Source: Aphrocallistes beatrix (taxonomy: Eukaryota > Porifera > Hexactinellida > Sceptrulophora > Aphrocallistidae). From it: DNA of 64,000 nt. Location of the stretch: assembly GCA_963281255.1 (NCBI GenBank), contig OY725500.1:3467184-3531183 (forward strand), given 5' to 3'. The notes under the pieces are model-generated. The model ran no database searches. It was not told the origin of the DNA and was given only the letters and a program-made list of their open reading frames with translations. This document shows positions 1 through 64,000 of this stretch, piece after piece; the stretch's first letter is position 1; every line of letters starts with the position of its first letter. Made by a program: the position numbers and the translations under genes.

Positions 1-840
1 GCAAATATTAGGGTATCCGCATACCACTATAATGACCGATATTTAAATACGCCACCACAAAATAAACCAGGCGTATCCCGAGAATCAAAAAGGGGGTCCA
101 CGAACAGGGAGGTCGTCATGATTTTTCCTCTAGGGAGGCAAAACACAGCAGTTTTTATGACGCAGGGGCACAACAACCAGATGGGTCTGCGGTGTTAGCC
201 CCCCAGTGGGGTACAGGCTTTGCCCCTGGAAGTTGACAGTATTTATCTCAAAATATCTCAGCTTCCTCAAATTTTGACAAAATAAATGCAATATTTTTCA
301 AAAATATAGTTTTTAAATCTGATGGGAGAACAAAATACTAGAAATTAGATTTAAAATTTTGATAGGGGATGTATTTCCCCGACATTGGCGTAGCTCGAGG
401 TAAAAAAAATAGGATTCACAAACTTCGTGCTGCAATAAGGAACTCGCGTACCACAGTTTCAGAAACGCTGATATATACTAAGAAAATACATACATATATG
501 TATAAACCTTACTTGCAATATGCATATATTGAAAAGGTTTATTCGCGCGCGCAGGGATGGTTCATTCTCGCGCGGATTTAGGTAAATTCGCGGGCAGAAT
601 TTACTCGTGAATCAATGCTGATGATATATTCAATTGCGATGAGACCGAGATATTCCATAAGGCGTTACCTACGAATTCCCTTGTAGGAAAATATATTCTA
701 TCATGGTATCAAAAAAGGACAGGTTGACTGTGCTACTAGGGTCTAACATGTCCAGAAACGAAAAGCAGAGCTTCAAGCAATTCCTTGTGAATAGAAGATA
801 AATGAAACAGTAAAGTGATAAAATGTGTGGTTTCAACCAA
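1..840. other. AT-rich stretch, no gene seen
   Basis: I see no supportable gene here. Short open frames have no recognisable motif. The stretch includes a G/C-rich patch near 100-240 resembling the internal sequence of small DNA transposons found elsewhere in the window, but I cannot delimit an element. Confidence 0.4.
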
Positions 841-873
841 TTAAATTCTAATAAAGTATACGTACATATGTTC

Positions 874-1355
874 TTTTGAGTTGACTGAATAAGGCCGAAT
901 TGTCAATCCGGAATAAGGCCGAATTATATTCAAGACTGGAATAAGGCCGAATTTTCACAACTGGATGAGTCGAGTGATATGTGCGTAATACTGAAACAAA
1001 TAAGTGACAAACAAGTTGAATATACATTTTGCTTAAAAACACCTCACCAGGCGAATTTTCAAAATATTCCATGTCAAAAACCCTTAAAATCTCCCTGTTT
1101 CCCAACAAACCAAGTGATGCGATGCTCCCAATCGACCCTCCATTCTTTAGTTCACAAATTAAAAACCATTCTTCCTCTAGATCCAAAATGAAAATTCGAC
1201 CTTATTCCAGTTTTGAAAATTCGGCCTTATTCCAGTGTTGAAAATTCGGCCTTATTCCAGTCATGAATTTAATTCGGCCTTATTCCGGATTGACAATTCG
1301 ACTTTATTCCAGTCATGAATATTATTCGTCCTTATTCCATTCGGTTTTATTCAGC
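874..1355. repeat. Inverted element with subterminal array of GAATAAGGCCGAATT motifs
   Basis: Three copies of GGAATAAGGCCGAATT lie at about 884-955 in one orientation and at least six degenerate copies lie at about 1192-1345 in the opposite orientation, separated by about 235 bp of other sequence. The outer ends read CTGAATAAGGCCGAAT and, reversed, CTGAATAAAACCGAAT. This is the layout of a foldback or Mutator-like MITE with transposase-site arrays near each end. No clear target duplication is visible. The short frames across it are not genes. Confidence 0.65.
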
Positions 1356-1444
1356 TTTCCCGTTCTTTTAAAGGGGTTTAATTATCGAAAGCATTTGTGA
1401 TATTATTTAAATTGAATACTATCGTGCAGATTGTTTATCTTACT

Positions 1445-1602
1445 GGGCATGCCTAATTTCCGGACGGGACCGTCCCGGAAAATCTAGATACCTAATTTCC
1501 GGGACGGGACGGCATCCCGTCCCGGAAATTAAGTATCTTAACCCATCCTGTCCCGGAAATTAGGCATCTTAACCCGTCCCGTCCCGGAAATTAGACATGC
1601 CC
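1445..1602. mobile_element. Small palindromic MITE, GGGCATGCCTAATTTCC family
   Basis: The ends are GGGCATGCCTAATTTCC and its reverse complement (with GACATGCCC on the right). The interior is made of alternating copies of CCGTCCCGGAAATTAGGCAT in both orientations. The same family occurs at 19857-19944, where a 9-bp target duplication is visible. No convincing duplication flanks this copy. Confidence 0.7.
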
Positions 1603-1696
1603 AAGTCAATGCGCTCTCAAAGTTGAAAATACTTGACAGCTCACTTTCAGTGTACGGCTGTGCTTCTCATTAATTGAACTTGTTGGGGAAGGATAT

Positions 1697-1985
1697 CACA
1701 GAGTCATTTTAGGTGATTAAAGGCTGAAATGTTAATAGAATGTGTATGTTAATACTCTTCACATATGATACAACTATCATCAAAAATGATGACACAACAT
1801 TCTGTTTTGACGCCATCAATCGCATCATAAAGTGAAAATTTGACAAATTTTTCGATTTCTCGGGTGATATTTAATAGAGCAGTAATTCAGACCTACAAAA
1901 ATTTAGAGATGTTATCTACCTTATAATTTATCAATGTGAACCTAGCCGCCCAAAGGAAGCTTCCGACGGACACAAAGTTATTGAC
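1697..1985 (+). repeat. Dispersed family A, partial copy
   Basis: Matches the body of the main dispersed repeat of the window (the stretch from TTTTAGGTGATAGAAGGCTGAAAT to the CGGACACAAAG hairpin). Both ends are missing. Confidence 0.75.
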
Positions 1986-2237
1986 TTATTGCACTATTAG
2001 CAAACAGTTTTTAAATCCTTAATATAGATTTTGTATTTATTCTGTTTCCTATTATCAACCTTTTCTGTGCAAAAGAATTGCTAATAAAGAATTCCACAAT
2101 ATTTAAAATATGTCATAGGCTAGCTTTCAACTGGTGACTTATTTTGCTTGTGACGTAGATCATTAAACAGGATACTTATACAGTGATGATCCATATCACC
2201 GATCATCGGTATATTCTACCGCAGATTTTTACACTGT

Positions 2238-3165
2238 ACAAGCGCGCTTCGCTTGCTTTCGCTGCGGAACTGGCGGACATAAAATGTCCGCCAGAGGCAC
2301 CCTTTGACCCAGGGATTCCAGAAATGGCAAAAAAAAAAGTTGTACGGATATTTTTGCCCACCGTTTACTTGCTACTTTATTTTTTCCTCCATTCTAGATT
2401 TAGTTTTACTCACTCACTACTTTTTTTTACTTGCTACTTATTTTTTGACCGGCATTTAGTTGGCGTGAGGGGAAGAAATTATTTATCGTGTAGTATACAA
2501 TCGAAACGAGGGCGCATCGAGCGATTTGCAGAAATATTTGAGCATTTCAGAATCAGAATTTTCTCAATTTAACCATGTCCATTTCATCCGGGTGTCCGGG
2601 AAATTTACTTGCTACTTTTTTTTTTGCTCGCCATCCAGAATATTTACTTACTACCTTTTATTTTCCTCCCAAAAAATAAAAAGGTAGTAAGTAGCAAGTA
2701 AAAAAAAAGTAGCAAGTAAATCCCTGCTTTGACCGCCTAGGTTCACATTAGTTCATTATAAGTAGGTAGCATCTCTAAATACGTCTGTCTTACTTTTATA
2801 ATCGATATCACTCGAAAACTCAACAAATTTGACAATTTTAAATTTTTTTTTGATACGTAATGATGACGTCATAACAGGATGATGAGCCACCATTTTTCGT
2901 TGAAAGTTGAATCCTTTTTGAAATATATTAATTTACATGTTCTATTAACATTTCAGCCTTCTATCCCCTAAAATGGCTGAATTATAGGCGAAAAAATGAA
3001 ATTTCTAAGTATAAAAAGGTGATAATGACGTCATAATTCCCTGATGAGTCGACATTTTTGTATGAGATCAGAAATTATTAGAGCCATAGCCAAAAACTCC
3101 CGCGTGTTAAAAAAACATTATGTGCCTGGTGATCTTTTTAATCAAATCGGTACAGAGAGATATTA
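2238..3165 (-). repeat. Dispersed family A copy, split by a hAT-like insertion
   Basis: Minus-strand copy. Its 3' end (ACAAGCGCGCTTCGCTTG as read on the plus strand) starts at 2238. The copy is interrupted at 2310-2726 by another element and continues from 2735 with the conserved CRE-containing body. The 5' end, near 3165, is diverged. Confidence 0.8.
2310..2726. mobile_element. hAT-like MITE with 8-bp target duplication
   Basis: The ends read CAGGGATTC and, reversed, CAGGGATTTACTTGC. They are flanked on both sides by CTTTGACC (2302-2309 and 2727-2734). An 8-bp duplication and CAGGG termini are typical of hAT elements. The interior repeats ACTTGCTACTTTTTTTT in both orientations. There is no transposase, so it is non-autonomous. 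It sits inside a family A copy and is therefore younger than that copy. Confidence 0.85.
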
Positions 3166-3386
3166 ATATATAAATAAACAATAATCGTGTTCAAAAGCAG
3201 TGTGCAATTGCTATACGCACATATTGTTTTATTGGAGAGTAACCATATAGTATAATATTATTTCCAATATGCTAGTAAAAGAAGTTAAAATTCTTTTTTT
3301 AAATTTCTAGTTTCAAATGTCTTGCTGATTATACATGGATATTGAAACATTGGAGATATGTATAGAGTTTATAGGAGGACATAGAT

Positions 3387-3583
3387 CAATGGTTCTCAAC
3401 CTATTTTCTCTCGCGAGCCCATTATACAATTTTTAATCCATTGCGACCCCACCAAAGAAGACAGTATGAATTTCATAGGTATAATATTATCAAATACAAA
3501 CGTAATGTCAGTGACATTAAATACCTCAATAAATTTTTCGGCGACCTCATATGGTGTCGCAACCCTGAGGTTGAGAACCACTG
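3387..3583. mobile_element. hAT MITE, CAGTGGTTCTCAACC termini
   Basis: The termini CAATGGTTCTCAACC and (reversed) CAGTGGTTCTCAACC are a classic hAT terminal repeat. Both sides carry ACATAGAT (3379-3386 and 3584-3591), an 8-bp duplication. It abuts the 3' limit of the gypsy relic. Confidence 0.9.
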
Positions 3584-3590
3584 ACATAGA

Positions 3591-4680
3591 TCAAAGTAAA
3601 AAATTGAACTTGAAATTAAGTATATTTCGGTGTGATTGAATCGTTTTAATATGAAAAACTACAACTTGTTGTTGTATAGCCCATTTTCGTGCAGCCGCCA
3701 CCAGAACCCAAGCCTCTAATTGCCCCGCACTGTATTTTTTCTGCGAATCACTCAGAGCTGATGAATAGTAACGAATAGGAAGAAGTTTTTCCGTGTTCAT
3801 GTCATTCTGAGAAAGAACTGCTGAAATTCCTGACGTGCTAGCGTCTGATTCAACGTAGAAAGTTTCGGACCAGTCTGGAAATGTCAGCACAATCGGCTCG
3901 CTGATCAACTTCCCTCTTAGCTCCTTGAATGCTCCATCACAACTTTATCCCATTCCCAGGGAATCTCCTTCTTCGTTAGTCCGTATAGAGGTACCGCGAT
4001 TTCAGCCATGTGAGGAATATAGTCTCGATAGTAATTTATCGTCCCAAGAAATCGTTGGAGCTCATGTACTCTCTCTGGTCGAGGAAATGAAGCTACCTTC
4101 TCCAAATACGATGTCGTAGGTTCCCTCCCTTGCGATGTAATCAAATGTCCCAAGAATTCGTATTCGAAATTCAGGAAGTGACATTTATCCTCTCGGAGTT
4201 GGATGTTTGCCTCAGTGAGCCGTTGGATTACCTCCTGTAGTCTGTTGATGTGTTCTTCGAACGTTCTCGAATAGATAGCATTCCACCCCACTCACCTCCT
4301 AAGCGTCGGTCGATAAGTCTTTGGAAGGTAGCGCCCCCGTTTACCATGCTAAATGGCATGACCAGCATCTCATATAACCCTTTGGGAGTGTAGAAAGCAG
4401 TTCTGGAGATATATACCATTCTCTCGCATGGGAACGCACCAATAGGCGCTCGCGACGTCGAGGCAGGAATATAGCGACTTCCCTTCAACTTATCAAATAT
4501 CGACTGTGGGTTTGGAGGACCATAAGCGTCCCGTTTAGTCACTACATTGAGCTGCCGATAATCGATCGCAAACCGTAACTTCCCGTCCTTTTTGCAAACA
4601 AGAACCACATCACTGGCCCAGGGTGATTTGAAAAGCCACAGATTCCATTTTTTGCACATCTCGACTTCTTCCTCCCATGC
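3591..4680 (-). pseudogene. Gypsy reverse transcriptase and RNase H remnant
   Basis: The N-terminal part (4659-4228) shows the RT segment KLRFAIDYRQLN and a degenerate YEMLVMPF...GATFQRLID region. The next piece (4291-3917) carries the thumb and connection (TFEEHINRL, KCHFL...FLGHLIT, LQRFLGTINYYRDYIPHMAEIA). A third piece (3908-3591) has the RNase H start FYVESDASTSGISAVLSQ. The catalytic YxDD box, expected just before TFEEHI, is not readable in any frame: that position reads GWNAIYS. Together with at least two frame changes this shows the copy is dead. Confidence 0.88.
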
Positions 4681-4975
4681 CGGGGGTATCCTCCTAGGGC
4701 GAGCTCTCAGCGGTTCGGTCCTTTCTACTTCTAAGCAATGTGCGAATTCTTGAGTTACTCTAGTTGGCCGTTTAGGGCTCTTAGCGAATAACGTAGGGAA
4801 TCCCGCCAGTAGGTGTCTTGTGTTATTTCTTGCTTACTCAGTTGCCTATTGATTAATTCTCCTCAGGGATCGTTTTCGCGAATCTCATATGCTTCATAAA
4901 TTGCGGCCTTAGCCCTTGCGATCGGATCTGAGCAGCTGAGGGTTGCTTGCACTGGCTCCCAATCCCTTCCAAGTC

Positions 4976-5335
4976 TCACCGACCCCCGTTAAAGTCAACA
5001 GCAATCTCTCCGAACTGACCCATAAACGTGCGCCCTAGAATAAAGGTGGGATTATCCGACTCTAAAACTTGGATGCGCTGTGTAACTTTCGGTTGGCTTC
5101 CCACCTGTACCTTCGCATCGATATACCCCAGGATGTCAACGGGAGTATCGCCCAATCCTAGAACCTTGCTTGCTTCTGTGACCACCTCGTGGGCCCAAAC
5201 CTAGATCAAACAGTGTGTTGTGGTCAATTACGCTGGGCTTCGCCCCGGTGTCCAGCAATACCGCTACTTTGTGTCTTCCCAATACAACCTGAATAGTTAC
5301 TGCATCCTCCCAGTCCCGATCACGAGAACTGAGTT
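4976..5335 (-). pseudogene. Gypsy aspartic protease remnant
   Basis: A retropepsin active-site segment, VAVLLDTGAKPSVID, lies near 5210-5270. It continues after a frame change into VDILGYIDAKVQVG...FILGRTFMGQFG (5185-4976), matching the flap and ILGRDFL-like end of gypsy proteases. The active-site Asp-Thr-Gly is intact but the frame is broken near 5160. Confidence 0.8.
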
Positions 5336-6250
5336 GTGTTTCCAATTCCCTTCGACGCTCTTCTGGTTGTATGTATTCGCGGCAAATCCCTGGGGCAGCG
5401 TAAGGATTTGTGACCTGCCCGTCCGCATATTTCACAATGTCTGTCGAGACACGTCTTATAACCATGGCCCAACCGATTGCAAATATAGCACATGTCGTAG
5501 GTGAGGAGTTAGTCGTAATTCCCTTTGGTCTGCGTCCAATGACCTGAACCTTTTCAGGCTGCGGAAATGCTTCTTTTTCACCCCGACTTTCGGTGCCCGA
5601 ATCTTCATTTTCCTTAGACGTGGCATCATTAGGCCGCATTTCCGACATCCTCTCAAATAATGTCTCCCTGTGCCCTAGCGTAAGTGCCAACCCTTTTCCC
5701 CGAAGAAGTTCCCTCACTTTTACTGCGAATGAGATTCCCTCTGCTTCTCTAAATTCTTCACCTTTAGATATGATCCATTCCTTGGCCGCTTGACGCACCT
5801 CAATGAACAGTTGAGTCGTCATGAAAATGCAAATCTGCTTAGTATTGAGTCCTGGTTTGAGACCCTCGTCTAAGTATCTCACTGCAAAGTCATGCACAGC
5901 TTCTCCCACTGGCCAGATTAGTTGGCGAAACCTAGCTGCCGCTTCAAATGCGTCTGAGGCCGGATCGAGTCGGGTCCTGAAAATCTCAAAAGCCTCATTG
6001 AGTGTATCCTTTCAATTGCCACCAGGACCACCCATTCCTCTAGCCTTTCTCGGGTGACATATGCTGGCAGTAGCCGAACTGGCACATTTTCATTAATTAA
6101 TTGATACGACGCTCGCTCTGAACTTTGGTTCCTATTCGGAAATTCGTTGTCCCTCGAGAAGCAGTGGTATCGCCACGGTGGGAGGGGTAGCCATACGTTT
6201 AGAATACCAATTAGATTTATGTCAAATCGAGTATTCGGATACAACAATAT
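5336..6250 (-). pseudogene. Gypsy gag remnant with two CCHC zinc knuckles
   Basis: A gag capsid-like segment (GEAVHDFAVRYLDEGLKPG, then a long helical stretch) runs from about 6000 to 5650. In a third frame at about 5490-5390 two zinc knuckles are readable: CYICNRLGHGYKTC and CEICGRAGHKSLRC, both CX2CX4HX4C. The frame containing the knuckles differs from those of the capsid and protease, so at least two frameshifts have accumulated. The amino end near 6110-6030 includes VPVRLLPAYVTRERLEEWV, which fits the start of a gag. Confidence 0.75.
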
Positions 6251-7060
6251 TAATTACTATACTAAACTAACTACGCTACTTGTGATGTCTAGACTAACTA
6301 AATGAGTTAACTCACTCATTTTCGAAATGTGCCAAAAAACAGTAATTCAGAAGATTTAGATCTTGACAACTATAGAGTCAATCTAAATCAAGATTCAAAA
6401 TCCATGGATTCCAAATTTGAAGCTCACAGAAGACCATAGAAGGATTTAAAATTCGAAAAGATGGATGGATGATAAATTGATTGATGTAAGTCAGAGAATT
6501 CTTGCAAAACAATTTAAAGACAAGTTTGCAGGAGCAGGTTTCCAATAAGTAGCATTTGGCAGGATGGAAACTTCAATTTTGAACCAGGAGAGTTTATTCA
6601 AGGTCTTAACAGTCTTTCCAACCACTGCATGGTGATTTTTCGACCATTGGAATAAATAGCTCAGCAGTTAAGATATATGACAGCGTGTATATAACGGTTT
6701 CTCGCAGGGCTTCATCTAGCCTCCAAAATTGCGTGAAGTCTTCGGCCGCGCACCCTAGACATCTACTGTAGTCTCATAGTGCACTTGCTAAATTAGGCGT
6801 ACCATCTAAAAATTTTCCTAAATTCGCACACCCTTAGTGTGTTGCTTTTTCCTGGCTGCACCCAATTTTCCTAAAATACCTATACGTACTATATACAAAT
6901 TTTACGCGATCCACACATTCCTCTACGATCTTACTTTGTATTAAATTTTACTAGCTATGTATTGTTCTGAATTTAACAATGGAGGCTGTATTTACACGAG
7001 TATAATATGAAGAAATGATGTCTTCACGCCATTTCTGGGACTGATTCGAGTAATACGTTA
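6251..7060. other. No gene seen
   Basis: AT-rich sequence upstream of the gypsy gag. No LTR, coding frame or clear repeat was recognised. Confidence 0.4.
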
Positions 7061-7084
7061 TGCTCACCAACAATATTTTCGTGC

Positions 7085-7260
7085 ACCTTCATTACGCATT
7101 TCTGGGTGCGGATTGTGCACCCAGAATCTGGGGGGCACAGTGCGCACTATGAACTTCTGGGTGCGCAATGCGAACCCAGATGAATTTATTTTGCGCACCC
7201 TCTCAATTTTTTTTTCAAAAATCATGCACCTCTGGGTGCGTAGTGCGACCCAGATGAAGG
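7085..7260. repeat. Palindromic CTGGGTGCG array
   Basis: Four to five copies of a CTGGGTGCG / GCACCCAGA motif in both orientations, spaced 40-60 bp apart. It resembles the subterminal arrays of the other small elements in the window. Element ends could not be defined. Confidence 0.45.
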
Positions 7261-7489
7261 CCTGGCTTCTCAAGATGTGAAACAGCAAATTTCAAGTCTT
7301 ATTTGCACACCAAACTAATCAATCCGTCTTAAAATTGTCGACGTCGTCAAGCAATCTGGGATAAATGACTGGAGTATCTGCCATAGCATATGCGACAGTT
7401 CTTTCTTTTGGCATATAATTTGAAGTGGTTACCATAGAACTGCGCCATCTGGCGTATTAACCTAGCGCCGCCACTGCTATATTGTACGT

Positions 7490-7989
7490 GTATATATCTA
7501 TCTATCTGCAACGAATTGATTGAAGAAACTGCTAGGCCCAGAAAGCTGATTTTTGGCATGTGGGAGTATTTTGGCTATGGCTCCACTAATTTCCGACCTC
7601 GACTTATTATGGAATTATGACGTCATTGTTACCTTTTTTACTATTAGAAATTTCAGTTTTTCGACTATAACTCGGCCATTTTAGGTGATAGAAGGCTGAA
7701 ATTTTAATAGAATATGTATATTAATATATCTCAAATATGATACAACTCTCATCAAAAAATGATGACTCATCTCTCTGTTATGATGTCATCATTACGCATC
7801 AAATTTTTAAAAATTGACAAATTTTGTGATTTTTCGAGTGATATCGATTATAACAGTAGGATAGACGTATTTAGAGATGTTATCTACCTTATAATTAATC
7901 ATTGTAAGCCTAGGCGCCCAAAGGGCGCCTCCGGCGGACGCAAAGCGTCCGCAAGCCGCACAGCGCAAACAAGCGAAGCGCGCTTGTAA
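7490..7989 (+). repeat. Dispersed family A, near-complete copy
   Basis: Runs from the 5' motif AACGAATTGATTGAAGAAAC to the 3' end AAGCGCGCTTGT. It carries two hairpins near the 3' end: GGCGCCC-aaa-GGGCGCC (about 7911-7929), then GGACGC-aaa-GCGTCC. It has a consensus CRE, TGACGTCA, at 7618-7625. No coding capacity. Confidence 0.85.
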
Positions 7990-8149
7990 TAATTAGAGTA
8001 TCAAAACATAATAATATTACCTACCGACAAACCTAGAATCCTATACTAACAGAGGGAGTATTGTATTAAAAAGGACAGAACTATGCATCTAACTGCACAC
8101 TACTCTAAACCTATTATACGAAAATAACTAACAAAAGTTATTTGTCCGT

Positions 8150-9925
8150 TTAGTAGTTAATGAAAACCTGTGTTTTGGGCTTTAATTCTTTCACAGAGCT
8201 GGAATTGTTTGTAGTAGTTTTCGAGCTTTTGTAATGGGGATGGGGATTGGGATCATAATCTGGATGAGTACATTTTATCTTTCTGTAATTTCTATAAGAA
8301 ATGTGAAATTTAGTAATTTTCTCTCTGAAATTTGTTTCCCAATCAAAGGGACAACCCTGGTTACATTTCCCTTCAGCTGTAAAAATATTGAAAAATCCAT
8401 TCGTGGGTTCTACGTAATAGTGTACAATCATGTTGATAATTCCGAACCCTATTTTCCAATTTGTTTCTGTAGCTGCTGTAGCCAAACCATCTAATATTGC
8501 CAACTCATTGCTTTGATCGCCATAGGTTTTAACTTCTTTGAGGAAATTTCGTATGCTCTCGCCATCTGAAGTAAAGTCATTATTGTCTGGAAAGTATTCA
8601 ATACACTTTTGTCCATCACCACCATGGCCGTGGTAAATGATCACTCTAATATTATAATTTCCAGAATTTGTAAGTATATTACTGTTTTGAGAAACATTAT
8701 TTTTAAAAAATTCAAATGTATCATGTTCCTCAACTGTCCCATCAATAACATAACAGATATAATGGATGGGTGAAAATAAAGATCTGTATATCTCCTCAGG
8801 ACATGTGTAAGGAATGTAAGTAATAGGTGTACCTCGATTGGCGTAATACTTAAGTATTATTCTTCCGAATTTTGTCCAGATTAGTTTCGTTCTGTTGCGG
8901 TTCTCTTTTTGTAGAGTTACATATTCCTCATCGGTAGGAAGACTCCAGTCCCACTGGTCTCCGCACTTCTCTTTAAACTCCCACCATTTCATGTTCTGTC
9001 CTGGTGTGAGCACTGGTGAATGATCGTTGTAGTCTTCACACATTAGCAATATTGCTGTTCTATCTTCGTCAGTATTCCAGACGTTCCCTCCCATTGAGCA
9101 TATCTGATGTCCTGTCATTATCTGACACTTCCCTCCATGGGGATGCATTTCCCTCTCACAAAACTTGCCACAACTAGGGCACTGTCGTGGACAGTTAATG
9201 ACATCGGCTTCAAACCTTTCTTTAGTGTCTTTCAAAATTTGTTCATATTCAGCCTCAGTTACTCGGTATTCGTAGCAGTTTAACATACGTAAGTATTCCT
9301 GTACATAAACTTTGATATTGAAAATAGTCTCAGTATTCTCGAACATGTTCGACTCTGTCAATCTATTGAACATTTCTTCACTCAGCCTAAGTGCTGGATC
9401 GTGTGGTTTTTCGAATAGTACATAGCTCTGATGGTGTTTTTTCATCTTCACGCCATTCACTTCAAAGGCAGTATCAAAAATTGTTTTGAATTCGTCTGAA
9501 CTCAGGTTTGGATTAAGGTATTGTTCCAGGAAGAATACCATTGCTTTAAATGGAGCATATTTTGCTTTAGAATCTGACTTACAAGCAGTCTGCTCTGTCA
9601 TTTCCTTATCAGCAACCTCAAAATTGCTGTCTGAATCTGATCCAATATCCTCGAGTCGATCCAATTCTTTGCACCTAGCTTCTAACCTATCCAAGAATTC
9701 TGATAGGACATGCTTGATTGTTGATATTTGTTCAGTGAATTTATCTCTCATATCTCCGACTATCTTGCCATGGAGTTCATTCTCAAGCTTGAGCCATTCT
9801 TCTTTGAATAGTTCTTTCAGATTTTGAGTCCGATTACATGTGTACTGAATTACGATATTTTCTTCACCAATTGGTTCATTTTCAGCTTCAAGTTCTTCTG
9901 TAATCTTCTCATTTGCTAGGAGCAA
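8150..9925 (-). CDS. C-terminal part of VLIG-like GTPase (zinc motif plus possible vWA-like domain)
   Basis: This 591-codon frame continues the large GTPase locus upstream on the same strand, in a shifted frame, overlapping the preceding piece by 17 bp. It begins without an ATG (TTG), so it is a downstream segment rather than an independent gene. The first ~240 residues are helical and charged. Around residues 245-290 is a Cys/His-rich motif (CPSCGKFC, then HPHGGKC and GHQICSMGG), characteristic of the C-terminal part of very large inducible GTPases. From about residue 385 a hydrophobic strand ICYVIDGT and later LAILDGLATAATETNW resemble a von Willebrand A fold. The metal-binding DxSxS is not conserved (DGTVEEH instead), so this assignment is tentative. 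It ends with a low-complexity tail before a TAA-type stop. Confidence 0.7.
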   Translation of the reverse strand: MLLANEKITEELEAENEPIGEENIVIQYTCNRTQNLKELFKEEWLKLENELHGKIVGDMRDKFTEQISTIKHVLSEFLDRLEARCKELDRLEDIGSDSDSNFEVADKEMTEQTACKSDSKAKYAPFKAMVFFLEQYLNPNLSSDEFKTIFDTAFEVNGVKMKKHHQSYVLFEKPHDPALRLSEEMFNRLTESNMFENTETIFNIKVYVQEYLRMLNCYEYRVTEAEYEQILKDTKERFEADVINCPRQCPSCGKFCEREMHPHGGKCQIMTGHQICSMGGNVWNTDEDRTAILLMCEDYNDHSPVLTPGQNMKWWEFKEKCGDQWDWSLPTDEEYVTLQKENRNRTKLIWTKFGRIILKYYANRGTPITYIPYTCPEEIYRSLFSPIHYICYVIDGTVEEHDTFEFFKNNVSQNSNILTNSGNYNIRVIIYHGHGGDGQKCIEYFPDNNDFTSDGESIRNFLKEVKTYGDQSNELAILDGLATAATETNWKIGFGIINMIVHYYVEPTNGFFNIFTAEGKCNQGCPFDWETNFREKITKFHISYRNYRKIKCTHPDYDPNPHPHYKSSKTTTNNSSSVKELKPKTQVFINY

Positions 9926-10187
9926 GATACTCTTGTGTGAGTCTGTATCTTTTCTCTTGGAAATATTTCTCTAAGATATTCTGTTCGCAATCTGCATTCA
10001 CATCTCTCCAAACAGCTGCTAGCAGATCTTCAGCAAATTTGTTTGCTATCGTCTTATCGCCCTCTCTCATTTTTTTCCGATCCCAATTTCCTCTGGCCAA
10101 CTTCTGATTTTCAACTTTTTGCAAGAAATATTTAAGATCGTGTCTTTTATTTACCATTTGCTTTGATTTGTTCACATTTTGCACGTC
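9909..10187 (-). CDS. Middle segment of VLIG-like GTPase, after an in-frame TGA
   Basis: In the same frame as the 1291-residue GTPase piece, directly after its TGA stop, the frame stays open for about 91 codons of charged helical sequence (KYFLQKVENQKLARGNWDRK and onward). It has no ATG at its beginning; the first internal one is about 11 codons in. It ends at a stop (9909) that overlaps the 591-codon piece in another frame. The simplest reading is one long gene, originally over 1900 residues, broken by a nonsense change at about 10188-10190 and a 1-base insertion or equivalent near 9915-9925. An unrecognised intron or a sequencing error are alternatives. Confidence 0.6.
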   Translation of the reverse strand, partial: DVQNVNKSKQMVNKRHDLKYFLQKVENQKLARGNWDRKKMREGDKTIANKFAEDLLAAVWRDVNADCEQNILEKYFQEKRYRLTQEYLAPSK

Positions 10188-13100
10188 TCAATTGGTTTTC
10201 AAAAGTGATTTAAATGCAAAAGCAAAAGCAAATGTCGATATTGTCCTCTCGGCTGAATTTGACAATTTTGCTTCAATAAAATTTATTTCATAATTTATCA
10301 GTTTGCATATGTGATACAAAAAGTCTACGATCTCCTTCACAGTTGAATGGGAGATGTTGGGATCTTTCATCGTGAAATCTTGGACGCGCTTTGCTATGTC
10401 AGTAATAAATTTATCCCAGGTGCTTCTACTATGATCATTTGGATATTTTAGCTGAGAAGCGAGGAATAGTATTTGCTTTCTCTTCTCAATTCTCCAAATA
10501 ATATCAGGATGGTTGTAGAAACCGGAACAATAATTTATCAGTGGATAACAGTCTGATGGAACCCATTTTCTAAACTTGATATTAGGTTTAGTGACTTGAA
10601 CAGCATGCTGATGCTTACTAACTGTAATGAGATATAAGGAATCTTCAGATAGATATTCACACCTTTGTTTCCCAATGTAAGGCGTCATTTCCTTTAAGGG
10701 AACTCTGTTCTCTCTCCAAGGGTAGATGAAATTATCAGTTCCTGCGAATTGATCACTCTTGTCGCAAAATCTTTGAATCATGCATTTGCTAAGGTCCTGT
10801 ATTATGGTGTCCATGTCGAAGTTAGATTCACAAAATAAAGCATAAATCGTTTGTTTATTTTCCATTGTTTTTGATTCCATCCTAAACAGGGAATACAACT
10901 CAACAAATTTCTTGCCATACTCGATTTCTTCTTCTTTTGTGCCATCACTGAAGCAATCGGTCCAGAGTTTTTCAAATTCTCCTATTTGTTCCTCAATGCT
11001 AAAATCCAAGTACTTATCAACATTCTTCTCAATTGTTTGTTGTAACTTCAGCTTACACTCTTTTAGCCACAAATCAGTTAACCTAGCTTTGAGTGCTAAA
11101 TCGAGTTTGTCTCGGTAAATCTTTTTCTCCATGTAGATAAGTCTTCTCAAGTTTGATTTAACCTCATCGCACATGTAATCCATTATCCTAAGCAAGGCAT
11201 TAGCTTGGCATTGTATTGCAAACTCTGTCAAGGCATTTTCTTCATTTTCTTTGAATACACCGGACAATTCTCTCTCCACATCTTCCAGTATTTCTCTTGG
11301 AGGACTCAACTTGGAAATCTTCTTTATTGTCGAAATAGTTTTGTTCGTAATTTCTTGATATTTTTCTTTATTTAAATGGATTTTATTTTGCAATATATCT
11401 CCCAAAATTTTGTCAAGTGCATTACTACATTTTAGTTCGTCAGTATTTCTGTATTTTACTATGTCTTGGTATTTGACAATAGTGTCCCAAATAACACCAG
11501 ACATTTCCATCCATTCACTCATTGTGTTAAAGGAAGTTTTGCTATCAGACACATTATTTTTCAGTTGATGGATGATGGACATCCGTAAATCAGCACATCT
11601 ATTTGCGAAACTTATTGTTGGAGATAATTTGCACAAATCTGAATCGAATAGTTTGGTTATCTGAGTATTCAATGATTTAGAGTTAAAAGCAGAAGGAAGG
11701 ACGAATAGATTTTCCTTTGAGACATTAATTAAATCAGAAATTTTCAAACCGTCGGTATCCATAAGGTACGACTCTTCATTCAGTTTGTCTAAAAGAGTAT
11801 TGATCGAATTCAGATGTTTGTCAGGATCTGGATCTGCTTGTTGATTGAGGACAAAGAATATTTTTGGAGCTGCTACCTTACTCACTTTTAACTTGTCCAG
11901 AGAGTAAGCACATATTTGTAAAAGATTCTGCATTTCTTTCCCAAAGTCCCCTTTAATATTAACAATAGTGACTTGTGACACAGCTAAACAAAACAGCACC
12001 ATCGTCCTGTCAAAGTGTATTCCTGAAGTTTTCTGTGATTTGACTTTCTCAGAAGCATCTAGTCCTTCTGTGTCGAGAATGAGGAAATGATCAGAATTAT
12101 TGATTGGTTGACTGAGCTTTGAAAGGGATGCATACACTCCTTTAGTACACCTGCCAGCACTAGTCAAGAACTTACAACCGAAACAGTAATTCAGTAGCGT
12201 AGACTTCCCAGAGCTCTGAGGTCCAAATATGCTCACTACTATTGGTGTTACTCTATTCATTCTAGCTGTATTATGTGAATCAATATTTTGCTTTTCATAG
12301 AATTTAGACAGAAGAACGTTAATATCTTGGTTAAAGAACCTGAGGTTATCACCATCAATCAGCTCGAAAGGTTCTCCTCTCTCCACATGCTTACTGAAGT
12401 TTGAAGAAAAGGTTTCGAAATATTTACTCGCTGGTGTGCCTTCATCAATTTTGGAATTATATTTATTTGAAAGCAAAGCTTCTCTCCAGAGAATTTCTAG
12501 AGAGAGGAGCGATTCGTTACTTGCATGGCTCAGTCGTTTCGAGAGAATGTTGAATTCTTGTGACAATTTCCACAAAATGAGTGTCGAATTTTCCATGGCT
12601 AGAATTTCATTGAAGCGCCAAACGATCGCATTCATTTCAGTATTTTCAAGATGGTTAGCGAGTTGCTCGCATTTTCTGTTCAATTCATCGATAATCTTTT
12701 GGTCTTCTTGGCTAGAAGCTTCATAGAAACAACTCATGTACTCCACAAAATGTGGATAATAACTAAGGTTTGAAAAACCTATGCTAACTGTACTTTGAAT
12801 GTTTGTGTTATTACAATTCATGATACTTTCGATCAAGTTTTTCTCTACCTTTAAATTAGCCCAACTGTCATTTCGAGTGATAACATTTTCAAGGAAATTG
12901 CTTCCAACCAATCTCGGATTAACGATTGACGAATGTAAGATCATGTATCCAATTTCTTTAAATCCTGAAGCCATTTTTATGAGATTCGGAATAAAAATAA
13001 AAGTAATCGTTTTGCCACTCATTTCGTCTTGTTCCTCATGGAGATTATTTTCTGTACAATCTCGAACCAATACATAGACATGTCCAGTGTTGACTGTGAT

Positions 13101-14063
13101 TGTATTTAGGTCTTCCATCAATCGAGAGTAGTTCTCTCTATAGTCAGAATAGCTAACATGAATTAATGCAATGTCCAAGTTCTGACAAATGTCCTTTATG
13201 ACATGAATATCTGAGCATCTGTGGCAATCTATATATGCCCATTGTGTAGATTCCCCAGTACTTCCTTTCTTTCCAAATACATTTTTTGTCATCTGTATAT
13301 CAATAGAACTTAAATGAAATGGACTGTTTTGAGGACTTCCTTTCTCAAAATCTGTGTCAAACATCAAATCCAAAAGATGAGATTTCCCAATAGGATTCCA
13401 AGAAGCCCATCCTAACCCAAATGAAACTAAACCACTGAACTGTTGTAAAGAGTACCAGAGTTCTTTACAGATTTCAAATTGGCTAGACGTTTGTTCTGGA
13501 GGATAGAGTCCGAGTATTGGGTAATAGAATGGGACTGGATTACTGAATGAATAATGTTCTATGCAGAGACCTCGGACTACGGGATCTGACATTTGAAAAA
13601 TTAAATGGAATAAATCGAGTGTAGATAGCGATATGTTCGCTATTTTAAAGAATATCTCTGTCACATCATCTAATGGTAAACTGCACTTGATGTAATAGAA
13701 TGCCAAAGCCAGGAGTTCGTTGAATATCTTTTTGAGTGAATTTCCTTCCTTACCACAAGTTTTTGCATTCTCTATTAAACTGTCAAAAGATTGTGAAATG
13801 ATCATTCTATATGTCGTGTAGGATATTTCTGTATCCATTGCAAATTCTCGCAGCTGTTTCAACTGTTCTTGTTCATCAATAAGCAGAATTTCTTCGTCTG
13901 GGGAATACCGTAGTAGATAATCTCGGATTACTTGTTCTGTTTTATTTAGTTTTAAACTAAGAACCTGTATGTCGTCCAGACCACTTGATCTGATACAGGT
14001 CTTTTCTCCAATGCTTAATGTTTCATCTGTTTTAAAAAGAAGATATTTTTTGAGGAAGGCCAT
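10188..14063 (-). CDS. Very large inducible GTPase-like protein (URGCP/GVIN type), N-terminal and GTPase region
   Basis: 1291 codons with an ATG start (MAFLKK) and no intron. Residues 1-200 are helical. Around 225-228 is a P-loop-like IGKS within a degenerate first G-like region. The main G domain starts with GPQSSGKST at residues 614-622, followed by DTEG at 664-667 and NQQAD at about 740-744, in place of the usual TKxD. These motifs and the length match the VLIG/URGCP branch of dynamin-like, interferon-inducible-type GTPases. In vertebrates this family is cytosolic or nuclear and linked to immunity; that role is only inferred here. The remainder is long coiled coil. The frame ends in TGA but is followed in the same frame by more family-like sequence, so the protein may be truncated relative to its ancestor. 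Confidence 0.85.
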   Translation of the reverse strand: MAFLKKYLLFKTDETLSIGEKTCIRSSGLDDIQVLSLKLNKTEQVIRDYLLRYSPDEEILLIDEQEQLKQLREFAMDTEISYTTYRMIISQSFDSLIENAKTCGKEGNSLKKIFNELLALAFYYIKCSLPLDDVTEIFFKIANISLSTLDLFHLIFQMSDPVVRGLCIEHYSFSNPVPFYYPILGLYPPEQTSSQFEICKELWYSLQQFSGLVSFGLGWASWNPIGKSHLLDLMFDTDFEKGSPQNSPFHLSSIDIQMTKNVFGKKGSTGESTQWAYIDCHRCSDIHVIKDICQNLDIALIHVSYSDYRENYSRLMEDLNTITVNTGHVYVLVRDCTENNLHEEQDEMSGKTITFIFIPNLIKMASGFKEIGYMILHSSIVNPRLVGSNFLENVITRNDSWANLKVEKNLIESIMNCNNTNIQSTVSIGFSNLSYYPHFVEYMSCFYEASSQEDQKIIDELNRKCEQLANHLENTEMNAIVWRFNEILAMENSTLILWKLSQEFNILSKRLSHASNESLLSLEILWREALLSNKYNSKIDEGTPASKYFETFSSNFSKHVERGEPFELIDGDNLRFFNQDINVLLSKFYEKQNIDSHNTARMNRVTPIVVSIFGPQSSGKSTLLNYCFGCKFLTSAGRCTKGVYASLSKLSQPINNSDHFLILDTEGLDASEKVKSQKTSGIHFDRTMVLFCLAVSQVTIVNIKGDFGKEMQNLLQICAYSLDKLKVSKVAAPKIFFVLNQQADPDPDKHLNSINTLLDKLNEESYLMDTDGLKISDLINVSKENLFVLPSAFNSKSLNTQITKLFDSDLCKLSPTISFANRCADLRMSIIHQLKNNVSDSKTSFNTMSEWMEMSGVIWDTIVKYQDIVKYRNTDELKCSNALDKILGDILQNKIHLNKEKYQEITNKTISTIKKISKLSPPREILEDVERELSGVFKENEENALTEFAIQCQANALLRIMDYMCDEVKSNLRRLIYMEKKIYRDKLDLALKARLTDLWLKECKLKLQQTIEKNVDKYLDFSIEEQIGEFEKLWTDCFSDGTKEEEIEYGKKFVELYSLFRMESKTMENKQTIYALFCESNFDMDTIIQDLSKCMIQRFCDKSDQFAGTDNFIYPWRENRVPLKEMTPYIGKQRCEYLSEDSLYLITVSKHQHAVQVTKPNIKFRKWVPSDCYPLINYCSGFYNHPDIIWRIEKRKQILFLASQLKYPNDHSRSTWDKFITDIAKRVQDFTMKDPNISHSTVKEIVDFLYHICKLINYEINFIEAKLSNSAERTISTFAFAFAFKSLLKTN

Positions 14064-14518
14064 TTTGGGCGCAGAACCTACAAGTTTTGGGATCTAAATA
14101 TCAATAAAAAGGACCCCAGGGGATTCGACAGTTAATAGCTTTTGGATAATAGGAACATAAGAATGAGAGATACTGTACTCTACAAAGTCCATATTTCGTG
14201 CGACACTCCTAATTTTTGAGAGTCCTCCCTAAAATCGTGAGACAAGCAAGTCATCACTGTACAGATAGTACATGTCACTCAGAGTTTTGATAAAATGACA
14301 GGGCTCTTTGCCCGGGATTGGTGAACAAATCTACTCATCTATTAACAAGGCTATATATCAAACGATAGAAACTGCCAAGTGATAATCACGATCGTTACAA
14401 ATGACCATTAACAATGTTTTTAGCGAATTTAGGAAAGAATATTTTTTAAATGCCCAGGTCACACCTCAAATCTTGAAAATATTCCTTTGCAAATTTCTAG
14501 CAGTCTTCGGTTAAATGA
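14064..14518. promoter_or_regulatory. Upstream region of the GTPase gene
   Basis: Non-coding sequence upstream of the minus-strand GTPase start. It should hold the promoter, but I see no diagnostic TATA or initiator that I could defend. Confidence 0.3.
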
Positions 14519-14654
14519 TCAAAAAGCCCCACACAGACAGGATGGGAGTATCGTTCACATTCCTGAGTTTGTGACACAATATTTTAAGCTGCACACCAAC
14601 CTGAATATGTGGAAGTAGAAGCACACTTCCATCCTGTGTGTGGAGGCTTTTTAC
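14519..14654. mobile_element. Small inverted-repeat element (AAAAAGCC ends)
   Basis: Left AAAAAGCCCCACACAGACAG and, reversed from the right, AAAAAGCCTCCACACACAGG continue imperfectly for about 28 bp, giving a 136-bp MITE-like unit. No target duplication was recognised. Confidence 0.55.
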
Positions 14655-15333
14655 ATCGCAAATTGTTGCATGATGTACTTCTATGATAAAACTTGGGGTT
14701 CATATTTTTGCTGTGGTTTATGATGAGTTGCCATTTAATCTCTTTAAAACTGTTTGATATTCCACAAAATTGCTCGTATCACAATTTAGTGACGATCTCT
14801 AAAAATATGTGGTTGAACAATGCACAGTGCTTCCTCAAATTTGGTAAGGAGCTCAGATTAAAATTGAAAAGGCAAATTGAAAGAGGACAGCCCAAAATTG
14901 GGAAGTCCCCAAATAAGGTAACAATGTTTCATTTGGGTAGAACTTCTCTAAGTTTAGCCCTCCCACCCCCAAATTGACCCTACAACACAAACTTTGTGCC
15001 CTGTCTTAACACATATAGGTCATGTATGTATTATGTATACATATTTTCACATATTCTACCAGGAATGTCATAATCAAATGAAATATAAACAACTAAAATA
15101 AAATGATAACACAGTAAAATTTACATATATCAAAGTGATAATTATACTGACATCTGCACATCACTAACCTAGAATATTCAGCGAGAGAAGTACGAGTCAT
15201 TAATACACGAGTAGTTCATATTTCTTAATTGTACACCAGCTCATGAGAGTTGATGCACTTGAGACAGAGACAAGAATAATGACAGAAATGTGCTCTGAAG
15301 TAATAGCAGTAGCAAACCCAATAGAGACACGTA
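14655..15333. other. No gene seen
   Basis: AT-rich intergenic DNA. A 94-codon open frame at 14693-14977 has no motif or coding signature and is left out. Confidence 0.4.
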
Positions 15334-15341
15334 CCAATTAG

Positions 15342-16113
15342 CAGAGTTGCCGTGGATATGGGAATATCCATGGGATGGGAATGGGAGAAATTTTTTCCCT
15401 TGTGGGAATACCCATAGGAATCCTGTGGGGTCCCCATGGGAATACCCATAGGAATCCTGTGGGTATTCCCACAGGATTCCTATGGGTATTCTCATGGGAT
15501 TCTCACAGGATTCCTATGGGTATTCTCATGGGATTCTCACAGGATTCCTATGGGTATTCTCATGGGTATTCCCACAGGATTCCTATGGGTATTCTCATGG
15601 GATTCTCACAGGATTCCTATGGGTATTCCCATGGGATTCTCACAGGATTCCTATGGGTATTCTCATGGGATTCTCACAGGATTCCTATGGGTATTCCCAT
15701 GGGATTCTCACAGGATTCCTATGGGTATTCTCATGGGTATTCCCACAGGATTCCTATGGGTATTCTCATGGGATTCTCACAGGATTCCTATGGGTATTCC
15801 CATGGGATTCTCACAGGATTCCTATGGGTATTCTCATGGGTATTCCCACAGGATTCCTATGGGTATTCTCATGGGATTCTCACAGGATTCCTATGGGTAT
15901 TCCCATGGGATTCTCACAGGATTCCTATGGGTATTCTCATAGGATTCTCACAGGATTCCTATGGGTATTCTCATAGGATTCTCACAGGATTCCTATGGGT
16001 ATTCTCATGGGATTATCACAGGATTCCTATGGGTATTCTCTTGGATTCTCACAGGATTCCTATGGGAATGGGTTGGGAATGGGAACTGAAATTCCACTCC
16101 CACTGCAACCGTG
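15342..16113. mobile_element. hAT-like element whose interior is a minisatellite
   Basis: The ends read CAGAGTTGCCGTGG and, reversed, CACGGTTGCAGTGG. Both sides carry CCAATTAG (15334-15341 and 16114-16121), an exact 8-bp target duplication. The interior, about 15400-16060, is a tandem array, so the array expanded inside a small non-autonomous hAT-type element. Confidence 0.85.
15400..16060. repeat. 34/35-bp minisatellite, about 19 units
   Basis: Units such as GGGATTCTCACAGGATTCCT followed by ATGGGTATTCTCAT (34 bp) alternate with 35-bp variants containing GGGTATTCCCACAGG. The variants recur in blocks, which suggests higher-order duplication. The array produces long open frames on both strands (up to 248 codons) that are repeat artefacts. 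Confidence 0.95.
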
Positions 16114-16145
16114 CCAATTAGTGTTGTGACTTTTAGTTATATTTA

Positions 16146-17290
16146 TTGATCGTAGATGTGTCGAACTACTCACTAAGTATAGAGAGAAGAGGGAGCAGCT
16201 ACGAGGAGAGGAAACAGCTGGTTGAAGGTGAAAGAGCAGTTGCTACCACTCGGACTCAGATGCAGGATGAAATGAGTGAGAATGCCCTCCACTATATGGG
16301 GGATATAATGGTAGGGGAAATTGAAGATAGAATGCGCGAACTGGAGACGAAAATGTTAGATAAAACAGTTTTTAAACTCTCTAACAGAAAGGTTATGTAT
16401 TATGTGCTCTCAAGTATCTTTGAGGTGTTCTAAGTCGAGCCTGAACAGCTGAGCAGCTGATACTATGTAGATGTGGGAGGTGTCTTGGAGGAGGAAGTGG
16501 CAGTCATCCCCCGATTCCAAGGGATGAGAAAAGTGGTGAGAATCCTGGAAAAGTATTGAATCCGAGATGTGTCGCAACCGATGAAAATACAAATAACATC
16601 TATATTACTGAGTTGTATCCCGCTAGAGAGTCTCTATTCTCCGAGTCCGGTGAGTTCCTGAATACTTCACTCAAGAACACATAGGAAATCCATGGGGTAT
16701 TGCAGTCCTTCGAGATAATGTATACATAACGGACATAGTACGCGGAGTGTTCCACTTCAAAATAGAGTCAGACATGCGTCTCGTTGCTAGGTTAGTGGGT
16801 GAGGGATTTGATGATAGAAAGTTAAGTTGGTTTCAACAAGTGACTGTCTAACGGAGATGTCTTCGTAGCTGATTGAGCCAACCACAGAATTCAATACTGG
16901 ATGAGTCTTTTATTTACCATCAACGATCAATTAAACACGACTCAATGAAACTTCCTCGTGACGTCAAGCTAACTAATAAAGAAGTGTTATTTAAAGTTCT
17001 CCCTGTTTGCATGAATTCTCTAACGACGAAGAGAAAATACGCTCCTTCATCACATGGGGTGAATGAATGTAAGTAACTGATGTCTGGTCTTTTTGCCTGG
17101 ACGCTCGAAAGGATATAATTATTAGTGATGGTAAGGGTAACGTCAAAGTATTTTCTCCTGATGGTACACTCCCCCACAGAGTAGGCTTTCAAGGCGGTAT
17201 ACATCATAGTCCACTAGGCATACTCTGACCAAGCAACTTAAACTTAGCGTAATGACTATATAGCCTGACGACGCTTTTATGCAGCAAATA
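16146..17290 (+). pseudogene. RBCC/TRIM-type NHL-repeat protein pseudogene
   Basis: A coiled-coil-like segment comes first (EERKQLVEGERAVATTRTQM, about 16195-16260). NHL beta-propeller blades follow in several frames: GNPWGIAVLRDNVYITDIVR (about 16690), SNGDVFVAD, then a stop, then ANHRIQ (about 16855), PRDVKLTNKEV (about 16950), and DIIISDGKGNVKVFSPDGTL (about 17110). Blade motifs of the type NGDVFVAD..NHRIQ and GNVKVFSPDG are characteristic of NHL repeats in TRIM2/TRIM71-like proteins. At least four frame changes or stops show the copy is dead. A RING or B-box upstream is not visible, because the transposon at 15342-16113 lies immediately in front. Confidence 0.75.
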
Positions 17291-17374
17291 TTTTCTTAAA
17301 TTCTTCAATCTTTGTTTATTTTTGGTTGTTAATAAAAATATATCTAAAATAATCTGTTTGGGTGAATTAGTAAA

Positions 17375-17932
17375 TCCTTACTATTAAAACTCGATTATTG
17401 TGTATGTGTATATATATATATATATATATATCTCTGTAACGAATTGATTGAAGAAACTACCTGGCACAGAAAGCTGATTTTTGGCATGTGGGAGTCTTTT
17501 GGCTATGGCTCCAGTAAGTTCTGAGCTCAGAGCAAAATGTCTACTCATCATGGAATTATGACGTCATTGTCACATTTTTAAAAGTTAAGCAATACAGTTA
17601 TTCGAGCATAACTCGGCCATTATAGGAGATAGAAGGCTGAAATTTTAAGAGAATGTGTATATTAATATACCTCACATATGATGCAACTATCATCAAAAAA
17701 ATGATGACGCATCACTTTGTTATGACTTCATCATTACTCATCAAAATTTTTAAAAATTGATAAATTTGGTGATTTTTCGTGCGATATCGATTATAACAGT
17801 AGGACAGACGTATTTAGAGATGTTATCTCCCTTATAATTAACCAATGTGACCCCAGGCGACCGAAGGGTTCCTCCGGCGGACACAAAGTGTCCGCCAGCC
17901 GCGGAGCGCAAGCAAGCGAAGCGCGCTTGTCC
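17375..17932 (+). repeat. Dispersed family A, full-length copy
   Basis: Starts with TTACTATTAAAACTCGATTA, followed by an internal TA microsatellite (about 17405-17432), the GAATTGATTGAAGAAAC motif, two CRE-like sites, the GGACAC-aaa-GTGTCC hairpin and the AAGCGCGCTTGT end. Confidence 0.85.
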
Positions 17933-17935
17933 TAT

Positions 17936-19075
17936 ATATGAAAACGCTAAGATTTGTTTGTTTGTCCGAATTGATTGAAGAATTGGCAAATCGTAGAGAT
18001 ATGAAAATTGGTATGTAGGTGTCAAATGATGAGTCTACGATTAAGTTCGAAGATCTAAGCGAAATTTTCACATCTCTGCAAACAAAAATGGAAAACAATG
18101 TTTCACACCTTTTTTATACAATATGTATAGCTCCACAATATAAATAATTGTACGACACTACAATAGACTGTGATCGTTATTAATAATTCAAAGCGGGGAC
18201 GCAGCATTAGTTCGAATTTCAAAGTAGTCGTTAGTTCGAATCGACTTTGATAATGCAATCATTTGTTCGAATCGAATTCGGAATTAACGTAAATTGAAGG
18301 ATAATATTAGTTCGAATGGATTTTCAATGCACTGTCATTAGTTCGAATAGATTTTCAATGTAGTATACTGTTGTCATTGAGTGACATTTGGAAGAGATAT
18401 TTATAAGAACTGAGGGAAAAGCAGCATTTTCTGCTGAGAATATGAAAATTGGAGAAACTTTTAAAATTGTATTAGATGAAATTCGTACCTCAAAAGTACG
18501 TATGTTAGCAACAAATAATACGTTGGTCTTATATTCGAACTAATGACAGTTCATTGAAAATCTATTCAAACTATTGACATTATTTTGAAAATAACTTCGA
18601 ACTAATGACTACATGCCCAAATTTGATTCGAACTAACGACAACATACAGTATTCGAACTAATGACTACTTTGGAATTCGAACTACTGCATGCGCCTCCTT
18701 CAAAGCAATAACTTACATAGATGTCTCCAATTGATTATAGTGTATAGCAAAAAAAAATGATAAATTATTTGTTTAACCTTTGTTTATAATAGGTTCATAA
18801 TGTAAAAAACTCAAAAATATGGTATAAACTAGCTTTCAATTTTTTACATTGTTTTTTTAGGTGTGTAGAATTCGAATTCTTTTTATCATGGACCTAATAT
18901 TTCTTCTCCACTGTTGAATCCATGATTCACCGTAGATAAATGACGCGTTTTTAGTAGAGAATTAGAAAACAATCAACCATTTCTTCGATACTCCCAGGCG
19001 CCCGCAGGTCGACTCTGCGGATACGCGGTGTCCGCAAGCTACGCGGTGTCAGCGCAAGCAAGCGAAGCGCACTTG
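17936..19075 (+). repeat. Dispersed family B copy, interrupted by a MITE
   Basis: Begins with AAAACGCTAAGATTTGTTTG and TCCGAATTGATTGAAGAATT. It is split by the element at 18195-18698 and ends in CAAGCAAGCGAAGCGCACTTGT-like sequence near 19075. The 3' end is shared with family A although the bodies differ. It begins right after a family A copy ends. Confidence 0.8.
18195..18698. mobile_element. Non-autonomous MULE-like element with TTAGTTCGAAT arrays
   Basis: The left end GGGGACGCAGCATTAG and the reversed right end GGAGGCGCATGCAGTAG are each followed by repeated GTCRTTAGTTCGAAT motifs, at least five per side in inverted orientation. TTCAAAGC flanks both sides (18187-18194 and 18699-18706). 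The terminal sequence and array design match the ends of the transposase-RING elements at 38226 and 54130 (GGGGGCGCTACATTAG and GGGGGCACTGCTTTAG). Confidence 0.85.
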
Positions 19076-19139
19076 TAAATCAACAATTTCGAACACTAAT
19101 ACAAAAACATAAAACAAATCATATAAATCTCGCTGTAAA

Positions 19140-19540
19140 TTGATGTTGATAAAGTACAAGAATTATACGACTTATCTCAATATTGTGTGCAAGAATGTCT
19201 CGTTAGGTCTGAAGATTGAGAAAACAATTTTGAAGGTATGGCATTTAATTAAAAGACTTCTCTGCAGTAATAATACACAATTATGTTGGGTTGAGTGTGC
19301 GACTTGAGAAAAAGTTCTTGAGCAGATAAGGCATTTAAAAGGCTTCTCTCCAGTGTGCACACGATTATGTTGCACTAAGGTGCCTGAGGTGCCTGGGAAA
19401 AAGATTCGGAACAAACGGGAATGAGTTTTTCTGGCATCCGGAATCGTGTCCTTGCACGTAAACTTTCTAATTCTTCTTGAGCAGATTCATCGTTTGAATC
19501 GGACTCAGACGTTTGCTCAACTTCAACTTGTATTCCTCAG
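19140..19540 (-). pseudogene. C2H2 zinc-finger protein fragment
   Basis: Minus-strand reading gives LVQHNRVHTGEKPFKCLICSRTFSQVAH, with the HTGEKPF linker and CX2C of a C2H2 finger. A next finger is frameshifted (FSQSSDLTRH in another frame). An acidic leader (QTSESDSNDESAQEELESL) precedes it. Frameshifts and a stop show it is a relic. Family-level knowledge: Kruppel-type DNA-binding fingers. Confidence 0.7.
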
Positions 19541-19779
19541 CCATCTCCTAATTCATCAGGAAACCATAACAACAATTAGAATAACTGAAAAAAGATGATC
19601 TATTTGTTATTATAAATTTATTATTAGTTAAAGGAGTGAATTTGGTGGTGAATTAAATTATATTAACTTGTGGGATCATAAAATTGCATTTTCTATCACT
19701 ATATTTCATTTATGTCTCATCAACAACACAAACAAACATCATTTTCCAAAAAAGTATATTAGTATGAAAGACCATATTC

Positions 19780-20225
19780 GTAGAAAGCTAAAATTTGTAC
19801 GTCGACTCTTCATGGAATTATGACGTCATCGTCATCTTTTTGTATCATTAGAAATTGGGCATGCCTAATTTCCGGGACGGGACGGGTTAAGATGCCTAAT
19901 TTCCGGAGCGGGATGCCGTCCCGTTCCGGAAATTAGGAATACCCTTAGAAATTTCAGTTTATAACTATAACTCAGCCATTTTAGGTGATAGAAGGCTGAA
20001 ATTTTAATAGATTGTGGAGATTAATATTCCTCACATATCACATATATGTTATGACGTCATCATTACGCATCAAAAATTTGGTGATTTTTCGAGTGATATC
20101 GATTATGTCAGTAAGACAGACGTATTTAGAGATGTTATCTACTTTATAATTAATCAGTGTGACTCTAGGCGCCCAAAGGACGCCTCTGGCAGACACAAGT
20201 ATCCGCCAGCCGCGCAGCGCAATAA
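19780..20225 (+). repeat. Dispersed family A copy, interrupted by a palindromic MITE
   Basis: Matches family A from GTCGACTCTTCATGGAATT to the GGCGCC-rich end (about 20225). It is interrupted by 19857-19944, with duplication of TTAGAAATT. Confidence 0.8.
19857..19944. mobile_element. 88-bp palindromic MITE with 9-bp target duplication
   Basis: The termini are GGGCATGCCTAATTTCC and, reversed, GGGTATTCCTAATTTCC. The flanking TTAGAAATT occurs at 19848-19856 and again at 19945-19953. Uninterrupted family A copies have a single TTAGAAATT there, confirming insertion. A 9-bp duplication suggests Mutator-like mobilisation. Confidence 0.9.
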
Positions 20226-20579
20226 GCCACTTCTTATTAATAAATATAATCATCAAAATAAGAAACAAGAAATCACATACCAGTAGCTATGTCTGCTCTC
20301 CCTGCTCTGCCCTGTGCTCTTGCTTTGAGTTGTATAAACCCTTACTCGCTTCGAATAATACTTATAATTATAGAAATATTACAGAGAGAGGAAGGGGAGG
20401 AATGAGGGAACACCTACACAACAATCTCCTAAGAACATTGTTCATCTGAAAACCCTATGATTAATCTAAAAAAGGAGAATAAGCATTGGTGTAGCTAAGA
20501 TTAGAAACGAAATATCTTTGATTTTCTGAATAGAAACAGTACTTGAACTACTCATAGAGAGGGACGCTGAACTTCGAAA

Positions 20580-20712
20580 TCTATGGGCAATTTAGGAGTT
20601 CTAGGGGGGGGCTCAGCCCTAAAATTTGTATTGCGTCTATGGGCATCTTCGAATTCAGGGAGGCTCGAACCCTCGAACCCCCCCCCCCGGGTTCGGAGTC
20701 TATGCTCATAGA
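20580..20712. repeat. Poly-G/C repeat fragment shared with 43915-44047
   Basis: Contains AATTTGTATTGCGTCTATGG and G/C runs, matching 43915-44047 in the opposite orientation. It is probably a small DNA element with CATAGGCGCC/CATAGACGC-like ends, like that at 60403-60745. Confidence 0.55.
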
Positions 20713-21575
20713 TATCTTGTATATATTATTTAGCATCTATAAGCTGGTAATTTATCATTCACCAGAGAATTTATCGAGTAAAGTCTTAGCACCCTTTACT
20801 GAGTAGGAAAATTGAACAAATTTGTTATTACTTAGTAAATATTAAACACGTGGCTACACTTTCTCGGATCCCCCAGAATTGTCCCTCGTACCCCCCAAGG
20901 GTGCGTGCACCCCCCGGTTGAGAACCACTGGATTAGTAGTTAGAACACCACGTCTTAAATGAACCGATAAATACTAGATCTATTTTTTTCTGCCCCATTC
21001 CAGGGCAGCATCGATTGGCTACGATAGAGTTAGTCCATAGGTTAGTTACATAGGTTTTGGTTTCATTGTAAACTACTCCTACCATCAAAATGTCTAAAGC
21101 ATTTTCAAAGGCCATGATCCCAGAGGGTGAGCCATCTAATTGATTTTCTCTACTCGCTGTAAATATCCACTAAATTTCTAATGGCTGGACTCAGTGGCGG
21201 ATAAACGGGGGGGGGGGGGGAGGGGGGTTCTTCCTCCTAGAATGCTTGGAGATTCTAACTGGTGACAAATGATAAAATTCGAATTCGTACAAAGTTGTAA
21301 CTAATACAGCATACAATGGCTGCCATAGCCGCCACACTTTTCCTGTCCACTGTTGTTGAGTATGGGAATGGCAGAATCATTTTTTGATCACTGATACTGA
21401 AGTAGGGGCAATAACCGTACCACTTTATGAGAACTTACTACGCCACTGAGTCAGTACTCCTCAAAACTAGTAAGAAACAACCCTTCTAGACATTGTGAGA
21501 ATGAATATTTATCATTAACATAAGCAAGGATAACAAATCATGAGCAGTAGTCATTTGTATCTGTTGGAGGGTATC

Positions 21576-21828
21576 GCTAGGAATTTGCTGCTTCACATGC
21601 GTCGATCCAGTCACTGTACACATCCACTTTCTCGGATAGATAATTTATCTGTGTCTGGAAGTCTTCAAGGCACACACGACAAGTAACGAGTCCCACGTTC
21701 TTGCTTTTGTGAAGCTCTACGTCACAAGATCTCTCGTGGTTACAGAAGGGACAGTCGAATAGAGTGTCCAAAGGCTGTATCCGCTTCTTCTTTGGAGGGG
21801 GCTTTCGCTTAGATTTTCTTTTCCCCAT
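21576..21828 (-). CDS. ELOF1: Transcription elongation factor 1 homolog (ELOF1/Elf1), copy 1
   Basis: An 83-residue protein starting at the ATG at 21826-21828 ([15 protein letters not shown]). This start fits the family; a TTG two codons upstream is not needed. It has a basic tail (residues 2-16) and a zinc ribbon with Cys26, Cys29, Cys50 and Cys53. The carboxyl half, [20 protein letters not shown], is nearly invariant in eukaryotes. ELOF1 binds elongating RNA polymerase II and supports elongation and transcription-coupled repair (family knowledge). The gene is intronless, full length, and I read its coding bases as identical to the copy at 30255-30506 in the opposite arm. Expression cannot be judged. 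Confidence 0.93.
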
Positions 21829-21979
21829 TCTCAAGCTATGTTATGAAATAATACAATCAAATTAAGAGAGAAGAATAATCATTTAGATTTATTTATGAAC
21901 AAATAGGTTTTACAGCGATTGGGAAGATTCTCATACTAAGTTGGTATTTTGAATTGATGGATTATTGTATACCATAGCA

Positions 21980-22172
21980 CAGTGGTTTTAACCTTTTGTT
22001 ATTTCGGAACCCCAAATATGTTGTTACAATCTCCCGGAACCCTCCCTTTTCTCCATACATAAATAATGCGTATAATTAACATATTAATTCTCAATAAAGA
22101 ATAAGCACAAATATTCTCGAAAAGTCCCCGCAACCTAAGAATCGCTCGCGGAATCCCGATTGAAAATCACTG
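21980..22172. mobile_element. hAT MITE, CAGTGGTTTTAACC termini
   Basis: CAGTGGTTTTAACC at the left and (reversed) CAGTGATTTTCAATCGG at the right. Flanks are CCATAGCA and CCATAGCC, an 8-bp duplication with one mismatch. Non-autonomous. Confidence 0.8.
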
Positions 22173-22180
22173 CCATAGCC

Positions 22181-23055
22181 TACTCTAGTACCAGGGATGA
22201 AGTAGTAGGTAACTATTTATATTCAAGTTATGTTTCCCTTACTTTCCGTCAGTCCATCGCCCTATAAACATGTATGAATTCATTTATCCGTTATTGAGAA
22301 ACTACAAAACACATGTCTACTTTAATCAATGTACAATTACAAAATGAATGAATAAATGACACACTCCATACAACTACTTGCTACTACTACTAGAGGATCA
22401 AAATCATCATCTACAGTAATCCGCTGTAAATCCTAAAATATTCCATCTTTCAATTGATTTTGAGCTTAATAATGAGTTGTAATTCGATTTGTCCGATATC
22501 AGATTTTGAAATGTCAGAAATTTATCTAAACGTGTTCCAAATTAATATCGGGACATTTTGCCTCGCCTTTCCAACCTGACAAGCCTGCTGGTTGTCAGGT
22601 TGGAAAGGCGAAATGTAATTTTGGCCCTTAAGATTTTCCATTAGTCAACTTCAGCCGAACTGTTAGCTTATATCATGGATAAGAACAGTGTAGACCAGAA
22701 CTGAACTGTTGAGTTCTTGAAATTCGTTAATGGTGTTTAGAAAATGTTCAATGTGAATTGGGTAGGGAAGAACGATCATAGACGAAACTATTTTGTTTTT
22801 TTCACGGTTAGCTGGGGTGGCGAGATTTGTAAACATCAAACTAATGTGGCATGCCACCCCAAGTCAACATAACATTTAGGTCTGGGTGGCACACTACCCC
22901 TGCGACCCCTAGAGTTACGCCTATGAGGACGATGTATCTGCACCCTCAGCAGAAATTTAAGATTTATTCTGGCTCTTCCCGTACTAATATTATTCATTTG
23001 GCATGTGCTACTATGGAACTAGAACATTGTACACTTCTAATAAAGTTAAGACCTA
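22181..23055. other. No gene seen; one strong hairpin
   Basis: AT-rich, without coding signal. It contains a 19-bp perfect stem at 22564-22582 and 22592-22610 (CGCCTTTCCAACCTGACAA and its reverse complement, 9-nt loop), probably a tiny MITE. Confidence 0.5.
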
Positions 23056-23534
23056 CAGTACCCGGACAAAAGTATTCGACCACCACGAAAACCTCATACA
23101 AATAGTATTAAAGTGGGTCTATTTATAATGGAATTTTTACTAAAACTGTAAGAAATATTCCATTTTTGATTTCTAATTCGTAAACTACATATCCGAATTA
23201 CCAATTTTTGAAACTTTCAACACAAATTCTCATTCCCATGTAGAAAATTATCAACTTGTGCCACTATGCGCCATGAATCGTCATCATATTTAATGGCCCT
23301 GACTAGAGACAAATAGCATCAGGTATAGGAGTTAGAATTTGTTTAACTTGGGAGTTAGTAATTGAGTTGAAGCTCTAAATTATGAGTAATTAGAATGTGT
23401 AGATTACGAATTTGAAATCAAAAGTAGAGTATCTCTTAGAGTTTGAGTACACATTTCATTGTGGATAAACCTACTTTAATACTATTTGTATGGCGGTTTT
23501 TTCGTGGCGGACGAATACTTTTGTCCGGCTAGTG
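23056..23534. mobile_element. Tc1-like MITE, CAGTACCCGGACAAAAG termini
   Basis: CAGTACCCGGACAAAAGTAT at the left and a matching inverted CACTAGCCGGACAAAAGTAT at the right, flanked by TA. It belongs to the same family as 39936-40375 and 40382-40857. The CAAAAGTATTCG core is shared with the Tc1 relic end at 42954. Confidence 0.85.
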
Positions 23535-23715
23535 TATATATAATGCACTAGTATTGAAACAATAGAATAGTAAACTGGCTAAATTCAAGAACTAATTTAA
23601 TATATTCTTTGTTTATTTAGTCGACTTCACAGACTGTAGAAGTCCGGAATGTGTGAATATATCCTATTGAAAGGCCGGAGTGTGATTGTTCCCTTATGAT
23701 GCTTCAAGTCTCAGG

Positions 23716-23932
23716 TCTCAAGTCAAGTCAAGTATATGTCCCTCAAGCTAAGTCAAGTCTGTCTCTCAAGCTAAGTCAAGTCTCTCTCTCAAGCTAAGTC
23801 AAGTCTCTCTCAAGCTAAGTCAAGTCTCTCTCAAGCTAAGTCAAGTCTATCTCTCAAGCTAAGTCAAGTCTGTCCCTCAAGCTAAGTCAAGTCTATCCCT
23901 CAAGCTAAGTCAAGTCTGTCCCTCAAGTCTCA
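23716..23932 (+). repeat. 21-22 bp tandem repeat (TCTCTCAAGCTAAGTCAAG)
   Basis: About ten copies of CTCTCTCAAGCTAAGTCAAG with small length variants. Spacers are not unique, so it is not a CRISPR array. Confidence 0.9.
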
Positions 23933-24244
23933 ATATTGTGATTAACTATTCTTTTGATATTTTGTATGTATTAAGTATTAAATAATCCGATTATGTGCAT
24001 TAAAAACCAAATAAAATATCTCATTTCAATTGTTCTGAAATAATAGTTAGTTTGTCAGGGTGGGTGAATGCCTAAATTGATGGAAAATTGAAATATCTAC
24101 AATATCAAAATTATTGGTTTTGAAGTATTTAACCAATCCATGGTACTAATTTTTGGGCGAGTGCCATTGCCTTAGTATATAGAATGCTATGATTTAAGTT
24201 TATAAACGTTTAATCAAAGCATAGAGGCGAATCAAATTATATTT

Positions 24245-24295
24245 TGGGTGTTCGGATTAGCGAGGTTCGGACTAGCGAGGGTGTACTGTACCTCG
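24245..24295. mobile_element. Pogo/Tigger-type terminal fragment
   Basis: GTGTTCGGATTAGCGAGGTT repeated with GTACTGTA at the end resembles the TACAGTNGAAC...TCGGATAA ends of pogo-like MITEs seen at 60788 and 63430. Confidence 0.45.
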
Positions 24296-24727
24296 AAATA
24301 TTTTATCCATTCGCAAAAGCATTTGCAGATAGAAAACAATAAATTTCAGGGGAGAGCTACCGAAATAGTCCTCTCTCTCAAAATAGGGAGAATGAATGTA
24401 GTAAGATTATCGCGGTACCATACTAGCCAATCAATAGGTCAGGGTTTTCCCAGCCCGTCATGGCGCGTCAGGCCGATACGCCTTCCTTTTTTAAGGCGTA
24501 TCGGCTGATACGAGCGTGGCACGAGGTGGCACAGTTTGAAAATATTCAACCTTGCGGGAGAGTAATCGAGTTGAAAGATCATAAAGTGAGTAATTCGAAT
24601 TTGAGGCTAAATTAAGCGTATCTCTTAAAAATTGAATGCCCTTGAATCGATAAATAGATTATTACAGTATAACTATTTACATGGGAAATTTTGGGGTGTA
24701 TGAATACTTTTGTCCAGCAGTGTATAT

Positions 24728-24947
24728 GGACATACCTAATTTACGGAACTTGGCGGAACGGTTCCGGAATTTGAAATGCCTATTTTACGGAATATTCCGT
24801 AAATCAGGCATTTACAATATCCGGAATGGGATATTCCGTAAAATAGGCATTTCAAATTCCGGAACTGTTCCGTCAAGTTCCGTAAATTAGGTATTTAGAT
24901 TTCCCGGAATCGTTCCGTTCCATTCCTTAATTAAATTAGGTACGTCC
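24728..24947. mobile_element. Palindromic MITE with 9-bp target duplication
   Basis: The ends are GGACATACCTAATTTACGG and, reversed, GGACGTACCTAATTTAATT. AGTGTATAT occurs on both sides (24719-24727 and 24948-24956). The interior repeats CCGGAATTTGAAATGCCTA in both orientations. The design matches the CCTAATTTCC family at 1445 and 19857. Confidence 0.88.
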
Positions 24948-25024
24948 AGTGTATATGCGATGCTTAATATAACAAATACCAATGACTTATCAGTGGATAA
25001 AATGCAGTTGCAATATCATTGTAG

Positions 25025-25480
25025 AAATAGGCGCCAAGTTTTAGAAAATAAAATAAAACCTGGGGGGGTCAAGAGTTTGTAATCTTAGACGCTCAAATAT
25101 CGATATACAGCAATTGTTGTTACCTATGGAAAATAAATTCTCGGACTAACATAATTTTGGGGTTTAGTTGTAACCTATAAGTTTGTGTGAAGTCCTGCCA
25201 TATCACATCTTCCTCCACTGCTCCACTGCCCTGCACCACGCCCCCCCCTCCCATCATTATTTATGCACGAAATTTTATTTTATTTTGTCATTTATTTTGT
25301 CATTTTCTCGACAAGAATATACCAACTACTGTGAAACTATTATAGAATACATGTTGTCAGCTTCCAGGGGTAAAGCCCCTGGACCCCACTGGATGGCTTA
25401 CAGCGCCACCAGACCTCCAGCTGGATGCTGTGCCCCTAGGCCCTCCCGTCAGAAAATCCTGGCTACGCTACTACCGATAC
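25025..25480. repeat. Dispersed TAGGCGCCAAGTTTT element, partial
   Basis: Starts with TAGGCGCCAAGTTTTAGAAA and contains CAAATATCGATATACAGC and TAACATAATTTTGGGGTTTA, all shared with 60403-60745. The right end is not clear. Confidence 0.65.
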
Positions 25481-25732
25481 GCCTTAAAAACCCTGGGGAG
25501 AACCCTGTAGGTAAAGAATTGAGAGTTAACTTATATATTTTAGATCCTGTAGCGTTTTGATCTTGTATTTGCCTACTTCCTGTCTCAGAAATCAGGCTCA
25601 TCTGCATGGTTTTATTCAACAATTCTTCTCTTGAGTCATATGACAAGCGAGCCACTCCGTTTTTAATATCGAAGAATAAGATGGGGCAGCAAACATGGAA
25701 CAGTACCTTCTTTCAACTAAGGCCTGCACAAG

Positions 25733-25935
25733 CATACTTGCCAACTGTCCCGTTTTTGGCGGGACGTCCCGCTTTTTCACTCTTCTATTTAGCTAATTTT
25801 CTAGAATGTCCCGCTTTTACATGAAATTTCCCTATTATGTCCCGCTTTTTTTTACTCATGTCTAATACTTTTCTATTGCGTCCCGCGAAATTCAACGCTG
25901 CGTCCCGTTTTTATCATGGCTCAGGTTGGCATGTA
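25733..25935. mobile_element. hAT-like MITE with TGTCCCGCTTTT repeats
   Basis: The ends CATACTTGCCAACTG and (reversed) TACATGCCAACCTG are flanked by TGCACAAG on both sides (25725-25732 and 25936-25943). The interior has five or more copies of GTCCCGCTTTT. Confidence 0.85.
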
Positions 25936-26449
25936 TGCACAAGGTACCTCCGTGAACGTTCTGTCTCCTTTGGGAACTTTGTGTGTCTTCTATGTCTTCT
26001 GTTGGCATTTTGAATGTGGGATCTTGGGGTCTGACGGTAGCAGTTACTTTCGCAGCCTGGAACTGAGCAACTTATGAATTAGTATCTAAGAGATATGAAT
26101 CCAAAAGGCTAAAATGTTGAACTCGGGCCATCACTACCATTAGGCTCCCCTTATTTCCCAAGACTTAATTAATCCTGAATCTCAGACGTATTTCTAGTAT
26201 TTCAATATCTTATTGTCTATGAAATGATTTATTGTACCAAAACCAATACGTAAATTGATTATTATTCGATGTCACCTTGAAGTTATACAATTGATGATCA
26301 ATTATAGTAAGTTATATAACAACACCCTGGACTAATAGAATCGCAGTACAAAGCAATAAGTATATACATACGCGAAAGGAAACAAAATATCAATACACAT
26401 TTTTCGAAATTTCTGATGTCAGACAATACAGTAAACGGAGGTTCTAATA

Positions 26450-26590
26450 ATGTCGTTCGTTGATCCATGTCTCGAATGTGGCCAAACTGTAAGGGCAAGG
26501 CAAGAAGTAATTCAATGTGAAAATTGTTCACTTTGGCAGCATCGCACTGTAATACAAACATCACACGCGAAAGTTATCGGAGGGCGGTAA
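26450..26590 (+). pseudogene. N-terminal zinc-binding fragment of a MULE/FLYWCH-type protein
   Basis: A 46-codon ATG frame reads CLECGQTVRARQEVIQCENC followed by SLWQHRT. The CX2C...CX2C plus WQHR signature is that of the PHD-like N-terminal domain found in invertebrate MULE-transposase proteins. It degenerates to a stop after about 20 more residues. Only this piece is recognisable. Confidence 0.5.
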
Positions 26591-26639
26591 TGAGGTTAAA
26601 TATTAGAGCCCGACGAGGTCAACAACTTCTGCACAAGGA

Positions 26640-27530
26640 GTCTCAGATTGTCACTCTGCAAATGAATCTAGTTTCACGAGCGGGGGTTTCTACGTGATTT
26701 GTTTGGTGCTTTAGACAGAATATAGTAGGAGTGCATGGGCTTGCTGTAGGGTGGGTGGTATGTGATTTGAGCTTTAAGAGGGGAGAGTCCTGTTTTTGGG
26801 GATGAGTCTGAATGGTTCTTTTGTGATGGGGATAAGTTGTTTTGTTGTTGGTCGAGTGTGGGAATACTGGCACTTGATAGTTGGGAGTTGACGGGGTGGG
26901 TTGGTGTCCTTTATGCGGGGGAAATAAACTGCGTTGGTAAGGCTGGTAAGGTGTTGGAGGGCCTCGGATGGTTTGGTCCCTATTTGGGAAGCTCTAGAGG
27001 CCGAGCCGAGATAAGCTTTTTCGACAAGTTTGTGGGACGGGTGGAGGGGGACTGGTTGTCTGTATGTTTGGATAGTGGGAGAGAATGAGTGGGTCTGGGG
27101 TGAATAGATGGTATCCTGTGTTTCATTTGGGGTAGTGGGTTTTAAGTTATAAGGAGCTAGGGGGAGATTGTTGATAGGATAGGTGACCGTAACATCATCG
27201 AAGTATAATGTGAGGATTTCTCCGGGGGGTGGTTGATGATCTTTAAGAAGGAATGCTGTTGCCATGCGTGCAAGGGTGAGATCAATTGGGATGCCCTGGT
27301 CGCCTAGGTGGTAGATATGCTGGCCTTCTGTAATGAAGTTATAGTTTAGGAGTTTTGAGAGTAACCGTAGTTCGGGTTTGAATGAGGGATAATAGTGGGA
27401 GAAAGCATCCATGATGAGGTGTGTGGGGTGGAGGGGTAAAATTGTTCGATGTCTCCTGTGTATAGGACGGAGGGCCGTTTTCACAAAGGTGGCCGATTGT
27501 TTCGTAGATGTTTTTGTGAGTTATTGTGTT
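26640..27530 (-). pseudogene. Reverse transcriptase fragment, class uncertain
   Basis: Minus-strand reading. In one frame near 27465-27410 is a motif-A-like TGDIEQFYPSTPH. In the next frame (27484-26774) are GDQGIPIDLTLARMATAFLL (motif B-like) and ILTLYFDDVTVTYPI, with the YxDD-like catalytic pair intact. The order and spacing are those of an RT palm. The frames differ, so it carries at least one frameshift. The GDIEQFYP form of motif A is not that of gypsy or of most LINEs; a Penelope-like or unclassified RT is possible. A proline/threonine-rich tail follows. Confidence 0.6.
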
Positions 27531-27534
27531 TGAA

Positions 27535-27794
27535 AGTTAAAGGGCCGGCCCCGCCATGTTCCGTGGTGTTAGAACTTTAAAACACCATAGCTCGCAAATT
27601 TCCAGCCCTATTACAACCAAGATAGTATTACTCCGTTACTTCTCAACATATCTATTTCTTGTCAACATATCTATTTCTCGGTCATGGGATTCCAGTTGCA
27701 ATGTATCCACTGCATAGCTAAGTATTAACAAATACCTACTTATAAGCATCATGCCCTTTAAGTAATACCGTACTTGATTTAAGAGCAGCTTACG
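27535..27794 (+). promoter_or_regulatory. Upstream region of the hydrolase gene
   Basis: Non-coding 260 bp before the ATG at 27795. No TATA box could be assigned with confidence. Confidence 0.3.
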
Positions 27795-29087
27795 ATGTCC
27801 GATAACAAAAAAAAACCTCGGAAAGAGGCCATGTCCCGCACTGTGTATTTCTACATTCTAGCTCTCGTCGGTGTTGCAGTAGCAGGGGGATGCTACTACT
27901 ACGCATATTATGGATGTGATTTGGAAAACGAGCACAGTGAGATGACTTGTGAATACATCTTCAAGCTACGAATGCTTCCTCGGATGTCCAATGCCCGAGT
28001 TTACCTGATAGGACTCCTAGCTAGCTGGGGAGTATTGGACTTCAAGCAAAGTGTTCGCAGTTTTTTCGACAGTTCACTAGTGAATACAACGGAAATGTTT
28101 ATATCGCCTAACATTAGTGACCTTCCCATAATCTGCGAAGAGATGGTCGTACGCGGAGTGAAGGTATACAGTTACACGCCTGTGGAAATTGCTGGGATTA
28201 GTGGACTTCCTCTCCTCATTTATTTGCATGGAGGCGGAGGGTACAAATCCAATCCAAGATTTTACGATGCAACTTTTAGATTTTTATCTAATAAAATGAA
28301 AATGAGAATTATAGCCCCCAACTACTCGAAGTGTCCAGAAGCTGTGTTCCCAAAGGCGCATGAGGAGTGCCTAAATGTAGTTAAGTATGTATTCGAGAAT
28401 AGTGACAAGTTGGGAGTTGACAGTCAGCGCATCTCGATAGGAGGAGATAGCTACGGGGGCCACCTGTCCTTATACGTAGCCTTCAAATGGAGAGAATTGG
28501 GGTATGATAAGGAGCACGCACCTATTTATACCATGTCTCTCATCTACCCATGGGTGCAAATGGCGAGTTTGGAGTTGGAATCCTACCTAAAGAAAGAGAA
28601 TCAGCTACGGCTATTATCCCCATACGGAGTTTCTATGGGCCTATCAATGTTATTGAAAGGAGACATCGAATTAACTGATTTGATTTTCAGCTCCAGGCTA
28701 CCTCTTCTAAGTCGGCATTACGAAGAGAGGAAGTCCTCCTACCCACACCTCCTCCCCGAGATAGACTGGGACCCTCCAGCATCCATGGTTGAGCAATACT
28801 CCCAATTCGCTGATACATCGCTAGACCCATATTCTACCTTCCTTTTCCAGAAAGACTTTTCACACCTTCCTCCCACACTCATTATAGCCTCTGAATACGA
28901 CCTTTTGCTGACAGAAGGACAGCTGCTGAAACAGCGAATGGAGGAGACGGGAACACGAGTACAGTATATTCTCTATGAGAAAATGTTCCATGGATTTTTC
29001 TTCCTCATACCATCATTCAAGTTAACAACAACTTTCGATGCTTTCGACAAACTAGATGATTTCCTTCATAGTTATACTACTCAGTGA
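27795..29087 (+). CDS. Membrane-anchored alpha/beta hydrolase (arylacetamide deacetylase-like)
   Basis: 430 residues, ATG start, intronless. Residues about 16-36 form a signal-anchor helix, followed by a lumenal catalytic domain, as in arylacetamide deacetylase and neutral cholesterol ester hydrolase (hormone-sensitive-lipase family). The oxyanion-hole motif HGGGG begins at H145. The nucleophile elbow GGDSYGG places Ser219 as the nucleophile. Asp369 (SEYDLLLTEG) and His399 (MFHGFFF) complete the triad. Length is close to the roughly 400 residues of the family. It probably hydrolyses ester or acetyl groups of lipids or xenobiotics in the ER; the substrate cannot be told. It lies between the two ELOF1 arms and shows no damage. 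Confidence 0.92.
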   Translation: MSDNKKKPRKEAMSRTVYFYILALVGVAVAGGCYYYAYYGCDLENEHSEMTCEYIFKLRMLPRMSNARVYLIGLLASWGVLDFKQSVRSFFDSSLVNTTEMFISPNISDLPIICEEMVVRGVKVYSYTPVEIAGISGLPLLIYLHGGGGYKSNPRFYDATFRFLSNKMKMRIIAPNYSKCPEAVFPKAHEECLNVVKYVFENSDKLGVDSQRISIGGDSYGGHLSLYVAFKWRELGYDKEHAPIYTMSLIYPWVQMASLELESYLKKENQLRLLSPYGVSMGLSMLLKGDIELTDLIFSSRLPLLSRHYEERKSSYPHLLPEIDWDPPASMVEQYSQFADTSLDPYSTFLFQKDFSHLPPTLIIASEYDLLLTEGQLLKQRMEETGTRVQYILYEKMFHGFFFLIPSFKLTTTFDAFDKLDDFLHSYTTQ

Positions 29088-29243
29088 TCGATCATAGCGT
29101 GTTTTGAAAGTTTGTTGTGTTCTCTTTGTTACTTTGACAGTAAAATAATTTTGTGTTTTATAGTTGTATCGAATCTTTTATCTTTCTTTAATATTTTCAC
29201 ATTTTTATTGAATATTTTACATGTTTAATGAAGTTGAAAGACC

Positions 29244-29423
29244 GTATATATGTTACAGTCAGATTTTGAAATTAGGCATTTCATGAAGTGCCTAGTGATT
29301 TCACGAAATTACTAGGCAGTTCGTAAAATGAGTGTGGGTTTCACGAAAAGCCTAGTCATTTCGTGAAATCACTAGGCATTTCATGAAATAACTGATTACA
29401 CAGATTGACTGTAACATATATAC
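29244..29423. mobile_element. Small palindromic TA-flanked MITE
   Basis: GTATATATGTTACAGTCA at 29244-29261 is repeated inverted and exactly at 29406-29423. The interior has inverted ATTTCRTGAAATNACTAGGC motifs. It lies about 160 bp after the hydrolase stop. Confidence 0.8.
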
Positions 29424-30119
29424 TTATATATAAATATATTACCCCATGATGAGTTCCATTTATACAATCACTCCTTTGTCTATCTCTCACAGTTAAAATA
29501 ATAATAAATTACATAGACATCTGCATTCAGTTAAATTATATATTTTTCAAAATCTTTTCAGTAATATAGCAAACATACTTGTATGGTTTATTGACAAATA
29601 GTTATATAATACATTTCTTATACTAATGTCCTCTGACACTTAGATCTTATAAAACAATGTTTAATTAATGAAGTTTGCTTGGATTGCAGGGGTTTTAGAG
29701 AGTGGGACTGTGTCTAGAGTTTACTCTCGGTCTGAGGTATTCTTGTACAGTTTTAAATTACCCGCGAACTGAACCGTCTGTATCCCGATTTCAACTCATC
29801 AAATGTCTAACCAAATAGGAACAGTAATGCCAAATTATTAATTAATTCAAATAGCCCTAGAGGTTTGGTACATTGCTGTGCACTTCTACATAACTGCGCA
29901 ACCCAAGGCCGTAGCAAATGGTGAGGTTGCTCAGGTTCTAATTAACCTGATCAATTTTGGAATCTACCAAGGTTTAATTAATGTTAAAACCTGACTAACT
30001 TAGACATGTCTAGTTGACCAGGTGGCCAACCTCTGACCAACAATTTTCAACAATTTTTACAGTCCTGCAACCCGCAAAACTACTCCCAGTACAATTGTCT
30101 CCTTCAATATACAAGTCGT
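29424..30119. other. No gene seen
   Basis: AT-rich spacer between the hydrolase gene and the right ELOF1 arm. Confidence 0.4.
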
Positions 30120-30254
30120 ATAATCCAATTTAAAATCCTCGACGTAGAATGAGAATCTTCCCAACCGCTGTAAAACCTATTTACCCCTAAATAAATATAA
30201 ATGATTATTCTTCTCTCTTAATTTGATTGTATTATTTCATAACATAGCTTGAGA

Positions 30255-30506
30255 ATGGGGAAAAGAAAATCTAAGCGAAAGCCCCCTCCAAAGAAGAAGC
30301 GGATACAGCCTTTGGACACTCTATTCGACTGTCCCTTCTGTAACCACGAGAGATCTTGTGACGTAGAGCTTCACAAAAGCAAGAACGTGGGACTCGTTAC
30401 TTGTCGTGTGTGCCTTGAAGACTTCCAGACACAGATAAATTATCTATCCGAGAAAGTGGATGTGTACAGTGACTGGATCGACGCATGTGAAGCAGCAAAT
30501 TCCTAG
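30255..30506 (+). CDS. ELOF1: Transcription elongation factor 1 homolog (ELOF1/Elf1), copy 2
   Basis: Same 83-residue protein as copy 1, starting at the ATG at 30255. It has the zinc-ribbon cysteines 26, 29, 50 and 53 and the invariant [12 protein letters not shown] end. Line-by-line comparison shows no base difference in the coding region relative to copy 1, and identity extends about 55 bp upstream. Flanks beyond that differ by substitutions and indels. Both copies could be functional; the absence of synonymous differences points to recent conversion rather than selection alone. Confidence 0.93.
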
Positions 30507-30778
30507 CGATACTCTCCAACAGATACAAATGACTACTGCTCATGATTTTGTTATCCTTGCTTATGTTAATGAAAATATTCATTCTCACAATGTCTAGAAG
30601 GGTTGTTTCTTACTAGTTTTGAGGAGTACTGACTCAGTGGCGTAGTACATTTTCCCAAAGTGGTACGGTTATTGTCCATACTTCAGTAACAGTGATCAAA
30701 AAAATGATACTACCATCCCCATACTCAACAACAGTGGACAGGAAAAGTGTGGCGGCTAATGCAGCTGCTATATTATTA

Positions 30779-31465
30779 CAGGGTGGCTCATAAGTTCTGA
30801 TACAAGCTTCGTTAGGTATAAATTGTCTTTTACTCAAACAATCTTAGTTATTATGGTCTTCAGAGATTGTAATTCGAATATTTTCAATGATTTTAATAGA
30901 TTTTTCGAGTCTAAGACTTGGAACTATGTTTTGTAAAGTGAATTTTATGGGGAAAATATGCTTCCTGGCACGCAGCGAAAATTGAGAATCAAGGTCACTG
31001 CTTCTGTAAAAATGTCTTCATAATCGATGTTCTATGACGATTTACCACCAGATACCTTTCACTTACCATGGGAATATACCATGAAAATCCATTGAATTCA
31101 TTATCAGAAACGAGAGAAAGTTATTATTTCACGAGATCAAATTTGGTACATTTTGCAAAATCACCCAAAATTTTTTTCACATCACCAAAAATCTGATCCA
31201 ATTGGTTCTCAATATGTACTGATATAAACATCTTATATTTCTACAAATTTAGAGTGTTCGAGGAAAATGTGAGAGCCAATTTTTCCTAGAATTTGAAGAC
31301 TCTAGAAAGATCATTTTCGCTGCGTGCTAGGATACATTTTTTTCCACATAAAAATCACGATACAAAACACAGTTCCAGGTCTTAGACAAATTTTTAAAAT
31401 CATTGAAAATATTCGAATTACAATCTCTGAAGACCATAATAAATAAGAACTTATGAGCCACCCTG
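30779..31465. mobile_element. Mariner-type MITE with long terminal inverted repeats
   Basis: CAGGGTGGCTCATAAGTTCT at the left is inverted at the right, with about 200 bp of imperfect inverted repeat and TA on each side. A truncated relative starts at 63610, and a diverged one spans 33187-33710. Confidence 0.85.
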
Positions 31466-32086
31466 TAGAACGAATTATAATTTTGTGTCTCGCGATTTAG
31501 AACCACTGTCGTAATGCTATTTTCCCATACATCACGATTTGTCACTTGCCATCACACGATTTAGTTAGATTACAGGTTGAGAGGCCTGAGGTTGATGAAA
31601 CAGGAAGAGAACGAATCCCATCAATCATACAATCTATTTTTGTATAAACTTAAAAATCTTAAGGAGAGTCCAGGGTTTTATAGAAAATCAAAAATAGATC
31701 CAGGATTTATCGGTTCATAGATGACGTGGTGTTCTAACTACTAATACTAGCTATGCCAATGCTTATAGTCCTTTTTTAACTTTATCATAGGATTTTCAGA
31801 TGAACGATGTTCATAGGAGATTATTGTGTACAGAGTTCCCTCCCTCCCCTTCCTCTCTCTTTCTCTTTCTCTCAGGGGTAATATTTCTGTGGCGATAAGT
31901 ATTATTCGAAGAGAGTACGGGTGTATAAAACTCAAAACAGGAGCACAGGGCAGAGAAGGAGTAGTTACAGCACTGGTATGTGATTTCTTGTTTCTTATTT
32001 TCTACATTAGTCATTGCTGAATATTTGTATTACAATATTTTAACCCTCCGTTGCATGTGAATGTGTCACTTTATTTCCGGTTTAAG

Positions 32087-32492
32087 CAGCGGTGTTTGGC
32101 CAAAAATAGAAGTGGGGGGGCGCTTCCTTCCCGTAAAAAAAGTTATATGTTTTTTCGTGAAACTTTAATCCCCTGATGGCAGGGGCGGATACAGGGTTTA
32201 GACTCAGGGGGGGGCAAAAGCGAGCGCAGGTAATGGGGGGTCTGGGGGGTAACCCTCCAGAAAAATTTTAAAACTTAAGGTGGTCAAATATCATTGTACA
32301 TCAATTCTTATCAAATCTCATACGGGATTTGAATTTCCTTCCTGTAACCTGATTACCACTTTGTGCTTTCATCGCCAATTCATCACAAGCGTTTGCGAGT
32401 ATATTTAGGTTTTAGTCAACATAGTGATAATGATACAATGCAAAAAAGTGGGGGGGCGGTGCCCCCCCGCGCCCCCCCCCCCAAACACCACT
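32087..32492. mobile_element. hAT-like element with GGTGTTTGG ends
   Basis: CAGCGGTGTTTGG at the left and (reversed) CAGTGGTGTTTGG at about 32504, with G/C runs inside both ends. The target duplication is unclear. It abuts or lies inside a family A copy. Confidence 0.6.
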
Positions 32493-32868
32493 GGTTATAA
32501 TCGATATCGCACGAAAAATCACCAAATTTGTCAAATTTTAAAATTTTGATGCCTAATGATGACGTCATAACAGGATGATGAGTCATCATTTTTTAATGAA
32601 AGTTGTGTCATATGTGAGATATATTAATATACATATTTTACTAAAATTTCAGCCTTTTACCACTTAAAATGGCTGAGTTATGGTCGAAAAACTGAAATTT
32701 CTCATTATAAAAAAAGGTGACAATGACATCATAATTCCATGGTGAGTCGACATTTTCGTCTGAGCTCAGAACTTGCTGGAGCCATAGCCAAAAAACTCTC
32801 ACATGCCAAAAATCAGCAGCTTTCTGGGCCTGACAGTTTCTTCAATCAATTCGTTACAGATAAGGATA
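32493..32868 (-). repeat. Dispersed family A, 3'-truncated copy
   Basis: Inverted copy from TTATAATCGATATCGCACG to CAATTCGTTACAGATAAGG. The structured 3' end is missing because of the hAT-like element. Confidence 0.8.
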
Positions 32869-33186
32869 ATGTGAATATTTTATGAGTTATTAACATATTG
32901 ATATATACAAGTACATATTCTCACCCTTTTTTAAAAAACTTATTTTATGCTAAAAGTAAGCACGGCTAATATAGGGTATTTCAATTTAAAGATTTCAAAT
33001 TTCACACTTAGAATGCTCAAAAATAAGTATTCCCCAGATGTTTTGAGATATTCACATTTCACGTTCCTTTCGAGTCATTTACTGGAGCTGCACTATCGGT
33101 ATGGCGACCGACATTTTTCCTTATTAATTTGAATTTAAAATAAAGTAATAATAAACCGGCTTTAACTGACCTGACTAATGATACAG

Positions 33187-33710
33187 GGTGACAATTAAGG
33201 TATGTTAAAAGTTCAATAGAGTTTAAAATTTTTAGACTACAATAATCCTACTAAGTAGTTATTATGGTGATTAGGATAGTAATTAGAATATTGCCAAGAA
33301 TGTTGAGATTATTTAATGAGTTATTTTACAAGACTTGGGACTGTATATAGTATGGTGTAGTTTGTAAAGAATAAAAATGTATCTTGGGTAACAAAAATCG
33401 CGAATCCAGGGCTCACACTTCTGCAAAAAATGTTCATAATCGATCTCCCATAAAGAGCACCAGATATCTTACGGTTACAATGGAGCTAGTTCATTCATTG
33501 GAGGGTTGAAATTAGCTATATTTTGCACAGTAAATCCCCAAATGCCACATCACCAAATTTTCGCTGCGACCCAGGAGTCATTTTTTTCATTCCAAAATCC
33601 ACCATACAAAATACAGTTCCAATTTCCAGGTCTTAGAATTGAAAACATCTCAAAATCCTTTTGGAAATTTAATACAGTTAAATACAGTTGAACTTTCAAC
33701 CCAGCCCTAT
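33187..33710. repeat. Diverged relative of the 30779 MITE
   Basis: Starts ACAGGGTGACAATTAAGG. Near 33560-33650 it shares TTCGCTGCG, CAGTTCCA and AGGTCTTAGA with the 30779-31465 element. Ends are weak. Confidence 0.5.
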
Positions 33711-34055
33711 AATAGCTAATAGAACAGATTTATTGTAAATAGGAACTCAGGTATCTTTATGTTGTGACTTTCTAAATACCATTCCTTCAAAATATCAGAA
33801 ATTTCTTGGCTGGCATTGAAATTGCCGATTTCAGCATCTATATTGATAATGGAAGGATAATGCTGCATTCTCCTATCAAACAGGTCATTATAATTCATTT
33901 TACGCCTTTATCAAGTTCTTCATGAAGTAGGGAAAGCGGAGTTTTAGTCTTTATTGATTCAATCACTCTAGTTTCCATTGAATAGAGCTTATCAAATTAT
34001 TTTATTTTATTGTCTTCGTTTGCAAATACAACTTCTTCAAATATCCTCTGATGGT
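33711..34055. other. No certain gene
   Basis: A 60-codon minus-strand frame at 33716-33898 looks protein-like but matches nothing I recognise. The rest is AT-rich. Confidence 0.3.
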
Positions 34056-34643
34056 TTAACCAATTGTCCGGATATAATAGTTTCTATCCTGTGGACGACT
34101 CCTCTTGCTATCCGGGGTTGTTTGGGGTCTCCAGCGAACACACCAGCGAACCTCCTGAGTAGATTGGCAATGGCACTCTTGATCTGGAGCTAAGGCCGGG
34201 TTGATTATATCTCGGTTGGGTGACCGTTCTATGTCTGTTTTGTCTTCAGTGATGGCAACAAAGGCTCTCGTGATCGGTTCTCCACCTTCAATAGCGGCCT
34301 GGGAGTCTTTCCAAACCCTGCCAAGACGTACTTGCTGACTTTTCCAATTGAACTCGGTAGTACCAAATTTCTTTAAGAGATCTCGTCCAAGAATGCAAGT
34401 CGTTTCCATACTTCTGAGTACATCGAAGTGTGGTCTAGTACCTGATTGTCTCCCAGGTGTAGTACCTGATTGTCTCCCAGGTCTAGTACCTGATTGTCTC
34501 CCAGGTGTAGTACCTGATTGTCTCCCAGGTGTAGTACCTGATTGTCTCCCAGGTCTAGTACCTGATTGTCTCCCAGGTGTAGTACTTGATTGTCTCCCGG
34601 GTCGAATACCAAGTCGAGCCTTCCTGTTACTTGCATAGCTCAC
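34056..34643 (-). pseudogene. LTR-retroelement protease/RT-linker fragment with an 8-residue tandem repeat
   Basis: Minus-strand frame. Its first part is a tandem array of the 8-residue unit PGRQSGTT/PGRQSGTR (24-bp unit, about seven copies, 34437-34610). Then comes TTCILGRDLLKKFGTTEFNW, the hydrophobic end of a gypsy-type protease, and a linker. RT itself is absent. The 24-bp repeat keeps frame, so it may have expanded while the gene was still coding. Confidence 0.6.
34437..34610 (-). repeat. 24-bp tandem repeat, about seven units
   Basis: Unit CTAGTACCTGATTGTCTCCC plus AGGT. There is alternation of GTAG/CTAG at the unit start. It has no unique spacers. Confidence 0.95.
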
Positions 34644-34860
34644 TTTTCGTGTTCGCCGCTAACTCTGCAAACCGAGGGTATGTTTGCTGAATGTTCATCT
34701 CAAATCTCCTTGAATTCTAATATGTTGTGTTGCTTGGTTTTTATGGCAATCAGAGGCTAAAGCCCGGCCTCACATAAGTAAGTTGACGAAAATGGGTTAA
34801 GAATCAGAATAAACATTCTGTTGATTTTCGAGAATACTGGTACATCAACCCAGAATTTTG
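34640..34860. repeat. Dispersed repeat shared with 50445-50690
   Basis: About 220 bp including AACTCTGCAAACCGAGGGTA and GAGGCTAAAGCCCGGCCTCA, nearly the same at 50445-50690 in the same orientation. At both sites protease-like retroelement pieces lie nearby, so it may be part of an LTR or leader. Confidence 0.75.
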
Positions 34861-34869
34861 GACTCGAAG

Positions 34870-35310
34870 TGAAATATTATATATTAAAATGCTAGGATTT
34901 TTGTTTGTTTGTTTGTTTTGTCCGAATTGATTGAGGAATTGGGAAGTCATAGAGATGTGAAAATTGGAATGTTGATGTCAAATGATATGACTACGATTAA
35001 GTTCTAAGATCTAAGCGAAATTTTCACACCTCTGCAAAAAAACAAATTTTCACACCTTTTCTATACAAAATAAATGACTACACTATCACAATAGAAACCA
35101 TTGTACGACACTACAATAGATCGTCATTGTTAATAATACTTCAAAGCCACAACTTATGTATGATATCTTAAATGTATTATAGTGTATAGCAATAAAAAAG
35201 ATTATGTGCATATTTTCACACCATTTGAAGAATTTAAAGTATGCTAGAGACTAGCTTCCAACGGGTGACATGGGGTTTTCAGGGGTGTAGATTTCGAATA
35301 TAGTTTAAGC
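34870..35310 (+). repeat. Dispersed family B, 5' part
   Basis: Begins TATTAAAATGCTAGGATTTT and contains TCCGAATTGATTGAGGAATT and GAGACTAGCTTCCAACGGG, as in the copy at 47165-47926. The 3' end is missing; the OTU fragment follows directly. Confidence 0.75.
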
Positions 35311-35810
35311 TATGAAATAACAACATGAGAGGTTTTTCCTGAAAAACATTGTTGATGGGTAGTTGGAGTGGACTGCTCTCTTTATATACATCTATGAACA
35401 TCCATTTATTAGGATCAGAATCAGTTGCATTGAGATAACTAACGTTAACACGTGCTAGTATTCCGAACATTATCAATTCATTTATTGATCCCCATGTGTT
35501 GTTCGGAAGCATTTCACGTATGTGCCGGTACAAATCAATCTCGTTATAACCTTGTAAACCACAAAATGCTCCAAAATATGGGCTTTTCTCAAAAGTATTC
35601 AACAAATTTGATCGAATATTATAATGTTCAGTCTCATCTCCAAATACTATGTGGGATAGTGCTCGGAAAAAGCAATTTCCATCTGCACAAACCGGCACTG
35701 CTTTCAAGTTAAATAATTGTCCCAGGTTATCATTAATAAATGAATAATATGTTCTCAAGTGAGTGGTATAAGCAATGCTACGACTTCGAATAGGTATCTC
35801 CCAAGATTAA
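35279..35810 (-). pseudogene. OTU-type cysteine protease domain
   Basis: The minus-strand reading shows VPVCADGNCFFRALSHIVFG, the OTU motif with catalytic Asp and Cys. It continues with SNLLNTFEKSPYFGAF and EIDLYRHIREMLPNNTWGSI, matching the OTU fold. The carboxyl end LMLLFHSLNY may lack the usual catalytic His-Tyr pair (Asn-Tyr there), so activity is doubtful. The frame has no ATG and runs on upstream, so it is part of a larger protein downstream of the endonuclease. OTU domains occur in Helentron-type transposons as well as in deubiquitinases. Confidence 0.75.
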
Positions 35811-36044
35811 TGCTCTCTGCTAGTACTTGGCGCATTGGATCATAAAATATGTTAATAATTGATTTATCGTGAAGATTCTGTTGTGGAGAGGAAGGTAGGA
35901 CACAATCTAAAATCAAATCTGGCGAGGGTGTTGTTTTGACACATTTCTTAATTGGGCTAGGTTCAAAATCCATTGTATCTTCATCATCTAGATCAAAGGA
36001 ATGATTTCCTTTATCAATAATATTATTTTCAGGTAGAATATTGT
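35811..36044 (-). pseudogene. Acidic linker between endonuclease and OTU
   Basis: A frame reading DLDDEDTMDFEPSPIKK and onward, not homologous to anything I recognise. It joins the endonuclease and OTU in order but in a different frame from both. Confidence 0.45.
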
Positions 36045-36950
36045 TCAAATGTCTGAATTATTCATTAACTTCTCAGAGGAACATTCATTCAAAAATATAA
36101 ACATAGGTTTGTGATCACTGAAATAGGATTCAAAAGCTAGTGAATCCAAATTAAGTGCAGGGACAGCAAATACACAATCAAGTTTTGAATAATAATCTGT
36201 AGAACTAGTAGTCGATTTGGAATTATAATTATGAGACATCATAAATTTGAACAAGGTTTGTCTATTATTTGATTCTGTCAATAAATCAACATTCAAATCA
36301 CCAACAATGATAGATATCTTCGGATGGGTATTCAAAATGCTCTCTGAATCTATAACAAATTCTTGTATTTTTGATTGAGGGGATCTATACACAGCTAATA
36401 ACTCGATGGGTTCTCTTGTTTTGGGATCTGGAAAGCGAATTCCAATATATTCAATTTTCCCTTTTGAATAATATCTGGGCTGAGATAGGAACACAGTACA
36501 GTCCTGGTTCTTGCAATATATATGGGAGCCACTGCCAGCTGTACGTTGTTTACCAACGACTCTGGTAATTTGTCTGGCCGTGCGAGAGAGATTTTCTTTC
36601 AATTTGAATTGATCATCTTTTCTCTATGCATGATGCCTGGCCCTGCGAGAGAGATTTTCATTCAATTTGAATTGATCATCTTTTCTCTCTTCATGATGCC
36701 TGGCCCTGCGAGAGAGATTTTCATTTAATTTGAATTGATCATCCTTTCTCTCTTCATGATGTCTCATTCTTCTCTCGAAATTTTCAAGGGTACGTGTATG
36801 AGGATCCTTTATCTCATTTTTGAGTTTAATTGATCTTATAGCATTTTCAGATGAGCAGTACTCCTCATCTGTTCTGTTTTTTGAGAGCATTCCTTTGTGT
36901 GGCAAGCTTGTTTCGATATACTTTGCGTTTTCGTGATTTTCTAGCAACAC
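36045..36950 (-). pseudogene. Basic-repeat plus APE-type endonuclease, Helentron-like
   Basis: One frame interrupted by a single TAG at 36624-36626, where neighbouring repeat units have GAG (Glu). The first part has at least three units of ERKDDQFKLNENLSRRARHH (about 21 residues), like the Arg/Lys-rich repeats of Helitron proteins. The second part is an endonuclease-exonuclease-phosphatase domain with ISIIVGDLNVD (catalytic Asp/Asn) and a closing SDHKPMF (catalytic Asp-His). The gene order repeat-EN-OTU on one strand suggests a Helentron relic. Rep and helicase domains were not found, so the class is inferred. Confidence 0.7.
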
Positions 36951-37050
36951 TAGCGCGTGAAATTATATCTGAATACCCATCTGATTGTGAGTTAATATTG
37001 AACATCGCCAGTGATGATGCTAGAACAGATTCCTGAGAACCCACTGAATC
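36880..37050 (-). pseudogene. Upstream frame of the same relic
   Basis: Reads VARKSRKRKVYRNKLATQRN in another frame, joining the basic-repeat part after a frameshift. It supports a continuous ancestral protein. Confidence 0.5.
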
Positions 37051-37369
37051 TATTGATAGATTATGTGATCCACTAATTGTGTATCAACTGAACCATAATA
37101 TGATGGTGGATTGAGAGATTCATCTTGAGAAGATTGTTTAGATGTTATCATCGGTGAGGTGGGTGCAGAACAGACCAGTCGTTGAACATGTGCTTTTGTT
37201 GAGGCAGAATGAATACCGAAAGGTAAATTTATCTTTTGCATGATAAATGCTATGGAAATAATAATAATATTAATATCAGGAATATCAGGAAAAAAAATGG
37301 GAGGAAAAGAAAAAATAAGAATAAGAAATAAGAAAAAAATGGGAGGAAATAGAAAAAAAAAAAGAAAAA

Positions 37370-37860
37370 ACAACATTATTTTCACTTTTGCTAGGTCATC
37401 ATCACCTAAGAGTGCCGATGTCATCATAATATTGTAGAGTGTTCAATGCTAAACAGTTCATCCGTCATTTGTTCACTTCTACCTTTTCTCTAACTCGAGT
37501 TATCGAGCTTTGAATATTTTTGAGCAAATATTGAAAATGATGACAGCATAATGTTTTGATTAGTCATAACTATGGTGTTATTAGGGACGATGGTTCCATA
37601 TTGGAATATGTTGCTCACAGAGCCATTCTCTACCTTCAGTATAAATCTCAAGTTTATACGATGAAAACTGCACATTTTGCATTTTGATGACGTCATCGTC
37701 ACCTTAGGGTGATGATGTCATATTGTAGAATGTTTAAAGTTGAACATTTCATCCGTCATATGTTTACTTCTATCTATTCTCTAACTCGAGTTATCGAAAT
37801 TTGAATATTTAATGAGATAATGACGAGAAGCACAATAAAAATGTGACAATGACGTCATAA
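37370..37860. repeat. Direct duplication in the leader of the Helentron-like relic
   Basis: About 110 bp near 37400-37515 and 37690-37805 share CATCCGTCAT, CTAACTCGAGTTATCGA and TTTGAATATTT, a tandem duplication with a period of about 290 bp. Confidence 0.7.
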
Positions 37861-37990
37861 TTCGTTGATGAGTCGGCATTTTGGTCTGAGCTCAGAACTT
37901 AGTGGAGCCATAGCCAAAAGACTCTCACATGCCAAAAATCAGCTTTCTTTGCCTGGCAGTTTCTTCAATCAATTCGTTACAGATAGATAT
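37680..37990 (-). repeat. Family A 5' end, upstream of the endonuclease/OTU relic
   Basis: Reads, on the minus strand, AACGAATTGATTGAAGAAAC then CAAAGAAAGCTGATTTTTGG and a CRE-containing body. It points into the endonuclease-OTU genes, so this could be the 5' terminus of the autonomous element. Confidence 0.7.
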
Positions 37991-38225
37991 ATATACAGGC
38001 AGCCCTCGCCGTTCGCGAGTTTACCATTCGCGGAAAATTTTGTCTTGTTTTGCTTTTCGCGACTCGTTCCCTCGACTATTCGCGGTTTTCGTTACTCTCT
38101 TCGGTAGTTCCATGCACTGCCATAAGTCTATAACCTTATACGTATCTACAATTTAGGTTTAGTACTGTTGCGTGATATCTTGAGATCCTAGTATTAAGTA
38201 ACCATGGATGATTTAGTACCGTGAT

Positions 38226-39420
38226 GGGGGCGCTACATTAGTTAGAATTTTATCAACTGTCACTAGTTAGAATTGTTTTTTGAGTAGATTGCCACAAGTT
38301 AGAATCGTTTTTTAAGAAAGAACATTTAATTAAAATAAATAAAATAAAATGTGAAAACAAAGAAAATAATAAATAAAAGAAGTAGAACAATGAAAATGAT
38401 AAATAAAATTAGTTGAACAATGAAAATGATAAATAAAATTAGTAGAAAATGAAGATAATGAAGAAAAATGGAAAATGATGAAAAAATGGAAAAATCCTAA
38501 TTAAAAATTTGGAATATGCTCTGAATACTAGGGCGACATACCGGACAAGGCTGTCCCAATTCTTCCAGCCTTTCGCTACATTCTTTACAACACTGAGCAT
38601 GCCTACAAGGCATAAATACCCAAGTAGTTGTTCGTGGCAATAAACATACGGCATATTTATTTTCTGATGGGTCAATTTCATCATCCTCATCTTCTGAATT
38701 TTCCGAATCACTGGGGAGATAAATATCATGTGTTTTTATCTTCCCCATAGTTTGGCTGATTGTTTGGAGGAATTCCCATGGAGAACAGTCCCCATCGCGT
38801 AATTTTTGTGTCTTCATCCAAATACGCTGGGTAAAATGGAGCCAACAGCCATACATTTTTATATGAGGATAGACTTCTTTTAAGGCATTTCGAGCAGCTA
38901 GTTCCCAGTCCGCCATCGCTGCTAGAGGTTTGAAATGGGGTAGTTTTATACTAATATTTTCCAATACTGCTTGGTATAAATATTGACTCTTTGCGGTCAT
39001 CAGGCAGTGAATTGCGGGTAGAGAATGCTTCCCCACAGCTATAAATATAGTCTAAAGTTGAGAGAACTGAATTGGTACAGGGAAAAATGTTCCATCGAAC
39101 TGGATATTAGTAATTTCTGATAATATATTCATTTTATCTGAGTAAAAAACAACTCCAGTATGATTCCCGCAACTTACAGAGAATTTGTAATATTCTCCAA
39201 AAGTTGATGTCGGCAACATATCGCAGAATTCTGAAGCCGTCTGAGGGATTATCAGTTGAAGTTTTCTTCTGGCACGATACATTGATGATTCACATTCTGT
39301 AAATGAAATGTCACAAGCAGAAGGATGATTTCTTGTTACATCATTGAAAATTTGTCTGAGATTGCCTTGCGAAGATTTGGAAATCGTTTTGCATTTGCTT
39401 TTAGTTATGTGTCGCGTGCC
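38226..39420 (-). mobile_element. MULE-RING transposon relic A
   Basis: GGGGGCGCTACATTAG at the left end (3' of the gene) is followed by CACTAGTTAGAATT-type repeats. The transposase relic is on the minus strand. The 5' end was not found. Confidence 0.75.
38497..39420 (-). pseudogene. MULE transposase with C-terminal RING finger, copy A
   Basis: Minus strand. The amino part reads RQIFNDVTR and MYRARRKLQL. It is followed by the MULE DDE domain: IQFDGTFFPVP (first Asp), MADWELAARNA (second acidic position), YGCWLHFTQRIW (C/H motif). The carboxyl end has YAVCLLPRTTT...PCRHAQCCKEC...CPVCRPS, a C3HC4 RING of the IAP/MDM2 type. A stop follows FSQL at about 39052, and the section between KTQKLR and DGDCSPWEF is deleted relative to copy B. 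Family knowledge: MULE_tpase is a cut-and-paste transposase domain; a RING at its end would suggest ubiquitin ligase activity. Confidence 0.82.
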
Positions 39421-39935
39421 ACTAAATTGTGTCGCGAGCCATCAAATTTTATCATGTGCCACAATTTAGTGCCACAATGAAACTGATTGAACTACAAGGC
39501 CATTTGAGTAAGCCAAACAAAGTCTCAGAATGCTACGATATCTCAAAATATTACGATCTCAAGATATCACGGTACTAAATCATCCATGGTTACTTTATAC
39601 TAGGATCTCAAGATATCACGTAACAGTACTAAAGGCTAGACTTTACTAACTATGTAGGTATGGTACTTAGGTTTGCTAATAGGGGAGCTATATCTTTCAT
39701 TTATCACTTCATGTATTATTACCATTTCACTTGTGCTAGTGTTTGTATCAGTATTACAGCTCAACTATTGAATCAATAATGTATTTAGCAAACTGTATCT
39801 AGCGTCGTTTTATAATCTAGGAACATAACCCCACTATTCTCATTGAACTAACGTCTTGCCGTTCGCGATTTTACCATTCGCGGCAATTCTCAGGAACGTA
39901 ACCCCCGCGAACGGCGAGGGATACCTGTATATATA

Positions 39936-40375
39936 CAGTACCCGGACAAAAGTATTCGACCACCACAGAAACCTCCATACAAATGATATTAAAGTGGGTA
40001 TATTCATAAAGGAATATATACTCAAACCGTTAGGAATACGTACTTATAATTGATAGCCTCAACTCAATTACTAACTCCCAAGTTAATAAATATCAATATT
40101 TGATACTTGATACTACTTGTCCCAAGTCACAGCCATTATATCTGATGGCGATTAATGACACAAAGTGGCAGAGGTTGATAATTTTCTACATAAGAATAAG
40201 TATTTGAGTTGAGACTCTGAATTACGAGTAATTAGAATGTGTAGATTACGAATCTGAAATAAAAAATAGAGTATTTTCTTCTGTTTGAGGACATGTTCCT
40301 TTTTTGAATAGTTCCAATTTAATACTATTTGTATGGAAGTTTTCGTGGTGGTTGAATACTTTTGTCCGGGTAGTG
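39936..40375. mobile_element. Tc1-like MITE, CAGTACCCGG family
   Basis: CAGTACCCGGACAAAAGTAT with inverted CACTACCCGGACAAAAGTAT, next to TA on both sides. Abuts a second member. Confidence 0.85.
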
Positions 40376-40381
40376 TATATA

Positions 40382-40857
40382 CAGTACCCGGACAAAAGTA
40401 TTTGCACACTTCATTATCTTACGTGCATTTAATACTAAAGTGGATCTATTCATTAAGATTAAAACTCCGAAACGGTAAGTGATACAACTAATCGAATTTC
40501 AAATTCGAAATCTTCGCATTCGAATTAGTTATTGTAGGATATATCTAATCAATTACTAATTCCCAATTATTTCAAATTATCAATCACTGCCACCTTGTGC
40601 CACATATGTCCCTTTTTATCACTATACATGATGGTGATGTACTACCCCTTGTGCCACAGGTTGATAATCTTACTCATTGGGTTGTGCAATTTGTTAGAAA
40701 TCTTCAACTATTACTAATTCGAATGTGAAGATTTCGAATCTTAAATCAGACTCTTAAATCTTTTAGAGTTTGAATACTTTTCCCTTCATGAAAAGACCAA
40801 TTTAGTACTATTTGATGGGGAAGAATATAGTGTACAAATACTTTTGTCCGGGTACTG
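40382..40857. mobile_element. Tc1-like MITE, CAGTACCCGG family, second copy
   Basis: CAGTACCCGGACAAAAGTAT and an exact inverted end at 40841-40857. Different interior from its neighbour. Confidence 0.88.
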
Positions 40858-40880
40858 TATATATATGCTATATATATATA

Positions 40881-41504
40881 TTAGGGTGCTCCAAAAAATT
40901 CGAAAGTTGAAATATTTAGATGCACACTTTTCGAATAGTAGACATTGATCACCAAGTATGCACGGCAAAATTTTCAAGCAATTAGGAGATGATTTAGTGG
41001 TCGCGCAAAGTAGGCTCCTCCTGGCGCAGATTTATAATGGGATATGTCCGGTTTGAGGCTTAAAGTTGTAAAAGACGTACTTCTGATATTCAAATATACA
41101 AGAAGCTACCAGTTCGGAGATATTGATGAAAACAGTTGCGATCAGTCTTAGTCATTGAAATTATTAAGGGTCGCAAATGTTTTCACCAATATCTCCGAAC
41201 TGGTAGCTATAGCTTTTAGGTTATTAAAATGTATTATTAGCTGATATAAAACCACCCCCAAATATCACAAAAAATACAGTTACTAGTATATTTGAATATC
41301 AGAAGTACGTCTTTTACAACTTTAAGCCTCAAACCGGACATATCCCATTATAAATCTGCGCCAGGAGGAGCCTACTTTGCGCGACCACTAAATCATCTCC
41401 TAATTGCTTGAAAATTTTGCCGTGCATACTTGGTGATAAATGTCTACTATTCGAAGAGTGTGCATCTAAATATTTCAACTTTCGAATTTTTTGGAGCACC
41501 CTAA
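40881..41504. mobile_element. Long palindromic element, TTAGGGTGCTCCAAAA ends
   Basis: About 270-bp arms starting TTAGGGTGCTCCAAAAAATT, separated by about 50 bp, near-perfectly inverted and flanked by TA repeats. The ends look mariner-like. No coding capacity. Confidence 0.9.
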
Positions 41505-41512
41505 TATATATA

Positions 41513-41968
41513 TATGTCATGGGGGAACTTCAAATCTGGGGGAATTTGAAGTTCCCCCAGGGGAAATTCAAATTGGAGTTTCCACTGGGGGAAATTTCAA
41601 TTGGAGTTTCCCCAAGTGGAATTTTAAATTCCACTAGTGGGAACTCCAATTGGAATTTGCCCTGGGGGAATTTAAAATTCTAAAGACTAGATTTTGTCGT
41701 ACAAAAAATTTGAATTTGCCCTGGGGGAATTTAAAATTCTCAAATTGGAGTTTCCACTGGGGGAAATTTCAATTGGAGTTTCCCCTAGTGGAAACTCCAA
41801 TTTTTTGTACAACAAAATCTAGTCTTTAGAATTTTAAATTCCCCCAGGGAAAATTCAAATTGGAGTTCCCACTAGGGGAATTTAAAATTCCACTTGGGGA
41901 AACTCCAATTTAAATTCCCCCTGGGGGAACTTCAAATTCCCCCAGATTTGAAGTTCCCCCATGACATA
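41513..41968. mobile_element. Palindromic element, ATGGGGGAACTTCAAAT ends
   Basis: TATGTCATGGGGGAACTTCA and its exact inverse at the right. The interior is many GGGGGAA/TTCCCCC blocks in both orientations, including inverted AAATTGGAGTTTCC. Confidence 0.88.
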
Positions 41969-41993
41969 TACACAAACAAACAAACAATCAAAC

Positions 41994-42020
41994 ATTAATC
42001 GAGTTATAATAGTAAGGATT
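41994..42020 (-). repeat. Family A 5' end fragment
   Basis: ATTAATCGAGTTATAATAGT matches the inverted 5' start of family A; nothing else follows. Confidence 0.5.
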
Positions 42021-42953
42021 AGCATTGAATATTAAACAAAAGCAATCATCAAATTGATTTTACCTGAAACCAGCGATAGCGAAATGAACTGTTCGCTGGG
42101 ACTTGACACCATTTAACTTAGGATCAATTTTCCATGAAAAAATTGGTCCTGTAACAGCCCAGATTATACCCCCGTCCTCGAATATACCCGGGTATGAAGT
42201 GGGCTAGCCCAGAATATTCTCCCTGTCTTCATAATATCAATGTGGATCTTTTGGCATGGCCATAGCAGTGCGGCTGGTAAGCTCATGGCCTTCCCACTTT
42301 TTTCATAAACTGTCTTAGTTCTATGGACGATGATGTGGATGACTCATGATGAGTCTTACCACTTTTGATTAACACGGCGACAATGGCCTTACCACTTTTT
42401 CTGAGCTTCCGACGGCCCTGTTTGAGGTATCTATGTTAACATTTTGTTGTCGGAGTTACAGACTGTATTATAAATTGGAAAATTGCCTCAGAGAAGTAGA
42501 GTGATGGCATCTACTCCTAATATTATCATGACATTTATAGATAGACAGCAGGGACGGACCCAGGGGTGGCATGATATCCAGGGTCTCCACCCTCACTCAA
42601 AGAGAAAGTGCAATAGTCAAGTCTTAGCTAAGAATAATGTTAATTCCACAGTTCACCCTCTTTAATAAACCTTGATTTGCCCCTGGACAGAGCTCAACAA
42701 AAGAATTTCTATGTTTCTCCAATTATATTTCACTATAATAACAAGTACAAGTGTATAAATTATCAATTCCGTATACGTAGCAGTACACCCTTGGCTAACA
42801 AACAGCATCCGTCTGCTACTTTAAAGATTTCTATTTGGAGAAGTGAAATTGTTCGGCTAATCGAAGGCTTACTGTACTATGTTGAAACAAAAATGGACTA
42901 CAGGATATTAAGCATGACTGCCGGGAATTTTTTCTCAATTTTAGAAATTCCTA
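42021..42953. other. No gene seen
   Basis: AT-rich. A long open frame at 42677-43108 starts on TTG, has no motif and overlaps the Tc1 end, so I did not call it. Confidence 0.4.
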
Positions 42954-43860
42954 CACTGCTTGAACAAAAGTATTCGTACTCCTTGAATATTAAGAAATTT
43001 ACCCCCCACATACTAGTAGTAAATTCAAATTACTCAATTCAATGTATGGTACTTGTAATAATCACTCTTAACGTATGTGTAAATAGAGTAAATATTGTAT
43101 ATGCGTAGTAGCACTAGTAAGTGAAATGAAGTCCCAACTTCAGTATGTGTCTGCATGCCTCCTAAGTGTAAATAGGGTGACTATCGTTAGTATAAGAGAA
43201 ATGAATTCCTAACTTCAGTATTTTGTCTGCATGCCGTTTGATTTCTTCACGGCTTGCATTCTGTTCGGCATGCTTTCTACAAGTTGAGTTAGTGTCGATG
43301 ATGGGATGTTGACCCATTCTTCCAAAAGGATCTCTTTCAAGTCCTTTTTTTTGGCAATGATTCTCTTGCACTGATTTTTCTTTGTAAATTTCCCAGTGTC
43401 TCGATAGGATTTATGTCTGGACTTTGCGAGGGCCGTTCATTACAGACACGCCTTTCCGATCGAACCAACTTATGGTTTGATTTGCTCGATGAGCGGGTGC
43501 ATTGTCCTGTTGGAAGATCACGGAAGGACGATTTCTAAAACTTTAGGATAAAAACACGAGTATAATTTTGTTAAATTTCGCGAATATAACCTGACGAAAA
43601 ATTTAGTTTCCCATTGACTAAGTAACAAGGGCCCAGTTGATCACCACAAAAACAGCCCCGAATCATTACTGAGCCTCCATCACCTTGGACTGTTTTACGG
43701 GTGCATTCGGGAAGATATCGCTCGTTTGGTTGACGCCAAATTTTTTGCTTACCGTCTGAATAGAACAGTTTATATCTACTCTCGTCTGACCAAATAACGT
43801 CATGCCATTTGTCGTGGCTCCAGGATTTATGTAGAATTCAGAGAAACTTGAATATTGAGT
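42954..43860 (-). mobile_element. Truncated Tc1-like transposon
   Basis: A terminal CACTGCTTGAACAAAAGTAT lies next to TA at the left (3') end. Minus-strand transposase pieces lie at 43180-43850. The other end is missing. Confidence 0.8.
43180..43850 (-). pseudogene. Tc1-family transposase pseudogene, C-terminal half
   Basis: Minus-strand segments in changing frames: HDVIWSDESRYKLF, then DGGSVMIRGCF, then FQQDNAPAHRANQT (second catalytic region), RKVQT and, near 43310-43200, EEWVNIPSSTLTQLVESMPN. These are the standard Tc1 DDE-domain landmarks in order. The first half, including the HTH, is absent, and frameshifts separate the pieces. Confidence 0.85.
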
Positions 43861-43914
43861 GAAGATAAATGAGAACCAATATATGCCCCAAAATAGTATT
43901 TTCTATTCATGATA

Positions 43915-44047
43915 GGACCCATAGGCGCCGAACCCGGGGGGGCTGGGGGGGGGCTTGAGCCCCCCCTGGATTTGAAGATGACCCATAGACGCAATGCAAA
44001 ATTTACGGCCGAACCCCCCCTGGAACCCCGAAATTCTCCTTAGATGA
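43915..44047. repeat. Poly-G/C repeat fragment, CCATAGGCGCCGAACCC
   Basis: Inverted counterpart of 20580-20712, starting CATAGGCGCCGAACCC and containing GACCCATAGACGCAATGC. Confidence 0.6.
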
Positions 44048-44744
44048 ATTTTTTACATTGATATGATAAAATCTTTCTGTATAAATTGGGTTGGAATATT
44101 TTCTGTATAAAAATGATCTTGATTTGTATCCGAAATCGATGCCATATAATATTGTTTATCTTTCACAAGGTTTAGCAATTAGGACCAATTATAATATGGA
44201 TTCTTTAGTTGTTGCTTAAAATGTTATGGCCAGTGAATTACACTTCTTCTTACCCTCAAATAAAAATATTTTGGCTATTTTTTATTCTCTCTCTTGCTTT
44301 CTACTCTAATTTATTTGCATATTCGATTTTTGTGGACTGATCCAACATGCTATTGTGCAATCTTATATATATTATTAACATTTGAAGGGCATTTACCATA
44401 TGAATTTTCAATTTTTTTAATTGCTGAGATATATCGCTTAGTTGTTAGAAAATTCCACAATGAAACGTTGTAAACCAACTCGTGTATTTATTATATGCCG
44501 TTTCTGCCTTCTGGCTTCATCAGCACTGTAGTTATCAACAGTGGACGGCACTGCCGCCACAACACATTACAAACTCAAAACATATAAAGCTCAATGTCAA
44601 AAGATCAGACAAGTGTCTTCATACTGACCGCCACAGCCACATAAAACAATACTTACAAACGAACTAACGTGCTACTCTGATGAGGTAGATGACCGGAAAT
44701 ATTTGCTTCTGGGTTCAACGGTGTCGTATGGCCTCTTCATAACC
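44048..44744. other. No gene seen
   Basis: AT-rich non-coding DNA. Confidence 0.35.
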
Positions 44745-45032
44745 TTAAAAACGCTTCCCCCAGTCCCTACATTGGGATGGCCCAATCTCATATCGGGGTT
44801 GGGGGAAATGCCAGACGATGACTTCTTCCTCGGACTCGGGCTCGGGCTCAGAAGAGTTGGAAGAAGGCGGGCATGGGATGGTTTCAGGAGGAGGTGGAGG
44901 AGCAGCGATTGGTTCCTTTTCCCAAGGCCTTTTCTCCTTGCTCATCCGCCCTCTCCCTTTCTTCATCCAATTCATGGGACGGATGGGGGATGAATCCGAG
45001 TCCGAGGAAGGCTCCCGATAACGTCGTTTCAT
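44745..45032 (-). CDS. Hypothetical protein, Ser/Asp- and Pro-rich
   Basis: A 95-codon ATG frame on the minus strand (MKRRYREPSSDSDSSPIRP...). It is basic at the start, has a short acidic stretch (SEPEPESEEEVIVWHF), and has higher GC than the surrounding DNA. Charged, low-complexity and probably disordered. No domain recognised. It could be one exon of a gene or a relic. Confidence 0.4.
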   Translation of the reverse strand: MKRRYREPSSDSDSSPIRPMNWMKKGRGRMSKEKRPWEKEPIAAPPPPPETIPCPPSSNSSEPEPESEEEVIVWHFPQPRYEIGPSQCRDWGKRF

Positions 45033-45334
45033 AGCTAAGTTTTAGTATTAGTTTTAGTTTGGGTGTAACAAAGGTGTAACACAAAACTGGATATAATTTG
45101 ATAGAATTAGATTGTACAAGTTTGGAGGATAGATATCACCTCCTATTCTTATTATACGAATTAAATTTCCTATATCCGCATGCCCAAATAAACATTGAAC
45201 ATTGAAAGTTTTAGCTCTGTGTGAAATCCTTTGAACTGAATCGACTAACCACACATTTATTTTAGTGTTGTGATTCTGCAATTACGTAACACTTGTAAGA
45301 TAGTGATACTATACGAATTAGCAATACCTTGTTC

Positions 45335-45400
45335 AAATTTGATGATTTTTCGAGTGATATCGATTATAACAGTAAGACAGACGTGTTTAGAGATAGATAC
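45335..45400 (+). repeat. Family A fragment
   Basis: GATTTTTCGAGTGATATCGA and ACAGTAAGACAGACG are internal family A sequence. Confidence 0.6.
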
Positions 45401-45649
45401 ATTATCTCAAATACTACAAATACATGTAATGTATATGTTACAGAGTAGAGCAATAGTAGTTTAATTAACGTCGTAAGTACAATACTAGAAGTTACAAACA
45501 ATACAGATACTACACTCAGATTAAACTATATACCTACTTACCAATTGCCTACTATACGTACTAAGTTTATACTAGTTTAGTAATACTGAATACCCGCTAA
45601 TTTCCATGAATCTCTACTGCTCTACATCTAAGTTGACTAATTCATTAAA

Positions 45650-45930
45650 AAATGGCAAATAATTATGAATTATTCGAATAATTCATAATTCAAGCATGAA
45701 TTAATTAATCAATTAATTAATAAATAATTCATAATTTCTGATATATGAATTATTCCAATAATTCAGAATCCTGAATTATGAATTATTCGAAACAATTCAT
45801 TCATATAATTAATGATATTTCCATTAAAAAACTTTCAATTTTGAATAACTCTTCTCAGGCTTGATGAATTATGAATTATGAATTATGAATTATTCGAATT
45901 ATTCGAATTATCCATTAATTAAGGAATTAG
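45650..45930. repeat. AT-rich palindromic array (ATGAATTATTCGAATAATTC)
   Basis: Repeated ATGAATTATTCGAATAATTC-type units in both orientations. It can form many hairpins. Possible MITE interior. Confidence 0.7.
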
Positions 45931-47020
45931 CAACTTAGCTCTACATATATACTATCTATATGCATATAGTGGAGAATAAATAATCTCACAGATTGATTAC
46001 TGTAACCTATGCATTTACGATGTTATTGAAACTTTATTGTTAAGTAGAATTCCCATTGGGGACACAGTGTCCCCGATATCGCGGATGTCTCCCAGCCTGG
46101 CACTGAAGCCATATAAATGCTGGGCATTCTACATTTAAAATGAATCAAATACAATTTACATCAAAGGTATTTACTTTTGGAAGGTTAATTTTTATCTTAA
46201 TTATTATTATTATTATTTTGATGTTCAATTTCTCTGAGAAAAAAATCCATATATTAAAATCGACGAGGCGCATGCGCCTCAGCTACGAGGCGCACGCTTC
46301 ACCGACGAGGCGCATGCGTCTCAACGACGGGGCGCATGCGCCTGAGATTTTAATGCTATTCATGAATTAATAGGATTTTCTTTGTAAATACTACAACTTT
46401 AATTCTTATTCTAACATTTACTATTATAATTTATAGAATTGTATTATTAATGGCAGAAGGTGCTTCTACTGCTTCTCCCTTCTTAGAAGTGGATCCACTA
46501 AAAAACGTAAATTGATTATCCCGAAGCTAAATTATCAACACAGATGCAGCCTCTAAATTTTCCAATCAATACTGCTACGTCTTTAAACAAGAACATTAAT
46601 AAAGGTTAATAATTCATTTAATGAAGTCAACTCGGTCAAAGGTAATTAGTACTGATCGAACAATGACATATCATTCACAGATGATCTAACAGAGATATTA
46701 GAATTGGTCACCAACAGGGTTGGTAGGTTTAATCCACCCATGGGTTAAATTCAGGTATAAACCGGGTTGGGTAAAACTCCCTGTTGTGGGTTAAACCTCA
46801 TTATTATAAGCGAATCAACTTTATCAGGTCATATCCATTTCACTATAACCTAGAGAATCAATATTCTGTCAATATCTAATTAACAATGTTGTTACTACCA
46901 CAATAATTGGAATTCTTAAAAATTTTAGAATAAATAGGAATTCATAGAATTTATCATTATTTCAGATGTTTCTACGAAAACTAACTACATATAATGCCTG
47001 ACTATATAATGAAGGCTTTT

Positions 47021-47048
47021 CTATGTAGCAACCTAGGTTGCTACATAG
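47021..47048. other. Perfect 28-bp palindrome
   Basis: CTATGTAGCAACCTAGGTTG, completed by CTACATAG, is exactly self-complementary. Two degenerate partners follow within 80 bp (GAGCAACCTAGATTGC and GCTAGCAACCTAGGTTAC). Confidence 0.9.
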
Positions 47049-47164
47049 AACACCTCGAGCAACCTAGATTGCTAGAAATGTGCTAGCAACCTAGGTTACT
47101 CGGTGCTTAGTATGTAGCAGCCTATGAGAAATAGTATTACCGCTTTTATTCATAGATTAATATC

Positions 47165-47926
47165 TTATATATTAAAATGCTAGGATTTTTTTGTGTTTGT
47201 GTTTGTCCGAATTGATTGAAGAATTGGGAAGTCATAGAGATGTGAAAATTGGCATGTAGGTGTCAAACGATATGCCTACGGTTAAGTTCTAAGATCTAAG
47301 CGAAATTTTCACATCTCTGCAAAAAAATGGAAAACAATTTTTCACACCTTTTCAATACAAAATAAATGACTACACTATCACAATAGAAACCATTGTACGA
47401 CACTATAATAGATCGTTATTGTTATTAATACTTCAAAGCCACAACTTATGTTTGATATCTTGAATACATTATAGTGTATGGCAATTAAAAAAATTATGTG
47501 CATATTTTCACACCTTTATATACATATTTTCACACCATTGATGATTTTGAAAAATATCCTAGAGACTAGCTTCCAACGAGTGATATGGTTCTAGGGGTGT
47601 AGATTTCGAATATTACATTTTCAGATCAATATGATAAATTATTTGTTTACTTTTGTTTACATTAGATACATAAAGTGAACAAATCTCAAAAGTATGCTAG
47701 AAACTTGCTTTCAACGGTTGACACGGGGTTTTCAAGGGTGTAGATTTCGAATACTATATTTTCGGATCCATATGAGAAACTATTCGTTAACTTTTGTTTA
47801 CAATATTTATATATTTAAAAAATTCCCAAATTAGGTTAGATTGAGTAACTCCACGCGCGGAAAGGGCGACTCTGCGGACACGCAGTGTCCGCAACCGCGC
47901 AGCCAAGCAAGCGAAGCGCGCTTGTT
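47165..47926 (+). repeat. Dispersed family B, near-complete copy
   Basis: Starts TATTAAAATGCTAGGATTTT and ends CAAGCGAAGCGCGCTTGT. Near the end is the hairpin GCGGACAC-gca-GTGTCCGC. There is an internal duplicated block (GTGTAGATTTCGAATA twice, near 47600 and 47740). Confidence 0.85.
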
Positions 47927-48256
47927 ATTATTAATAGGCAATGCCATTATTTTATTTCATTAAATTTTCTTCTTACTTTAAGGTTAATAATACTTAGCAG
48001 TATTGATTGGAAAATTTAGAGGCTGCATCTGTGTTGATAATTTAGCTTCGGGATAATCAATTTACGTTTTTTAGTGGATCCACTTCTAAGAAGGGAGAAG
48101 CAGTAGAAGCACCTTCTGCCATTAATAATACAATTCTATAAATTATAATAGTAAATGTTAGAATAAGAATTAAAGTTGTAGTATTTACAAAGAAAATCCT
48201 ATTAATTCATGAATAGCATTAAAATCTCAGGCGCATGTGCCTCGTCGATTTTAATA

Positions 48257-48737
48257 GCTCAAAAATCATGAATCCTAATGATTATATAGCCCTTGAAAGC
48301 ATTTGGGATTTTTCTATTTATAGTAGTAACCCCAAACTTATATGGCTTCCCCATTGAAAATGGCTTAAACCGGAAATGACGCAACACATTCCTGTGGCAA
48401 GCGGGGGATAGGGATAGTTGTTTATAATTGAAAGTTTGGAACATGCTCGGGGCACATTATCGCGTTCCTAATAAAATGGCTTCATAACTGCATCCTTTCA
48501 AACCATTTTTTGAATTACCTCACGCCACTCATCCTTGTCGATGGTCGAGACCAATTTGCGCGGTAAAGTCAATAAGTTATAAAACTTGATATGATGGGTT
48601 TATTATAAAGTAGTGAATCCGGAAAATTTAGCATAACCTTCGTATTATCAGACCGGATTCCGGATATGAATCGGATATCCGGTGCATTTCTACTGTTTAG
48701 TTGTGTTACATCGTTTCATTGTCAGGGATTAGATTGC
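48257..48737 (+). promoter_or_regulatory. Upstream region of the glycosyltransferase
   Basis: Non-coding; no TATA could be assigned. Includes ACCGGATTCCGGATATGAAT repeats near 48655 that are imperfectly inverted. Confidence 0.35.
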
Positions 48738-48770
48738 ATGAGCAGCTTCTTGAAAAAGAACAGAAGATAG
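48738..48770 (+). promoter_or_regulatory. Short upstream ORF abutting the glycosyltransferase ATG
   Basis: ATG at 48738 opens a 10-codon frame (MSSFLKKNRR). Its TAG ends at 48770, directly before the main ATG at 48771. Such a uORF could reduce or set re-initiation at the main start. Whether the transcript includes it is unknown. Confidence 0.5.
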
Positions 48771-50306
48771 ATGCGGATAAAGTTGGTCTATATGGTGGGA
48801 GCATTTACCCTGCTCTGTTTCCTGGTAATACAGCTGGTGCACAGGGTTATATACTTAGAGGATTTTAAATTACGTCTGATGATGGAGATAGACGAAGTCA
48901 ACACGAGTTTTATTGACGCCAAACTTGAGTTAGACAGGATTATAACCGATGACCTCATGTCTAAGATAAACAATATTTCGAAAGACAAATATACTGATGG
49001 GCAGACATCTCTTTCGCCAACTCCAGTCCAATCTAACTTTAATTTCCATTTGAAAGGCCCCGGTAGATTTCACAGATACATGCTTGTAAGCGATGTTACA
49101 CCAGACAAACTCTACATCGTTTCTGAAAAGAAGAGAAACGATTACAAGTTCATTATTGGTATCCCAACAATAGCAAGACCACAGAAACAAAAATATCTAG
49201 CTGACACCATCAAATCCCTCTTCAAGGACTCTGCCTCCATTCAGCAACTCAACATCCTGATCATCATCTACGTAGCTGATATAGAATCGAATCGTTGTGG
49301 AGATGTCTTGGAAATGATCAGAACTAGTTTCGATCAGTTCATTCGTGCAGGAATGATAGAGATTCTCTGTCCACACGCCACTCTCTATCCTTCCCTCGAA
49401 TATCTCCCGCAAACTCTTGGAGATCCGGTGGATCGGGTTAGATGGCGATCTAAACAGAATTTAGACTTTGCCTTCTTGATGGCTTATGCTGCTACCAAAG
49501 GCGATTATTATCTCCAATTAGAAGATGACGTCATAGCTTCAGATGGATATGCATACCTCATCGATAAGCATGTGGAGAGTGTGAAAGGTGATAATTGGTT
49601 CTTGATACATTTCTCAAGCCTAGGATTCATAGGTAAATTAATGCGTTGTAATGATTTGATCGCATTCTCGCAGTACCTGCTCCTCTACTATAATAATCAA
49701 CCATGCGACTGGCTTATGAATGATTATGGGAAGGGACTCGTGTGTTATTCATCCTTGCCTACAGAACAATGTAACTCTAAACTGGAAAAAATATACCCCC
49801 TCTATTCTCCATCCCTCTTCCAACACATGGGAACTGTATCCAGTTTGAATGGAAACATAAACAACCTCAAAGATCCTCTCTTTAAGGAAAAGCCAGACGT
49901 TCCTTTTAAACCTCTTGGCTACTCCAATCCTCCCGCTAAAGTTGTTTCCAGCTTCTCGATACATTATCAGTACACTGCGAACAAGATATATGAAGGATCA
50001 GATATATTCTGGTCCAATGCAATCCATGAAGGTGATGATATCATTATCGAGTTTAACAGGCCACAAAAATTGAAGGGCCTTCTTGTACGATCAGGTAACG
50101 AAAAGCACCCTGGGGACAAGATGGAACATGGGATGATCCAGTACAAGATCGAAGGAACAAACCAGTTTGAACACTGGTGTGATTTTAAAGACGGAGAAGC
50201 TAATTGTTCTCGTTCAGCCTCTGTTTTAGTGACTGCTCTAAGGATCTCAGCCAGCCAGCCTCAAGCTCCCTGGTTGCTCATTTCACATTTAGAGTGTTTA
50301 CTCTAG
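48771..50306 (+). CDS. MGAT4-family N-acetylglucosaminyltransferase (GnT-IV type)
   Basis: 511 residues, ATG start, single exon. Residues about 8-28 form a signal-anchor, so it is a type II Golgi membrane protein. The catalytic domain has IGIPTIARP at its start, an ILCPHATLYPSLEYLP region and LQLEDDV (Glu251-Asp252-Asp253), the metal-binding DxD-like motif of GnT-IV. The carboxyl region (NPPAKVVSSFSIHYQYTANK..YEGSDIFWSNAIHEGDDIIIEF) is the GnT-IV C-terminal lectin-like domain. Family members add beta-1,4-GlcNAc to the alpha-1,3-mannose arm of N-glycans. The subtype (A/B versus C) cannot be set from the sequence alone. No breaks were seen. Confidence 0.9.
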   Translation: MRIKLVYMVGAFTLLCFLVIQLVHRVIYLEDFKLRLMMEIDEVNTSFIDAKLELDRIITDDLMSKINNISKDKYTDGQTSLSPTPVQSNFNFHLKGPGRFHRYMLVSDVTPDKLYIVSEKKRNDYKFIIGIPTIARPQKQKYLADTIKSLFKDSASIQQLNILIIIYVADIESNRCGDVLEMIRTSFDQFIRAGMIEILCPHATLYPSLEYLPQTLGDPVDRVRWRSKQNLDFAFLMAYAATKGDYYLQLEDDVIASDGYAYLIDKHVESVKGDNWFLIHFSSLGFIGKLMRCNDLIAFSQYLLLYYNNQPCDWLMNDYGKGLVCYSSLPTEQCNSKLEKIYPLYSPSLFQHMGTVSSLNGNINNLKDPLFKEKPDVPFKPLGYSNPPAKVVSSFSIHYQYTANKIYEGSDIFWSNAIHEGDDIIIEFNRPQKLKGLLVRSGNEKHPGDKMEHGMIQYKIEGTNQFEHWCDFKDGEANCSRSASVLVTALRISASQPQAPWLLISHLECLL

Positions 50307-50444
50307 AATATTCCTCAACAAATTGGGTTTTCTGGCTTAATACCGAAATAAGATGAACATTTTTGAGGATGTATTGTATCAGAAAATTAGATAATCTAAA
50401 CATTTAGTATCTCTAATTAGAATCCTAATTAGATAGTCAATGAG
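50307..50444. other. 3' flank of glycosyltransferase
   Basis: Short AT-rich flank; no clear polyadenylation signal called. Confidence 0.3.
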
Positions 50445-50690
50445 AACTTTTTCGTGTTCGCCACTAACTCTGCAAACCGAGGGTATGTTTGCTGAATGTT
50501 CATCTCAAATCTCCTTGCATTCTAATCTGTTACGCAGCTTGGCTTTTATGGCAATCAGAGGCTAAAGCCCGGCCTCACATAAGTAAGTTGACGAGAATGC
50601 GTTAAGAATCAGAATAAACATTCTGTTGATCTTCGAGAATACCGGTAACTTCTTCACCCAGAATTTTGGACTAAGTGAACTATAACCCTA
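50445..50690. repeat. Dispersed repeat shared with 34640-34860
   Basis: Shares AACTCTGCAAACCGAGGGTA and GCTAAAGCCCGGCCTCACAT. Same orientation. Confidence 0.75.
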
Positions 50691-51120
50691 GCATTTAGAC
50701 CTGCAAATCTAGTTCTTATGGCTGGCAAATCGTTAAATCATTGGCACCTTATCATCTTTATATGAGTGATTTTGTGAAATATTGTGTAAGAGACTTGTTT
50801 GGTAGGCCAGTTTTCACCCATTTTGAGGAATGTATTCGACTAACACACCTACTGTCCTAGAACGAATAATCATCTAGAGGGATGGCATAATAAATTAAAA
50901 AGAACAGCTCGAATAGCGCATGTAAATATCTACGAAATTGTAGAAATATTCAAACAAGAGCAGCATACATATAGCCTTACTTGTAATTGACAACTGGTGC
51001 TACGCTCCAGTATAAACGGAATTTCATTATTAACAATATTCTAAACGAGTTCGTTTCATATTATTATTGATTTATTTAATTTTTTATCCATTTTAATATT
51101 ATTATTTTTAGCATTGAGTA

Positions 51121-51390
51121 TTAAACAAGTGACAGTTCTAGTCCCAATTCACGCACTGATCCGATGTCGATTACCAATGGTCCTGCACCACTATCGAGAA
51201 GAGCATTCGCACGAGTTCCGTTCAGTTTTACGGAGATGAGTGCCGATAGTTCTAGTGTACCAAATCCGTTTTCTTGTGCCGCTAGGGCGGTATGGGTGTC
51301 TTTTCCTTTGTGAGTCATGTCACAATCCTTTAGAATGTGACCTTTCTGCCCTCAAGATGGGCATCGCTTCTCAGGGCATGATCTCCATAT
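51121..51390 (-). pseudogene. Gag zinc-knuckle and aspartic protease fragment
   Basis: On the minus strand a knuckle-like CPS-stop-GQKGHILKDC precedes ANALLDSGAGPLVIDIGSVR, a retropepsin site. The TGA stands where the second cysteine (TGT/TGC) of CX2CX4HX4C is expected, so this is a single-base loss. The rest of the element was not found. Confidence 0.65.
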
Positions 51391-51463
51391 GTGTTTATAT
51401 GTGTTAAATATAACAACCTCTCTTGCCAGTTGTTCTGGCTCCCTGGCTTGCTTCCTCCACCCC

Positions 51464-51725
51464 GATAAGTAAAATTATCAACCTGTGGCACAAGATGTAA
51501 TTCTTCACATGATGGTGATGAATTACATCTTGTGCCACAGGTTTATAATTTTACTTATTGGGTTGAACAATTTATTAGAAATCTTCAACTATTACTCCTA
51601 ATTCGAATGTGGATTTCGAATCTTCAATCTCTCTTATAGCTGAGAGTACATTTCCCTTCAAGCAAAGATCAATTTAATACTATATGTATGGGAAAGAATG
51701 TACAAACACTTTTGTCCAGTTAGCG
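51464..51725. mobile_element. Truncated CAGTACCCGG-like MITE
   Basis: A CCTGTGGCACAAGATGTAAT hairpin and a right end GTACAAACACTTTTGTCCAG resemble the Tc1-like MITEs. The left end is missing. Confidence 0.55.
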
Positions 51726-51925
51726 TATGATATGTTTTATCCTACTACATATATGTTTTATCCTACTACAGCCTACTACATATAAGGCCTCACAGTAACT
51801 TGCGGATTTGGGACTAGGGATGCGGTAGAAGATGATTGAACTAACATGAGCTGCCTTAAATCATTAACCATGCACAATAGAGCTTAGGAATGTATTACCA
51901 CCATATATAAATATGGTGTCACAGT

Positions 51926-52705
51926 ACCCATATCCGTTGTTAAAATTTAGATTAGTCATCATATGATTTCGCAATAGGTTATATTTGTGACAAATTTAGT
52001 GATTTTCAGAGATGGTTTACGAGCACTTCTAAGTGTTTTTATTACAATTGTTTTCCATAGAAGTGAACCGTGAATGGGTTGATGCGAAAAATTTGGAACT
52101 CTTTAATGGAATGTTGCTACATTCCAGTGTGGCTATGAAAACGCATTTTGGTCAGTTAGCATCATTTCTTGGAAACCTCGCAAGAGCTAGACATTCAAAT
52201 TTAATTCTATTTCATATCGAATATACTATTTCTTATTAAGCAATAATTATTATTGCTTAATAAGAAATAGTATATAGGCTATAAAATAGAATTATATTTT
52301 AATGTCTAGCTCTTGCGGTTTCCAAGATATGACCTCAACTGACCAAAATGCATTTCAATAGCAACACTGGAATGTAACATCAACCCATTTACGGTTCACT
52401 TCCCCCCCCGCTTATTAATTTTTGAAAAAATTTCCACCCCCCCCCCCCCCCCGCCTATTCCAACCCCCCCGTTTATTAAATTTTATACTAATTGAAACTT
52501 GAATTTTTACCAAACCATAGTTTCTGACTTGATGTTCTGAATCAGTTAGACCTACCCCGCTTATTAATTATTGAGAATTTTCCACCCCCCCGTCTATTCT
52601 AACCCCCCCCCCCCCCCCCCCCCGTTTATTCGGACCCCTAGAGTAATTTGTCACAAATATAACCTATTGCGCAATCATATGATGACTAATCTAAATTTTA
52701 ACAAC
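51926..52705. repeat. Palindrome 1 with poly-C tracts in the right arm
   Basis: Left arm 51926-52246 and right arm 52247-52705, starting from the centre AATAATTATTATTGCTTAAT. The right arm carries inserted runs of C (52385-52460 and 52600-52625), which could be expansion or assembly noise. Confidence 0.8.
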
Positions 52706-52712
52706 GGATATG

Positions 52713-53723
52713 AGTACTGTTGCGTGGTATTCTGAGGCACCGTGGTATTTTGAGGCACTAGTCAAATTAACCATGGATATTCAACTTGCGTGGTATTCTG
52801 AGGTACCGTGGTATTCTGAAGCAACACCAACCTGTGATCATGATGCGATCATTTACATAGTTCTAATTTAGACAATGACTTTCCATTTGAGTAGTGATAC
52901 TTGTATGTTTTCCCTGCTCTAAATAGTGTATTGTGCTTCATGACCTGAATGCTTATTAAATAATATGTTTATTCGTCTCATTATTCAGGGCATACAATAC
53001 AAATAGAAAAAAATCTGTGAGTACTGTTGCGTGGTATTTTGAGATATATCGTAGTATTCTGAGATTTTGTTTCGCTTACTCAAATGGCCTTGTGGTTCAA
53101 TCGGTTTCATCGTAAACTGATAACCACTGCCACCAAATTGTGGAACATGACACAATTTGATGGCACGCGACACAATTTACTATGGTAGAACCCCATATGG
53201 ACCATAGATAAAGTATATGTTTCATTCATGGTCCATATGGGGTTCTACCATAGTAAATTGTGTCGCGTGCCATCAAATTGTGTCATGTTCCACAATTTGG
53301 TGGCAGTGGTTATCAGGTTACGATGAAACCGCCGATTGAACCACAAGGCCATTTGAGTAAGCGAAACAAAATCTCAGAATACTACGATATATCTCAAAAT
53401 ACCACGCAACAGTACTCACAGATTTTTTTCTATTTGTATTGTATGCCCTGAATAATGAGACGAATAAACATATTATTTAATAAGCATTCAGGTCATGAAG
53501 CACAATACACTATTTAGAGCAGGGAAAACATACAAGTATCACTACTCAAATGGAAAGTCATTGTCTAAATTAGAACTATGTAAATGATCGCATCATGATC
53601 ACAGGTTGGTGTTGCCTCAGAATACCACGGTACCTCAGAATACCACGCAAGTTGAATATCCATGGTTAATTTGACTAGTGCCTCAAAATACCACGGTGCC
53701 TCAGAATACCACGCAACAGTACT
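52713..53723. mobile_element. 1-kb foldback element, near-perfect palindrome
   Basis: AGTACTGTTGCGTGGTATTC at 52713 is inverted at 53723. The arms are about 495 bp each and almost identical, around a centre at about 53205-53228. Inner AGTACTGTTGCGTGG repeats occur at 53020 and inverted at 53420. Sequence inside (CTCAAATGGCCTTGTGGTTC, CACAATTTGATGGCACGCG) is shared with the element around relic A. Confidence 0.9.
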
Positions 53724-53725
53724 TT

Positions 53726-53988
53726 TAAAATCTCTGGTCAATATTAGCTGATAACCTGGATAAGTTGGGGCAAGTAAACTCCTTGGAAAGCCTAATTCGG
53801 AACTTGAAATTGGCCTGGAGTGGTATTGATTGTGATATCTTAGAAAATTTAGTGAGTGGTATGCCTAATCGAATTGAGAAAGTCCTAGAATTGAAAGGTG
53901 ATATTGGCAAATGAGATTTAGAGTGAATGTTTTTTATGTAATATATAATTTAAAATGTTAGAGGGGCCAAGACTTTTGAAACACCCTG
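53726..53988 (+). pseudogene. Mariner/Tc1-type transposase C-terminal fragment
   Basis: Reads NLWSILADNLDKLGQ and ILENLVSGMPNRIEKVLELKG, the carboxyl end of a Tc1/mariner transposase, followed by a TGA and a terminal GGCCAAGACTTTTGAAACAC plus CCTG next to TA. The remaining 5' part is replaced by the palindromes. Confidence 0.8.
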
Positions 53989-54129
53989 TATATACTGGTC
54001 ATACATTCCTAAGCTCTATTGTGCGTGGTTAATGATTTGAAGCAGTTTATATACTATTAGTTCAACCAACTTCTAACACATCCCAAAATCCGCAAGTTAT
54101 TGTGAGACCTTAGTAGGCTATGATCTTAT

Positions 54130-55560
54130 GGGGGCACTGCTTTAGTTAGAATTTTTAGATTGTCATTAGTTAGAATTTTCTGAATTGTAACAAGTTAGAA
54201 TCAATTTGTAGTAGATTGTAACAAGTTAGAATCGGCATAACATATAATGTTTATACTATTTAATTGAAGGTGGTTGCAATAATGATAATGCTGTTTGCTT
54301 ATAATAAATGATAAAAAAAAGAGATGAAAATACTAGTAAGACAGAATAAATGGTTACACTGTGAAGATTCGAAACCTATCCTCTATGACCGAACGGCAGA
54401 TTGGACAAGGTTGTCCTAACTCTTCAATCCGTTCGCTACAACTAATACAGCATACAGCATGTCTACAAGGAATGAAAACGCATGTGGTTGTACGGGTTAA
54501 GAGACAGACAGCGCATTTACTTTCAGTAACCTCATTTATCTGATGCTCTTCTTCAGATTGTTCAGAATGGCTCTCGATTAAGACTTCAGTGGTCTTAAAG
54601 TTACCAATAGTATTTCCCATCGCTTGTAGAAACTCCCATGGCGAGTACAGAGTCCATCAGTTAATTTTCGTTTGAAAATACTTCTATTTTCATCAGTTTT
54701 TATGTGTTTCTTTTTTCTTGCCCTACTTATCTCTCTTCCTTGTCGTAAACGTCCAATTTCATTATCGGTATCCTGTATTATATCATTTAGCGTTTTCATA
54801 AAACATATCCGGGGATGGCCCATCCTTATTATAGAGTTTGGAGTGATAACTCTGCTGCGTTGTTAGTGGTTATGTCAAAAATGGAAAGTTCCTCTGGTGT
54901 AATTTGAGTCAGCCAACGCTTCTGGAAGTATTTCTTTAGTTTTTCGAGCTTTATCATCTCAGGACTTTCAAGTGTAGGCAATTGAAGAAAGCTATGTGTG
55001 GGAGTAATCAATGGAGCTGGCAAAATGGGATTGCCATCAACTGTCTGATAAATTTGTCAACAACGTGAGAATTTCTAAAACTCTGACTGAGCCCAAGTTC
55101 TTGTGTCTTCGCCCAAATTCGCTGCGTAAAATGAAACCAGCAGCCGTAAACTTTCGTTTGCGGATATACATTGCGAAATGCAATTCTGGCTGCTGGTTCC
55201 CAGTCTGACATTGATGAAGAAGGCTGAAAAAGAGGAATGTTGACACTGATATTTTCCAGAATAGCTTGATAGAGATCTTGACTTTTTACAGTCATCAAAC
55301 AGTGAATACCTGGCAAGGTATGTCTGCCCACAGCGACGAATATCGTCCATAACTGGTAGAATTGAACAGGGACAGTGAAAAATGTTCCATCGAACTGGAC
55401 ATTCGTTACTTCAGATAAGAAATCCTTCATTTTATCTGAGAAGAAAACTACAGCAGTTTGATTGTTGCCACATGTCACAGAAAACTTGTAGTAGTCCCCA
55501 AAAGCAGTTGTAGGCAACATACGTAGTTCAAGTCGTTTTATTATTGTAATAAGTTACTAG
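54130..55560 (-). mobile_element. MULE-RING transposon relic B
   Basis: The left end GGGGGCACTGCTTTAG is followed by TTAGTTAGAAT and ACAAGTTAGAATC repeats (54145-54240). The transposase relic is on the minus strand. The 5' end was not found. Confidence 0.72.
54354..55560 (-). pseudogene. MULE transposase with C-terminal RING finger, copy B
   Basis: Minus strand. FGDYYKFSVTCGNNQTAVVF, VQFDGTFFTVPVQFYQLWT (first Asp), SMSDWEPAARIAF and VYGCWFHFTQRIW define the MULE domain (55520-55008). Then, in changed frames, LKKYFQKRWLTQITPEELSI and DTDNEIGRLRQGREISRARK appear. The carboxyl end (54620-54354) is SKCAVCLLTRTTTCVFIPCR, then HAVCCISC and CPICRS, an intact C3HC4 RING. At least three frame breaks. 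This is the fullest copy; the RING lies in the same order as in copies A and C. Confidence 0.85.
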
Positions 55561-55871
55561 AGTTTAATTCCAATACTAACACCGAACAATATAGTAATGA
55601 TGAACAGACTGGGTAAACTAGTGAATTAATAAAGTTCGTTCAATTGTGTTCAAGGGATTTTCTAGTACCGCGCGAAACGCTCCTTTAGGGGTATGATTTT
55701 ATGCCTGAAAGTGTTTAGGAACGTGAAAATCCAGGATAATACCTAATTTACCCTATATTATAATGCTATTTATCGTTTTAGACGTATAAAAATTTAGAGG
55801 TTTGAGATTAGGAAGCATATCTCTGGAGGGGATCGCGGAATTAAACGTTTAGTATTGTATGAAAGTCTTTT
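55561..55871. other. No gene seen between relics B and C
   Basis: AT-rich DNA. Probably remains of the termini of the two elements; no array recognised. Confidence 0.35.
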
Positions 55872-57310
55872 CTACGTGAATATTTGCATAATATTAAGTA
55901 TTGGAGTACGACAAATTGAACAAGGTTTCTTTTCATTGACAAAATGTTGTCCACAGTTCATACACAAGGTTGCGTGTCCGCAGGGAATCAGGGCAAACGT
56001 ACTTTCCTTAGCTTCGCAACAAATTATACAATTGTCTGGAGACCTCTCAACTTCTACTAGACATTTCTTCAACCTCAATGGTGTTTCGTGAATTATCAGA
56101 AGCATATTTACATGTTCGGTCAATTGTAAGTGAGATAGCAGTCAAATATTATTGCTCAGTTGTCATGGTTCCATTCTGTAAATTTTGTTTACATTCTTTT
56201 CTCCGTGTTGATTTTTCAATAACATTTTTGGAGGCCTTGTTATTTCTAGGCCATTCTCTAGTCTCTGGTAATCTGCCTCAAAATCAGTCATTATCTTTGA
56301 TAAATCAGTTAAAAATTTCCATACATTCGGGTGATGTACTCTAATGGACGATTTTAAACATTTGTGGAAGGACTCAGAGCCATCATTCGTTGCGATCTCA
56401 GCAGTAAAGACAGTCAAACTTTTTTCTCCCAATACCCAAGTTTTCTTGAAGTATTTCTTTAATTTAAGTTCGTTATCAGTATCAGACAATTCGAATGCTT
56501 GAGCCTCTAATGAAGGAAATGTCACTAATATCTCGCTTTGTGGTAACCAAGGCAGTGCCATTAGCTTTCTAAGCCAATTGGTATATTCCATTTCTCTTTT
56601 ATATAATTTTCCAAGGCCCAATTTTTGCGTTTTATTCCAAATTGCTTGCGTGATATGGAACCAGCATCCTATAATCTTCATTTCTGGAAAAAATGTATAA
56701 ATGCGTTTCCCGGTGCTTTTACAAAATCACTCACGGCCAATTTTGGACTAAATCTAGGAATAAGTTGAATTCATTTCGAGATTACGGTAGTATATAGCTC
56801 TTCAGTTTTATTTTGCATCAAAATGTATAAAGCCGGGATACAATGCCCATGGAATGAAACGAATACCGTGAAGAGTTGGTAAAAGCTAGACGGTACGGTG
56901 AAGAAAGTTCCATCAAATTGTATATTGTCAACACTGTTCATTTTCATCAGCATGTAGTCTGATGCGAAAATTACTGCCACAGCTCCATCATGATTCCCGA
57001 TGCAAATGTGCAAATGGAGATGTAACAATAAGTTGAGTGAAATCTCCCGCATCTTTTGGGAGAGGTGGAAGTAAACGCCTTCTTCTTTTGCACATACTGC
57101 TCTCAATATGCCGAAATGTTACCATATTATTAAGGGGCTACCCTCGACAAGTTTCATTGAAAACTTCACGTAGTCTTTCAGAAGAAGTTTCGGCTGCCCG
57201 TTTCAACTTATTTCGCAATGAAGATTTACCTAGTTTATATGCCTCCTCTCCATGATCATGTGCAGACGTAGGAATAAGTGTGTTCAGAGCATAATCTATT
57301 TTAGCATACC
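55872..57310 (-). pseudogene. MULE transposase with C-terminal RING finger, copy C
   Basis: Minus strand, a diverged relative of A and B. KRAAETSSERLREVFNETCR, then IQFDGTFFTVPSSFYQLFTV, then IIGCWFHITQAIWNKTQKLG and TNDGSESFHKCLKSSIRVHH, followed by a RING: CIICCEAKESTFALIPCGHA then LCMNCG and CSICRT (56123-55872). The pieces lie in at least three frames, and the region carrying the second acidic residue is missing near 56700-56770. The presence of the RING in a distinct lineage argues that the fusion is old. Confidence 0.82.
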
Positions 57311-57317
57311 CTGGACA

Positions 57318-57523
57318 CAGGGTTTCATCCAGCTTTCCGAAGTCATACGCCTAAATGGCCGCCACCGTTTTTCTACGCACCTAGACTCTGCATTTTTATA
57401 TATGTTTTATGCCACGCGCCTAAGTAGGCGTAATGCCGCGCGCCTAGATCATACGCCTAATTATGATCCATGGGATCAAATACGCGCCTCTAGGCGCGCC
57501 CAGTACGCCTGGATGAAAGCCTG
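57318..57523. mobile_element. hAT MITE with 8-bp target duplication
   Basis: The ends CAGGGTTTCATCCAG and (reversed) CAGGCTTTCATCCAG are flanked by CCTGGACA (57310-57317 and 57524-57531). The interior repeats TACGCCTA/TAGGCGCG. Confidence 0.9.
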
Positions 57524-57810
57524 CCTGGACATCCAGAAATTCTATTAAGCGTACATCTCAAATAAGTGAATTGTTGAGAAGACCTCACTTTAATGTAGAA
57601 ATAACCTGCTGACTGATAATTAATAGAATTTAGCTTCTTTCCTTCTCCCAAAGTTACTTCCATTTTTATTTATGAATTAATGTTTTCGAGTTTTAATATT
57701 TAAGAAATATTATATCGAAAGGAAACCATATTATTATTGCTCAAGACAAAACGTAATGAATCCGCTATGTTAAGATAAAAACAATAAGCTGTAGAACCAA
57801 AAACAAAAGC

Positions 57811-57932
57811 GTTGGTCAAATTCCTATCACGAAAAAAACGTTGGTCAATTTCCTAATTTGTTTGTTGGTCAGATTCCTACCTCGTTTGTTGGTCAAATTC
57901 CTACTTCGGCGTTGGTCAAATTCCGGCGTCCC
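57811..57932 (-). repeat. Subterminal array GTTGGTCAAATTCC of relic C
   Basis: Five copies of GTTGGTCAAATTCCT spaced by about 20-25 bp, ending in GGCGTCCC. The position and design suggest transposase binding sites. Confidence 0.85.
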
Positions 57933-58360
57933 ATCTGGAGGATTATATACAAGTAATACCCTGAATAGAAAAGTTTAAGTGTCTTTTTTTGAAATTTTTA
58001 AGATCAACACTTAAAAATTTCTATTCTCACCTAAAGCCTCAAAAGCCCCCAAAGAGGGTACCGAAATCGTCACATGGGGCAACAACTCGAAATGTGAGCT
58101 TTTTGCAAACTTTTCAACAGCCAAACTTTTGTGTCAGTCTAACTCAGCGAGTTTTCATGCTATCGTGATCCTCTCGACGGGAATCAACGCAAAATGGTCC
58201 CGCCTTTCACCAAATGTGCTAGATTGAGTTTTTAAGCCTTATGATTTTATGCAACAAAATGTATTATATAGGGTGCAACCCGCGCAGGATTTTTGGAAAT
58301 ATTGCGGGCTGCTGTTTTTTTGAGGCGAGTCTTGGGCCGAAAGAGTGCCATACAAATCAA
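57933..58360. other. No gene seen
   Basis: Non-coding sequence; nothing recognised. Confidence 0.35.
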
Positions 58361-58420
58361 ATTGATTGAAGAAACTGCCAGGCACAGAAAGCTGATTTTT
58401 GCATGTTGGAGCCTTTTTTT
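58361..58420 (+). repeat. Family A 5' fragment
   Basis: AATTGATTGAAGAAACTGCC and AAAGCTGATTTTTGCATGT only. Confidence 0.6.
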
Positions 58421-58568
58421 GGTTGATTTGTTGTTGAGTACGACTATACTGTATACATACACTACCTACAATACTACAGCTAAGCGAGTTATTGGGGGTA
58501 ATAAGACGTAAGAAATTTTGGACTGTTTTTTTGCTCGAGAAATTTCGTCACGCAAAATCTCTTCGATT

Positions 58569-59060
58569 CTATTTTAGCAAAATAATATCCTCTCCTTTCT
58601 CCTGAGCATAACTTCTGATTACATGAAATGCTTCAAGTACTTTCTTCAGGTTTGGTTCCTCTTTCGAGGACAGTTTAGTAATCTCAAGGTCATCTGAATC
58701 CGAATCAGACTCTCCGAGTTGATGTCGCTTGGATCTCACTAACTCAATTAGTTCTGTATCGTTTAGCTCTCCAGCTACTTCGAGATCACTATCCATTTCA
58801 ATTGTTCGCTAAAAGTAAACTATTGTCATCCCTTCAGGAACGGAAAATCGTCTTCTTTGTTTGAAACTTTCTGCCGCTTCATCAATAACTCTGAAACCTC
58901 TATTCTTGTAACAATTTCTTATTGTGTCTATTTTCACTGAGAGCCAGGAAACACCAATTCGGTAAAGCGCATCCTTAACATTTCCTTTATTTGCTGCGTT
59001 ACTTCTTCTCTTCAACTGACAGAGCCATCGAATGTGTCTTCTCCTTAATTGGAATGTCTA
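58569..59060 (-). pseudogene. Tigger/pogo-type transposase, C-terminal fragment
   Basis: Reads, on the minus strand, HIRWLCQLKRRSNAANKGNV, then DALYRIGVSWLSVKIDTIRN and CYKNRGFRV, then in a second piece acidic ESDSDSDDLEITKLSSKEEP. The DA..IG.SW..V...TIRNC..K.GF pattern is that of the C-terminal end of Tigger/jerky DDE_1 transposases. The DDE domain itself is absent. Pogo-like terminal MITEs occur nearby at 60788 and 63430. Confidence 0.75.
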
Positions 59061-59410
59061 TACATTCTTATCTAGGATTTATTACATCTGATTATTCTCT
59101 AAAGATCGTAATAAAATCATAGATAGCATATTGAAAATAAACTACATAGTGAACAATATTATTTTCATATAGGAAGTATTAGTTTGCGGATTGAATGCTA
59201 TAATTGTGTCTACGATCTATACTTTTTGAGCTATGGCTTAATTAAATCAAGCATTAGAAATGCAGTCACGATGTGTCAAATGAGCTAGAACAGCTGCATT
59301 TTTCGCTCTAGAAAACCTATTGGGCAATTACATGATGACTGAACTTTTTCTGAATTGCATACCCCAATGTGATGTTTTTATATGGTCCTCGTGACATACA
59401 CGGCTGTGTA
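59061..59410. other. No gene seen
   Basis: AT-rich spacer. Confidence 0.35.
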
Positions 59411-60240
59411 TTAAGCAGGCCATGCCTCACCTGTCTTGCTTATTATCCGTGTCTCAAATCCCAAGTTGCGAACTGTTTCGAGATCGATTACTGATGGACC
59501 AGCGCCGCTATCGAGTAACGTGGGAATATATTCTCCGTTTTTTTTTCGCTGGGAGTACTGCAGAAAGGTCGCGCCTTTGCTGTAGGCGTCCAACACATAA
59601 AACCTTGCGACTATCCCACTTGAAGTTTTTGTTGTACAAACTTTTAAAGTGTGTCCTTTCTGTCTACAGGCTAGACACCTCTTGTTAGAACAGTACCTCC
59701 ACGAATGACTCTCACCGCAGATATAGCATCCGTCGTTTCGTTTCGGTCTGAAGATCTGTTTTGGTCTCCATGAGCTATCTTATCCCTTTACGTAAGCTAC
59801 TCTCTTCGAGTGTTCGTAGTGAATATCAACCTTTCCATCATGCTGGATGCGGAATCTTTGGAAATTGCTTCGAAATTAAGATCTCCCTTATTCAACGCAT
59901 AACCCCATCCCGTTAGTTCGCTCCTCACCGAACGGATAAGTTTGTGGGCATCTGCATGCTCTAAAATTCTAAATAATCATTAATACGTCACCTTTGATTT
60001 TGGTTTTTACATCAAATGAATCTAAAAATTAACAGTAGTCTTTATGATATCTCTTGTGGCTCCACGATCTTCGATGTCCCGATTAACGTAGTCTGGGAAA
60101 AGATGTATCGCTTTTCTCTCTCTCTTTACTCTATTCCTAGCAAATGCTGCGTACTTGCTCCGAATAGATGTCCGCCAGTCCTCGACGCGATCATCCTTTA
60201 GCAATGGAGGGACTGTAATAACGAATATAAAGGAATTCAA
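59411..60240 (-). pseudogene. Gag (two zinc knuckles) and aspartic protease fragment
   Basis: Minus strand. VPPLLKDDRVEDWRTSIRSK and HADAHKLIRSVRSELTGWGY are gag-like. CYICGESHSWRYC (CX2CX3HX4C) and CLACRQKGHTLKVC (CX2CX4HX4C) follow near 59730-59650. Then comes TLLDSGAGPSVIDLETVRNL, a retropepsin active site. Frames shift at least once. It belongs to an LTR retrotransposon lineage related to but distinct from the element at 3.6-6.25 kb. No RT was found. Confidence 0.75.
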
Positions 60241-60402
60241 TTAAGGCAGCGCTGGGCCACGGTTTTAGAAGTGGTCCGGTTTTTACCTAACCATCCGGAC
60301 CGCTTTTGAAAAGTTGTCCAGTTTAACAGGACCAACCCGGGGCCACTTTTTGAAAAGTGGTCCGGTTAAAACCGTACACTGTATGTATACGTATATTAAC
60401 CA

Positions 60403-60745
60403 TAGGCGCCAAGTTTTGGAAAATAGAATAAAACCTGGGGGGCCAAGAGCGAACGACTTTTTTAAAATCTTGATGCTCAAATATCGATATACAGCTATTG
60501 TTGTCACCTAGAGAAAAGAAAATCTCGGACTAGTATAGTGGATGAAAAAGTAATTGGGATATATATTTAGACTCAATTAACATAATTTTGGGGTTTAGTT
60601 GTAACCTATAAGTTTGTGTGGAGTCTTGCCATACCACAGCACCACGGCCCCTACAGGCTCCAAACCTGGGGGGGGTCGTCCCCCCCAGGGTCCAGACCTG
60701 GGGGGTGGCGCCCCCCTCCAGGTACCCACACTTGGCGCCTATGGT
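60403..60745. mobile_element. Element with CATAGGCGCCAAGT ends
   Basis: CCATAGGCGCCAAGTTTTGG at the left and (reversed) CCATAGGCGCCAAGTGTGGG at the right. Related to 25025-25480. Possible degenerate 8-bp duplication. Confidence 0.7.
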
Positions 60746-60785
60746 ATTCACCATACTCTGATATTCTTTTTTAGCTATTATTATA

Positions 60786-60943
60786 TACAGTAGAACTCGG
60801 ATAAGACGTACCTCCTCCGAAAGTAATTAATAGTACGTACTAACCGAGTTCAAATTATATTACATAGAAATCTATATTATAAATGAATTTTGGTTCAAGA
60901 AAATGAGTACGTAGTACTACGTACTAACCGAGCTCTACTGTAT
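60786..60943. mobile_element. Pogo/Tigger-like MITE
   Basis: TACAGTAGAACTCGGATAAG at the left and (reversed) TACAGTAGAGCTCGGTTAGT at the right, TA-flanked. Interior has inverted GTACGTACTAACCGAG. Confidence 0.75.
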
Positions 60944-61341
60944 GTATGTATTTATGTATGTACTTATAATTTTTATCTTTGTAGGATTCAAATTCTTTAT
61001 TGTGGAATACTTCTTCCACTCTCTCTAACTCTCTAACTCAATCACAACAGTAGCACCTTTGGTCTGGTTGACATAGATTATATTCAATATTTTTCTTGAT
61101 GCTCTTTCTATTAGGTTTGAGTATTTTATCTAATGGTTTGAATTCCGAGAATATTAAAGCAAATTTATAGTAAGATTGGATTTTGATTTGAGACTTTGCT
61201 CTCAAATTTATATTGACTCATCATGGAATTATGACGTTATTGTCACCTTTTTATAATTCATAATTTCAGTTTTTCGTGTATAACTCCATTTTAGATGATA
61301 GAAGGCTGAAAATTTAAAAGAATCCTTACTATTAAAACTCG

Positions 61342-61895
<554 letters not shown>

Positions 61896-62415
61896 TATTT
61901 TGCCATATATATATATATATCTGTAACGAATTGATTGAAAAAACTGCCCGGCACAGAAAGCTAATGTTTGGCATGTGGGAGTCTTTTGGCTATGGCTCCA
62001 GTAAGTTCTGAGCTCAGAGCAAAATGTCGATTCATCGTGGAATTATGACGTCATTGTCACATTTTTAAAAGTTAAGCAACACAGTTATTCGAGCATAACT
62101 CAGCCATTATAGGAGATAGAAGGATGAAATTTTAATAGAATATCTATACTAACATACCTCACATATGATGTAACTATCATCAAAAATGATGACTCATCAC
62201 TTTGTTATGACGTCATCATTACGCATCAAAATTTTAAAATTGAGTAATTTGGTGATTTTTCAAGTGATATCGATTATAAAAGTAAGACAGACATATTTAG
62301 AGATGCTATCTCCCTTATAATTAACCAATGTGACCCCAGGCGACCGAAGGGAGCCTCCGGCGGACACAAAGTGTCCGCCAGCCGCGCAGCGCAAGCAAGC
62401 GAAGCGCGCTTGTCT

Positions 62416-62688
62416 GTATATAAATATTCCTCACATGTGATATAACTATCATCAAAAAATGATGGCCATCATTCTCTTATGACGTCATTATTACGCATCA
62501 AAATCTGAAAAATTTACAAATTTGGCGATTTTTCGTGCAGTATCGATTATAACTGTAGGACAGACCTATTTCGAGATGTTATCTCCCTTGTAATTCATCA
62601 ATGTGACCCCAGGCGCCCGAAGGGCGCCTGGGCGGACACAAAGTGTCCGCCAGCCGCGCAGAGCAAGCAAGCGAAGCGCGCTTGTATG
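62416..62688 (+). repeat. Dispersed family A, 5'-truncated copy
   Basis: Continues directly after the previous copy's 3' end, from TTCCTCACATGTGATATAAC to AAGCGCGCTTGT. Contains GGCGCCC-gaa-GGGCGCC and GGACAC-aaa-GTGTCC hairpins. Confidence 0.8.
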
Positions 62689-62844
62689 TATATAATTGGA
62701 AAGGATCCTAATTGAACCAAGAGAATTGGAAGCATTATAAAACGAATTTCTAACCACTCCCGATAATACACATCCATTAAAATGCTGTAAATCAAACTAA
62801 ATGAAATATTTAATCCATAGAAATAGTAGCATATCACATTTATG

Positions 62845-63345
62845 AACACTTTGTGTCCGCCGGAGGCTCCCTTCGATCGCCTGGAGGTAACATTGGTTAA
62901 TTATAAGGGAGATATCATCTCTAAATATGTCCATCTTAGTTTTAAAATCGATATCACTCGAAAAATCACCAAATTTGTCAATTTTTGAAATTTTGATGAG
63001 TAATGATGACGTCATAACAGAGTGATGAGTCATCATTTTTTGATAATAGTTGCATAATATGTGAGATATGTTAGTATACATATTCTATTAAAATTTCAGT
63101 CTGCTATCTCCTATAATGGCTGAGTTATGCCCGAATAACTGTGTTGCTTAACTTTTAAAAATGTGACAATGACGTCATAATTCCATGATGAGTTGACATT
63201 TTGCTCTGAGCTCAGAACTTACTGGAGCCATAGCCAAAAATCAGCTTTCTGCGCCCGGCAGTTTCTTCAATCAATTCGTTACAGATATATATATATATAT
63301 ATAAATAAATAAATAAATATACATTAATCGAGTTTTAATAGTAAG
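62845..63345 (-). repeat. Dispersed family A copy, inverted
   Basis: Inverted: CACTTTGTGTCCGCCGGAGG to CAATTCGTTACAGATATATA, then a TA/AAATA microsatellite and ATTAATCGAGTTTTAATAGT, the 5' end. Confidence 0.82.
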
Positions 63346-63429
63346 GGGCAGTGTAGAACTTTCAATTCTCAACTCAAGGATGCATCATTTATAAATTTAT
63401 TAATTTTAGTTTGGTCAACCAAGGGGTTC

Positions 63430-63480
63430 GGATAACTGAAGTGTTCGGATAACTGAAGTTCGGATAACTGACGTTCTACT
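63430..63480. mobile_element. Pogo-like terminal fragment
   Basis: Three GTTCGGATAACTGA repeats ending in GTTCTACTGTA. Confidence 0.55.
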
Positions 63481-63489
63481 GTATATAAA

Positions 63490-63609
63490 TCTGTAACGAA
63501 TTGTTTGAAACTGCCAAGCACAGAAAGCTGATTATTGGCATGTAGGAGTCTTTTGGCTAGGTTCCACTAAGTTCTGACCTCAGACGAAAATGTCGACATC
63601 ATAGAATTA
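63490..63609 (+). repeat. Family A 5' fragment, cut by a mariner-type MITE
   Basis: TCTGTAACGAATTGTTTGAA to ATCATAGAATTA; the MITE beginning CAGGGTGGCTCATAAG follows at 63610. Confidence 0.75.
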
Positions 63610-63820
63610 CAGGGTGGCTCATAAGTTCTGTGATAAGCTTCATTAGGTATAAAACTCCTTATACTCAAACAATCTTAGCTACTATGGTCTTTAGAGATTC
63701 TAATCCGAATATTCTCACTGATTTTAAAAGATTTTTTCAGTCTAGGGGAAAAATTGTGTCCTAGCACGCAGCGAAAATCGAGTATCAGGGCCCACTGCTC
63801 TTCAAATGATCTTTCTAGAG
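63610..63820. mobile_element. Truncated copy of the 30779-type MITE
   Basis: CAGGGTGGCTCATAAGTTCT and TAGCACGCAGCGAAAAT match the left arm of 30779-31465. Confidence 0.8.
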
Positions 63821-64000
63821 CAGTGATTCTCAAAGTGGGCCATAGAGCTCCCCAGGGGGCGCTGAAAGGTTGTTGGGGGGCGCTAATGTGTTTTGTTAGC
63901 AATGCATCTACGATATTTGAACCTCAAAAAAAATGTGTATTCCAGAATATTGATGGTTATCTTTGAAACAAATTTCAACATTCACTGTAGTTGTTAGAAC
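63821..64000. mobile_element. hAT-like left end running off the window
   Basis: CAGTGATTCTCAAAGTGGGC followed by GGGGGCGC repeats is a typical hAT MITE start. The right end lies beyond the window. Confidence 0.6.

Follow-up and report, generated by a model that had tools for sequence, protein, structure and literature searches.

Three broken transposable elements on the minus strand of a 64,000-nucleotide stretch of the Aphrocallistes beatrix genome (referred to below as the window) encode a MULE-type transposase that ends in a RING finger, and uninterrupted copies of the same fusion are found elsewhere in this genome. We read the window copies as dead FLYWCH-MULE elements of the Phantom/Muta-like kind with an acquired IAP-like C-terminal RING, which would act as an E3 ubiquitin ligase directed at the transposase itself, and we give this reading as a whole a probability of roughly 0.55. 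The parts of this reading should be considered separately: the anatomy of the fusion is secure, the RING is probably a working E3 as judged from its residues, and self-turnover as its main role is a tentative suggestion, made by analogy.

The original prediction had described three minus-strand relics, each with a MULE domain followed by a RING, and these were found at 38.2–39.4, 54.1–55.6 and 55.9–57.9 kb (copies A, B and C), with all six domain matches (three MULE, three RING) above the Pfam cut-off in the genome search. The outer limits given there, 38226 and 57932, are true element ends, namely the 3′ end of A and the 5′ end of C. Copy A (38226..39441, minus strand) is a 5′-truncated and internally deleted element with a 314-codon frame containing one TAG, and its 3′ terminus at 38226 is GGGGGCGC. 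Its MULE domain (38827..39105, minus strand; PF10551, 36.6 bits in the genome search) and its RING (38518..38649, minus strand; PF13920, 42.0 bits in the same search) share this one frame, which aligns to residues 82–284 and then 431–534 of the protein P0002; missing are the FLYWCH end and, between MULE core and linker, some 146 residues. By eye, no 5′ TIR was seen for copy A in 39440–39660. A 68-nt inverted repeat (38158–38225 and 39566–39633) was considered as the TIR of copy A and rejected, as it lies just beyond the 3′ terminus of the element. Copy B (54130..55553, minus strand) contains frameshifts, and its 3′ terminus at 54130 is GGGGGCACTG, next to a terminal-repeat array with a 25-nt unit (54142..54201); its 5′ end was not found. 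Its MULE domain (PF10551) lies at 55122..55400 and its RING (PF13920) at 54378..54524, both on the minus strand. Copy C (55872..57932, minus strand), with frameshifts and stops, has its 5′ terminus (...GCGTCCC) at 57932 and a 5′ terminal-repeat array with a 24-nt unit (57840..57924) that belongs to the same repeat family as the L022 TIRs, while its 3′ TIR was not found. On the minus strand it encodes a piece of the N-terminal FLYWCH region (57523..57663, matching residues 2–50 of P0002), a MULE domain (PF10551; 56693..56923) and a RING (PF13920; 55896..56036). For the truncated window copies, no TSDs at TIR ends were found.

The details of the prediction survived in part. The motifs QFDGTFF and GCWxHxTQxIW are legible in all three copies; DWE is present in A and B only, with SDF in C. 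The C3HC4 RING holds with all eight ligands in B and C, and the copy A RING stands at seven of eight, because Tyr replaces the first zinc-ligand Cys (NKYAVC). The closeness of A and B is relative (72% identity over 424 nt), as the near twin of B is L024 elsewhere in the genome (94.8% over 1290 nt, 98.5% over 130 nt). Copy C is indeed diverged with the domain order retained, its closest relative being L022 (78% over 1482 nt).

In the 100.5 Mb of genome that were profile-searched, MULE and C-terminal RING are joined in uninterrupted ORFs at L009 (545 aa) and L010 (535 aa), the only two loci known with the full uninterrupted frame. Because these unbroken one-frame copies exist, the proposed transposase-RING fusion is real and does not reflect a chance neighbour. 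PF10551 matches the two ORFs with 29.1 and 38.8 bits against a cut-off of 27.6 (E = 1.4e-6 for L009 and 1.4e-9 for L010), and PF13920 matches them with E = 4e-14 and 6e-10, respectively. By motif position, the DDE triad is D188/D249/E372 in L009 and D185/D247/E367 in L010; the second D and the E are invariant in a 4-row alignment, in which the first D is spanned by two rows only. The FLYWCH finger N-terminal of the MULE domain scores 21.5 and 10.2 bits in the two ORFs, under the Pfam cut-off of 23.6 (E = 2.6e-4 for L009 and 0.89 for L010, with 7.4e-4 for L055, all sub-threshold). A search of NCBIfam with both proteins returned no family.

The pairing extends across the genome. A RING lies on the same strand within 2 kb downstream of 26 of the 121 listed MULE matches, with one upstream, none on the opposite strand and 0.18 expected; this count considered 121 MULE and 150 RING matches, the best 150 of 168 and 150 of 186 candidates having been scored. 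Of 72 loci with a match to the MULE core of P0001 or P0002, at least 41 carry a RING. This second count drew on 81 of 86 P0002, 29 of 89 P0001 and 112 of 150 RING matches, leaving out small P0001/P0002 pieces, matches at loci already included and most of the weaker RINGs, and the value is thus a lower bound. Among the 31 RING-less loci, 17 have MULE-core matches that end before residue 330 and five extend to residue 387 or beyond with the RING undetected; the other nine, with low-identity (23–31%) matches, probably belong to another MULE group, as judged by identity rather than by tree. At L007, an intact 453-aa ORF with FLYWCH (39 bits) and MULE (47 bits) ends after the transposase core, with no RING.

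For mobility, we applied the MULE criterion of TIRs with 8–11 bp TSDs. TSDs at TIR ends enclosing both MULE and RING were found at 8 loci among 18 intervals examined, with lengths of 8 bp at five loci, 9 bp at two and 10 bp at one. Exact repeats set apart from the element ends, as at L017 and in copy A, were not counted as TSDs, and the ends of L014, L016 and L022 were placed by eye and then checked. As the TSD-flanked inverted ends enclose both parts, the RING moves with the element, and as it lies inside such bounded units at all 8 loci, it is no piece of a neighbouring host gene. Neither of the outcomes named as refuting the prediction, a lack of full-length one-frame copies or a RING of host-gene origin, was thus observed.

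The zinc ligands of the C3HC4 RING are complete in 23 of 33 element RING loci, copies B and C included, and incomplete in the other 10. All 23 complete RINGs carry Arg at the linchpin position after the last Cys, and 20 of them an IAP-like aromatic residue near the C-end. Since this Arg is also frequent in the listed host RINGs, it should be taken as a general mark of RING E3s. The element RINGs match those of BIRC2/3/4/7, MDM2, CGRRF1 and MGRN1, among others; the best PDB matches are the XIAP and cIAP RINGs for copy B, and MGRN1 or CGRRF1, with no IAP, for P0001 and L055. No BIR domain was detected by Pfam in P0001, in P0002 or in the fragments from L017 and L027, and at the level of sequence the likeness to IAPs is limited to the RING. 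An AlphaFold model of the copy B RING, based on a 3-row alignment, reached a mean pLDDT of 42 and a pTM of 0.29, values too low for the model to speak for or against the RING fold.

In the working that we propose, the N-terminal FLYWCH-like finger would bind the tandem repeats within the inverted ends, and the DDE core would cut and re-insert the element, producing the 8–10 bp duplications. The C-terminal RING would use its short tail, which ends in an aromatic residue, to pair with a second RING, and as a putative ligase it would deliver E2~ubiquitin to the transposase complex once this has assembled. The likeliest target would be the transposase, whose ubiquitylation might lower its dose and/or disassemble the complex after cutting, with RAG1 as the parallel. 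To our knowledge, the exact role of the RING in RAG1 is itself not settled. A bolder form of this proposal, which we regard as doubtful, would make the RING-MULEs a separate and long-lived class with ubiquitin ligation built into transposition, i.e., a second, independent RAG1-like plan, in which FLYWCH-RING derivatives without the MULE core, such as the ORF of L055, would serve as natural degraders targeted to DNA ends, repressing in trans the transposase of the parent element.

The RING could instead act in trans on host proteins, with histones, silencing factors or repair proteins being ubiquitylated at the insertion or donor site, such that control is evaded or repair is finished; this is a possible reading, less probable than the self-directed one. 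A RING with the linchpin Arg can be expected to serve as an E3 module of general use, and ubiquitin-acting domains are known in transposons, such as the deubiquitinases described for Helitrons (PMC9741609). L055, moreover, is an intact 209-aa FLYWCH-RING ORF that lacks the MULE core and lies between inverted repeats. Plain internal deletion, however, explains the FLYWCH-RING copies equally well; at five of six further such loci (L056–L061) the pieces are in different frames, and the remaining one, L059, has one frame with a stop.

That the RING is purely structural, its paired form aiding transposase dimerisation or end synapsis with no ubiquitin transfer, we consider unlikely. RINGs of the IAP/MDM2 type do dimerise through the C-tail, and the aromatic-ended tail of 20 of the 23 element RINGs would suit this role; the linchpin Arg, however, has its role in activating E2~ubiquitin rather than in dimerisation, and it is kept in 23 of 23. 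The cross-brace zinc domains of piggyBac-related transposases are C-terminal and are not known to act as ligases. The presence of such domains in those transposases (PMC8086355) agrees with a structural role.

It is very improbable that the RING is a passenger, i.e., a host RING fragment captured in Pack-MULE style and carried without use, even though MULEs are prone to pick up fragments of host genes (PMC6446971). The position, frame and C-end location of the RING are the same across subfamilies, and a passenger would drift at a dN/dS of about 1, while the coding comparisons point to purifying selection on the RING. In all 11 pairs compared, the upper bound of the RING dN/dS is below 1; these pairs share loci and are thus not independent, and many of their synonymous distances are saturated (set at 3). 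Examples are L010/L028 (0.24, 95% 0.09–0.56) and L022/copy C (0.28, 0.10–0.69), and the RING values are close to those of the MULE core; on these grounds the passenger was rejected. RING dN is lower than linker dN in 10 of the 11 pairs, where it should be noted that the L010/L028 linker is constrained as much as the RING and that the L022/copy C linker alignment is poor. Recent pairs lie near 1 (L009/L011, 0.86; L018/L019, 1.27), as expected from drift after insertion, and alone give no support for selection.

The phylogenetic trees, from which L003, L005 and L006 were left out as near-identical or repeated, bear on the number of captures. In the MULE tree, 30 RING-bearing rows separate from 4 RING-less rows, with L007 on the RING-less side; as most RING rows were selected because they carry a RING and 4 rows stand against 30, the tree argues for one clade less strongly than the support value suggests. 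This separation, for all its uneven sampling, and the mostly saturated synonymous sites among subfamilies support the proposal that the fusion is ancient. In the RING tree (55 columns), host RINGs are interspersed among the element RINGs with 4 label changes, and 0% of 200 bootstrap trees have a single change, yet only 4 of 34 inner branches are starred and these force at most one change. This tree presents no single element group, indicates no source host RING and is compatible with more than one capture, as a passenger might be expected to show. A single capture and an old fusion are the simplest reading, for which the RING tree gives no confirmation. None of 103 pattern-matching stretches in viral contigs, and none of 47 in prokaryote genome contigs, is a relative. 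Chance adjacency or a host-gene RING, as the three broken window copies alone could suggest, is ruled out by the uninterrupted ORFs and TSD-bounded units, together with the downstream pairing at 26 of 121 listed matches.

Among known systems, the elements resemble Muta1 and Phantom as described (PMC5225508, PMC6446971) in the FLYWCH-type N-terminus (sub-threshold in our elements), the DDE triad, the single transposase of about 500 aa, the TIRs with subterminal tandem repeats and the 8–9 bp TSDs. Muta1 of Aedes aegypti has 504 aa, with FLYWCH at 24–92 and DDE at 214/283/419 (PMC5225508). Unlike these elements, in whose descriptions no RING is named, here about 50 C-terminal residues form the RING and its tail, the comparison being one of descriptions rather than sequences. 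Tm1 of root-knot nematodes (PMC3169594), with 496 aa, shares FLYWCH and MULE, foldback-like composite TIRs with repeated motifs and a TSD (9 bp); it differs in that the term RING is absent from the main text of that paper. A lineage of the FLYWCH-MULE (Phantom/Muta-like) kind is thus the best reading by architecture, with the FLYWCH match being sub-threshold.

Our literature search, which covered papers rather than Repbase and only a minority of subscription papers, turned up no described class of MULEs with a RING fused at the C-terminus. The prediction that no RING-terminal class is established thus holds, with the qualification that a RING has been reported together with a MULE transposase in two cases (PMC6446971), with no C-terminal fusion or RING class named in that account. 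In the Ghost MULE of the black cherry aphid, for which TIR and TSD were not found, the RING is encoded by an ORF of its own, 420 bp long, next to the truncated ORF of the transposase, and the Phytophthora element 37_Pi has a table entry for a C3HC4 RING. Our elements offer a reading of the loose Ghost ORF, which may represent the severed end of such a fusion protein.

As in RAG1 and Chapaev (PMC4411706), a DDE transposase is combined with a RING, and in RAG1 this RING has ubiquitin ligase activity and RAG1 is autoubiquitylated. Those proteins, however, belong to the Transib superfamily and have their RING after a Chapa domain, in RAG1 towards the N-terminus, whereas here the core is MULE and the RING C-terminal, which sets our elements outside that group; the likeness is at most one of the way of working. 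What the genome presents is a domain plan for which we found no earlier account, FLYWCH-MULE-RING in one chain, with a RING apparently kept by selection across several subfamilies of one genome. It provides a parallel to RAG1 in a different transposase superfamily and, with a yeast excision assay published for the structural look-alike Muta1, the question of a transposase using its own ubiquitin ligase becomes directly testable.

In the window, the three broken MULE-RING elements on the minus strand (copies A, B and C) all carry a RING (PF13920) downstream of the MULE domain (PF10551), according to a six-frame Pfam search of the genome (100.5 Mb in 28 contigs). The MULE domain and the RING are found at 38827-39105 and 38518-38649 in copy A, at 55122-55400 and 54378-54524 in copy B, and at 56693-56923 and 55896-56036 in copy C. 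This order was rechecked on translations of the window, although the MULE domain of copy C was not recovered when one single frame was translated. The motifs QFDGTFF and GCWxHxTQxIW named in the original prediction are legible in all three copies, while DWE is legible in copies A and B, copy C not being among the copies that have it. The predicted outer limits are genuine ends, as GGGGGCGC... starts at 38226 and the complement of GGGACGCCGG stops at 57932. None of the copies is intact: copy A lacks its FLYWCH end and about 146 internal residues and contains one TAG, copy B contains frameshifts, and copy C contains frameshifts and stops. The carboxyl-terminal RING is present in all three, as predicted, but in copy A without its first Cys. 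A 68-nt inverted repeat (38158-38225 and 39566-39633, 97% complementary) flanks copy A, just beyond its 3' terminus. Elsewhere in the window, on the minus strand, an ORF for an OTU-like cysteine protease (E 4e-4, marginally under the cut-off) adjoins a retrotransposon-kind endonuclease domain (35282-35806 and 36048-36623), perhaps forming a LINE that carries an OTU domain, and an uninterrupted frame of 1301 codons (10188-14093, minus strand) contains a URGCP-like GTPase domain.

The adjacency of MULE and RING is not due to chance. A same-strand RING lies within 2 kb downstream at 26 of the 121 MULE matches listed, as against 0.18 expected from the 150 RING matches listed; it lies upstream at one and on the opposite strand at none. 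The MULE-to-RING start offsets are tight, at 664-918 nt in 24 of the 26 pairs listed and 1038 nt in one, the offset of copy A (309 nt) being short because of its deletion. With the intact proteins as queries, the MULE core was matched at 72 loci, of which at least 41 also have a RING; these counts come from partly trimmed match lists. In the 31 loci without a RING, 17 matches end before residue 330, five extend to residue 387 or beyond with the RING undetected, and nine are low-identity matches (23-31%) that probably belong to another MULE group. The best MULE match of the genome among those listed, a 706-aa ORF (L001:301-2421, plus strand), has no RING and also matches the ZSWIM1/3 RNaseH-like family; it is another MULE-derived gene or element.

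The proposed fusion is found as an uninterrupted ORF at two loci of this genome, L009:3397-5031 (545 codons) and L010:3347-4951 (535 codons), both on the plus strand and each encoding by Pfam a MULE domain and a C-terminal RING, with a sub-threshold match to an N-terminal FLYWCH. Motif positions place the D/D/E triad at 188/249/372 and 185/247/367, respectively; a four-row alignment shows no variation at the second D or the E, and just two of its rows reach the first D. Target-site duplications were found at eight of 18 intervals examined, of 8 bp (L010, L014, L015, L016 and L022), 9 bp (L009 and L028) or 10 bp (L012). At these eight loci the duplications lie at the inverted ends or at most one base away, the ends begin with G runs (the two ends of L009 are only loosely alike), and the enclosed unit contains the transposase-RING gene or its relic. 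The RING therefore travels with the element. On the 5' side of another copy lies an enormously expanded terminal repeat (L026:572-3563), in which the 31-32 nt units of the opposite end recur in tandem over about 3 kb. The near twin of copy B has a palindromic insertion of about 1 kb in its 3' part (L024:5309-6368), parts of which recur in the window at 51.8-52.7 kb.

Substitution patterns show that the RING is maintained by selection. Its dN/dS, including the upper 95% bound, was below 1 in 11 of 11 pairs examined, though these share loci and are not separate. For L010/L028, the RING gave 0.24 (0.09-0.56) and the MULE core 0.20, and for L022/copy C, 0.28 (0.10-0.69) and 0.30. Linker dN exceeded RING dN in ten pairs, the exception being L010/L028, in which linker and RING are equally constrained. 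Whole-gene values near 1 in very recent pairs (L009/L011, 0.86; L018/L019, 1.27) are as expected, since copies drift after insertion. Saturation affects many of the distances; the fusion, which had been called ancient, is therefore old relative to the subfamilies.

How often the RING was captured can be considered from two trees. In the MULE-core tree, whose sampling is uneven and weighted toward RING rows, 30 RING-bearing rows split from four RING-less rows with support of 100/99. The RING tree (55 columns) again brings several subfamilies together ({L009, L011, L036}, {L017, L022, C}, {L018, L019} and {L024, B}), but host RINGs are interspersed among those of the elements, with four label changes, a single change in 0% of 200 bootstrap trees, and only four of 34 inner branches well supported. 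A single capture is thus the simplest reading of these sequences, though not demonstrated. An intact FLYWCH-MULE ORF without a RING (L007, 453 aa) plausibly resembles the pre-fusion state.

As to its class, PDB sequence matches of the element RINGs include those of XIAP, cIAP1/2, BIRC7, MDM2, CGRRF1 and MGRN1. Copy B and the intact protein P0002 match IAPs best, the match of copy B to XIAP spanning residues 34-98 of 100, nearly to the final one, while for the intact protein P0001 and for L055 the best matches are MGRN1 and CGRRF1. All eight zinc ligands are kept at 23 of 33 element RING loci inspected. In these 23, an Arg always follows the last Cys immediately (it is also frequent in host RINGs), the sequence ends 11-13 residues past it in 21, and an aromatic residue lies near the C-end in 20 (all but L015, L021 and L040). 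In IAPs and MDM2, Arg at this position and an aromatic-ended tail are typical of RINGs that dimerise and activate E2~ubiquitin. The copy B RING, modelled with AlphaFold from a three-row alignment, reached a mean pLDDT of 42, too low to speak for or against the RING fold. At L053:952-1560 (minus strand), the MULE-C-terminal/RING frame extends about 10 residues beyond the usual stop.

The FLYWCH finger would bind the end repeats of the element, the DDE core would then cut, and the assembled complex would finally be ubiquitylated from within, which would limit or dismantle it. We consider this scheme probable; the anatomy of the element, its mobility and the selection on the RING are shown by the sequences, and the ligase activity, the pairing of the RING and its target are inferred. 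In the main rival explanation, the element RING would instead ubiquitylate host proteins. Copies without the MULE core also exist. An intact 209-aa ORF (L055:1853-2479, or G000:C10:3548252-3548878, plus strand) joins the FLYWCH end directly to the linker and RING, with inverted repeats on both sides. At six more such loci (L056-L061), the pieces are in different frames in five and in a single frame with a stop in one. These copies may be simple internal deletions; that a derivative such as L055 acts as a repressor is possible and should be taken as a lead rather than a result.

In the literature searched, we found no description of a FLYWCH-MULE-RING protein. The original prediction knew of no established RING-terminal class, but a RING associated with MULEs has been reported: Ghost, of the black cherry aphid, has one in a separate ORF (PMC6446971), and a table entry in the same source reads 'C3HC4 ring finger for 37_Pi'. 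The terminal inverted repeats of MULE-RING elements are made up of short tandem repeats, as extracts of PMC5225508 and PMC3169594 describe for Muta1 and Tm1, respectively. The functional parallel is RAG1, a DDE recombinase whose RING has ubiquitin ligase activity according to an extract of PMC4411706, where the title of a cited reference names RAG1 autoubiquitylation; MULE-RING likewise combines a DDE enzyme with a RING, for which ligase activity is predicted.
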